From Gordius sp. MW1 (taxonomy: Eukaryota; Nematomorpha; Gordioida; Gordea; Gordiidae), in contig OZ038531.1 of NCBI GenBank assembly GCA_964036665.1, positions 13,516,168 to 13,580,167 on the forward strand: a DNA stretch of 64,000 bases, read 5' to 3'. Numbering within the stretch: position 1 is the first letter of the stretch; the number at the start of each line of letters is the position of its first letter. Positions 1 to 64,000 of this stretch are shown in pieces. The notes under the pieces are model-generated. The model was not told where the DNA came from and searched no databases. It was given only the letters and a program-made list of their open reading frames with translations. The position numbers were made by a program, and so were the translations under genes.

Positions 1-94
1 TCTTTTGTCAAAATGATAGTTCTCGCAGCTTAAAACCTCTTTTCGGAAGTCGATCGAGGATAATAGGATTCTCAAATTGGCTTACTTTTATATA

Positions 95-165
95 TTTTTT
101 CATGCTCTTTCACATAGAATCGAAAAAAATAAATATTTTTGCCTCAAAATTTTTCACATATTTTT
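95..165. other. A/T-tract core of the monomer, possible curved DNA
   Basis: In monomer 1 there are A or T runs at 95-100, 123-129, 136-140, 146-154 (AAAATTTTT) and 161-165. The last four are centred about 12 bp apart, close to the helical repeat, which in general favours intrinsic curvature. G+C here is about 24%, against 40% in the first 60 bases of the unit. The tract recurs in essentially every monomer with run-length variation (TTTTTCATG, TTTTTTCATG, TTTTTTTATG). Curvature is an inference from tract spacing. Confidence 0.6.
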
Positions 166-264
166 CTTTGAACCGTATTCATCCGATGAAAGTTGTCGTT
201 TTCAGACGTGGTTTCTATGATCCCAAGTAAAAACTTATCAGAATCTAAAAACTATTACTTTGAA

Positions 265-272
265 ATCATGAT
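265..272. repeat. ATCATGAT palindrome, site of a recurrent 3-bp deletion
   Basis: The 8-bp palindrome sits in TTTGAAATCATGATCGCAT in nearly every monomer. Fourteen monomers by my count have lost CAT, leaving GAAATGATCG (for example those starting at 20587, 21584, 22268, 23618, 23960, 30738, 32447, 34155, 35522, 44375 and 46075). The variant tracks particular HOR lineages and is useful as a marker. Confidence 0.8.
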
Positions 273-306
273 CGCATAGAGCAGTTTTCAAAAATTAAGC
301 ACTAAC

Positions 307-333
307 GTTGCGATACAACAAACTAATCGCAAC
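307..333. repeat. Perfect 8-bp inverted repeat (dyad) in the monomer
   Basis: GTTGCGAT at 307-314 and ATCGCAAC at 326-333 are exact reverse complements separated by 11 nt, so the segment can form a hairpin or cruciform or present a dyad protein site. It recurs in most full-length 345-bp monomers. It is lost or weakened by several distinct changes: the 10-bp deletion (CACATAC junction), the 4-bp deletion (CACGTTTAC junction), GTTGCTAT in monomers at 346, 691 and 1381, and right-arm changes such as TATTTGCAAC (49843, 53267 and 54976 boundaries), AATCGTAAC and AATAGC (27315). Any function is inference. Confidence 0.85.
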
Positions 334-2760
334 AATAAAACGTTGTCTTTTGTCAAAATGATAGTTCTCGCAGCTTAAAACCTCTTTTCGGAAGTCAATC
401 GAGGATAATATGATTCTCAAATTGGCTTACTTTTATATATTTTTTTATGCTCTTTTACATAGAATCGAAAAAAATAAATATTTTTGCCTCAAAATATTTC
501 ACATATTTTTCATTGAACCGTATTCATCCGATGAAAGTTGTCGTTTTCAGACGTGGTTTCTATGATCCCAAGTAAAAACTTATCAGAATCTAAAAACTAT
601 TACTTTGAAATCATGATCGCATGGAGCAGTTTTCAAAAATTAAGCACTCACGTTGCTATACAACAAACTAATCGCAACAATAAAACGTTGTCTTTTGTCA
701 AAATGATAGTTCTCGCAGCTTAAAACCTCTTTTCGGAAGTCGATCGAGGATAATAGGATTCTCAAATTGGCTTACTTTTATATATTTTTTCATGCTCTTT
801 CACATAGAATCGAAAAAAATAAATATTTTTGCCTCAAAATTTTTCACATATTTTTCTTTGAACCGTATTCATCCGATGAAAGTTGTAGTTTTCAGACGTG
901 GTTTCTATGATCCCAAGTAAAAACTTATCAGAATCTAAAAACTATTACTTTGAAATCATGATCGCATGGAGCAGTTTTTAAAAATTAAGCACTCACGTTG
1001 CTATACAACAAACTAATCGCAACAATAAAACGTTGTCGTTTGTCAAAATGATAGTTCTCGCAGCTTAAAACCTCTTTTCGGAAGTCGATCGAGGATAATA
1101 GGATTCTCAAATTGGCTTACTTTTATATATTTTTTCATGCTCTTTCACATAGAATCGAAAAAAATAAATATTTTTGCCTCAAAATTTTTCACATATTTTT
1201 CTTTGAACCGTATTCATCCGATGAAAGTTGTCGTTTTCAGACGTGGTTTCTATGATCCCAAGTAAAAACTTATCAGAATCTAAAAACTATTACTTTGAAA
1301 TCATGATCGCATAGAGCAGTTTTCAAAAATTAAGCACTAACGTTGCGATACAACAAACTAATCGCAACAATAAAACGTTGTCTTTTGTCAAAATGATAGT
1401 TCTCGCAGCTTAAAACCTCTTTTCGGAAGTCAATCGAGGATAATAGGATTCTCAAATTGGCTTACTTTTATATATTTTTTTATGCTCTTTTACATAGAAT
1501 CGAAAAAATAAATATTTTTGCCTCAAAATATTTCACATATTTTTCATTGAACCGTATTCATCCGATGAAAGTTGTTGTTTTCAGACGTGGTTTCTATGAT
1601 CCCAAGTAAAAACTTATCAGAATCTAAAAACTATTACTTTGAAATCATGATCGCATGGAGCAGTTTTCAAAAATTAAGCACTCACGTTGCTATACAACAA
1701 ACTAATCGCAACAATAAAACGTTGTCTTTTGTCAAAATGATAGTTCTCGCAGCTTAAAACCTCTTTTCGGAAGTCGATCGAGGATAATAGGATCCTCAAA
1801 TTGGCTTACTTTTATATATTTTTTCATGCTCTTTCACATAGAATCGAAAAAAATAAATATTTTTGCCTCAAAATTTTTCACATATTTTTCTTTGAACCGT
1901 ATTCATCCGATGAAAGTTGTCGTTTTCAGGCGTGGTTTCTATGATCCCAAGTAAAAACTTATCAGAATCTAAAAACTATTACTTTGAAATCATGATCGCA
2001 TAGAGCAGTTTTCAAAAATTAAGCACTCACGTTGCGATACAACAAACTAATCGCAACAATAAAACGTTGTCTTTTGTCAAAATGATAGTTCTCGCAGCTT
2101 AAAACCTCTTTTCGAAAGTCGATCGAGGATAATAGGATTCTCAAATTGGCTTACTTTTATATATTTTTTCATGGTCTTTTACATAAAATCGAAAAAAATA
2201 AATATTTTTGCCTCAAAATTTTTCACATATTTTTCTTTGAACCGTATTCATCCGATGAAAGTTGTCGTTTTCAGACGTGGTTTCTATGATCCCAAGTAAA
2301 AATTTATCAGAATCTAAAAACTATTACTTTGAAATCATGATCGCATAGAGCAGTTTTTAAAAATTAAGCACTAACGTTGCGATACAACAAACTAATCGCA
2401 ACAATAAAACGTTGTCTTTTGTCAAAATGATATTTCTCGCAGCTTAAAACCTCTTTTCGGAAGTCAATCGAGGATAATAGGATTCTCAAATTGGCATACT
2501 TTTATATATTTTTTCATGCTCTTTCACATAAAATCGAAAAAAATAAAGATTTTTGCCTCAAAATTTTTCACATATTTTACTTTGAACCGTATTCATTCCG
2601 ATGAAAGTTGTCGTTTTCAGACGTGGTTTCTATGATCCCAAGTAAAAACTTATCAGAATCTAAAAACTATTACTTTTAAATCATGATCGCATAGAGCAGT
2701 TTTCAAAAATTTAGCACTCACGTTGCGATACAACAAACTAATCGCAACAATAAAACGTTG

Positions 2761-5520
2761 TCTTTTGTCAAAATGATATTTCTCGCAGCTTAAAACCTCT
2801 TTTCGGAAGTCAATCGAGGATAATAGGATTCTCAAATTGGCTTACTTTTATATATTTTTTCATGCTCTTTCACATAAAATCGAAAAAAATAAATATTTTT
2901 GCCTCAAAATTTTTCACATATTTTTCTTTGAACCGTATTCATCCGATGAAAGTTGTCGTTTTCAGACGTGGTTTCTAAGATCCCAAGTAAAAATTTATCA
3001 GAATCTAAAAACTATTACTTTGAAATCATGATCGCATAGAGCAGTTTTCAAAAATTAAGCACTGACGTTGCGATACAACAAACTAATCGCAACAATAAAA
3101 CGTTGTCTTTTGTCAAAATGATAGTTCTCGCAGCTTAATACCTCTTTTCGGAAGTCAATCGAGGATAATAGGATTCTCAAATTGGCTTACTTTTATATAT
3201 TTTTTCATGCTCTTTCACATAGAATTGAAAAAAATAAATATTTTTACCTCAAAATTTTTCACATATTTTTCTTTGAGCCGTATTCATCCGATGAAAGTTG
3301 TCGTTTTCAGACGTGGTTTCTATGATCCCAAGTAAAAATTTATCAGAATTTAAAACTATTACTTTGAAATCATGATCGCATAGATCAGTTTTCAAAAATT
3401 AAGCACTCACGTTGCGATACAACAAACTAATCGCAACAATAAAACGTTGCCTTTTGTCAAAATGATAGTTCTCGCAGCTTAAAACCTCTTTTCGGAAGTC
3501 AATCGAGGATAATAGGATTCTCAAATTGGCTTACTTTTATATATTTTTTCATGCTCTTTCACATAGAATCGAAAAAAATAAATATTTTTGCCTAAAAATT
3601 TTTCACATATTTTTCTTTGAACCGTATTCATCCGATGAAAGTTGTCGTTTTCAGACGTGGTTTCTAAGATCCCAAGTAAAAATTTATCAGAATCTAAAAA
3701 CTATTACTTTGAAATCATGATCGCATAGAGCAGTTTTCAAAAATTAAGCACTGACGTTGCGATACAACAAACTAATCGCAACAATAAAACGTTGTCTTTT
3801 GTCAAAATGATAGTTCTCGCAGCTTAAAACCTCTTTTCGGAAGTCAATCGAGGATAATAGGATTCTCAAATTGGCTTACTTTTATATATTTTTTCATGCT
3901 CTTTCACATAGAATTGAAAAAAATAAATATTTTTACCTCAAAATTTTTCACATATTTTTCTTTGAACCGTATTCATCCGATGAAAGTTGTCGTTTTCAGA
4001 CGTGGTTTCTATGATCCCAAGTAAAAATTTATCAGAATTTAAAAACTATTACTTTGAAATCATGATCGCATAGATCAGTTTTCAAAAACTAAGCACTCAC
4101 GTTGCGATACAACAAACTAATCGCAACAATAAAACGTTGTCTTTTGTCAAAATGATAGTTGTCGCAGCTTAAAACCTCTTTTCGGAAGTCAATCGAGGAT
4201 AATAGGATTCTCAAATTGGCTTACTTTTATATATTTTTTTATGCTCTTTCACATAAAATCGAAAAAAATAAATATTTTTGCCTCAAAATTTTTCACATAT
4301 TTTTCTTTGAACCGTGTTCATCCGATGAAAGTTGTCGTTTTCAGACGTGGTTTCAATGATCCCAAGTAAAAACTTATCAGAATCTAAAAACTATTACTTT
4401 GAAATTATGATCGCATAGAGCAGTTTTCAAAAATTAAGCACTCACGTTGCGATACAACAAACTAATCGCAACAATAAAACGTTGTCTTTTGTCAAAATGA
4501 TAGTTCTCGCAGCTTAATACCTCTTTTCGGAAGTCAATCGAGGGTAATAGGATTCTCAAATTGGCTTACTTTTATACTTTTTTTTAATGCTCTTTCACAT
4601 AGAATCGAAAAAAATAAATATTTTTGCCTCAAAATTTTTCACATATTTTTCTTTGAACCGTATTCATCCGATGAAAGTTGTCGTTTTCAGACGTGGTTTC
4701 TAAGACCCCAAGTAAAAATTTATCAGAATCTAAAAACTATTACTTTGAAATCATGATCGCATAGAGCAGTTTTCAAAAATTAAGCACTCACGTTGCGATA
4801 CAACAAACTAATCGCAACAATAAAACATTGTCTTTTGTCAAAATGATAGTTCTCGCAGCTTAAAACCTCTTTTCGGAAGTCATTCGAGGATAATAGGATT
4901 CTCAAATTGGCTTACTTTTATATATTTTTTCATGCTCTTTCACATAGAATCGAAAAAAATAAATATTTTTACCTCAAAATTTTTCACATATTTTTCTTTG
5001 AACCGTATTCATCCGATGAAAGTTGTCGTTTTCAGACGTGGTTTCTATGATCCCAAGAAAAAATTTATCAGAATCTAAAAACTATTACTTTGAAATCATG
5101 ATCGCATAGAGCAGTTTTCATAAATTAAGCACTCACGTTGCGATACAACAAACTAATCGCAACAATAAAACGTTTTCTTTTGTCAAAATGATAGTTCTCG
5201 CAGCTTAAAACCTCTTTTCGGAAGTCAATCGAGGATAATAGGATTCTCAAATTGGCTTACTTTTATATATTTTTTCATGCTCTTTCACATAAAATCGAAA
5301 AAAATAAATATTTTTGCCTCAAAATTTTTCACATATTTTTCTTTGAACCGTGTTCATCCGATGAAAGTTGTCGTTTTCAGACGTGGTTTCAATGATCCCA
5401 AGTAAAAATTTATCAGAATCTAAAAACTATTACTTTGAAATCATGATCGCATAGAGCAGTTTTCAAAAATTAAGCACTCACGTTGCGATACAACAAACTA
5501 ATCGCAACAATAAAACGTTC
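2761..5520 (+). repeat. Mixed monomers with a 689-bp dimer pair (monomers 9-16)
   Basis: Starts are 2761, 3106, 3450, 3795, 4140, 4485, 4831 and 5176. Monomers at 2761 and 3450 share CTAAGATCC with CACTGACG. Those at 3106 and 3795 share AATTGAAAA with the ACCTC form, so 2761-3449 and 3450-4139 form a tandem dimer pair. GTCGCAG replaces CTCGCAG near 4161, and the unit at 4485 carries a longer T-run with an extra base near 4578. Nothing non-satellite is present. Confidence 0.8.
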
Positions 5521-8496
5521 TCTTTTGTCAAAATGATAGTTCTCGCAGCTTAAAACCTCTTTTCGGAAGTCGATCGAGGATAATAGGATTCTCAAATTGG
5601 CTTACTTTTATATATTTTTTCATGCTCTTTCACATAGAATCGAAAAAAATAAATATTTTTGCCTCAAAATTTTTCACATATTTTTCTTTGAACCGTATTC
5701 ATCCGATGAAAGTTGTCGTTTTCAGACGTGGTTTCTATGATCCCAAGTAAAAACTTATCAGAATCTAAAAACTATTACTTTGAAATCATGATCGCATAGA
5801 GCAGTTTTCAAAAATTAAGCACTAACGTTGCGATACAACAAACTAATCGCAACAATAAAACGTTGTCTTTTGTCAAAATGATAGTTCTCGCAGCTTAAAA
5901 CCTCTTTTCGGAAGTCAATCGAGGATAATATGATTCTCAAATTGGCTTACTTTTATATATTTTTTTATGCTCTTTTACATAGAATCGAAAAAAATAAATA
6001 TTTTTGCCTCAAAATATTTCACATATTTTTCATTGAACCGTATTCATCCGATGAAAGTTGTCGTTTTCAGACGTGGTTTCTATGATCCCAAGTAAAAACT
6101 TATCAGAATCTAAAAACTATTACTTTGAAATCATGATCGCATGGAGCAGTTTTCAAAAATTAAGCACTCACGTTGCTATACAACAAACTAATCGCAACAA
6201 TAAAACGTTGTCTTTTGTCAAAATGATAGTTCTCGCAGCTTAAAACCTCTTTTCGGAAGTCGATCGAGGATAATAGGATTCTCAAATTGGCTTACTTTTA
6301 TATATTTTTTCATGCTCTTTCACATAGAATCGAAAAAAATAAATATTTTTGCCTCAAAATTTTTCACATATTTTTCTTTGAACCGTATTCATCCGATGAA
6401 AGTTGTAGTTTTCAGACGTGGTTTCTATGATCCCAAGTAAAAACTTATCAGAATCTAAAAACTATTACTTTGAAATCATGATCGCATGGAGCAGTTTTTA
6501 AAAATTAAGCACTCACGTTGCTATACAACAAACTAATCGCAACAATAAAACGTTGTCGTTTGTCAAAATGATAGTTCTCGCGGCTTAAAACCTCTTTTCG
6601 GAAGTCGATCGAGGATAATAGGATTCTCAAATTGGCTTACTTTTATATATTTTTTCATGCTCTTTCACATAGAATCGAAAAAAATAAATATTTTTGCCTC
6701 AAAATTTTTCACATATTTTTCTTTGAACCGTATTCATCCGATGAAAGTTGTCGTTTTCAGACGTGGTTTCTATGATCCCAAGTAAAAACTTATCAGAATC
6801 TAAAAACTATTACTTTGAAATCATGATCGCATAGAGCAGTTTTCAAAAATTAAGCACTAACGTTGCGATACAACAAACTAATCGCAACAATAAAACGTTG
6901 TCTTTTGTCAAAATGATAGTTCTCGCAGCTTAAAACCTCTTTTCGGAAGTCAATCGAGGATAATAGGATTCTCAAATTGGCTTACTTTTATATATTTTTT
7001 TATGCTCTTTTACATAGAATCGAAAAAATAAATATTTTTGCCTCAAAATATTTCACATATTTTTCATTGAACCGTATTCATCCGATGAAAGTTGTTGTTT
7101 TCAGACGTGGTTTCTATGATCCCAAGTAAAAACTTATCAGAATCTAAAAACTATTACTTTGAAATCATGATCGCATGGAGCAGTTTTCAAAAATTAAGCA
7201 CTCACGTTGCTATACAACAAACTAATCGCAACAATAAAACGTTGTCTTTTGTCAAAATGATAGTTCTCGCAGCTTAAAACCTCTTTTCGGAAGTCGATCG
7301 AGGATAATAGGATCCTCAAATTGGCTTACTTTTATATATTTTTTCATGCTCTTTCACATAGAATCGAAAAAAATAAATATTTTTGCCTCAAAATTTTTCA
7401 CATATTTTTCTTTGAACCGTATTCATCCGATGAAAGTTGTCGTTTTCAGGCGTGGTTTCTATGATCCCAAGTAAAAACTTATCAGAATCTAAAAACTATT
7501 ACTTTGAAATCATGATCGCATAGAGCAGTTTTCAAAAATTAAGCACTCACGTTGCGATACAACAAACTAATCGCAACAATAAAACGTTGTCTTTTGTCAA
7601 AATGATAGTTCTCGCAGCTTAAAACCTCTTTTCGAAAGTCGATCGAGGATAATAGGATTCTCAAATTGGCTTACTTTTATATATTTTTTCATGGTCTTTT
7701 ACATAAAATCGAAAAAAATAAATATTTTTGCCTCAAAATTTTTCACATATTTTTCTTTGAACCGTATTCATCCGATGAAAGTTGTCGTTTTCAGACGTGG
7801 TTTCTATGATCCCAAGTAAAAATTTATCAGAATCTAAAAACTATTACTTTGAAATCATGATCGCATAGAGCAGTTTTTAAAAATTAAGCACTAACGTTGC
7901 GATACAACAAACTAATCGCAACAATAAAACGTTGTCTTTTGTCAAAATGATATTTCTCGCAGCTTAAAACCTCTTTTCGGAAGTCAATCGAGGATAATAG
8001 GATTCTCAAATTGGCATACTTTTATATATTTTTTCATGCTCTTTCACATAAAATCGAAAAAAATAAAGATTTTTGCCTCAAAATTTTTCACATATTTTAC
8101 TTTGAACCGTATTCATTCCGATGAAAGTTGTCGTTTTCAGACGTGGTTTCTATGATCCCAAGTAAAAACTTATCAGAATCTAAAAACTATTACTTTTAAA
8201 TCATGATCGCATAGAGCAGTTTTCAAAAATTTAGCACTCACGTTGCGATACAACAAACTAATCGCAACAATAAAACGTTGTCTTTTGTCAAAATGATATT
8301 TCTCGCAGCTTAAAACCTCTTTTCGGAAGTCAATCGAGGATAATAGGATTCTCAAATTGGCTTACTTTTATATATTTTTTCATGCTCTTTCACATAAAAT
8401 CGAAAAAAATAAATATTTTTGCCTCAAAATTTTTCACATATTTTTCTTTGAACCGTATTCATCCGATGAAAGTTGTCGTTTTCAGACGTGGTTTCT
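5521..8496 (+). repeat. Right copy of the 16-monomer-shift duplication
   Basis: Monomers start at 5521, 5866, 6211, 6556, 6901, 7245, 7590, 7935 and 8281, each exactly 5,520 bp after its partner. With one substitution seen in 2,976 bp this is the most recent exchange in the window, or possibly an assembly duplication. Past 8496 the copy switches to CTATGATCC, AAACTTATC and ACGATTACTTTT, which belong to a different monomer type. Confidence 0.93.
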
Positions 8497-10471
8497 ATGA
8501 TCCCAAGTAAAAACTTATCAGAATCTAAAAACGATTACTTTTAAATCATGATCGCATAGAGCAGTTTTCAAAAATTAAGCACTCACGTTGCGATACAACA
8601 AACTAATCGCAACAATAAAACGTTGTCTTTTGTCAAAATGATAGTTCTCGCAGTTTAAAACCTCTTTTCGGAAGTCGATCGAGGATAATAGGATTCTCAA
8701 ATTGGCTTACTTTTATATATTTTTTCATGGTCTTTCACATAAAATCGAAAAAAATAAATATTTTTACCTCAAAATTTTTCACATATTTTTCTTTGAACCG
8801 TATTCATCCGATGAAAGTTGTCGTTTTCAGACGTGGTTTCTATGATCCCAAGTAAAAATTTATCAGAATTTAAAAACTATTACTTTGAAATCATGATCGC
8901 ATAGAGCAGTTTTCAAAAATTAAGCACATACAACAAACTAATCGCAACAATAAAACATTGTCTTTTGTCAAAATGATAGTTCTCGCAGCTTAAAACCTCT
9001 TTTCGGAAGTCAATCGAGGATAATAGGATTCTCAAGTTGGCTTATTTTTATATATTTTTTCATGCTCTTTTACATAGAATTGAAAAAAATAAATATTTTT
9101 ACCTCAAAATTTTTTACATATTTTTCTTTGAACCGTATTCATCCGATGAAAGTTGTCGTTTTCAGACGTGGTTTCTATGATCCCAAGTAAAAATTTATCA
9201 GAATCTAAAAACTATTACTTTGAAATCATGATCGCATAGAGCAGTTTTCAAAAATTAAGCACATACAACAAACTAATCGTAACAATAAAACATTGTCTTT
9301 TGTCAAAATGATAGTTCTCGCAGCTTAAAACCTCTTTTTGGAAGTCAATCGAGGATAATAGGATTCTCAAATTGGCTTACTTTTATATATTTTTTCATGC
9401 TCTTTCACATAAAATCGAAATAAATAAATATTTTTGCCTCAAAATTTTTCACATATTTTTCTTTGAACCGTATTCATCCGATGAAAGTTGTCGTTTTCAG
9501 ACGTGGTTTCTATGATCCCAAGTAAAAACTTATCAGAATCTAAAAACTATTACTTTGAAATCATGATCGCATAGAGCAGTTTTCAAAAATTAAGCACTCA
9601 CGTTGCGATACAACAAACTAATCGCAACAATAAAACGTTGTCTTTTGTCAAAATGATAGTTCTCGCAGCTTAAAACCTCTTTTCGGAAGTCAATCGAGGA
9701 TAATAGGATTCTCAAATTGGCTTACTTTTATATATTTTTTCATGCTCTTTCACATAGAATCGAAAAAAATAAATAATTTTGCCTCAAAATATTTCACATA
9801 TTTTTCATTGAACCGTATTCATCCGATGAAAGTTGTCGTTTTCAGACGTGGTTTCTATGATCCCAAGTAAAAACTTATCAGAATCTAAAAACTATTACTT
9901 TGAAATCATGATCGCATAGAGCAGTTTTCAAAAATTAAGCACTCACGTTGCGATACAACAAACTAATCGCAACAATAAAACGTTGTCTTTTGTCAAAATG
10001 ATAGTTCTCGCAGTTTAAAACCTCTTTTCGGAAGTCGATCGAGGATAATAGGATTCTCAAATTGGCTTACTTTTATATATTTTTTCATGGTCTTTCACAT
10101 AAAATGGAAAAAAATAAATATTTTTACCTCAAAATTTTTCACATATTTTTCTTTGAACCGTATTCATCCGATGAAAGTTGTCGTTTTCAGACGTGGTTTC
10201 TATGATCCCAAGTAAAAATTTATCAGAATTTAAAAACTATTACTTTGAAATCATGATCGCATAGAGCAGTTTTCAAAAATTAAGCACATACAACAAACTA
10301 ATCGCAACAATAAAACATTGTCTTTTGTCAAAATGATAGTTCTCGCAGCTTAAAACCTCTTTTCGGAAGTCAATCGAGGATAATAGGATTCTCAAATTGG
10401 CTTACTTTTATATATTTTTTCATGCTCTTTCACATAGAATTGAAAAAAATAAATATTTTTACCTCAAAATT
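8497..10471 (+). repeat. Mixed block, monomers 25-31, including ATGGTC/TCGATCG types
   Basis: Starts inside are 8626, 8961, 9296, 9641, 9986 and 10321. Units at 8626 and 9986 are near-identical: CAGTTTAAAAC, TCGATCGA, CATGGTC and the 10-bp dyad deletion. The units after them (8961, 10321) share AATTGAAAA and ACCTC. The unit at 9641 has the AAATATTTCAC and CATTGAACC pair otherwise seen at 346, 1381 and their 5,520-bp partners, and at 61779. The block closely resembles 61779-63134 at the other end of the window. Confidence 0.8.
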
Positions 10472-13226
10472 TTTCACATATTTTTCTTTGAACCGTATTC
10501 ATCCGATGAAAGTTGTCGTTTTCAGACGTGGTTTCTATGATCCCAAGTAAAAATTTATCAGAATCTAAAAACTATTACTTTGAAATCATGATCGCATAGA
10601 GCAGTTTTCAAAAATTAAGCACTAACGTTGCGATACAACAAACTAATCGCAACAATAAAACGTTGTCTTTTGTCAAAATTATAGTTCTCGCAGCTTAAAA
10701 CCTCTTTTCGGAAGTCAATCGAGGATAATAGGATTCTCAAATTGGCTTACTTTTATATATTTTTTCATGCTCTTTCACATAGAATCGAAAAAAATAAATA
10801 TTTTTGCCTCAAAATTTTGCACATATTTTTCTTTGAACCGTATTCATCCGATGAAAGTTGTCGTTTTAAGACGTGGTTTCTAAGATCCCAAGTAAAAATT
10901 TATCAGAATCTAAAAACTATTACTTTGAAATCATGATCGCATAGAGCAGTTTTCAAAAATTAAGCACTCACGTTGCGATACAACAAACTAATCGCAACAA
11001 TAAAACGTTGTCTTTTGTCAAAATGATAGTCGCAGCTTAAAACCTCTTTTCGGAAGTCAATCGAGGATAATAGGATTCTCAAATTGGCTTACTTTTATAT
11101 ATTTTTTTATGCTCTTTCACATAAAATCGAAAAAAATAAATATTTTTGCCTCAAAATTTTTCACATATTTTTCTTTGAACCGTATTCATCCGATGAAAGT
11201 TGTCGTTTTCAGACGTGGTTTCTATGATCCCAAGTAAAAATTTATCAGAATCTAAAAACTATTACTTTGAAATCATGATCGCATAGAGCAGTTTTTAAAA
11301 ATTAAGCACTAACGTTGCGATACAACAAACTAATCGCAACAATAAAACGTTGTCTTTTGTCAAAATGATATTTTTCGCAGCTTAAAACCTCTTTTCGGAA
11401 GTCAATCGAGGATAATAGGATTCTCAAATTGGCTTACTTTTATATATTTTTTCATGCTCTTTCACATAAAATCAAAAAAAATAAATATTTTAGCCTCAAA
11501 ATTTTTCACATATTTTTCTTTGAACCGTATTCATCCGATGAAAGTTGTCGTTTTCAGACGTGGTTTCTATGATCCCAAGTAAAAACTTATCAGAATCTAA
11601 AAACTATTACTTTTAAATCATGATCGCATAGAGCAGTTTTCAAAAATTAAGCACTCACGTTGCGATACAACAAACTAATCGCAACAATAAAACGTTGTCT
11701 TTTGTCAAAATGATAGTTCTCGCAGCTTAAAACCTCTTTTCGGAAGTCAATCGAGGATAATAGGATTCTCAAATTGGCTTACTTTTATATATTTTTTCAT
11801 GCTCTTTCACATAGAATCGAAAAAAATAAATATTTTTGCCTCAAAATTTTGCACATATTTTTCTTTGAACCGTATTCATCCGATGAAAGTTGTCGTTTTC
11901 AGACGTGGTTTCTATGATCCCAAGTAAAAATTTATCAGAATCTAAAAACTATTACTTTGAAATCATGATCGCATAGAGCAGTTTTCAAAAATTAAGCACT
12001 AACGTTGCGATACAACAAACTAATCGCAACAATAAAACGTTGTCTTTTGTCAAAATTATAGTTCTCGCAGCTTAAAACCTCTTTTCGGAAGTCAATCGAG
12101 GATAATAGGATTCTCAAATTGGCTTACTTTTATATATTTTTTCATGCTCTTTCACATAGAATCGAAAAAAATAAATATTTTTGCCTCAAAATTTTGCACA
12201 TATTTTTCTTTGAACCGTATTCATCCGATGAAAGTTGTCGTTTTAAGACGTGGTTTCTAAGATCCCAAGTAAAAATTTATCAGAATCTAAAAACTATTAC
12301 TTTGAAATCATGATCGCATAGAGCAGTTTTCAAAAATTAAGCACTCACGTTGCGATACAACAAACTAATCGCAACAATAAAACGTTGTCTTTTGTCAAAA
12401 TGATAGTCGCAGCTTAAAACCTCTTTTCGGAAGTCAATCGAGGATAATAGGATTCTCAAATTGGCTTACTTTTATATATTTTTTTATGCTCTTTCACATA
12501 AAATCGAAAAAAATAAATATTTTTGCCTCAAAATTTTTCACATATTTTTCTTTGAACCGTATTCATCCGATGAAAGTTGTCGTTTTCAGACGTGGTTTCT
12601 ATGATCCCAAGTAAAAATTTATCAGAATCTAAAAACTATTACTTTGAAATCATGATCGCATAGAGCAGTTTTTAAAAATTAAGCACTAACGTTGCGATAC
12701 AACAAACTAATCGCAACAATAAAACGTTGTCTTTTGTCAAAATGATATTTTTCGCAGCTTAAAACCTCTTTTCGGAAGTCAATCGAGGATAATAGGATTC
12801 TCAAATTGGCTTACTTTTATATATTTTTTCATGCTCTTTCACATAAAATCAAAAAAAATAAATATTTTAGCCTCAAAATTTTTCACATATTTTTCTTTGA
12901 ACCGTATTCATCCGATGAAAGTTGTCGTTTTCAGACGTGGTTTCTATGATCCCAAGTAAAAACTTATCAGAATCTAAAAACTATTACTTTTAAATCATGA
13001 TCGCATAGAGCAGTTTTCAAAAATTAAGCACTCACGTTGCGATACAACAAACTAATCGCAACAATAAAACGTTGTCTTTTGTCAAAATGATAGTTCTCGC
13101 AGCTTAAAACCTCTTTTCGGAAGTCAATCGAGGATAATAGGATTCTCAAATTGGCTTACTTTTATATATTTTTTCATGCTCTTTCACATAGAATCGAAAA
13201 AAATAAATATTTTTGCCTCAAAATTT
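10472..13226 (+). repeat. 4-monomer HOR, 1,377-bp unit, two tandem copies
   Basis: Monomer starts 10666, 11011, 11353, 11698 repeat at 12043, 12388, 12730, 13075, a shift of 1,377 bp (4 x 345 minus 3). Shared marks are CAAAATTATAG, TTTTGCACAT, TTTTAAGACG with CTAAGATCC, the 3-bp deletion GATAGTCGCAG, GATATTTTTCGC and TATTTTAGCC. Similarity begins at about 10472 in the first copy and is lost at about 11850/13227, where TTTTGCAC is replaced by TTTTTCAC. Confidence 0.88.
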
Positions 13227-15811
13227 TTCACATATTTTTCTTTGAACCGTATTCATCCGATGAAAGTTGTCGTTTTAAGACGTGGTTTCTAAGATCCCAA
13301 GTAAAAATTTATAATCTAAAAACCATTACTTTGAAATCATGATCGCATAGAGCAGTTTTCAAAAATTAAGCACTCACGTTGCGATACAACAAACTAATCG
13401 CAACAATAAAACGTTGTCTTTTGTCAAAATGATAGTTCTCGCAGCTTAAAACCTCTTTTCGGAAGTCAATCGAGGATAATAGGATTCTCAAATTGGCTTA
13501 CTTTTATATATTTTTTTATGCTCTTTCACATAAAATCGAAAAAAATAAATATTTTTGCCTCAAAATTTTTCACATATTTATCTTTGAACCGTATTCATCC
13601 GATGAAAGTTGTCGTTTTCAGACGTGGTTTCTATGATCCCAAGTAAAAATTTATCAGAATCTAAAAACTATTCCTTTGAAATCATGATCGCATAGAGCAG
13701 TTTTCAAAAATTAAGCACTCACGTTTACAACAAACTAATCGCAACAATAATCGTTGTCTTTTGTCAAAATGATAGTTCTCGCAGCTTAAAACCTCTTTTC
13801 GGAAGTCAATCGAGGATAATAGGATTCTCAAATTGGCTTACTTTTATATATTTTTTCATGCTCTTTCACATAGAATCGAAAAAAATAAATATTTTTGCCT
13901 CAAAATTTTTCACATATTTTTCTTTGAACCGTATTCATCCGATGAAAGTTGTCGTTTTAAGACGTGGTTTCTAAGATCCCAAGTAAAAATTTATAATCTA
14001 AAAACCATTACTTTGAAATCATGATCGCATAGAGCAGTTTTCAAAAATTAAGCACTCACGTTGCGATACAACAAACTAATCGCAACAATAAAACGTTGTC
14101 TTTTGTCAAAATGATAGTTCTCGCAGCTTAAAACCTCTTTTCGGAAGTCAATCGAGGATAATAGGATTCTCAAATTGGCTTACTTTTATATATTTTTTTA
14201 TGCTCTTTCACATAAAATCGAAAAAAATAAATATTTTTGCCTCAAAATTTTTCACATATTTATCTTTGAACCGTATTCATCCGATGAAAGTTGTCGTTTT
14301 AAGACGTGGTTTCTAAGATCCCAAGTAAAAATTTATCAGAATCTAAAAACTATTACTTTGAAATCATGATCGCATAGAGCAGTTTTCAAAAATTAAGCAC
14401 TCACGTTGCGATACAACAAACTAATCGCAACAATAAAACGTTGTCTTTTGTCAAAATGATAGTCGCAGCTTAAAACCTCTTTTCGGAAGTCAATCGAGGA
14501 TATTAGGATTCTCAAATTGGCTTACTTTTATATATTTTTTTATGCTCTTTCACATAAAATCGAAAAAAATAAATATTTTTGCCTCAAAATTTTTCACATA
14601 TTTTTCTTTGAACCGTATTCATCCGATGAAAGTTGTCGTTTTCAGACGTGGTTTCTATGATCCCAAGTAAAAATTTATCAGAATCTAAAAACTATTACTT
14701 TGAAATCATGATCGCATAGAGCAGTTTTTAAAAATTAAGCACTAACGTTGCGATACAACAAACTAATCGCAACAATAAAACGTTGTCTTTTGTCAAAATG
14801 ATATTTTTCGCAGCTTAAAACCTCTTTTCGGAAGTCAATCGAGGATAATAGGATTCTCAAATTGGCTTACTTTTATATATTTTTTCATGCTCTTTCACAT
14901 AAAATCAAAAAAAATAAATATTTTAGCCTCAAAATTTTTCACATATTTTTCTTTGAACCGTATTCATCCGATGAAAGTTGTCGTTTTCAGACGTGGTTTC
15001 TATGATCCCAAGTAAAAACTTATCAGAATCTAAAAACTATTACTTTTAAATCATGATCGCATAGAGCAGTTTTCAAAAATTAAGCACTCACGTTGCGATA
15101 CAACAAACTAATCGCACAATAAAACGTTGTCTTTTGTCAAAATGATAGTTCTCGCAGCTTAAAACCTCTTTTCGGAAGTCAATCGAGGATAATAGGATTC
15201 TCAAATTGGCTTACTTTTATATATTTTTTCATGCTCTTTCACATAGAATCGAAAAAAATAAATATTTTTGCCTCAAAATTTTTCACATATTTTTCTTTGA
15301 ACCGTATTCATCCGATGAAAGTTGTCGTTTTAAGACGTGGTTTCTAAGATCCCAAGTAAAAATTTATAATCTAAAAACCATTACTTTGAAATCATGATCG
15401 CATAGAGCAGTTTTCAAAAATTAAGCACTCACGTTGCGATACAACAAACTAATCGCAACAATAAAACGTTGTCTTTTGTCAAAATGATAGTTCTCGCAGC
15501 TTAAAACCTCTTTTCGGAAGTCAATCGAGGATAATAGGATTCTCAAATTGGCTTACTTTTATATATTTTTTTATGCTCTTTCACATAAAATCGAAAAAAA
15601 TAAATATTTTTGCCTCAAAATTTTTCACATATTTATCTTTGAACCGTATTCATCCGATGAAAGTTGTCGTTTTCAGACGTGGTTTCTATGATCCCAAGTA
15701 AAAATTTATCAGAATCTAAAAACTATTCCTTTGAAATCATGATCGCATAGAGCAGTTTTCAAAAATTAAGCACTCACGTTTACAACAAACTAATCGCAAC
15801 AATAATCGTTG
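13075..15811 (+). repeat. 6-monomer (2,055-bp) shift block with internal dimers
   Basis: Starts are 13075, 13417, 13757, 14099, 14444, 14786, 15130 and 15472. The dimer 13075-13756 recurs at 15130-15811 (shift 2,055): TTTATAATC 3-bp deletion, AAAACCATTAC, TTTATCTTTG, TTCCTTTG, CACGTTTAC and AATAATCGTTG. Monomer 13757 is another copy of 13075 (shift 682). Monomers 14444 and 14786 are copies of 12388 and 12730 from the preceding 4-monomer HOR, so this block is a rearranged derivative of its neighbour. Confidence 0.82.
14099..14443 (+). repeat. Chimeric monomer
   Basis: The 5' part (TTTTTTTATG, ACATAAAATCG, TTTATCTTTG) matches the monomer at 13417. The 3' part (TTTTAAGACG, CTAAGATCC, CAGAATCTAAAAACT, no TTCCTTTG, full dyad) matches the 10666/12043 type. 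The switch lies between about 14265 and 14300. This is what an unequal crossover or gene-conversion junction inside a monomer would leave. Confidence 0.75.
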
Positions 15812-18540
15812 TCTTTTGTCAAAATGATAGTTCTCGCAGCTTAAAACCTCTTTTCGGAAGTCAATCGAGGATAATAGGATTCTCAAATTGGCTTACTTTT
15901 ATATATTTTTTTATGCTCTTTCACATAGAATCAAAAAAAATAAATATTTTTACCTCAAAATTTTTCACATATTTTTCTTTGAACCGTATTCATCCGATGA
16001 AAGTTGTCGTTTTCAGACGTGGTATCTATGATCCCAAGTAAAAATTTATCAGAATTTAAAAACTATTACTTTGAAATCATGATCGCATAGAGCAGTTTTC
16101 AAAAATTAAGCACTCACGTTGCGATACAACAAACTAATCGCAACAATAAAACGTTGTCTTTTGTCAAAATGATAGTTCTCGCAGCTTAAAACCTCTTTTC
16201 GGAAGTCAATCGAGGATAATAGGATTCTCAAATTGGCTTACTTTTATATATTTTTTCATGCTCTTTCACATAGAATCGAAAAAATAAATATTTTTACCTC
16301 AAAATTTTTCACATATTTTTCTTTGAACCGTATTCATCCGATGAAAATTGTCGTTTTCAGACGTGGTATCTATGATCCCAAGTAAAAATTTATCAGAATT
16401 TAAAAACTATTACTTTGAAATCATGATCGCATAGAGCAGTTTTCAAAAATTAAGCACTCACGTTGCGATACAACAAACTAATCGCTACAATAAAACGTTG
16501 TCTTTTGTCAAAATGATAGTTCTCGCAGCTTAAAACTCTTTTCGGAAGTCAATCGAGCATAATAGGATTCTCAAATTGGCTTACTTTTATATATTTTTTT
16601 ATGCTCTTTCACATAGAATCGAAAAAAACAAATATTTTTACCTCAAAATTTTTCACATATTTTTCTTTGAACCGTATTCATCCGATGAAAGTTGTCGTTT
16701 TCAGACGTGGTTTCTATGATCCCAAGTAAAAATTTATCAGAATTTAAAAACTATTAATTTGAAATCATGATCGCATAGAGGAGTTTTCAAAAATTAAGCA
16801 CATACAACAAACTAATCGCAACAATAAAACGTTATCTTTTGTCAAAATGATAGTTCTCGCAGCTTAAAACCTCTTTTCGGAAGTCAATCGAGAATAATAG
16901 GATTCTCAAATTGGCTTACTTTTATATATTTTTTCATGCTCTTTCAAATAGAATCGAAAAAAATAAATATTTTTACCTCGAAATTTTTCACATATTTTTC
17001 TTTGAACCGTATTCATCCGATGAAAGTTGTCGTTTTCAGACGTGGTTTCTATGATCCTAAGTAAAAATTTATCAGAATTTAAAAACTATTACTTTGAAAT
17101 CATGATCGCATAGAGCAGTTTTCAAAAATTAAGCACTCACGTTGCGATACAACAAACTAATCGCAACAATAAAACGTTGTCTTTTGTCAAAATGATATTT
17201 CTCGCAGCTTAAAACCTCTTTTCGGAAGTCAATCGAGGATAATAGGATTCTCAAATTGGCTTACTTTTATATATTTTTTTATGCTCTTTCACATAAAATC
17301 GAAAAAAATAAATATTTTTGCCTCAAAATTTTTCACATATTTTTCTTTGAACCGTATTCATCCGATGAAAGTTGTCGTTTTCAGACGTGGTTTCTATGAT
17401 CCCAAGTAAAAATTTATCAGAATCTAAAAACTATTACTTTGAAATCATGATCGCATAGAGCAGTTTTCAAAAATTAAGCACTCACGTTTACAACAAACTA
17501 ATCGCAACAATAATCGTTGTCTTTTGTCAAAATGATAGTTCTCGCAGCTTAAAACCTCTTTTCGGAAGTCAATCGAGGATAATAAGATTCTCAAATTGGC
17601 TTACTTTTATATATTTTTTTATGCTCTTTCACATAGAATCAAAAAAAATAAATATTTTTACCTCAAAATTTTTCACATATTTTTCTTTGAACCGTATTCA
17701 TCCGATGAAAGTTGTCGTTTTCAGACCTGGTATCTATGATCCCAAGTAAAAATTTATCAGAATTTAAAAACTATTACTTTGAAATCATGATCGCATAGAG
17801 CAGTTTTCAAAAATTAAGCACTCACGTTGCGATACAACAAACTAATCGCAACAAAAAACGTTGTCTTTTGTCAAAATGATAGTTCTCGCAGCTTAAAACT
17901 CTTTTCGGAAGTCAATCGAGCATAATAGGATTCTCAAATTGGCTTACTTTTATATATTTTTTTATGCTCTTTCACATAGAATCTAAAAAAACAAATATTT
18001 TTACCTCAAAATTTTTCACATATTTTTCTTTGAACCGTATTCATCCGATGAAAGTTGTCGTTTTCAGACGTGGTTTCTATGATCCCAAGTAAAAATTTAT
18101 CAGAATTTAAAAACTATTAATTTGAAATCATGATCGCATAGAGGAGTTTTCAAAAATTAAGCACATACAACAAACTAATCGCAAAAATAAAACGTTATCT
18201 TTTGTCAAAATGATAGTTCTCGCAGCTTAAAACCTCTTTTCGGAAGTCAATCGAGAATAATAGGATTCTCAAATTGGCTTACTTTTATATATTTTTTCAT
18301 GCTCTTTCACATAGAATCGAAAAAAATAAATATTTTTACCTCGAAATTTTTCACATATTTTTCTTTGAACCGTATTCATCCGATGAAAGTTGAGGTTTTC
18401 AGACGTGGTTTCTATGATCCCAAGTAAAAATTTATCAGAATTTTAAAACTATTACTTTGAAATCATGATCGCATAGAGCAGTTTTCAAAAATTAAGCACT
18501 CACGTTGCGATACAACAAACTAATCGCAACAATAAACGTT
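15812..18540 (+). repeat. Two related blocks differing by a monomer deletion
   Basis: Starts are 15812, 16157, 16501, 16835, 17180, then 17520, 17864 and 18198. The second run repeats 15812, 16501 and 16835 without an equivalent of 16157. Shared marks are GGTATCTATG, AAAACTCTTTTCG (1-bp deletion), GAGCATAAT, AAAACAAATA, ATTAATTTG, GAGGAG, the 10-bp dyad deletion, CGTTATC and CTCGAAAT. The unit at 17180 carries GATATTTCTC and the 4-bp dyad deletion. Confidence 0.8.
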
Positions 18541-19916
18541 TCTTTTGTCAAAATGATAGTTCTCGCAGCTTAAAACCTCTTTTCGGAATTCAATCGAGGA
18601 TAATAGGATTCTCCAATTGGCTTACTTTTATATGTTTTTTCATGCTCTTTCACATAGAATCGAAAAAAATAAATATTTTTGCCTCAAAATTTTTCACATA
18701 TTTTTCTTTTAACCGTATTCATCCGATGAAAGTTGTCGTTTTCAGACGTGGTTTCTATGATCCCAAGTAAAAATTTATCATAATCTAAAAACTACTACTT
18801 TGAAATCATGATCGCATAGAGCAGTTTTCAAAAATTAAGCACTCACTTTGCGATACAACAAACTAATCGCAACAATAAAACGTTGTCTTTTGTCAAAATG
18901 ATAGTTCTCGCAGCTTAAAACCTCTTTTCGGAAGTCAATCGAGGATAATAGGATTCTCAAATTGGCTTACTTTTATATATTTTTTCATGCTCTTTCACAT
19001 AGAATTGAAAAAAATAAATATTTTTACCTCAAAATTTTTCACATATTTTTCTTTGAACCGTATTCATCCGATGAAAGTTGTCGTTTTCAGACGTGGTTTC
19101 TATGATCCCAAGTAAAAATTTATCAGAATTTAAAAACTATTACTTTGAAATCATGATCGCATAGAGCAGTTTTCAAAAATTAAGCACTCACGTTGCGATA
19201 CAACAAACTAATCGCAACAATAAACGTTTCTTTTGTCAAAATGATAGTTCTCGCAGCTTAAAACCTCTTTTCGGAATTCAATCGAGGATAATAGGATTCT
19301 CCAATTGGCTTACTTTTATATGTTTTTTCATGCTCTTTCACATAGAATCGAAAAAAATAAATATTTTTGCCTCAAAATTTTTCACATATTTTTCTTTTAA
19401 CCGTATTCATCCGATGAAAGTTGTCGTTTTCAGACGTGGTTTCTATGATCCCAAGTAAAAATTTATCATAATCTAAAAACTACTACTTTGAAATCATGAT
19501 CGCATAGAGCAGTTTTCAAAAATTAAGCACTCACTTTGCGATACAACAAACTAATCGCAACAATAAAACGTTGTCTTTTGTCAAAATGATAGTTCTCGCA
19601 GCTTAAAACCTCTTTTCGGAAGTCAATCGAGGATAATAGGATTCTCAAATTGGCTTACTTTTATATATTTTTTCATGCTCTTTCACATAGAATTGAAAAA
19701 AATAAATATTTTTACCTCAAAATTTTTCACATATTTTTCTTTGAACCATTCATCCGATGAAAGTTGTCGTTTTCAGACGTGGTTTCTATGATCCCAAGTA
19801 AAAATTTATCAGAATTTAAAAACTATTACTTTGAAATCATGATCGCATAGAGCAGTTTTCAAAAATTAAGCACATACAACAAACTAATCGCAACAATAAA
19901 ACATTGTCTTTTGTCA
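18541..19916 (+). repeat. 2-monomer HOR, 688-bp unit, two tandem copies
   Basis: Starts 18541 and 18886 repeat at 19229 and 19574. The first monomer of each pair shares a run of private changes: AATAAACGTTTC, GGAATTCAATC, CTCCAATTGG, TATATGTTTTTT, CTTTTAACCG, TCATAATC, ACTACTACT and CACTTTGCG. Its partner is the AATTGAAAA/ACCTC type. The pairs part company near 19748, where the second copy has lost GT from ACCGTATTC, and in the final dyad (10-bp deletion in the second copy). Confidence 0.9.
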
Positions 19917-20586
19917 AAATGATAGTTCTCGCAGCTTAAAACCTCTTTTCGGAAGTCAATCGAGGATAATAGGATTCTCAAATTGGCTTACTTTTATATA
20001 TTTTTTCATGCTCTTTCACATAGAATCGAAAAAAATAAATATTTTTACCTCGAAATTTTTCACATATTTTTCTTTGAACCGTATTCATCCGATGAAAGTT
20101 GTCGTTTTCAGACGTGGTTTCTATGATCCCAAGTAAAAATTTATCAGAATTTAAAAACTATTACTTTGAAATCATGATCGCATAGAGCAGTTTTCAAAAA
20201 TTAAGCACTCACGTTGCGATACAACAAACTAATCGCAACAATAAAACGTTGTCTTTTGTCAAAATGATAGTTCTCGCAGCTTAAAACCTCTTTTCGGAAG
20301 TCAATCGAGGATAATAGGATTCTCAAATTGGCTTACTTTTATATATTTTTTTATGCTCTTTCACATAAAATCGAAAAAAATAAATATTTTTACCTCAAAA
20401 TTTTTCACATATTTTTCTTTGAACCGTATTCATCCGATGAAAGTTGTCGTTTTCAGACGTGGTTTCTATGATCCCAAGTAAAAATTTATCAGAATTTAAA
20501 AACTATTACTTTGAAATCATGATCGCATAGAGCAGTTTTCAAAAATTAAGCACATACAACAAACTAATCGCAACAATAAAACATTG
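19907..20586 (+). repeat. Two spacer monomers between HOR blocks
   Basis: Monomers at 19907 (CTCGAAAT, full dyad) and 20252 (TTTTTTTATG, ACATAAAATCG, ACCTC, 10-bp dyad deletion followed by AACATTGTC). They are ordinary members of the family and contain nothing else. Confidence 0.85.
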
Positions 20587-21400
20587 TCTTTTGTCAAAAT
20601 GATAGTTCTCGCAGCTTAAAACCTCTTTTCGGAAGTCAATCGAGGATAATAGGATTCTCAAATTGGCTTACTTTTATATATTTTTTCATGCTCTTTCACA
20701 TAGAATCGAAAAAAATAAATATTTTTACCTCAAAATTTTTCACATATTTTTCTTTGAACCGTATTCATCCGATAAAAGTTGTCGTTTTCAGACGTGGTTT
20801 CTATGGTCCCAAGTAAAAATTTATCAGAATCTAAAAACTATTACTTTGAAATGATCGCATAGAGCAGTTTTCAAAAATTAAGCACTCACGTTGCGATACA
20901 ACAAACTAATCGCAACAATAAAACGTTGTCTTTTGTCAAAATGATAGTTCTCGCAGCTTAAAACCTCTTTTCGGAAGTCAATCGAGGATAATAGGATTCT
21001 CAAATTGGCTTACTTTTATATATTTTTCATGCTCTTTCACATAGAATCGAAAAAAATAAATATTTTTACCTCAAAATTTTTCACATATTTATCTTTGAAC
21101 CGTATTCATCCGATGAAAGTTGTCGTTTTCAGACGTGGTTTCTATGATCCCAAGTAAAAATTTATCAGAATCTAAAAACTATTACTTTGAAATCATGATC
21201 GCATAGAGCAGTTTTCAAAAATTAAGCACTCACGTTTACAACAAACTAATCGCAACAATAAATCGTTGTCTTTTGTCAAAATGATAGTTCTCGCAGCTTA
21301 AAACCTCTTTTTGGAATTCAATCGAGGATAATAGGATTCTGATATTGGCTTACTTTTATATATTTTTTCATGCTCTTTCACATAGAATCGAAAAAAATAA

Positions 21401-21408
21401 ATATTTTT
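21401..21408 (+). repeat. 25-bp deletion junction at an 8-bp direct repeat (twin at 24774-24781)
   Basis: A normal monomer has ATATTTTT, 17 bp, then a second ATATTTTT. Here only one copy remains and the 25 bp are gone, giving a 315-bp monomer (it also has the 4-bp dyad deletion). The same junction at 24774-24781 is the HOR copy. This is the expected product of slippage or repeat-mediated deletion. Confidence 0.88.
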
Positions 21409-22943
21409 CTTTGAACCGTATTCATCCGATGAAAGTTGTCGTTTTCAGACGTGGTTTCTATGATCCCAAGTAAAAATTTATCAGAATCTAAAAACTATTA
21501 CTTTGAAATCATGATCGCATAGAGCAGTTTTCAAAAATTAAGCACTCACGTTTACAACAAACTAATCGCAACAATAATCGTTGTCTTTTGTCAAAATGAT
21601 AGTTCTCGCAGCTTAAAACCTTTTTTCGGAAGTCAATCGAGGATAATAGGATTCTCAAATTGGCTTACTTTTATATATTTTTTCATGCTCTTTCACATAG
21701 AATCGAAAAAAATTAATATTTTTGCCTCAAAATTTTTCACATATTTTTCTTTGAACCGTATTCATCCGATGAAAGTTGTCGTTTAAAGACGTGGTTTCTA
21801 AGATCCCAAGTAAAAATTTATCAGAATCTAAAAACTATTACTTTGAAATGATCGCATAGAGCAGTTTTCAAAAATTAAGCACTCACGTTGCGATACAACA
21901 AACTAATCGCAACAATAAAACCTTGTCTTTTGTCAAAATGATAGTTCTCGCAGCTTAAAACCTCTTTTCGGAAGTCAATCGAGGATAATAGGATTCTCAA
22001 ATTGGCTTACTTTTATATATTTTTTTTATGCTCTTTCACATAAAATCGAAAAAAATAAATATTTTTGCCTCAAAATTTTTCACATATTTTTCTTTGAACC
22101 GTATTCATCCGATGAAAGTTGTCGTTTTCAGACGTGGTTTCTATGATCCCAAGTAAAAATTTATCAGAATCTAAAAACTATTACTTTGAAATCATGATCG
22201 CATAGAGCAGTTTTCAAAAATTAAGCACTCACGTTTACAACAAACTAATCGCAACAATAAAACGTTGTCTTTTGTCAAAATGATAGTTCTCGCAGCTTAA
22301 AACCTCTTTTCGGAAGTCAATCGAGGATAATAGGATTCTCAAATTGGCTTACTTTTATATATTTTTTCATGCTCTTTCACATAGAATCGAAAAAAATAAA
22401 TATTTTTGCCTCAAAATTTTTCACATATTTTTCTTTGAACCGTATTCATCCGATGAAAGTTGTCGTTTTAAGACGTGGTTTCTAAGATCCCAAGTAAAAA
22501 TTTATCAGAATCTAAAAACTATTACTTTGAAATGATCGCATAGAGCAGTTTTCAAAAATTAAGCACTCACGTTGCGATACAACAAACTAATCGCAACAAT
22601 AAAACCTTGTCTTTTGTCAAAATGATAGTTCTCGCAGCTTAAAACCTCTTTTCGGAAGTCAATCGAGGATAATAGGATTCTCAAATTGGCTTACTATTAT
22701 ATATTTTTTCATGCTCTTTCACATAGAATCGAAAAAAATAAATATGTTTGCCTCAAAATTTTTCACATATTTTTCTTTGAACCGTATTCATCCGATGAAA
22801 GTTGTCGTTTTCAGACGTGGTTTCTAAGGTCCCAAGTAAAAATTTATCAGAATCTAAAAACTATTACTTTGAAATCATGATCGCATAGAGCAGTTTTCAA
22901 AAATTAAGCACTCACGTTGCGATACAACAAACTAATCGCAACA

Positions 22944-22951
22944 ATAAAAAT
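22944..22951 (+). other. 17-bp deletion at a monomer junction (twin near 26317)
   Basis: The usual AAAACGTTG-TCTTTTGTC-AAAATGATAG boundary is collapsed to AATAAAAATGATAG, removing the monomer-start motif. The flanking A-runs provide 3-4 bp of microhomology. The inherited twin lies in the second 3,373-bp copy. Confidence 0.85.
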
Positions 22952-23959
22952 GATAGTTCTCGCAGCTTAAAACCTCTTTTCGGAAGTCAATCGAGGATAA
23001 TAGGATTCTCAAATTGGCTTACTTTTATATATTTTTTCATGCTCTTTCACATAGAATTGAAAAAAATAAATATTTTTACCTCAAAATTTTTCACATATTT
23101 TTCTTTGAACCGTATTCATCCGATGAAAGTTGTCGTTTTCAGACGTGGTTTCTATGATCCCAAGTAAAAATTTATCAGAATTTAAAAACTATTACTTTGA
23201 AATCATGATCGCATAGAGCAGTTTTTAAAAATTAAGCACTCACGTTGCGATACAACAAACTAATCGCAACAATAAAACGTTGTCTTTTGTCAAAATGATA
23301 GATCTCGCAGCTTAAAACCTCTTTTCGGAAGTCAATCGAGGATAATAGGATTCTCAAATTGGCTTACTTTTATATATTTTTTCATGCTCTTTCACATAAA
23401 ATTGAAAAAAATAAATATTTTTACCTCAAAATTTTTCACATATTTTTCTTTGAACCGTATCCATCCGATGAAAGTTGTCGTTTTCAGACGTGGTTTCTAT
23501 GATCCCAAGTAAAAATTTATCAGAATTTAAAAACTATTACTTTGAAATCATGATCGCATAGAGCAGTTTTCAAAAATTAAGCACATACAACAAACTAATC
23601 GCAACAATAAAACATTGTCTTTTGTCAAAATGATAGTTCTCGCAGCTTAAAACCTCTTTTCGGAAGTCAATCGAGGATAATAGGATTCTCAAATTGGCTT
23701 ACTTTTATATATTTTTTCATGCTCTTTCACATAGAATCGAAAAAAATAAATATTTTTACCTCAAAATTTTTCACATATTTTTCTTTGAACCGTATTCATC
23801 CGATAAAAGTTGTCGTTTTCAGACGTGGTTTCTATGGTCCCAAGTAAAAATTTATCAGAATCTAAAAACTATTACTTTGAAATGATCGCATAGAGCAGTT
23901 TTCAAAAATTAAGCACTCACGTTGCGATACAACAAACTAATCGCAACAATAAAACGTTG

Positions 23960-26900
23960 TCTTTTGTCAAAATGATAGATCTCGCAGCTTAAAACCTCTT
24001 TTCGGAAGTCAATCGAGGATAATAGGATTCTCAAATTGGCTTACTTTTATATATTTTTTCATGCTCTTTCACATAGAATCGAAAAAAATAAATATTTTTA
24101 CCTCAAAATTTTTCACATATTTTTCTTTGAACCGTATTCATCCGATAAAAGTTGTCGTTTTCAGACGTGGTTTCTATGGTCCCAAGTAAAAATTTATCAG
24201 AATCTAAAAACTATTACTTTGAAATGATCGCATAGAGCAGTTTTTAAAAATTAAGCACTCACGTTGCGATACAACAAACTAATCGCAACAATAAAACGTT
24301 GTCTTTTGTCAAAATGATAGTTCTCGCAGCTTAAAACCTCTTTTCGGAAGTCAATCGAGGATAATAGGATTCTCAAATTGGCTTACTTTTATATATTTTT
24401 CATGCTCTTTCACATAGAATCGAAAAAAATAAATATTTTTACCTCAAAATTTTTCACATATTTATCTTTGAACCGTATTCATCCGATGAAAGTTGTCGTT
24501 TTCAGACGTGGTTTCTATGATCCCAAGTAAAAATTTATCAGAATCTAAAAACTATTACTTTGAAATCATGATCGCATAGAGCAGTTTTCAAAAATTAAGC
24601 ACTCACGTTTACAACAAACTAATCGCAACAATAAATCGTTGTCTTTTGTCAAAATGATAGTTCTCGCAGCTTAAAACCTCTTTTTGGAATTCAATCGAGG
24701 ATAATAGGATTCTGATATTGGCTTACTTTTATATATTTTTTCATGCTCTTTCACATAGAATCGAAAAAAATAAATATTTTTCTTTGAACCGTATTCATCC
24801 GATGAAAGTTGTCGTTTTCAGACGTGGTTTCTATGATCCCAAGTAAAAATTTATCAGAATCTAAAAACTATTACTTTGAAATCATGATCGCATAGAGCAG
24901 TTTTCAAAAATTAAGCACTCACGTTTACAACAAACTAATCGCAACAATAATCGTTGTCTTTTGTCAAAATGATAGTTCTCGCAGCTTAAAACCTCTTTTC
25001 GGAAGTCAATCGAGGATAATAGGATTCTCAAATTGGCTTACTTTTATATATTTTTTCATGCTCTTTCACATAGAATCGAAAAAAATTAATATTTTTGCCT
25101 CAAAATTTTTCACATATTTTTCTTTGAACCGTATTCATCCGATGAAAGTTGTCGTTTAAAGACGTGGTTTCTAAGATCCCAAGTAAAAATTTATCAGAAT
25201 CTAAAAACTATTACTTTGAAATGATCGCATAGAGCAGTTTTCAAAAATTAAGCACTCACGTTGCGATACAACAAACTAATCGCAACAATAAAACCTTGTC
25301 TTTTGTCAAAATGATAGTTCTCGCAGCTTAAAACCTCTTTTCGGAAGTCAATCGAGGATAATAGGATTCTCAAATTGGCTTACTTTTATATATTTTTTTT
25401 ATGCTCTTTCACATAAAATCGAAAAAAATAAATATTTTTGCCTCAAAATTTTTCACATATTTTTCTTTGAACCGTATTCATCCGATGAAAGTTGTCGTTT
25501 TCAGACGTGGTTTCTATGATCCCAAGTAAAAATTTATCAGAATCTAAAAACTATTACTTTGAAATCATGATCGCATAGAGCAGTTTTCAAAAATTAAGCA
25601 CTCACGTTTACAACAAACTAATCGCAACAATAAAACGTTGTCTTTTGTCAAAATGATAGTTCTCGCAGCTTAAAACCTCTTTTCGGAAGTCAATCGAGGA
25701 TAATAGGATTCTCAAATTGGCTTACTTTTATATATTTTTTCATGCTCTTTCACATAGAATCGAAAAAAATAAATATTTTTGCCTCAAAATTTTTCACATA
25801 TTTTTCTTTGAACCGTATTCATCCGATGAAAGTTGTCGTTTTAAGACGTGGTTTCTAAGATCCCAAGTAAAAATTTATCAGAATCTAAAAACTATTACTT
25901 TGAAATGATCGCATAGAGCAGTTTTCAAAAATTAAGCACTCACGTTGCGATACAACAAACTAATCGCAACAATAAAACCTTGTCTTTTGTCAAAATGATA
26001 GTTCTCGCAGCTTAAAACCTCTTTTCGGAAGTCAATCGAGGATAATAGGATTCTCAAATTGGCTTACTATTATATATTTTTTCATGCTCTTTCACATAGA
26101 ATCGAAAAAAATAAATATGTTTGCCTCAAAATTTTTCACATATTTTTCTTTGAACCGTATTCATCCGATGAAAGTTGTCGTTTTCAGACGTGGTTTCTAA
26201 GGTCCCAAGTAAAAATTTATCAGAATCTAAAAACTATTACTTTGAAATCATGATCGCATAGAGCAGTTTTCAAAAATTAAGCACTCACGTTGCGATACAA
26301 CAAACTAATCGCAACAATAAAAATGATAGTTCTCGCAGCTTAAAACCTCTTTTCGGAAGTCAATCGAGGATAATAGGATTCTCAAATTGGCTTACTTTTA
26401 TATATTTTTTCATGCTCTTTCACATAGAATTGAAAAAAATAAATATTTTTACCTCAAAATTTTTCACATATTTTTCTTTGAACCGTATTCATCCGATGAA
26501 AGTTGTCGTTTTCAGACGTGGTTTCTATGATCCCAAGTAAAAATTTATCAGAATTTAAAAACTATTACTTTGAAATCATGATCGCATAGAGCAGTTTTTA
26601 AAAATTAAGCACTCACGTTGCGATACAACAAACTAATCGCAACAATAAAACGTTGTCTTTTGTCAAAATGATAGATCTCGCAGCTTAAAACCTCTTTTCG
26701 GAAGTCAATCGAGGATAATAGGATTCTCAAATTGGCTTACTTTTATATATTTTTTCATGCTCTTTCACATAAAATTGAAAAAAATAAATATTTTTACCTC
26801 AAAATTTTTCACATATTTTTCTTTGAACCGTATCCATCCGATGAAAGTTGTCGTTTTCAGACGTGGTTTCTATGATCCCAAGTAAAAATTTATCAGAATT

Positions 26901-27332
26901 TAAAAACTATTACTTTGAAATCATGATCGCATAGAGCAGTTTTCAAAAATTAAGCACATACAACAAACTAATCGCAACAATAAAACATTGTCTTTTGTCA
27001 AAATGATAGTTCTCGCAGCTTAAAACCTCTTTTCGGAAGTCAATCGAGGATAATAGGATTCTCAAATTGGCTTACTTTTATATATTTTTTCATGCTCTTT
27101 CACATAGAATCGAAAAAAATAAATATTTTTACCTCAAAATTTTTCACATATTTTTCTTTGAACCGTATTCATCCGATAAAAGTTGTCGTTTTCAGACGTG
27201 GTTTCTATGGTCCCAAGTAAAAATTTATCAGAATCTAAAAACTATTACTTTGAAATGATCGCATAGAGCAGTTTTCAAAAATTAAGCACTCACGTTGCGA
27301 TACAACAAACTAATAGCAACAATAAAACGTTG
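23960..27332 (+). repeat. 10-monomer HOR, 3,373-bp unit, copy 2
   Basis: Starts are 23960, 24302, 24642, 24957, 25299, 25641, 25983, about 26321, 26656 and 26991, each 3,373 bp after copy 1. All signatures of copy 1, including the 25-bp and 17-bp deletions, are kept. That makes independent origin very unlikely and shows that whole 10-monomer blocks are the unit of turnover here. Similarity to the next block drops at 27315. Confidence 0.93.
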
Positions 27333-29387
27333 TCTTTTGTCAAAATGATAGTTCTCGCAGCTTAAAACCTCTTTTCGGAAGTTAATCGAGGATAATAGTA
27401 TTCTCAAATTGGCTTACTTTTATATATTTTTTCATGCTCTTTCACATAGAATCAAAAAAAATAAATATTTTTGCCTCAAAATTTTTCACATATTTTTCTT
27501 TGAACCGTATTCATCCGATGAAAGTTGTCGTTTTCAGACGTGGTTTCTATGATCCCAAGTAAAAATTTATCAGAATTTAAAAACTATTACTTTGAAATCA
27601 TGATCGCATAGAGCAGTTTTAAAAAATTAAGCACTCACGTTGCGATACAACAAACTAATCGCAACAATAAAACGTTGTCTTTTGTCAAAATGATAGTTCT
27701 CGCAGCTTAAAACCTCTTTTCGGAAGTCAATCGAGGATAATAGGATTCTCAAATTGGCTTACTTTTATATATTTTTCATGCTCTTTCACATAGAATCGAA
27801 AAAAATAAATATTTTTACCTCAAAATTTTTCACATATTTATCTTTGAACCGTATTCATCCGATGAAAGTTGTCGTTTTCAGACGTGGTTTCTATGATCCC
27901 AAGTAAAAATTTATCAGAATCTAAAAACTATTACTTTGAAATCATGATCGCATAGAGCAGTTTTCAAAAATTAAGCACTCACGTTTACAACAAACTAATC
28001 GCAACAATAAATCGTTGTCTTTTGTCAAAATGATAGTTCTCGCAGCTTAAAACCTCTTTTCGGAATTCAATCGAGGATAATAGGATTCTGATATTGGCTT
28101 ACTTTTATATATTTTTTCATGCTCTTTCACATAGAATCGAAAAAAATAAATATTTTTGCCTCAAAATTTTTCACATATTTTTCTTTGAACCGTATTCATC
28201 CGATGAAAGTTGTCGTTTTCAGACGTGGTTTCTAAGGTCCCAAGTAAAAATTTATCAGAATCTAAAAACTATTACTTTGAAATCATGATCGCATAGAGCA
28301 GTTTTCAAAAATTAAGCACTCACGTTGCGATACAACAAACTAATCGCAACAATAAAACGTTGTCTTTTGTCAAAATGATAGTTCTCGCAGCTTAAAACCT
28401 CTTTTCGGAAGTCAATCGAAGATAATAGGATTCTCAAATTGGCTTACTTTTATATATTTTTTCATGCTCTTTCACATAGAATCGAAAAAAATAAATATTT
28501 TTACTTCAAAATTTTTCACATATTTTTCTTTAAACCGTATTCATCCGATGAAAGTTGTCGTTTTCAGACGTGGTTTCTATGATCCCAAGTAAAAATTTAT
28601 CAGAATTTAAAAACTATTACTTTGAAATCATGATCGCATAGAGCAGTTTTCAAAAATTAAGCACTCACGTTGCGATACAACAAACTAATCGCAACAATAA
28701 AACGTTGTCTTTTGTCAAAATGATAGTTCTCGCAGCTTAAAACCTCTTTTCGGAAGTCAATCGAGCATAATAGGATTCTCAAATTGGCTTACTTTTATAT
28801 ATTTTTTTATGCTCTTTCACATAGAATCAAAAAAAATAAATATTTTTACCTCAAAATTTTTCACATATTTTTCTTTGAACCGTATTCATCCGATGAAAGT
28901 TGTCGTTTTCAGACGTGGTTTCTATGATCCCAAGTCAAAATTTATCAGAATTTAAAAACTATTAATTTGAAATCATGATCGCATAGAGGAGTTTTCAAAA
29001 ATTAAGCACATACAACAAACTAATCGCAACAATAAAACGTTATCTTTTGTCAAAATGATAGTTCTCGCAGCTTAAAACCTCTTTTCGGAAGTCAATCGAG
29101 AATAATAGGATTCTGATATTGGCTTACTTTTATATATTTTTTCATGCTCTTTCACATAAAATCGAAAAAAATAAATATTTTTGCCTCAAAATTTTTCACA
29201 TATTTTTCTTTGAACCGTATTCATCCGATGAAAGTTGTCGTTTTCAGACGTGGTTTCTATGATCCCAAGTAAAAATTTATCAGAATTTAAAAACTATTAC
29301 TTTGAAATCATGATCGCATAGAGCAGTTTTCAAAAATTAAGCACTCACGTTGCGATACAACAAACTAATCGCAACAATAAAACGTTG
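27333..29387 (+). repeat. Long-range block, partner of 36898-38955
   Basis: Starts are 27333, 27678, 28018, 28363, 28708 and 29043. Order and signatures match 36898, 37243, 37583, 37931, 38276 and 38611: GTTAATCG with AATAGTATTC; TATTTTTCATG; CTGATATTGG with CTAAGGTCCC; a plain unit; GAGCATAAT with GTCAAAATTT; and GAATAAT with CTGATATT. The two blocks are 28 monomers (9,565 bp) apart. The partner has a CCG duplication near 37756. Confidence 0.83.
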
Positions 29388-30737
29388 TCTTTTGTCAAAA
29401 TGATAGTTCTCGCAGCTTAAAACCTCTTTTCGGAAGTCAATCGAGCATAATAGGATTCTCAAATTGGCTTACTTTTATATATTTTTTTATGCTCTTTCAC
29501 ATAGAATCGAAAAAAATAAATATTTTTACCTCAAAATTTTTCACATGTTTTTCTTTGAACCGTATTCATCCGATGAAAGTTGTCGTTTTCAGACGTGGTT
29601 TCTATGATCCCAAGTCAAAATTTATCAGAATTTAAAAACTATTAATTTGAAATCATGATCGCATAGAGGAGTTTTCAAAAATTAAGCACATACAACAAAC
29701 TAATCGCAACAATAAAACGTTATCTTTTGTCAAAATGATAGTTCTCGCAGCTTAAAACCTCTTTTCGGAAGTCAATCGAGAATAATAGGATTCTCAAATT
29801 GGCTTACTTTTATATATTTTTTCATGCTCTTTCACATAGAATCGAAAAAAATAAATATTTTTACCTCGAAATTTTTCACATATTTTTCTTTGAACCGTAT
29901 TCATCCGATGAAAGTTGTCGTTTTCAGACGTGGTTTCTATGATCCCAAGTAAAAATTTATCAGAATTTAAAAACTATTACTTTGAAATCATTATCGCATG
30001 GAGCAGTTTTCAAAAATTAAGCACATACAACAAACTAATCGCAACAATAAAACGTTGTCTTTTGTCAAAATGATAATTCTCGCAGCTTAAAACCTCTTTT
30101 CGGAAGTCAATTGAGCATAATAGGATTCTCAAATTGGCTTACTTTTATATACTTTTTTATGCTCTTTCACATAGAATCGAAAAAAACAAATATTTTTACC
30201 TCAAAATTTTTCACATATTTTTCTTTGAAGCGTATTCATCCGATGAAAGTTGTCGTTTTCAGACGTGGTTTCTATGATCCCAAGTAAAAATTTATCAGAA
30301 TTTAAAAACTATTAATTTGAAATCATGATCGCATAGAGGAGTTTTCAAAAATTAAGCACATACAACAAACTAATCGCAACAATAAAACGTTATCTTTTGT
30401 CAAAATGATAGTTCTCGCAGCTTAAAACCTCTTTTCGGAAGTCAATCAAGAATAATAGGATTCTCAAATTGGCTTACTTTTATATATTTTTTCATGCTCT
30501 TTCACATAGAACCAAAAAAAATAAATATTTTTACCTCGAAATTTTTCACATATTTTTCTTTGAACCGTATTCATCCGATGAAAGTTGTCGTTTTCAGACG
30601 TGGTTTCTATGATCCCAAGTAAAAATTTATCAGAATTTAAAAACTATTACTTTGAAATCATGATCGCATAGAGCAGTTTTCAAAAATTAAGCACTCACGT
30701 TGCGATACAACAAACTAATCGCAACAATAAAACGTTG
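29388..30737 (+). repeat. Alternating GAGCATAAT / GAGAATAAT dimers
   Basis: Starts are 29388, 29723, 30058 and 30393. Two dimers: GAGCATAAT monomers (GTCAAAATTT at 29388; TATACTTTTTT and AAACAAAT at 30058) alternate with GAATAAT/CTCGAAAT monomers (29723 with CATTATCGCATGGAG; 30393 with ACCAAAAAAAA). They correspond to 39301-40305 in the 7-monomer HOR domain. The 10-bp dyad deletion is present in three of four. Confidence 0.8.
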
Positions 30738-33700
30738 TCTTTTGTCAAAATGATAGTTCTCGCAGCTTAAAACCTCTTTTCGGAAGTCAATCGAGGATAA
30801 TAGGATTCTCAAATTGGCTTACTTTTATATATTTTTTCATGCTCTTTCACATAGAATCAAAAAAAATAAATATTTTTACCTCAAAATTTTTCACATATTT
30901 TTCTTTGAACCGTATTCATCCGATGAAAGTTGTCGTTTTCAGACGTGGTTTCTATGATCCCAAGTAAAAATTTATCAGAATCTAAAAACTATTACTTTGA
31001 AATGATCGCATAGAGCAGTTTTCAAAAATTAAGGACTCACGTTGCGATACAACAAACTAATCGCAACAATAAAACGTTGTCTTTTGTCAAAATGATAGTT
31101 CTCGCAGCTTAAAACCTCTTTTCGGAAGTCAAACGAGGATAATAGGATTCTCAAATTGGCTTACTTTTATATATTTTTTCATGCTCTTTCACATAGAATC
31201 GAAAAAAATAAATATGTTTGCCTCAAAATTTTTCACATATTTTTCTTTGAACCGTATTCATCCGATGAAAGTTGTCGTTTTCATAACGTGGTTTCTAAGG
31301 TCCCAAGTAAAAATTTATCAGAATCTAAAAACTATTACTTTGAAATCATGATCGCATAGAGCAGTTTTCAAAAATTAAGCACTCACGTTGCGATACAACA
31401 AACTAATCGCAACAATAAAACGTTGTCATTTGTCAAAATGATAGTTCTCGCAGCTTAAAACCTCTTTTCGGAAGTCTCGAGGATAATAGGATTCTCAAAT
31501 TGGCTTACTTTTATATATTTTTTCATGCTCTTTCACATAGAATTGAAAAAAATAAATATTTTTACCTCAAAATTTTTCACATATTTTTCTTTGAACCGTA
31601 TTCATCCGATGAAAGTTGTCGTTTTCAGACGTGGTTTCTATGATCCCAAGTAAAAATTTATCAGAATTTAAAAACTATTACTTTGAAATCATGATCGCAT
31701 AGAGCAGTTTTCAAAAATTAAGCACTCACGTTGCGATACAACAAACTAATCGCAACAATAAAACGTTGTCTTTTGTCAAAATGATAGATCTCGCAGCTTA
31801 AAACCTCTTTTCGGAAGTCAATCGAGGATAATAGGATTCTCAAATTGGCTTACTTTTATATATTTTTTCATCCTCTTTCACATAAAATCGAAAAAAATAA
31901 ATATTTTTACCTCAAAATTTTTCACATATTTTTCTTTGAACCGTATTCATCCGATGAAAGTTGTCGTTTTCAGACGTGGTTTCTATGATCCCAAGTAAAA
32001 ATTTATCAGAATTTAAAAACTATTACTTTGAAATCATGATCGCATAGAGCAGTTTTCAAAAATTAAGCACATACAACAAACTAATCGCAACAATAAAACA
32101 TTGTCTTTTGTCAAAATGATAGTTCTCGCAGCTTAAAACCTCTTTTCGGAAGTCAATCGAGGATAATAGGATTCTCAAATTGGCTTACTTTTATATATTT
32201 TTTTATGCTCTTTCACATAGAATTGAAAAAAATAAATATTTTTACCTCAAAATTTTTCACATATTTTTCTTTGAACCGTATTCATCCGATGAAAGTTGTC
32301 GTTTTCAGACGTGGTTTATGGTCCCAAGTAAAAATTTATCAGAATCTAAAAACTATTACTTTGAAATCATGATCGCATAGAGCAGTTTTCCAAAATTAAG
32401 CACTCACGTTGCGATACAACAAACTAATCGCAACAATAAAACGTTATCTTTTGTCAAAATGATATTCTCGCAGCTTAAAACCTCTTTTCGGAAGTCAATC
32501 GAGAATAATAGGATTCTCAAATTGGCTTACTTTTATATAATTTTTCATGCTCTTTCACATAGAATCGAAAAAAATAAATATTTTTACCTCAAAATTTTTC
32601 ACATATTTTTCTTTGAACCGTATTCATCCGATGAAAGTTGTCGTTTTCAGACGTGGTTTCTATGATCCCAAGTAAAAATTTATCAGAATCTAAAAACTAT
32701 TACTTTGAAATGATCGCATAGAGCAGTTTTCAAAAATTAAGCACTCACGTTGCGATACAACAAACTAATCGCAACAATAAAACGTTGTCTTTTGTCAAAA
32801 TGATAGTTCTCGCAGCTTAAAACCTCTTTTCGGAAGTCAATCGAGGATAATAGTATTCTCAAATTGGCTTACTTTTATATATTTTTTCATGCTCTTTCAC
32901 ATAGAATCGAAAAAATAAATATTTTTACCTCAAAATTTTTCACATACTTTCTTTGAACCGTATTCATCCGATGAAAGTTGTCGTTTTCAGACGTGGTATC
33001 TATGATCCCAAGTAAAAATTTATCAGAATTTAAAAACTATTACTTTGAAATCATGATCGCATAGAGCAGTTTTCAAAAATTAAGCACTCACGTTGCGATA
33101 CAACAAACTAATCGCAACAATAAAACGTTGTCTTTTGTCAAAATGATAGTTCTCGCAGCTTAAAACTCTTTTCGGAAGTCAATCGAGCATAATAGGATTC
33201 TCAAATTGGCTTCCTTTTATATATTTTTTTATGCTCTTTCACATAGAATCGAAAAAAACAAATATTTTTACCTCAAAATTTTTCACATAGTTTTCTTTGA
33301 ACCGTATTCATCCGATGAAAGTTGTAGTTTTCAGACGTGGTTTCTATGATCCCAAGTAAAAATTTATCAGAATTTAAAAACTATTAATTTGAAATCATGA
33401 TCGCATAGAGGAGTTTTCAAAAATTAAGCACATACAACAAACTAATCGCAACAATAAAACGTTATCTTTTGTCAAAATGATAGTTCTCGCAGCTTAAAAC
33501 CTCTTTTCGGAAGTCAATCGAGAATAATAGGATTCTCAAATTGGCTTACTTTTATATATTTTTTCATGCTCTTTCACATAGAATCGAAAAAAATAAATAT
33601 TTTTACCTCGAAATTTTTCACATATTTTTCTTTGAACCGTATTCATCCGATGAAAGTTGTCGTTTTCAGACGTGGTTTCTATGATCCCAAGTAAAAATTT

Positions 33701-33809
33701 ATCAGAATTTAAAAACTATTACTTTGAAATCATGATCGCATAGAGCAGTTTTCAAAAATTAAGCACTCACGTTGCGATACAACAAACTAATCGCAACAAT
33801 AAAACGTTG
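30738..33809 (+). repeat. Nine-monomer long-range block, partner of 44375-47438
   Basis: Starts are 30738, 31080, 31426, 31769, 32104, 32447, 32788, 33131 and 33465. The same order occurs at 44375, 44717, 45062, 45407, 45742, 46075, 46416, 46760 and 47094, about 13.6 kb (40 monomers) downstream. Shared marks are AAGGACTCACG, ATATGTTTGCC with CTAAGGTCCC, GTGGTTTATGGTCCC, the 1-bp deletion GATATTCTCG, GGTATCTATG, AAAACTCTTTTCG and GTTGTAGTTTTC. Local differences such as TCATAACGTGG (31287) and AAGTCTCGAGG (31473) are private to this copy. Confidence 0.83.
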
Positions 33810-36800
33810 TCTTTTGTCAAAATGATATTTCTCGCAGCTTAAAACCTCTTTTCGGAAGTCAATCGAGGATAATAGGATTCTCAAATTGGCTTACTTTTAT
33901 ATATTTTTTTATGCTCTTTCACATAGAATCGAAAAAAATAAATATTTTTGCCTCAAAATTTTTCACATATTTTTCTTTGAACCGTGTTCATCCGATGAAA
34001 GTTGTCGTTTTCAGACGTGGTTTCTATGATCCCAAGTAAAAATTTATCAGAATCTAAAAACTATTACTTTGAAATCATGATCGCATAGAGCAGTTTTTAA
34101 AAATTAAGCACTAACGTTGCGATACAACAAACTAATCGCAACAATAAAACGTTGTCTTTTGTCAAAATGATATTTCTCGCAGCTTAAAACCTCTTTTCAG
34201 AAGTCAATCGAGGATAATAGGATTCTCAAATTGGCTTACTTTTATATATTTTTTCATGCTCTTTCACATAAAATCGAAAAAAATAAATATTTTAGCCTCA
34301 AAATTTTTCACATATTTTTCTTTGAACCGTATTCATCCGATGAAAGTTGTCGTTTTCAGACGTGGTTTCTATGATCCCAAGTAAATATTTATCAGAATCT
34401 AAAAACTATTACTTTGAAATGATCGCATAGAGCAGTTTTCAAAAATTAAGGACTCACGTTGCGATACAACAAACTAATCGCAACAATAAAACGTTGTCTT
34501 TTGTCAAAATGATAGTTCTCGCAGCATAAAACCTTTTTTCGGAAGTCAATCGAGGATAATAGGATTCTCAAATTGGCTTACTTTTATATATTTTTTCATG
34601 CTCTTTCACATAGAATCGAAAAAAATAAATATGTTTGCCTCAAAATTTTTCACATATTTTTCTTTGAACCGTATTCATCCGATGAAAGTTGTCGTTTTCA
34701 GACGTGGTTTCTATGATCCCAAGTAAAAATTTATCAGAATTTAAAAACTATTACTTTGAAATCATGATCGCATAGAGCAGTTTTCAAAAATTAAGCACTC
34801 ACGTTGCGATACAACAAACTAATCGCAACAATAAAACGTTGTCTATTGTCAAAATGATAGATCTCGCAGCTTAAAACCTCTTTTCGGAAGTCAATCGAGG
34901 ATAATAGGATTCTCAAATTGGCTTACTTTTATATATTTTTTCATGCTCTTTCACATAAAATCGAAAAAAATAAATATTTTTACCTCAAAATTTTTCACAT
35001 ATTTTTCTTTGAACCGTATTCATCCGATGAAAGTTGTCGTTTTCAGACGTGGTTTCTATGATCCCAAGTAAAAATTTATCAGAATTTAAAAACTATTACT
35101 TTGAAATCATGATCGCATAGAGCAGTTTTCAAAAATTAAGCACATACAACAAACTAATCGCAACAATAAAACATTGTCTTTTGTCAAAATGATAGTTCTC
35201 GCAGCTTAAAACCTCTTTTCGGAAGTCAATCGAGAATAATAGGATTCTCAAATTGGCTTACTTTTATATATTTTTTCATGCTCTTTCACATAGAATCGAA
35301 AAAAATAAATATTTTTACCTCGAAATTTTTCACCTATTTTTCTTTGAACCGTATTCATCCGATGAAAGTTGTCGTTTTCAGACGTGGTTTCTATGATCCC
35401 AAGTAAAAATTTATCAGAATTTAAAAACTATTACTTTGAAATCATGATCGCATAGAGCAGTTTTCAAAAATTAAGCACTCACGTTGCGATACAACAAACT
35501 AATCGCAACAATAAAACGTTGTCTTTTGTCAAAATGATAGTTCTCGCAGCTTAAAACCTCTTTTCGGAAGTCAATCGAGGATAATAGGATTCTCAAATTG
35601 GCTTACTTTTATATATTTTTTCATGCTCTTTCACATAGAATCGAAAAAAATAAATATTTTTACCTCAAAATTTTTCACATATTTTTCTTTGAACCGTATT
35701 CATCCGATGAAAGTTGTCGTTTTCAGACGTGGTTTCTATGATCCCAAGTAAAAATTTATCAGAATCGAAAAACTATTACTTTGAAATGATCGCATAGAGC
35801 AGTTTTCAAAAATTAAGCACTCACGTTGCGATACAACAAACTAATCGCAACAATAAAACGTTGTCTTTTGTCAAAATGATAGTTCTCGCAGCTTAAAACC
35901 TCTTTTCGGAAGTCAATCAAGGATAATAGGATTCTCAAATTGGCTTACTTTTATATATTTTTTCATGCTCTTTCACATAGAATCGAAAAAAATAAATATG
36001 TTTGCCTCAAAATTTTTCACATATTTTTCTTTGAACCGTATTCATCCGATGAAAGTTGTCGTTTTCAGACGTGGTTTCTAAGGTCCCAAGTAAAAATTTA
36101 TCAGAATCTAAAAACTATTACTTTGAAATCATGATCGCATAGAGCAGTTTTCAAAAATTAAGCACTCACGTTGCGATACAACAAACTAATCGCAACAATA
36201 AAACGTTGTCTTTTGTCAAAATGATAGTTCTCGCAGCTTAAAACCTCTTTTCGGAAGTCAATCGAGGATAATAGGATTCTCAAATTGGCTTATTTTTATA
36301 TATTTTTTCATGCTCTTTCACATAGAATTGAAAAAAATAAATATTTTTACCTAAAATTTTTCACATATTTTTCTTTGAACCGTATTCATCCGATGAAAGT
36401 TGTCGTTTTCAGACGTGGTTTCTATGATCCCAAGTAGAAATTTATCAGAATTTAAAAACTATTACTTTGAAATCATGATCGCATAGAGCAGTTTTCAAAA
36501 ATTAAGCACTCACGTTGCGATACAACAAACTAATCGCAACAATAAAACGTTGTCTTTTGTCAAAATGATAGATCTCGCAGCTTAAAACCTCTTTTCGGAA
36601 GTCAATCGAGGATAATAGGATTCTCAAATTGGCTTACTTTTATATATTTTTTCATGCTCTTTCACATAAAATCGAAAAAAATAAATATTTTTACCTCAAA
36701 ATTTTTCACATATTTTTCTTTGAACCGTATTCATCCGATGAAAGTTGCCGTTTTCAGACGTGGTTTCTATGATCCCAAGTAAAAATTTATCAGAATTTAA

Positions 36801-36897
36801 AAACTATTACTTTGAAATCATGATCGCATAGAGCAGTTTTCAAAAATTAAGCACTCACGTTGCGATACAACAAACTAATCGCAACAATAAAACATTG
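33810..36897 (+). repeat. Rearranged copies of the 30738 block
   Basis: Starts are 33810, 34155, 34497, 34842, 35177, 35522, 35864, 36209 and 36553. GATATTTCTC units (33810, 34155) are followed by AAGGACTC, ATGTTTG and GATAGATC units related to 31080-31769. The run 35522, 35864, 36209, 36553 then repeats the 30738-31769 order. CACCTATTTTTC (35331), GTCTATTG (34842) and GCATAAAACC (34525) are private point changes. Confidence 0.75.
34497..34841 (+). repeat. Chimeric monomer
   Basis: The 5' part (ATCGAAAAAAATAAATATG, GCCTC) is that of the 31080/35864/44717 type. The 3' part (CTATGATCC, CAGAATTTAAAAACT) is that of the next monomer in those blocks (31426/36209/45062). One 345-bp unit therefore stands where two normally occur, as expected after an unequal crossover that deleted one monomer. 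The switch lies between about 34640 and 34715. Confidence 0.72.
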
Positions 36898-38275
36898 TCT
36901 TTTGTCAAAATGATAGTTCTCGCAGCTTAAAACCTCTTTTCGGAAGTTAATCGAGGATAATAGTATTCTCAAATTGGCTTACTTTTATATATTTTTTCAT
37001 GCTCTTTCACATAGAATCGAAAAAAATAAATATTTTTGCCTCAAAATTTTTCACATATTTTTCTTTGAACCGTATTCATCCGATGAAAGTTGTCGTTTTC
37101 AGACGTGGTTTCTATGATCCCAAGTAAAAATTTATCAGAATTTAAAAACTATTACTTTGAAATCATGATCGCATAGAGCAGTTTTCAAAAATTAAGCACT
37201 CACGTTGCGATACAACAAACTAATCGCAACAATAAAACGTTGTCTTTTGTCAAAATGATAGTTCTCGCAGCTTAAAACCTCTTTTCGGAAGTCAATCGAG
37301 GATAATAGGATTCTCAAATTGGCTTACTTTTATATATTTTTCATGCTCTTTCACATAGATCCGAAAAAAATAAATATTTTTACCTCAAAATTTTTCACAT
37401 ATTTATCTTTGAACCGTATTCATCCGATGAAAGTTGTCGTTTTCAGACGTGGTTTCTATGATCCCAAGTAAAAATTTATCAGAATCTAAAAACTATTACT
37501 TTGAAATCATGATCGCATAGAGCAGTTTTCAAAAATTAAGCACTCACGTTTACAACAAACTAATCGCAACAATAAATCGTTGTCTTTTGTCAAAATGATA
37601 GTTCTCGCAGCTTAAAACCTCTTTTCGGAAGTCAATCGAGGATAATAGGATTCTGATATTGGCTTACTTTTATATATTTTTTCATGCTCTTTCACATAGA
37701 ATCGAAAAAAATAAATATTTTTGCCTCAAAATTTTTCACATATTTTTCTTTGAACCGCCGTATTCATCCGATGAAAGTTGTCGTTTTCAGACGTGGTTTC
37801 TAAGGTCCCAAGTAAAAATTTATCAGAATCTAAAAACTATTACTTTGAAATCATGATCGCATAGAGCAGTTTTCAAAAATTAAGCACTCACGTTGCGATA
37901 CAACAAACTAATCGCAACAATAAAACGTTGTCTTTTGTCAAAATGAAAGTTCTCGCAGCTTAAAACCTCTTTTCGGAAGTCAATCGAGGATAATAGGATT
38001 CTCAAATTGGCTTTCTTTTATATATTTTTTCATGCTCTTTCACATAGAATTAAAAAAAATAAATATTTTTACCTCAAAATTTTTCACATATTTTTCTTTG
38101 AACCGTATTCATCCGATGAAAGTTGTCGTTTTCAGACGTGGTTTCTATGATCCCAAGTAAAAATTTATCAGAATTTAAAAACTATTACTTTGAAATCATG
38201 ATCGCATAGAGCAGTTTTCAAAAATTAAGCACTCACGTTGCGATACAACAAACTAATCGCAACAATAAAAAGTTG
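36898..38275 (+). repeat. Long-range block, partner of 27333-28707
   Basis: Starts are 36898, 37243, 37583 and 37931. The unit at 37583 is the longest in the window (348 bp) because CCG is duplicated in GAACCGCCGTATTC near 37756. CTCTTTCACATAGATCCG near 37360 and AATGAAAGTTC near 37945 are private changes. Confidence 0.82.
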
Positions 38276-40650
38276 TCTTTTGTCAAAATGATAGTTCTCG
38301 CAGCTTAAAACCTCTTTTCGGAAGTCAATCGAGCATAATAGGATTCTCAAATTGGCTTACTTTTATATATTTTTTTATGCTCTTTCACATAGAATCGAAA
38401 AAAATAAATATTTTTACCTCAAAATTTTTCACATATTTTTCTTTGAACCGTATTCATCCGATGAAAGTTGTCGTTTTCAGACGTGGTTTCTATGATCCCA
38501 AGTCAAAATTTATCAGAATTTAAAAACTATTAATTTGAAATCATGATCGCATAGAGGAGTTTTCAAAAATTAAGCACATACAACAAACTAATCGCAACAA
38601 TAAAACGTTATCTTTTGTCAAAATGATAGTTCTCGCAGCTTAAAACCTCTTTTCGGAAGTCAATCGAGAATAATAGGATTCTGATATTAGCTTACTTTTA
38701 TATATTTTTTCATGCTCTTTCACATAGAATCGAAAAAAATAAATATTTTTGCCTCAAAATTTTTCACATATTTTTCTTTGAACCGTATTCATCCGATGAA
38801 AGTTGTCGTTTTCAGACGTGGTTTCTAAGGTCCCAAGTAAAAATTTATCAGAATCTAAAAACTATTACTTTGAAATCATGATCGCATAGAGCAGTTTTCA
38901 AAAATTAAGCACTCACGTTGCGATACAACAAACTAATCGCAACAATAAAACGTTGTCTTTTGTCAAAATGATAGTTCTCGCAGCTTAAAACCTCTTTTCG
39001 GAAGTCAATCGAGGATAATAGGATTCTCAAATTGGCTTACTTTTATATATTTTTCCATGCTCTTTCACATAGAATCGAAAAAAATAAATATTTTTACCTC
39101 AAAATTTTTCACATATTTTTCTTTGAACCGTATTCATCCGATGAAAGTTGTCGTTTTCAGACGTGGTTTCTATGATCCCAAGTAAAAATTTATCAGAATT
39201 TAAAAACTATTACTTTGAAATCATGATCGCATAGAGCAGTTTTCAAAAATTAAGCACTCACGTTGCGATACAACAAACTAATCGCAACAATAAAACGTTG
39301 TCTTTTGTCAAAATGATAGTTCTCGCAGCTTAAAACCTCTTTTCGGAAGTCAATCGAGCATAATAGGATTCTCAAATTGGCTTACTTTTATATATTTTTT
39401 TATGCTCTTTCACATAGAATCGAAAAAAATAAATATTTTTACCTCAAAATTTTTCACATATTTTTCTTTGAACCGTATTCATCCGATGAAATTGTCGTTT
39501 TCAGACGTAGTTTCTATGATCCCAAGTCAAAATTTATCAGAATTTAAAAACTATTAATTTGAAATCATGATCGCATAGAGGAGTTTTCAAAAATTAAGCA
39601 CATACAACAAACTAATCGCAACAATAAAACGTTATCTTTTGACAAAATGATAGTTCTCGTAAGCTTAAAACCTCTTTTCGGAAGTCAATCGAGAATAATA
39701 GGATTCTCAAATTGGCTTACTTTTATATATTTTTTCATGCTCTTTCACATAGAATCGAAAAAAACAAATATTTTTACCTCGAAATTTTTCACATATTTTT
39801 CTTTGAACCGTATTCATCCGATGAAAGTTGTCGTTTTCAGACGTGGTTTCTATGATCCCAAGTAAAAATTTATCAGAATTTAAAAACTATTACTTTGAAA
39901 TCATTATCGCATGGAGCAGTTTTCAAAAATTAAGCACATACAACAAACTAATCGCAACAATAAAACGTTGTCATTTGTCAAAATGATAGTTCTCGCAGCT
40001 TAAAACCTCTTTTCGGAAGTCAATCGAGCATAATAGGATTCTCAAATTGGCTTACTTTTATATACTTTTTTATGCTCTTTCACATAGAATCGAAAAAAAC
40101 AAATATTTTTACCTCAAAATTTTTCACATATTTTTCTTTGAACCGTATTCATCCGATGAAAGTTGTCGTTTTCAGACGTGGTTTCTATGATCCCAAGTAA
40201 AAATTTATCAGAATTTAAAAACTATTAATTTGAAATCATGATCGCATAGAGGAGTTTTCAAAAATTAAGCACATACAACAAACTAATCGCAACAATAAAA
40301 CGTTATCTTTTGTCAAAATGATAGTTCTCGCAGCTTAAAACCTCTTTTCGGAAGTCAATCGAGAATAATAGGATTCTCAAATTGGCTTACTTTTATATAT
40401 TTTTTCATGCTCTTTCACATAGAATCGAAAAAAATAAATATTTTTACCTCGAAATTTTTCACATATTTTTCTTTGAACCGTATTCATCCGATGAAAGTTG
40501 TCGTTTTCAGACGTGGTTTCTAAGGTCCCAAGTAAAAATTTATCAGAATCTAAAAACTATTACTTTGAAATCATGATCGCATAGAGCAGTTTTCAAAAAT
40601 TAAGCACTCACGTTGCGATACAACAAACTAATCGCAACAATAAAACGTTG
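38276..40650 (+). repeat. 7-monomer HOR (2,375 bp), copy 1
   Basis: Starts are 38276, 38611, 38956, 39301, 39635, 39971 and 40306. Order: GAGCATAAT/GTCAAAATTT; GAATAAT/CTGATATT/CTAAGGTCCC; TTTTCCATG; GAGCATAAT/GTCAAAATTT; GAATAAT/CTCGAAAT/CATTATCGCATGG; GAGCATAAT/TATACTTTTTT; GAATAAT/CTCGAAAT/CTAAGGTCCC. Four of seven carry the 10-bp dyad deletion. A copy-specific insertion, CTCGTAAGC, is near 39657. Confidence 0.87.
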
Positions 40651-43024
40651 TCTTTTGTCAAAATGATAGTTCTCGCAGCTTAAAACCTCTTTTCGGAAGT
40701 CAATCGAGCATAATAGGATTCTCAAATTGGCTTACTTTTATATATTTTTTTATGCTCTTTCACATAGAATCGAAAAAAATAAATATTTTTACCTCAAAAT
40801 TTTTCACATATTTTTCTTTGAACCGTATTCATCCGATGAAAGTTGTCGTTTTCAGACGTGGTTTCTATGATCCCAAGTCAAAATTTATCAGAATTTAAAA
40901 ACTATTAATTTGAAATCATGATCGCATAGAGGAGTTTTCAAAAATTAAGACATACAACAAACTAATCGCAACAATAAAACGTTATCTTTTGTCAAAATGA
41001 TAGTTTTCGCAGCTTAAAACCTCTTTTCGGAAGTCAATCGAGAATAATAGGATTCTGATATTGGCTTACTTTTATATATTTTTTCATGCTCTTTCACATA
41101 GAATCGAAAAAAATAAATATTTTTGCCTCAAAATTTTTCACATATTTTTCTTTGAACCGTATTCATCCGATGAATGTTGTCGTTTTCAGACGTGGTTTCT
41201 AAGGTCCCAAGTAAAAATTTATCAGAATCTAAAAACTATTACTTTGAAATCATGATCGCATAGAGCAGTTTCCAAAAATTAAGCACTCACGTTGCGATAC
41301 ATCAAACTAATCGCAACAATAAAACGTTGTCTTTTGTCAAAATGATAGTTCTCGCAGCTTAAAACCTCTTTTCGGAAGTCAATCGAGAATAATAGGATTC
41401 TCAAATTGGCTTACTTTTATATATTTTTCCATGCTCTTTCACATAGAATCGAAAAAAATAAATATTTTTACCTCAAAATTTTTCACATATTTTTCTTTGA
41501 ACCGTATTTATCCGATGAAAGTTGTCGTTTTCAGACGTGGTTTCTATGATCCCAAGTAAAAATTTATCAGAATTTAAAAACTATTACTTTGAAATCATGA
41601 TCGCATAGAGCAGTTTTCAAAAATTAAGCACTCACGTTGCGATACAACAAACTAATCGCAACAATAAAACGTTGTCTTTTGTCAAAATGATAATTCTCGC
41701 AGCTTAAAACCTCTTTTCGGAAGTCAATCGAGCATAATAGGATTCTCAAATTGGCTTACTTTTATATATTTTTTTATGCTCTTTCACATAGAATCGAAAA
41801 AAATAAATATTTTTACCTCAAAATTTTTCACATATTTTTCTTTGAACCGTATTCATCCGATGAAAGTTGTCGTTTTCAGACGTGGTTTCTATGATCCCAA
41901 GTCAAAATTTATCAGAATTGAAAAACTATTAATTTGAAATCATGATCGCATAGAGGAGTTTTCAAAAATTAAGCACATACAACAAACTAATCGCAACAAT
42001 AAAACGTTATCTTTTGTCAAAATGATAGTTCTCGCAGCTTAAAACCTCTTTTCGGAAGTCAATCGAGAATAATAGGATTCTCAAATTGGCTTACTTTTAT
42101 ATATTTTTTCATGCTCTTTCACATAGAATCGAAAAAAACAAATATTTTTACCTCGAAATTTTTCACATATTTTTCTTTGAACCGTATTCATCCGATGAAA
42201 GTTGTCGTTTTCAGACGTGGTTTCTATGATCCCAAGTAAAAATTTATCAGAATTTAAAAACTATTACTTTGAAATCATTATCGCATGGAGCAGTTTTCAA
42301 AAATTAAGCACATACAACAAACTAATCGCAACAATAAAACGTTGTCTTTTGTCAAAATGATAGTTCTCGCAGCTTAAAACCTCTTTTCGGAAGTCAATCG
42401 AGCATAATAGGATTCTCAAATTGGTTTACTTTTATATACTTTTTTATGCTCTTTCACATAGAATTGAAAAAAACAAATATTTTTACCTCAAAATTTTTCA
42501 CATATTTTTCTTTAAACCGTATTCATCCGATGAAAGTTGTCGTTTTCAGACGTGGTTTCTATGATCCCAAGTAAAAATTTATCAGAATTTAAAAACTATT
42601 AATTTGAAATCATGATCGCATAGAGGTGTTTTCAAAAATTAAGCACATACAACAAACTAATCGCAACAATAAAACGTTATCTTTTGTCAAAATGATAGTT
42701 CTCGCAGCTTAAAACCTCTTTTCGGAAGTCAATCGAGAATAATAGGATTCTCAAATTGGCTTACTTTTATATATTTTTCCATGCTCTTTCACATAGAATC
42801 GAAAAAAATAAATATTTTTACCTCGAAATTTTTCACATATTTTTCTTTGAACCGTATTCATCCGATGAAAGTTGTCGTTTTCAGACGTGGTTTCTAAGGT
42901 CCCAAGTAAAAATTTATCAGAATCTAAAAACTATTACTTTGAAATCATGATCGCATAGAGCAGTTTTCAAAAATTAAGCACTCACGTTGCGATACAACAA
43001 ACTAATCGCAACAATAAAACGTTG
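40651..43024 (+). repeat. 7-monomer HOR (2,374 bp), copy 2
   Basis: Starts are 40651, 40985, 41330, 41675, 42010, 42345 and 42680, in the same order as copy 1. Differences include AAGACATAC (40949), GATGAATGTTG (41173), ACATCAAAC (41300), GAGGTGTTTTC (42625) and TTTTCCATG in the seventh unit. The two copies have diverged more than the 3,373-bp and 5,520-bp pairs, so this is an older amplification. Confidence 0.87.
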
Positions 43025-44374
43025 TCTTTTGTCAAAATGATAGTTCTCGCAGCTTAAAACCTCTTTTCGGAAGTCAATCGAGGATAATAGGATTCTCAAA
43101 TTGGCTTACTTTTATATATTTTTTCATGCTCTTTCACATAGAATCGAAAAAAATAAATATTTTTACCTCAAAATTTTTCACATATTTTTCTTTGAACCGT
43201 ATTCATCCGATGAAAGTTGTCGTTTTCAGACGTGGTTTCTATGATCCCAAGTCAAAATTTATCAGAATTTAAAAACTATTAATTTGAAATCATGATCGCA
43301 TAGAGGAGTTTTCAAAAATTAAGCACATACAACAAACTAATCGCAACAACAAAACGTTATCTTTTGTCAAAATGATAGTTCTCGCAGCTTAAAACCTCTT
43401 TTCGGAAGTCAATCGAGAATAATAGGATTCTCAAATTGGCTTACTTTTATATATTTTTTCATGCTCTTTCACATAGAATCGAAAAAAATAAATATTTTTA
43501 CCTCGAAATTTTTCACATATTTTTCTTTGAACCGTATTCATCCGATGAAAGTTGTCGTTTTCAGACGTGGTTTCTATGATCCCAAGTAAAAATTTATCAG
43601 AATTTAAAAACTATTACTTTGAAATCATTATCGCATGGAGCAGTTTTCAAAAATTAAGCACATACAACAAACTAATCGCAACAATAAAACGTTGTCTTTT
43701 GTCAAAATGATAGTTCTCGCAGCTTAAAACCTCTTTTCGGAAGTCAATCGAGCATAATAGGATTCTCAAATTAGCTTACTTTTATATACTTTTTTATGCT
43801 CTTTCACATAGAATCGAAAAAAACAAATATTTTTACCTCAAAATTTTTCACATATTTTTCTTTGAACCGTATTCATCCGATGAAAGTTGTCGTTTTCAGA
43901 CGTGGTTTCTATGATCCCAAGTAAAAATTTATCAGAATTTAAAAACTATTAATTTGAAATCACGATCGCATAGAGGAGTTTTCAAAAATTAAGCACATAC
44001 AACAAACTAATCGCAACAATAAAACGTTATCTTTTGTCAAAATGATAGTTCTCGCAGCTTAAAACCTCTTTTCAGAAGTCAATCAAGAATAATAGGATTC
44101 TCAAATTGGCTTACTTTTATATATTTTTTTATGCTCTTTCACATACAATCGAAAAAAATAAATATTTTTACCTCGAAATTTTTCACATATTTTTCTTTGA
44201 ACCGTATTCATCCAATGAAAGTTGTCGTTTTCAGACGTGGTTTCTATGATCCCAAGTAAAAATTTATCAGAATTTAAAAACTATTACTTTGAAATCATGA
44301 TCGCATAGAGCAGTTTTCAAAAATTAAGCACTCACGTTGCGATACAACAAACTAATCGCAACAATAAAACGTTG
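43025..44374 (+). repeat. 7-monomer HOR, partial third copy (4 monomers)
   Basis: Starts are 43025, 43360, 43695 and 44030, matching the last four units of the HOR (GTCAAAATTT; CTCGAAAT/CATTATCGCATGG; TATACTTTTTT; CTCGAAAT). The first unit has GAGGATAAT in its 5' part in place of GAGCATAAT, suggesting another intra-monomer switch. The last unit ends with CTATGATCC and a full dyad. Confidence 0.8.
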
Positions 44375-46759
44375 TCTTTTGTCAAAATGATAGTTCTCGC
44401 AGCTTAAAACCTCTTTTCGGAAGTCAATCGAGGATAATAGGATTCTCAAATTGGCTTACTTTTATATATTTTTTCATGCTCTTTCACATAGAATCAAAAA
44501 AAATAAATATTTTTACCTCAAAATTTTTCACATATTTTTCTTTGAACCGTATTCATCCGATGAAAGTTGTCGTTTTCAGACGTGGTTTCTATGATCCCAA
44601 GTAAAAATTTATCAGAATCTAAAAACTATTACTTTGAAATGATCGCATAGAGCAGTTTTCAAAAATTAAGGACTCACGTTGCGATACAACAAACTAATCG
44701 CAACAATAAAACGTTGTCTTTTGTCAAAATGATAGTTCTCGCAGCTTAAAACCTCTTTTCGGAAGTCAATCGAGGATAATAGGATTCTCAAATTGGCTTA
44801 CTTTTATATATTTTTTCATGCTCTTTCACATAGAATCGAAAAAAATAAATATGTTTGCCTCAAAATTTTTCACATATTTTTCTTTGAACCGTATTCATCC
44901 GATGAAAGTTGTCGTTTTCAGACGTGGTTTCTAAGGTCCCAAGTAAAAATTTATCAGAATCTAAAAACTATTACTTTGAAATCATGATCGCATAGAGCAG
45001 TTTTCAAAAATTAAGCACTCACGTTGCGATACAACAAACTAATCGCAACAATAAAACGTTGTCTTTTGTCAAAATGATAGTTCTCGCAGCTTAAAACCTC
45101 TTTTCGGAAGTCAATCGAGGATAATAGGATTCTCAAATTGGCTTACTATTATATATTTTTTCATGCTCTTTCACATAGAATTGAAAAAAATAAATATTTT
45201 TACCTCAAAATTTTTCACATATTTTTCTTTGAACCGTATTCATCCGATGAAAGTTGTCGTTTTCAGACGTGGTTTCTATGATCCCAAGTAAAAATATATC
45301 AGAATTTAAAAACTATTACTTTGAAATCATGATCCCATAGAGCAGTTTTCAAAAATTAAGCACTCACGTTGCGATACAACAAACTAATCGCAACAATAAA
45401 ACGTTGTCTTTTGTCAAAATGATAGTTCTCGCAGCTTAAAACCTCTTTTCGGAAGTCAATCGAGGATAATAGGAATCTCAAATTGGCTTACTTTTATATA
45501 TTTTTTCATGCTCTTTCACATAAAATCGAAAAAAATAAATATTTTTACCTCAAAATTTTTCACATATTTTTCTTTGAACCGTATTCATTTGATGAAAGTT
45601 GTCGTTTTCAGACGTGGTTTCTATGATCCCAAGTAAAAATTTATCAGAATTTAAAAACTATTACTTTGAAATCATGATCGCATAGAGCAGTTTTCAAAAA
45701 TTAAGCACATACAACAAACTAATCGCAACAATAAAACATTGTCTTTTGTCAAAATGATAGTTCTCGCAGCTTAAAACCTCTTTTCGGAAGTCAATCGAGG
45801 ATAATAGGATTCTCAAATTGGCTTACTTTTATATATTTTTTTATGCTCTTTTACATAGAATTGAAAAAAATAAATATTTTTACCTCAAAATTTTTCACAT
45901 ATTTTTCTTTGAACCGTAGAAAGTTGTCGTTTTCAGACGTGGTTTATGGTCCCAAGTAAAAATTTATCAGAATCTAAAAACTATTCCTTTGAAATCATGA
46001 TCGCATAGAGCAGTTTTCAAAAATTAAGCACTCACGTTGCGATACAACAAACTAATCGCAACAATAAAACGTTATCTTTTGTCAAAATGATATTCTCGCA
46101 GCTTAAAACCTCTTTTCGGAAGTCAATCGAGAATAATAGGATTCTCAAATTGGCTTACTTTTATATATTTTTTCATGCTCTTTCACATAGAATCGAAAAA
46201 AATAAATATTTTTACCTCAAAATTTTTCACATATTTTTCTTTGAACCGTATTCATCCGATAAAAGTTGTCGTTTTCAGACGTGGTTTCTATGATCCCAAG
46301 TAAAAATTTATCAGAATCTAAAAACTATTACTTTGAAATGATCGCATAGAGCAGTTTTCAAAAATTAAGCACTCACGTTGCGATACAACAAACTAATCGC
46401 AACAATAAAACGTTGTCTTTTGTCAAAATGATAGTTCTCGCAGCTTAAAACCTCTTTTCGGAAGTCAATCGAGGATAATAGGATTCTCAAATTGGCTTAC
46501 TTTTATATATTTTTTCATGCTCTTTCACATAGAATCGAAAAAATAAATATTTTTACCTCAAAATTTTTCACATATTTTTCTTTGAACCGTATTCATCCGA
46601 TGAAAGTTGTCGTTTTCAGACGTAGTATCTATGATCCCAAGTAAAAATTTATCAGAATTTAAAAACTATTACTTTGAAATCATGATCGCATAGAGCAGTT
46701 TTCAAAAATTAAGCACTCACGTTGCGATACAACAAACTAATCGCAACAATAAAACGTTG
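44375..46759 (+). repeat. Long-range block, partner of 30738-33130
   Basis: Starts are 44375, 44717, 45062, 45407, 45742, 46075 and 46416. The unit at 45742 has lost 10 bp (GAACCGTAGAAAG near 45912-45924), which its partner at 32104 keeps. Other private changes are AATATATCAG (45295), GATCCCATAG (45332) and TCATTTGATG (45586). Confidence 0.83.
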
Positions 46760-49700
46760 TCTTTTGTCAAAATGATAGTTCTCGCAGCTTAAAACTCTTT
46801 CCGGAAGTCAATCGAGCATAATAGGATTCTCAAATTGGCTTACTTTTATATATTTTTTTATACTCTTTCACATAGAATCGAAAAAAACAATTATTTTTAC
46901 CTCAAAATTTTTCACATATTTTTCTTTGAACCGTATTCATCCGATGAAAGTTGTAGTTTTCAGACGTGGTTTCTATGATCCCAAGTAAAAATTTATCAGA
47001 ATTTAAAAACTATTAATTTGAAATCATGATCGCATAGAGGAGTTTTCAAAAATTAAGCACATACAACAAACTAATCGCAACAATAAAACGTTATCTTTTG
47101 TCAAAATGATAGTTCTCGCAGCTTAAAACCTCTTTTCGGAAGTCAATCGAGAATAATAGGATTCTCAAATTGGCTTACTTTTATATATTTTTTCATGCTC
47201 TTTCACATAGAATCGAAAAAAATAAATATTTTTACCTCGAAATTTATCACATATTTTTCTTTGAACCGTATTCATCCGATGAAAGTTGTCGTTTTCAGAC
47301 GTGGTTTCTATGATCCCAAGTAAAAATTTATCAGAATCTAAAAACTATTACTTTGAAATCATGATCGCATAGAGCAGTTTTTAAAAATTAAGCACTAACG
47401 TTGCGATACAACAAACTAATCGCAACAATAAAACGTTGTCTTTTGTCAAAATGATATTTCTCGCAGCTTAAAACCTCTTTTCGGAAGTCAATCGAGGATA
47501 ATAGGATTCTCAAATTGGCTTACTTTTATATATTTTTTCATGCTCTTTCACATAAAATCGAAAAAAATAAATATTTTAGCCTCAAAATTTTTCACATATT
47601 TTTCTTTAAACCGTATTCATCCGATGAAAGTTGTCGTTTTCAGACGTGGTTTCTATGATCCCAAGTAAAAACTTATCAGAATCTAAAAACTATTACTTTT
47701 AAATCATGATCGCATAGAGCAGTTTTCAAAAACTAAGCACTCACGTTGCGATACAACAAACTAATCGCAACAATAAAACGTTGTCTTTTGTCAAAATGAT
47801 AGTTCTCGCAGCTTAAAACCTCTTTTCGGAAGTCAATCGAGGATAATAGGATTCTCAAATTGGCTTACTTTTATATATTTTTTCATGCTCTTTCACATAG
47901 AATCGAAAAAAATAAATATTTTTGCCTCAAAATTTTTCACATATTTTTCTTTGAACCGTATTCATCCGATGAAAGTTGTCGTTTTAAGACGTGGTTTCTA
48001 AGATCCCAAGTAAAAATTTATCAGAATCAAAAAACCATTACTTTGAAATCATGATCGCATAGAGCAGTTTTCAAAAATTAAGCACTCACGTTGCGATACA
48101 ACAAACTAATCGCAACAATAAAACGTTGTCTTTTGTCAAAATGATAGTTCTCGCAGCTTAAAACTCTTTTCGGAAGTCAATCGAGCATAATAGGATTCTC
48201 AAATTGCCTTACTTTTATATATTTTTTTATACTCTTTCACATAGAATCGAAAAAAACAAATATTTTTACCTCAAAATTTTTCACATATTTTTCTTTGAAC
48301 CGTATTCATCCGATGAAAGTTGTAGTTTTCAGACGTGGTTTCTATGATCCCAAGTAAAAATTTATCAGAATTTAAAAACTATTAATTTGAAATCATGATC
48401 GCATAGAGGAGTTTTCAAAAATTAAGCACATACAACAAACTAATCGCAACAATAAAACGTTATCTTTTGTCAAAATGATAGTTCTCGCAGCTTAACACCT
48501 CTTTTCGGAAGTCAATCGAGAATAATAGGATTCTCAAATTGGCTTACTTTTATATATTTTTTCATGCTCTTTCACATAGAATCGAAAAAAATAAATATTT
48601 TTACCTCGAAATTTTTCACATATTTTTCTTTGAACCGTATTCATCCGATGAAAGTTGTCGTTTTCAGACGTGGTTTCTATGATCCCAAGTAAAAATTTAT
48701 CAGAATTTAAAAACTATTACTTTGAAATCATGATCGCATAGAGCAGTTTTCAAAAATTAAGCACTCACGTTGCGATACAACAAACTAATCGCAACAATAA
48801 AACGTTGTCTTTTGTCAAAATGATGTTTCTCGCAGCTTAAAACCTCTTTTTGGAAGTCAATCGAGGATAATAGGATTCTCAAATTGGCTTACTTTTATAT
48901 ATTTTTTTATGCTCTTTCACATAAAATCGAAAAAAATAAATATTTTAGCCTCAAAATTTTTCACATATTTTTCTTTGAACCGTATTCATCCGATGAAAGT
49001 TGTCGTTTTCAGACGTGGTTTCTATGATCCCAAGTAAAAACTTATCAGAATCTAAAAACTATTACTTTTAAATCATGATCGCATAGAGCAGTTTTCAAAA
49101 ACTAAGCACTCACGTTGCGATACAACAAACTAATCGCAACAATAAAACGTTGTCTTTTGTCAAAATGATAGTTCTCGCAGCTTAAAACCTCTTTTCGGAA
49201 GTCAATCGAGGATAATAGGATTCTCAAATTGGCTTACTTTTATATATTTTTTCATGCTCTTTCACATAGAATCGAAAAAAATAAATATTTTTGCCTCAAA
49301 ATTTTTCACATATTTTTCTTTGAACCGTATTCATCCGATGAAAGTTGTCGTTTTAAGACGTGGTTTCTAAGATCCCAAGTAAAAATTTATCAGAATCTAA
49401 AAACCAATACTTTGAAATCATGATCGCATAGAGCAGTTTTCAAAAATTAAGCACTCACGTTGCGATACAACAAACTAATCGCAACAATAAAACGTTGTCT
49501 TTTGTCAAAATGATAGTTCTCGCAGCTTAAAACCTCTTTTCGGAAGTCAATCGAGGATAATAGGATTCTCAAATTGGCTTACTTTTATATATTTTTTTAT
49601 GCTCTTTCACATATAATCGAAAAAAATAAATATTTTTGCCTCAAAATTTTTCACATATTTTTCTTTGAACCGTATTCATCCGATGAAAGTTGTCGTTTTC

Positions 49701-50183
49701 AGACGTGGTTTCTATGATCCCAAGTAAAAATTTATCAGAATTTAAAAACTATTACTTTGAAATCATGATCGCATAGAGCAGTTTTCAAAAATTAAGCACT
49801 CACGTTGCGATACAACAAACTATTTGCAACAATAAAACGTTGTCTTTTGTCAAAATGATAGTCGCAGCTTAAAACCTCTTTTCGGAAGTCAATCAAGGAT
49901 AATAGGATTCTCAAATTGGCTTACTTTTATATATTTTTTCATGCTCTTTCACATAGAATCGAAAAAAATAAATATTTTTGCCTCAAAATTTTTCACATAT
50001 TTTTCTTTGAACCGTATTCATCCGATGAAAGTTGTCGTTTTCAGACGTGGTTTCTATGATCCCAAGTAAAAACTTTTCAGAATCTAAAAACTATTACTTT
50101 GAAATCATGATCGCATAGAGCAGTTTTCAAAAATTAAGCACTCACGTTGCGATACAACAAACTAATCGCAACAATAATCGTTG
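46760..50183 (+). repeat. 10-monomer HOR, 3,424-bp unit, copy 1
   Basis: Starts are 46760, 47094, 47439, 47784, 48129, 48463, 48808, 49153, 49498 and 49843. Internally the first eight form two related 4-monomer runs (46760 and 48129): AAAACTCTTT/TATACTC/GTAGTTTTC, CTCGAAAT, a TATTTTAGCC type, and TTTTAAGACG/CTAAGATCC. Two more units follow (CACATATAATCG with TATTTGCAAC; GATAGTCGCAG with AACTTTTCAG and AATAATCG). Copy 2 follows directly; I see about eight differences. Confidence 0.92.
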
Positions 50184-53100
50184 TCTTTTGTCAAAATGAT
50201 AGTTCTCGCAGCTTAAAACTCTTTTCGGAAGTCAATCGAGCATAATAGGATTCTCAAATTGGCTTACTTTTATATATTTTTTTATACTCTTTCACATAGA
50301 ATCGAAAAAAACAAATATTTTTACCTCAAAATTTTTCACATATTTTTCTTTGAACCGTATTCATCCGATGAAAGTTGTAGTTTTCAGACGTGGTTTCTAT
50401 GATCCCAAGTAAAAATTTATCAGAATTTAAAAACTATTAATTTGAAATCATGATCGCATAGAGGAGTTTTCAAAAATTAAGCACATACAACAAACTAATC
50501 GCAACAATAAAACGTTATCTTTTGTCAAAATGATAGTTCTCGCAGCTTAAAACCTCTTTTCGGAAGTCAATCGAGAATAATAGGATTCTCAAATTGGCTT
50601 ACTTTTATATATTTTTTCATGCTCTTTCACATAGAATCGAAAAAAATAAATATTTTTACCTCGAAATTTTTCACATATTTTTCTTTGAACCGTATTCATC
50701 CGATGAAAGTTGTCGTTTTCAGACGTGGTTTCTATGATCCCAAGTAAAAATTTATCAGAATCTAAAAACTATTACTTTGAAATCATGATCGCATAGAGCA
50801 GTTTTTAAAAATTAAGCACTAACGTTGCGATACAACAAACTAATCGCAACAATAAAACGTTGTCTTTTGTCAAAATGATATTTCTCGCAGCTTAAAACCT
50901 CTTTTCGGAAGTCAATCGAGGATAATAGGATTCTCAAATTGGCTTACTTTTATATATTTTTTCATGCTCTTTCACATAAAATCGAAAAAAATAAATATTT
51001 TAGCCTCAAAATTTTTCACATATTTTTCTTTAAACCGTATTCATCCGATGAAAGTTGTCGTTTTCAGACGTGGTTTCTATGATCCCAAGTAAAAACTTAT
51101 CAGAATCTAAAAACTATTACTTTTAAATCATGATCGAATAGAGCAGTTTTCAAAAACTAAGCACTCACGTTGCGATACAACAAACTAATCGCAACAATAA
51201 AACGTTGTCTTTTGTCAAAATGATAGTTCTCGCAGCTTAAAACCTCTTTTCGGAAGTCAATCGAGGATAATAGGATTCTCAAATTGGCTTACTTTTATAT
51301 ATTTTTTCATGCTCTTTCACATAGAATCGAAAAAAATAAATATTTTTGCCTCAAAATTTTTCACATATTTTTCTTTGAACCGTATTCATCCGATGAAAGT
51401 TGTCGTTTTAAGACGTGGTTTCTAAGATCCCAAGTAAAAATTTATCAGAATCTAAAAACCATTACTTTGAAATCATGATCGCATAGAGCAGTTTTCAAAA
51501 ATTAAGCACTCACGTTGCGATACAACAAACTAATCGCAACAATAAAACGTTGTCTTTTGTCAAAATGATAGTTCTCGCAGCTTAAAACTCTTTTCGGAAG
51601 TCAATCGAGCATAATAGGATTCTCAAATTGGCTTACTTTTATATATTTTTTTATACTCTTTCACATAGAATCGAAAAAAACAAATATTTTTACCTCAAAA
51701 TTTTTCACATATTTTTCTTTGAACCGTATTCATCCGATGAAAGTTGTAGTTTTCAGACGTGGTTTCTATGATCCCAAGTAAAAATTTATCAGAATTTAAA
51801 AACTATTAATTTGAAATCATGATCGCATAGAGGAGTTTTCAAAAATTAAGCACATACAACAAACTAATCGCAACAATAAAACGTTATCTTTTGTCAAAAT
51901 GATAGTTCTCGCAGCTTAAAACCTCTTTTCGGAAGTCAATCGAGAATAATAGGATTCTCAAATTGGCTTACTTTTATATATTTTTTCATGCTCTTTCACA
52001 TAGAATCGAAAAAAATAAATATTTTTACCTCGAAATTTTTCACATATTTTTCTTTGAACCGTATTCATCCGATGAAAGTTGTCGTTTTCAGACGTGGTTT
52101 CTATGATCCCAAGTAAAAATTTATCAGAATTTAAAAACTATTACTTTGAAATCATGATCGCATAGAGCAGTTTTCAAAAATTAAGCACTCACGTTGCGAT
52201 ACAACAAACTAATCGCAACAATAAAACGTTGTCTTTTGTCAAAATGATGTTTCTCGCAGCTTAAAACCTCTTTTTGGAAGTCAATCGAGGATAATAGGAT
52301 TCTCAAATTGGCTTACTTTTATATATTTTTTTATGCTCTTTCACATAAAATCGAAAAAAATAAATATTTTAGCCTCAAAATTTTTCACATATTTTTCTTT
52401 GAACCGTATTCATCCGATGAAAGTTGTCGTTTTCAGACGTGGTTTCTATGATCCCAAGTAAAAACTTATCAGAATCTAAAAACTATTACTTTTAAATCAT
52501 GATCGCATAGAGCAGTTTTCAAAAACTAAGCACTCACGTTGCGATACAACAAACTAATCGCAACAATAAAACGTTGTCTTTTGTCAAAATGATAGTTCTC
52601 GCAGCTTAAAACCTCTTTTCGGAAGTCAATCGAGGATAATAGGATTCTCAAATTGGCTTACTTTTATATATTTTTTCATGCTCTTTCACATAGAATCGAA
52701 AAAAATAAATATTTTTGCCTCAAAATTTTTCACATATTTTTCTTTGAACCGTATTCATCCGATGAAAGTTGTCGTTTTAAGACGTGGTTTCTAAGATCCC
52801 AAGTAAAAATTTATCAGAATCTAAAAACCAATACTTTGAAATCATGATCGCATAGAGCAGTTTTCAAAAATTAAGCACTCACGTTGCGATACAACAAACT
52901 AATCGCAACAATAAAACGTTGTCTTTTGTCAAAATGATAGTTCTCGCAGCTTAAAACCTCTTTTCGGAAGTCAATCGAGGATAATAGGATTCTCAAATTG
53001 GCTTACTTTTATATATTTTTTTATGCTCTTTCACATATAATCGAAAAAAATAAATATTTTTGCCTCAAAATTTTTCACATATTTTTCTTTGAACCGTATT

Positions 53101-53607
53101 CATCCGATGAAAGTTGTCGTTTTCAGACGTGGTTTCTATGATCCCAAGTAAAAATTTATCAGAATTTAAAAACTATTACTTTGAAATCATGATCGCATAG
53201 AGCAGTTTTCAAAAATTAAGCACTCACGTTGCGATACAACAAACTATTTGCAACAATAAAACGTTGTCTTTTGTCAAAATGATAGTCGCAGCTTAAAACC
53301 TCTTTTCGGAAGTCAATCAAGGATAATAGGATTCTCAAATTGGCTTACTTTTATATATTTTTTCATGCTCTTTCACATAGAATCGAAAAAAATAAATATT
53401 TTTGCCTCAAAATTTTTCACATATTTTTCTTTGAACCGTATTCATCCGATGAAAGTTGTCGTTTTCAGACGTGGTTTCTATGATCCCAAGTAAAAACTTT
53501 TCAGAATCTAAAAACTATTACTTTGAAATCATGATCGCATAGAGCAGTTTTCAAAAATTAAGCACTCACGTTGCGATACAACAAACTAATCGCAACAATA
53601 ATCGTTG
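50184..53607 (+). repeat. 10-monomer HOR, 3,424-bp unit, copy 2
   Basis: Starts are 50184, 50518, 50863, 51208, 51553, 51887, 52232, 52577, 52922 and 53267, each 3,424 bp after copy 1. Differences seen are CTTTTCGG against CTTTCCGG, CAAATATT against CAATTATT, AATTTTTCAC against AATTTATCAC, GATCGAATAG against GATCGCATAG, AATCTAAAAAC against AATCAAAAAAC, TTGGCTT against TTGCCTT, and TTAAAACC against TTAACACC. The last pair of monomers recurs in part at 54976. Confidence 0.92.
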
Positions 53608-56600
53608 TCTTTTGTCAAAATGATAGTTCTCGCAGCTTAAAACCTCTTTTCGGAAGTCAATCGAGGATAATAGGATTCTCAAATTGGCTTACTTTTATAT
53701 ATTTTTTCATGCTCTTTCACATAGAATTGAAAAAAATAAATATTTTTACCTCAAAATTTTTCACATATTTTTCTTTGAACCGTATTCATCCGTGAAATTG
53801 TCGTTTTCAGACGTGGTTTCTATGATCCCAAGTAAAAATTTATCAGAATTTAAAAACTATTACTTTGAAATCATGATCGCATAGAGCAGTTTTCAAAAAT
53901 TAAGCACTCACGTTGCGATACAACAAACTAATCGCAACAATAAAACGTTGTCTTTTGTCAAAATGATAGTTCTCGCAGTTTAAAACCTCTTTTCGGAAGT
54001 CGATCGAGGATAATAGGATTCTCAAATTGGCTTACTTTTATATATTTTTTCATGGTCTTTCACATAAAATCGAAAAAAATAAATATTTTTACCTCAAAAT
54101 TTTTCACATATTTTTATTTGAACCGTATTCATCCGATGAAAGTTGTCGTTTTCAGACGTGGTTTCTATGATCCCAAGTAAAAATTTATCAGAATTTAAAA
54201 ACTATTACTTTGAAATCATGATCGCATAGGGCAGTTTTCAAAAATTAAGCACATACAACAAACTAATCGCAACAATAAAACATTGTCTTTTGTCAAAATG
54301 ATAGTTCTCGCAGCTTAAAACCTCTTTTCGGAAATCAATCGAGGATAATAGGATTCTCAAATTGGCTTACTTTTATATATTTTTCATGCTCTTTCACATA
54401 GATTTGAAAAAAATAAATATTTTTACCTCAAAATTTTTCACATATTTTTCTTTGAACCGTATTCATCCGATGAAAGTTGTCGTTTTTAGACGTGGTTTCT
54501 ATGATCCCAAGTAAAAATTTATCAGAATCTAAAAACTATTACTTTGAAATCATGATCGCATAGAGCAGTTTTCAAAAAATTAAGCACTCACGTTGCGACA
54601 CAACAAACTAATCGCAACAATAAAACGTTGTCTTTTGTCAAAATGATAGTTCTCGCAGCTTAAAACCTCTTTTCGGAAGTCAATCGAGGATAATAGGATT
54701 CTCAAATTGGCTTACTTTTATATATTTTTTCATGCTCTTTCACATAGAATCGAAAAAAATAAATATTTTTGCCTCAAAAGTTTTCACATATTTTTCTTTG
54801 AACCGTATTCATCCGATGAAAGTTGTCGTTTTAAGACGTGGTTTCTAAGATCCCAAGTAAAAATTTATCAGAATCTAAAAACTATTACTTTGAAATCATG
54901 ATCGCATAGAGCAGTTTTCAATAATTAAGCACTCACGTTGCGATACAACAAACTATTTGCAACAATAAAACGTTGTCTTTTGTCAAAATGATAGTCGCAG
55001 CTTAAAACCTCTTTTCGGAAGTCAATCAAGGATAATAGGATTCTCAAATTGGCTTACTTTTATATATTTTTTCATGCTCTTTCACATAGAATCGAAAAAA
55101 ATAAATATTTTTGCCTCAAAATTTTTCACATATTTTTCTTTGAACCGTATTCATCCGATGAAAGTTGTCGTTTTCAGACGTGGTTTCTATGATCCCAAGT
55201 AAAAACTTTTCAGAATCTAAAAACTATTACTTTGAAATCATGATCGCATAGAGCAGTTTTCAAAAATTAAGCACTCACGTTGCGATACAACAAACTAATC
55301 GCAACAATAATCGTTGTCTTTTGTCAAAATGATAGTTCTCGCAGCTTAAAACCTCTTTTCGGAAGTCAATCGAGGATAATAGGATTCTCAAATTGGCTTA
55401 CTTTTATATATTTTTTCATGCTCTTTCACATAGAATCGAAAAAAAAAAAATTTTACCTCAAAATTTTTCACATATTTTTCTTTGAACCGTATTCATCCGA
55501 TGAAAGTTGTCGTTTTCAGACGTGGTTTCTATGATCCCAAGTAAAAACTTATCAGAATCTAAAAACTATTACTTTGAAATCATGATCGCATAAAGCAGTT
55601 TTCAAAAATTAAGCACTCACGTTGCGATACAACAAACTAATCGCAACAATAAAACGTTATCTTTTGTCAAAATGATAGTTCTCGCAGCTTAAAACCTCTT
55701 TTCGGAAGTCAATCGAGGATAATAGGATTCTCAAATTGGCTTACTTTTATATATTTTTTCATGCTCTTTCACATAGAATTGAAAAAAATAAATATTTTTA
55801 CCTCAAAATTTTTCACATATTTTTCTTTGAACCGTATTCATCCGATGAAAGTTGTCGTTTTCAGACGTGGTTTCTATGATCCCAAGTAAAAATTTATCAG
55901 AATCTAAAAACTATTACTTTGAAATCATGATCGCATAGAGCAGTTTTCAAAAATTAAGCACTAACGTTGCGATACAACAAACTAATCGCAACAATAAAAC
56001 GTTGTCTTTTGTCAAAATGATAGTTCTCGCAGCTTAAAACCTCTTTTCGGAAGTCAATCGAGGATAATAGGATTCTCAAATTGGCTTACTTTTATATATT
56101 TTTTCATGCTCTTTCACATAGAATCGAAAAAAATAAATATTTTTGCCTCAAAATTTTTCACATATTTTTCTTTGAACCGTATTCATCCGATGAAAGTTGT
56201 CGTTTTCAGACGTGGTTTCTATGATCCCAAGTAAAAATTTATCAGAATCTAAAAACTATTACTTTGAAATCATGATCGCATAGAGCAGTTTTCAAAAATT
56301 AAGCACTCACGTTTACAACAAACTAATCGCAACAATAATCGTTGTCTTTTGTCAAAATGATAGTTCTCGCAGCTTAAAACCTCTTTTCGGAAGTCAATCG
56401 AGGATAATAGGATTCTCAAATTGGCTTACTTTTATATATTTTTTCATGCTCTTTCACATAGAATCGAAAAAATAAAAATTTTTACCTCAAAATTTTTCAC
56501 ATATTTTTCTTTGAACCGTATTCATCCGATGAAAGTTGTCGTTTTCAGACGTGGTATCTATGATCCCAAGTAAAAATTTATCAGAATTTAAACAACTATT

Positions 56601-58390
56601 ACTTTGAAATCATGATCGCATAGAGCAGTTTTCAAAAATTAAGCACTCACGTTGCGATACAACAAACTAATCGCAACAATAAAACGTTGTCTTTTGTCAA
56701 AATGATAGTTCTCGCAGTTTAAAACCTCTTTCGGAAGTCGATCGAGGATAATAGGATTCTCAAATTGGCTTAATTTTATATATTTTTTCATGGTCTTTCA
56801 CATAAAATCGAAAAAAATAAATATTTTTACCTCAAAATTTTTCACATATTTTTCTTTGAACCGTATTCATCCGATGAAAGTTGTCGTTTTCAGACGTGGT
56901 TTCTATGATCCCAAGTAAAAATTTATCAGAATTTAAAGACTATTACTTTGAAATCATGATCGCATAGAGCAGTTTTCAAAAATTAAGCACATACAACAAA
57001 CTAATCGCAACAATAAAACATTGTCTTTTGTCAAAATGATAGTTCTCGCAGTTTAAAACCTCTTTTCGGAAGTCGATCGAGGATAATAGGATTCTCAAAT
57101 TGGCTTACTTTTATATATTTTTTCATGGTCTTTCACATAAAATCGAAAAAAATAAATATTTTTGCCTCAAAATTTTGCACATATTTTTCTTTGAACCGTA
57201 TTCATCCGATGAAAGTTGTCGTTTTAAGACGTGGTTTCTAAGATCCCAAGTAAAAATTTATCAGAATCTAAAAACTATTACTTTGAAATCATGATCGCAT
57301 AGAGCAGTTTTCAAAAATTAAGCACTCACGTTGCGATACAACAAACTAATCGCAACAATAAAACGTTGTCTTTTGTCAAAATGATAGTCGCAGCTTAAAA
57401 CCTCTTTTCGGAAGTCAATCGAGGATAATAGGATTCTCAAATTGGCTTACTTTTATATATTTTTTTATGCTCTTTCACATAAAATCAAAAAAAATAAATA
57501 TTTTTGCCTCAAAATTTTTCACATATTTTTCTTTGAACCGTATTCATCCGATGAAAGTTGTCGTTTTCAGACGTGGTTTCTATGATCCCAAGTAAAAATT
57601 TATCAGAATCTAAAAACTATTACTTTGAAATCATGATCGCATAGAGCAGTTTTCAAAAATTAAGCACTCACGTTTACAACAAACTAATCGCAACAATAAT
57701 CGTTGTCTTTTGTCAAAATGATAGTTCTCGCAGCTTAAAACCTCTTTTCGGAAGTCAATCGAGGATAATAGGATTCTCAAATTGGCTTACTTTTATATAT
57801 TTTTTTATGCTCTTTCACATAGAATCAAAAAAAGAAATATTTTTACCTCAAAATTTTTCACATATTTTTCTTTGAACCGTATTCATCCGATGAAAGTTGT
57901 CGTTTTCAGACGTGGTATCTATGATCCCAAGTAAAAATTTATCAGAATTTAAAAACTATTACTTTGAAATCATGATCGTATAGAGCAGTTTTCAAAAATT
58001 AAGCACTCACGTTGCGATACAACAAACTAATCGCAACAATAAAACGTTGTCTTTTGTCAAAATGATAGTTCTCGCAGCTTAAAACCTCTTTTCGGAAGTC
58101 AATCGAGGATAATAGGATTCTCAAATTGGCTTACTTTTATATATTTTTTCATGCTCTTTCACATAGAATCGAAAAAATAAATATTTTTACCTCAAAATTT
58201 TTCACATATTTTTCTTTGTGTATTCATCCGATGAAAGTTGTCGTTTTCAGACGTGGTATCTATGATCCCAAGTAAAAATTTATCAGAATTTAAAAACTAT
58301 TACTTTGAAATCATGATCGCATAGAGCAGTTTTCAAAAATTAAGCACTGACGTTGCGATACAACAAACTAATCGTAACAATAAAACGTTG
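53608..58390 (+). repeat. Mixed block, monomers 158-171
   Basis: Starts are 53608, 53951, 54286, 54631, 54976, 55317, 55660, 56005, 56345, 56690, 57024, 57369, 57706 and 58050. ATGGTC/TCGATCGA units return at 53951, 56690 and 57024 after being absent since about 10.3 kb. The unit at 54976 repeats 53267/49843 (GATAGTCGCAG, ATCAAGG, AACTTTTCAG). The unit at 55317 has a run of 12 A (55439-55450) replacing the usual AAAAAAATAAATATTTTT. The part 56955-58218 is repeated at 62721-63984. Confidence 0.8.
56955..58218 (+). repeat. Left copy of a 5,766-bp-shift duplication
   Basis: Monomers at 57024, 57369, 57706 and 58050 equal those at 62790, 63135, 63472 and 63816. Shared private marks are ATGGTC with TTTTGCACAT, TTTTAAGACG/CTAAGATCC, GATAGTCGCAG, CACGTTTAC, AAAAAAGAAATA and GATCGTATAG. 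I saw no mismatch in the overlap. The copies separate at about 58218, where GAACCGTATTC has become GTGTATTC. Confidence 0.85.
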
Positions 58391-60084
58391 TCTTTTGTCA
58401 AACGCAGCTTAAAACTCTTTTCGGAAGTCAATCGAGCATAATAGGATTTTCAAATTGGCTTACTTTTATATATTTTTTTATGCTCTTTCACATAGAATCG
58501 AAAAAAACAAATATTTTTACCTCAAAATTTTTCACATATTTTTCTTTGAACCGTATTCATCCGATGAAAGTTGTCGTTTTCAGACGTGGTTTCTATGATC
58601 CCAAGTAAAAATTTATCAGAATTTAAAAACTATTAATTTGAAATCATGATCGCATAGAGGAGTTTTCAAAAATTAAGCACATACAACAAACTAATCGCAA
58701 CAATAAAACGTTATCTTTTGTCAAAATGATAGTTCTCGCAGCTTAAAACCTCTTTTCGGAAGTCAATCGAGAATAATAGGATTCTCAAATTGGCTTACTT
58801 TTATATATTTTTTCATGCTCTTTCACATAGAATCGAAAAAAATAAATATTTTTACCTAAAAAATTTTTCACATATTTTTCTTTGAACCTTATTCATCCGA
58901 TGAAAGTTGTCGTTTTCAGACGTGGTTTCTATGATCCCAAGTAAAAATTTATCAGAATTTAAAAACTATTACTTTGAAATCATGATCGCATAGAGCAGTT
59001 TTCAAAAATTAAGCACATACAACAAACTAATCGCAACAATAAAACATTGTCTTTTGTCAAAATGATAGTTCTCGCAGCTTAAAACCTCTTTTCGGAAGTC
59101 AATCGAGGATAATAGGATTCTCAAGTTGGCTTATTTTTATATATTTTTTCATGCTCTTTCACATAGAATTGAAAAAAATAAATATTTTTACCTCAAAATT
59201 TTTCACATATTTTTCTTTGAACCGTATTCATCCGATGAAAGTTGTCGTTTTCAGACGTGGTTTCTATGATCCCAAGTAAAAATTTATCAGAATCTAAAAA
59301 CTATTACTTTGAAATCATGATCGCATAGAGCAGTTTTCAAAAATTAAGCACTAACGTTGCGATACAACAAACTAATCGCAACAATAAAACGTTGTCTTTT
59401 GTCAAAATGATAGTTCTCGCAGCTTAAAACCTCTTTTCGGAAGTCAATCGAGGATAATAGGATTCTCAAATTGGCTTACTTTTATATATTTTTTCATGCT
59501 CTTTCACATAAAATCGAAAAAAATAAATATTTTTGCCTCAAAATTTTTCACATATTTTTCTTTGAACCGTATTCATCCGATGAAAGTTGTCGTTTTCAGA
59601 CGTGGTTTCTATGATCCCAAGTAAAAACTTATCAGAATCTAAAAACTATTACTTTGAAATCATGATCGCATAGAGCAGTTTTCAAAAATTAAGCACTCAC
59701 GTTGCGATACAACAAACTAATCGCAACAATAAAACTTTGTCTTTTGTCAAAATGATAGTTCTCGCAGCTTAAAACCTCTTTTCGGAAGTCAATCGAGGAT
59801 AATAGGATTCTCAAATTGGCTTACTTTTATATATTTTTTCATGCTCTTTCACATAGAATCGAAAAAAATAAATATTTTTGCCTCAAAATTTTTCACATAT
59901 TTTTCTTTGAACCGTATTCATCCGATGAAAGTTGTCGTTTTCAGACGTGGTTTCTATGATCCCAAGTAAAAATTTATCAGAATCTAAAAACTATTACTTT
60001 GAAATCATGATCGCATAGAGCAGTTTTCAAAAATTAAGCACTCACGTTGCGATACAACAAACTAATCGTAACAATAAAACGTTG
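58391..60084 (+). repeat. 5-monomer HOR, 1,694-bp unit, copy 1
   Basis: Starts are 58391, 58714, 59050, 59395 and 59740. The first unit is 323 bp: an 11-bp deletion (GTCAAACGCAGC near 58397-58408), a 1-bp deletion (AAAACTC) and the 10-bp dyad deletion. The second has ACCTAAAAAATTTT and AACCTTATTC. The third has CTCAAGTTGG with TTATTTTTA, as at 8961. The fourth and fifth are ordinary G-C-C-T-C type units. Confidence 0.9.
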
Positions 60085-61778
60085 TCTTTTGTCAAACGCA
60101 GCTTAAAACTCTTTTCGGAAGTCAATCGAGCATAATAGCATTTTCAAATTGGCTTACTTTTTTATATTTTTTTATGCTCTTTCACATAGAATCGAAAAAA
60201 ACAAATATTTTTACCTCAAAATTTTTCACATATTTTTCTTTGAACCGTATTCATCCGATGAAAGTTGTCGTTTTCAGACGTGGTTTCTATGATCCCAAGT
60301 AAAAATTTATCAGAATTTAAAAACTATTAATTTGAAATCATGATCGCATAGAGGAGTTTTCAAAAATTAAGCACATACAACAAACTAATCGCAACAATAA
60401 AACGTTATCTTTTGTCAAAATGATAGTTCTCGCAGCTTAAAACCTCTTTTCGGAAGTCAATCGAGAATAATAGGATTCTCAAATTGGCTTACTTTTATAT
60501 ATTTTTTCATGCTCTTTCACATAGAATCGAAAAAAATAAATATTTTTACCTAAAAAATTTTTCACATATTTTTCTTTGAACCTTATTCATCCGATGAAAG
60601 TTGTCGTTTTCAGACGTGGTTTCTATGATCCCAAGTAAAAATTTATCAGAATTTAAAAACTATTACTTTGAAATCATGATCGCATAGAGCAGTTTTCAAA
60701 AATTAAGCACATACAACAAACTAATCGCAACAATAAAACATTGTCTTTTGTCAAAATGATAGTTCTCGCAGCTTAAAACCTCTTTTCGGAAGTCAATCGA
60801 GGATAATAGGATTCTCAAGTTGGCTTATTTTTATATATTTTTTCATGCTCTTTCACATAGAATTGAAAAAAATAAATATTTTTACCTCAAAATTTTTCAC
60901 ATATTTTTCTTTGAACCGTATTCATCCGATGAAAGTTGTCGTTTTCAGACGTGGTTTCTATGATCCCAAGTAAAAATTTATCAGAATCTAAAAACTATTA
61001 CTTTGAAATCATGATCGCATAGAGCAGTTTTCAAAAATTAAGCACTAACGTTGCGATACAACAAACTAATCGCAACAATAAAACGTTGTCTTTTGTCAAA
61101 ATGATAGTTCTCGCAGCTTAAAACCTCTTTTCGGAAGTCAATCGAGGATAATAGGATTCTCAAATTGGCTTACTTTTATATATTTTTTCATGCTCTTTCA
61201 CATAAAATCGAAAAAAATAAATATTTTTGCCTCAAAATTTTTCACATATTTTTCTTTGAACCGTATTCATCCGATGAAAGTTGTCGTTTTCAGACGTGGT
61301 TTCTATGATCCCAAGTAAAAACTTATCAGAATCTAAAAACTATTACTTTGAAATCATGATCGCATAGAGCAGTTTTCAAAAATTAAGCACTCACGTTGCG
61401 ATACAACAAACTAATCGCAACAATAAAACGTTGTCTTTTGTCAAAATGATAGTTCTCGCAGCTTAAAACCTCTTTTCGGAAGTCAATCGAGGATAATAGG
61501 ATTCTCAAATTGGCTTACTTTTATATATTTTTTCATGCTCTTTCACATAGAATCGAAAAAAATAAATATTTTTGCCTCAAAATTTTTCACATATTTTTCT
61601 TTGAACCGTATTCATCCGATGAAAGTTGTCGTTTTCAGACGTGGTTTCTATGATCCCAAGTAAAAACTTATCAGAATCTAAAAACTATTACTTTGAAATC
61701 ATGATCGCATAGAGCAGTTTTCAAAAATTAAGCACTAACGTTGCGATACAACAAACTAATCGCAACAATAAAACGTTG
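60085..61778 (+). repeat. 5-monomer HOR, 1,694-bp unit, copy 2
   Basis: Starts are 60085, 60408, 60744, 61089 and 61434. All signatures of copy 1 are kept, including the 11-bp deletion. Differences seen are AATAGCATTTTC against AATAGGATTTTC, TTTTTTATATTT against TTTTATATATTT, AAAACGTTG against AAAACTTTG, and AAACTTATC with CACTAACG in the fifth unit. Confidence 0.9.
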
Positions 61779-64000
61779 TCTTTTGTAAAATGATAGTTCT
61801 CGCAGCTTAAAACCTCTTTTCGGAAGTCAATCGAGGATAATAGGATTCTCAAATTGGCTTACTCTTATATATTTTTTTATGCTCTTTCACATAGAATCGA
61901 AAAAAATAAATATTTTTGCATCAAAATATTTCACATATTTTTCATTGAACCGTATTCATCCGATGAAAGTTGTCGTTTTCAGACGTGGTTTCTATGATCC
62001 CAAGTAAAAACTTATCAGAATCTAAAAACTATTACTTTGAAATCATGATCGCATAGAGCAGTTTTCAAAAATTAAGCACTCACGTTGCGATACAACAAAC
62101 TAATCGCAACAATAAAACGTTGTCTTTTGTCAAAATGATAGTTCTCGCAGTTTAAAACCTCTTTTCGGAAGTCGATCGAGGATAATAGGATTCTCAAATT
62201 GGCTTACTTTTATATATTTTTTCATGGTCTTTCACATAAAATCGAAAAAAATAAATATTTTTACCTCAAAATTTTTCACATATTTTTCTTTGAACCGTAT
62301 TCATCCGATGAAAGTTGTCGTTTTCAGACGTGGTTTCTATGATCCCAAGTAAAAATTTATCATTTAAAAACTTTTACTTTGAAATCATGATCGCATAGAG
62401 CAGTTTTCAAAAATTAAGCACATACAACAAACTAATCGCAACAATAAAACATTGTCTTTTGTCAAAATGATAGTTCTCGCAGCTTAAAACCTCTTTTCGG
62501 AAGTCAATCGAGGATAATAGGATTCTCAAATTGGCTTACTTTTATATATTTTTTCATGCTCTTTCACATAGAATTGAAAAAAATAAATATTTTTACCTCA
62601 AAATTTTTCACATATTTTTCTTTGAACCGTATTCATCCGATGAAAGTTGTCGTTTTCAGACGTGGTTTCTATGATCCCAAGTAAAAATTTATCAGAATCT
62701 AAAAACTATTATTTTGAAATCATGATCGCATAGAGCAGTTTTCAAAAATTAAGCACATACAACAAACTAATCGCAACAATAAAACATTGTCTTTTGTCAA
62801 AATGATAGTTCTCGCAGTTTAAAACCTCTTTTCGGAAGTCGATCGAGGATAATAGGATTCTCAAATTGGCTTACTTTTATATATTTTTTCATGGTCTTTC
62901 ACATAAAATCGAAAAAAATAAATATTTTTGCCTCAAAATTTTGCACATATTTTTCTTTGAACCGTATTCATCCGATGAAAGTTGTCGTTTTAAGACGTGG
63001 TTTCTAAGATCCCAAGTAAAAATTTATCAGAATCTAAAAACTATTACTTTGAAATCATGATCGCATAGAGCAGTTTTCAAAAATTAAGCACTCACGTTGC
63101 GATACAACAAACTAATCGCAACAATAAAACGTTGTCTTTTGTCAAAATGATAGTCGCAGCTTAAAACCTCTTTTCGGAAGTCAATCGAGGATAATAGGAT
63201 TCTCAAATTGGCTTACTTTTATATATTTTTTTATGCTCTTTCACATAAAATCAAAAAAAATAAATATTTTTGCCTCAAAATTTTTCACATATTTTTCTTT
63301 GAACCGTATTCATCCGATGAAAGTTGTCGTTTTCAGACGTGGTTTCTATGATCCCAAGTAAAAATTTATCAGAATCTAAAAACTATTACTTTGAAATCAT
63401 GATCGCATAGAGCAGTTTTCAAAAATTAAGCACTCACGTTTACAACAAACTAATCGCAACAATAATCGTTGTCTTTTGTCAAAATGATAGTTCTCGCAGC
63501 TTAAAACCTCTTTTCGGAAGTCAATCGAGGATAATAGGATTCTCAAATTGGCTTACTTTTATATATTTTTTTATGCTCTTTCACATAGAATCAAAAAAAG
63601 AAATATTTTTACCTCAAAATTTTTCACATATTTTTCTTTGAACCGTATTCATCCGATGAAAGTTGTCGTTTTCAGACGTGGTATCTATGATCCCAAGTAA
63701 AAATTTATCAGAATTTAAAAACTATTACTTTGAAATCATGATCGTATAGAGCAGTTTTCAAAAATTAAGCACTCACGTTGCGATACAACAAACTAATCGC
63801 AACAATAAAACGTTGTCTTTTGTCAAAATGATAGTTCTCGCAGCTTAAAACCTCTTTTCGGAAGTCAATCGAGGATAATAGGATTCTCAAATTGGCTTAC
63901 TTTTATATATTTTTTCATGCTCTTTCACATAGAATCGAAAAAATAAATATTTTTACCTCAAAATTTTTCACATATTTTTCTTTGAACCGTATTCATCCGA
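61779..64000 (+). repeat. Right tail: left-flank-like monomers and right copy of the 5,766-bp-shift duplication
   Basis: Starts are 61779, 62123, 62455, 62790, 63135, 63472 and 63816 (partial). Units at 61779 and 62123 (AAATATTTCAC/CATTGAACC, then TTTAAAACC/TCGATCGA/ATGGTC with the 10-bp dyad deletion) match 9641 and 9986, some 52 kb to the left. From 62721 to 63984 the sequence repeats 56955-58218. ATCATTTAAAAAC near 62360 is a private small deletion. The array continues beyond 64000. Confidence 0.83.

What the first reader, a model, noticed from the sequence alone, without database searches (positions are those of the whole stretch)
1..64000. A 64-kb pure satellite array of an unrecognised ~345-bp family
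187 full monomers in one orientation with no inserted transposon, gene or inversion. The unit is about 32% G+C and 345 bp, roughly two nucleosome repeats. Uninterrupted, HOR-structured arrays are typical of active centromere cores or recently expanded heterochromatin. I do not recognise the sequence from any satellite I know.
Basis: partly seen in the sequence, partly recalled or inferred. Interest (0 to 1): 0.7.

Follow-up and report, generated by a model that had tools for sequence, protein, structure and literature searches.

The report
Hairworm centromere-zone 345-bp satellite array
This 64-kb stretch is pure tandem repeat from the large repeat zones found on the eight big chromosomes of what looks like a hairworm (phylum Nematomorpha), most likely part of its centromere regions, which matters because hairworms are the sister group of the roundworms, some of which have no localised centromere.

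Summary
The window is one uninterrupted, single-orientation array of 187 full ~345-bp units plus a partial one (30% G+C; units 97.4% identical to consensus, 95.4% to each other). 'HOR-structured' is only partly right: blocks of 4-10 units are duplicated locally, about two copies each, with no lasting higher-order period.

The mitochondrial contig has the coding palindromes and gene order published for gordioid hairworms, so the genome is very probably a nematomorph (211.8 Mb, 8 large contigs). The repeat ('A') has about 67,500 copies (about 23 Mb, 11%) and is on all eight large contigs. In 71 spaced samples, 13 positive, the hits on a contig were neighbours. A related ~351-bp family ('B', 66% identical) forms blocks inside the A zone on C1 and C3; a B-like variant lies inside it on C2; C8 and C4 have one listed match each. 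A CENP-A-like histone gene is present.

Best reading: A is the megabase (peri)centromeric satellite of a monocentric genome; whether A or B carries CENP-A is open. I found no published account in the open-access library searched. It is a new member of a known kind. The interest lies in the phylum: hairworms are sister to nematodes, classic holocentric animals.

The parts
1..64000 (+). Tandem array of satellite family A (~345 bp), 187 full units plus a 185-bp partial one; the family continues on both sides in the contig, and the array ends about 14.7 kb downstream, at C5:13,594,836
   Evidence: TRF, wrap-around alignment; neighbouring matches; downstream end in L010
1..345 (+). First unit, phase reference (starts TCTTTTGTCAAAATGATAG)
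307..333 (+). 8-bp perfect inverted repeat GTTGCGAT/ATCGCAAC around an 11-nt loop, shown here in the first unit; not intact in the family B unit read
   Evidence: whole-unit folding is no better than shuffles
20587..27340 (+). Ten-unit block duplicated in tandem (20587-23959 and from 23960 on; end approximate), 99.9% identical
46760..53610 (+). Ten-unit block duplicated in tandem (46760-50183 and from 50184 on; end approximate), 99.8% identical
1..8625 (+). Nine units at 1-3105 repeated from 5521 on (end approximate), 99.8% identical
58391..61780 (+). Five-unit block duplicated in tandem (58391-60084 and from 60085 on; end approximate), 99.65% identical
10321..13075 (+). Four-unit block duplicated in tandem (10321-11697 and from 11698 on; end approximate), 99.8% identical

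Best explanation
The window is a slice of the main (peri)centromeric satellite (family A) of a gordioid hairworm with eight large, apparently monocentric chromosomes. SHOWN: the array; its copy number; presence on all eight large contigs with sampled hits clustered; block duplications and strand switches; a related family B inside the A zone on C1 and C3; a CENP-A-like gene. INFERRED: these zones are the centromere regions. A forms megabase heterochromatin that packages the centromere and holds sister chromatids, either carrying CENP-A nucleosomes itself or flanking a CENP-A core on family B; of the two I lean slightly to A as flank. Arrays are renewed by unequal exchange and block duplication. 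Centromere identity would be epigenetic (CENP-A), since no CENP-B box was found.
For: Copy number: a 32-bp probe (up to 3 mismatches) matches 39,634 + 27,839 places, reversed control 0; x 345 bp = about 23.3 Mb, 11% of 211.8 Mb. Position: of 71 spaced samples (10 kb to 50 bp) on seven contigs, 13 were positive (12 A, 1 B): C1 2 of 15 (12.2, 14.1 Mb of 28.2), C2 2 of 10 (9.8, 11.5 of 26.6), C3 3 of 15 (12.9, 14.7 = B, 16.4 of 25.9), C4 1 of 10 (2.4 of 24.1), C6 3 of 10 (13.1, 14.6, 16.1 of 23.0), C7 2 of 9 (9.1, 10.5 of 21.1), C8 0 of 2 points either side of its zone; where a contig had several positives they were neighbours. BLAST matches lie at C5:13.50-14.76 and C8:12.94-16.13 Mb only, in the part of the list shown. 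Nested B blocks: C3 14.28-14.80 and C1 12.88-13.27 Mb. CENP-A-like gene: two exons at C5:23,667,995-23,668,294 (-) with a longer loop 1 and a Trp as in CENP-A; the four best PDB matches are H3/CENP-A chimaeras. Holocentric nematodes have scattered satellites, monocentric Trichinella none scattered (PMC7392213, passages). [quoted passage not shown]
Against: No chromatin or cytological data. CENP-A is present in holocentric C. elegans too, so the gene does not show monocentricity. In the PDB search plain H3 chains follow the chimaeras closely (E 4e-15) and a native CENP-A chain ranks below many H3 chains (2.1e-14), so the call as CENP-A rests on loop and Trp, not on score. The CENP-C C-terminal Pfam model found nothing, though an intron could split it. 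Sampling leaves gaps: C2 beyond 16.9 Mb and parts of the arms of C4, C6 and C7 were not read, and C5 and C8 rest on a search that scores only the best candidates. One B probe match lies at C3:11.54 Mb, 1.4 Mb before the first positive C3 sample. Chromosome bias is uneven: C1 against C5 is 91.5-92.0% (within: 95.1-95.4%), but two C3 units are 94.0-94.3% identical to C5, as near as the two C5 stretches are to each other (94.1%). The taxon is inferred from mtDNA, not from a label.
Confidence: 0.8

Rival explanations
1. The A array in the window is itself active centromere core: CENP-A nucleosomes sit on A, and B is merely another local variant.
For: A is much commoner than B (67,473 against at least 3,936 probe matches) and is on all eight large contigs; the window holds young block duplications, as in active arrays; on C4-C8 a B block is not shown.
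Against: On C1 and C3 a distinct family B forms blocks inside the A zone, with a B-like variant inside it on C2, the layout expected of a core within a flanking satellite.
Confidence: 0.35
2. The zones are heterochromatin blocks without centromere function; the chromosomes are holocentric, as in some nematodes, and the satellite is simply confined to one low-recombination region.
For: A CENP-A gene alone does not tell monocentric from holocentric; CENP-C_C was not found; no chromatin data.
Against: A zone on every large contig, interior on seven and near one end on C4, with sampled hits clustered; holocentric nematodes show scattered satellites instead (PMC7392213, passages).
Confidence: 0.12
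3. Assembly artefact: a collapsed or mis-joined repeat scaffold with no true chromosomal position.
For: Long satellites are prone to mis-assembly; blocks duplicated at 99.8-99.9% could be assembly duplications.
Against: The family is on eight contigs with strand switches, C1 units differ from C5 units, and the array ends in non-satellite sequence downstream (L010).
Confidence: 0.04

Closest known systems
PMsat of Peromyscus mice (PMC6733818, passages)
   Different: A rodent satellite; sequences were not compared here, so only unit length and layout are shared; PMsat also lies at other heterochromatin in some species
Other centromeric satellites of monocentric animals (human alpha satellite, mouse minor satellite; recalled)
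   Same: Long AT-rich tandem arrays on every chromosome, block duplications
   Different: Unit length and sequence; no CENP-B box here; no stable HOR; CENP-A binding untested
Scattered satellites of holocentric nematodes (passage in PMC7392213, citing Subirana & Messeguer 2013, not read)
   Same: Sister phylum, satellite-rich
   Different: Here the satellite lies in a zone on each large contig instead of being scattered
Family B (~351 bp, this genome, L050)
   Same: Related by descent: 248 of 374 aligned columns (66%) identical, score 104.5 against at most 25 in 30 shuffles
   Different: Far fewer copies (at least 3,936), found inside the A zones of C1 and C3

Membership tests
Satellite DNA (long tandem array) | Head-to-tail units in long arrays, many copies | tested here: met
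Centromeric/pericentromeric satellite | On every chromosome, in one zone | tested here: met
   On all eight large contigs; sampled hits are neighbours on the five contigs with two or more, one hit on C4, BLAST zones on C5 and C8. Sampling is incomplete on several arms; contigs C9-C11 not examined
Centromeric/pericentromeric satellite | Bound by CENP-A / co-located with the primary constriction | not testable with these tools
   No ChIP, CUT&RUN or FISH data
Centromeric/pericentromeric satellite | Host encodes a CENP-A | tested here: met
   C5:23,667,995-23,668,294 (-); partial gene model of two exons, splice joined by eye; score alone does not separate it from H3
CENP-B-box satellites | 17-bp CENP-B box in the unit | tested here: not met
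   0 matches to the core motif and 0 with up to 3 mismatches in the window (motif recalled)
HOR-organised satellite | Many successive copies of one multi-unit period | tested here: not met
   Blocks of 4-10 units in about 2 copies; lag 10 nevertheless significant
Gordioid hairworm genome (host) | Coding palindromes in mt genes and the Gordioida mt gene order | tested here: met
   Perfect inverted repeats with arms to 108 nt in nad1 and others; order cox1-cox2-atp6-cox3-nad3-nad4L-nad4-nad5-(nad2)-nad6-cytb-(rrnL)-(nad1), brackets = other strand, as in PMC10380579 and PMC6649704 (passages); nad3, nad4L and which of nad4/nad5/nad2 by eye; nad6 just under its Pfam cut-off; rrnS and atp8 not located

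The most novel reading that the evidence does not exclude
Hairworms, the sister phylum of nematodes, have monocentric chromosomes with a two-layer satellite centromere: a megabase pericentromere of family A enclosing a few-hundred-kilobase core of the related family B (shown as blocks on C1 and C3, hinted on C2, C8 and C4). This would place the origin of nematode holocentricity after the nematode-hairworm split.
Probability: 0.4. Interest if true: 0.62.

Novelty: new member of a known kind. Interest (0 to 1): 0.45.

Why it matters
As a satellite it is ordinary. As, to my knowledge, a first look at centromere-zone DNA in Nematomorpha it gives a concrete, testable handle on an open question: whether the localised or the diffuse centromere is ancestral for nematodes and hairworms. 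The nested second family also offers a natural system for asking how a centromere satellite is replaced from within.

Tried and rejected
Rfam families in window 1-6000: none at E up to 1. Stable folded RNA or DNA of one unit: no better than shuffles. CENP-B box: absent. Internal dimer of ~172 bp: not significant. Coding potential: longest stop-to-stop stretches 97-100 aa in the plus frames and 59-62 aa in the minus frames, taken as no gene. A conserved 40-bp 'box' shared by A and B: the best window, 90% identical, is not significant (p 0.12 and 0.06), and that alignment had dropped inserted bases; the probe on it matched 53,160 places against 67,473 for the A probe, so no sign of further families sharing it (its end overlaps the recurrent deletion near 300, so this is no clean test); rejected. 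First guesses of an insect, copepod or bryozoan host: dropped when the mt palindromes and gene order were seen. The first B probe was built from the gap-stripped alignment and matched nothing exactly; searches used letters as read. C2 as a true B block: the listed C2 matches are 3 mismatches from that probe and recur near multiples of 343 bp, not 351, so I call it a B-like variant and lowered the novel-case odds from my draft. A scan of viral contigs: 0. CENP-C_C: 0. Greater homogeneity of B than of A: not claimed, as the listing is best-first. A first, cruder unit alignment (mean pairwise 88%) was replaced by that.

Full report
WHAT IS THERE. The window is G000:C5:13,516,168-13,580,167 of a 211.8-Mb genome in 12 contigs. 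TRF gives one array over all 64,000 bases, period 345, 187.5 copies. A wrap-around alignment finds 187 whole units and a 185-bp partial one, whole units 315-348 bp long; identity to consensus 97.4% over 183 near-full units. An anchor search finds none on the minus strand. Pairwise identity is 95.4%. G+C is 30.1%. The most variable part is a recurrent deletion of about 10 bp near positions 300-312 (38-50 of 183 units). Units 10 apart are more alike than in any of 2,000 order shuffles, but the duplicated blocks (4-10 units, mostly 4-16 units apart) come in about two copies, with 106 of 187 units in such duplications. So 'HOR-structured' should read 'patchy recent block duplications'.

ITS SURROUNDINGS. 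From 16 to 26 kb upstream the same family runs on the other strand (L009); downstream it ends at C5:13,594,836 in other sequence (L010). A 32-bp probe with up to 3 mismatches has 67,473 matches in the genome, reversed control 0, about 23 Mb or 11%. I sampled seven contigs at spaced points: 71 samples, 13 positive, 12 for A and one for a related family (C1 2/15, C2 2/10, C3 3/15, C4 1/10, C6 3/10, C7 2/9; C8 0/2, both points chosen outside its BLAST zone). On the five contigs with two or more positives these were neighbours. C2 beyond 16.9 Mb and parts of C4, C6 and C7 were not read. C5 (13.50-14.76 Mb) and C8 (12.94-16.13 Mb) come from BLAST hits, which score only the best candidates and list only part. 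The pattern listings, which seem to run in contig order with forward matches first, agree: the first exact forward match lies at C1:11.25 and C2:8.49 Mb for one probe and at C2:8.47 Mb for the other. Orientation changes along the zones of C1, C2, C3, C5, C6 and C7.

CHROMOSOME BIAS AND A SECOND FAMILY. Units of C5 and C1 are 95.1-95.4% alike within a stretch, 94.1% between two stretches of one contig, and 91.5-92.0% between C1 and C5. Against a simple rule, two C3 units are 94.0-94.3% identical to C5, and three C2 units are farther off (84-89%). One C3 sample (L050, 14.65 Mb) holds a different unit, family B, of ~351 bp, 66% identical to A over 374 aligned columns. B lies at C3:14.28-14.80 Mb and C1:12.88-13.27 Mb, inside the A zones. 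C2:10.07-10.10 Mb matches with 3 mismatches and a period near 343 bp, a B-like variant inside the C2 zone. C8:14.02 and C4:2.48 Mb (about 70 kb from the only positive A sample there) are one listed match each. One match lies at C3:11.54, before the first positive C3 sample. B has 3,936 probe matches (2,895 with another probe). Only about the first 100 places are listed, so B on C5-C7 is untested. On C1 B switches strand between 12.93 and 13.02 Mb.

WHOSE GENOME. C12 (14,798 bp) is mitochondrial. It carries many perfect inverted repeats inside genes (arms to 108 nt), and its order is cox1-cox2-atp6-cox3-nad3-nad4L-nad4-nad5-(nad2)-nad6-cytb-(rrnL)-(nad1), brackets marking the other strand. Pfam supports the ten frames tested, nad6 just under its cut-off; nad4, nad5 and nad2 share one model and were told apart by eye and place, nad3 and nad4L by eye; rrnS and atp8 were not located. 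Coding palindromes are the published mark of nematomorph mtDNA (PMC6649704, abstract and passages), where a gastrotrich is named as a lesser case; this order, with nad2 inverted, nad6-cytb kept and rrnL before nad1, is that of Gordionus, Parachordodes and Gordius (PMC10380579, passages). TTAGGG-type repeats cap the start of C8. I infer a gordioid hairworm, about 0.93 sure; the species is not known to me. [quoted passage not shown]

CENTROMERE MACHINERY. An H3 query finds two 99%-identical H3 genes, a 96%-identical interrupted copy (C8:26.46 Mb, intron or broken), an H3 pseudogene (C5:17.05 Mb) and a 54%-identical exon at C5:23.668 Mb. The last reads, over two exons joined by eye, with loop 1 three residues longer than in H3 by my count and a Trp where H3 has Phe (that this marks CENP-A is recalled). 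The four best PDB matches are H3/CENP-A chimaeras (E 1.5e-17 to 3e-16), but plain H3 chains follow (4e-15) ahead of a native CENP-A chain (2.1e-14). A CENP-A gene is very probable. CENP-C_C was not found, and the array has no CENP-B box.

HOW IT MOST LIKELY WORKS. Shown: array, abundance, zonal distribution in the samples, nested family on C1 and C3, CENP-A-like gene. Inferred: each zone is the centromere region; A builds its heterochromatin; CENP-A sits on B, on A, or on both. The nested layout makes me favour A as the flank, at about 0.45 against 0.35 for A as core. The layout resembles regional centromeres of other monocentric animals, for instance the 344-346-bp PMsat at Peromyscus centromeres (PMC6733818, passages); membership as 'CENP-A-bound satellite' is untested.

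NOVELTY. In the library searched, 'nematomorph' with 'satellite DNA' gave two papers, judged from the listing to be on other topics; three of 'holocentric, nematomorph, monocentric, centromere' gave 207 papers, none of the 15 listed with the word nematomorph; '345 bp' with satellite DNA and centromere gave four papers on other organisms (one looked into); searches on nematomorph genomes and karyotypes (listings) showed none on their satellites. Subscription papers, preprints, Dfam and Repbase were not searchable. It is a new member of a known kind; the value is phylogenetic. A review treats evidence for holocentricity outside C. elegans and its class as scarce or controversial (PMC7392213, passages), and the sister phylum bears on when it arose.

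Noticed in passing
G000:C12 (L011, L012): Mitochondrial genome packed with perfect coding palindromes (arms to 108 nt), plus a short-period repeat seen in the translated frames just upstream of cox1, at about 3,700-3,970.
   Followed up: partly
G000 contig sizes: C1-C7 run in falling size (28.2 to 21.1 Mb), then C8 is the largest (37.4 Mb) and C9 1.37 Mb, as if C8 (and perhaps C9) were named sex chromosomes; C9 was not examined.
   Followed up: no
G000:C3:14.28-14.80, C1:12.88-13.27 Mb; also C2:10.07-10.10, C8:14.02, C4:2.48 Mb: Second, related ~351-bp satellite (family B) inside the A zones of C1 and C3; a ~343-bp B-like variant on C2; one listed match each on C8 and C4. On C1 it switches strand between 12.93 and 13.02 Mb.
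   Followed up: partly
G000:C2:12.98-13.21 and 15.17-15.28 Mb: Two tandem clusters of histone genes with ~5.2-kb and ~6.3-kb units, matching the Histone model in two forms; the H3 query listed no match in these clusters.
   Followed up: no
G000:C5:17,052,480-17,052,870 (L088): Histone H3 pseudogene with in-frame stops.
   Followed up: no
L014 (right end of C5): The last 601 bases of C5, all that was viewed, are a degenerate TTAAAG/GTTAAA-type short repeat instead of TTAGGG.
   Followed up: no
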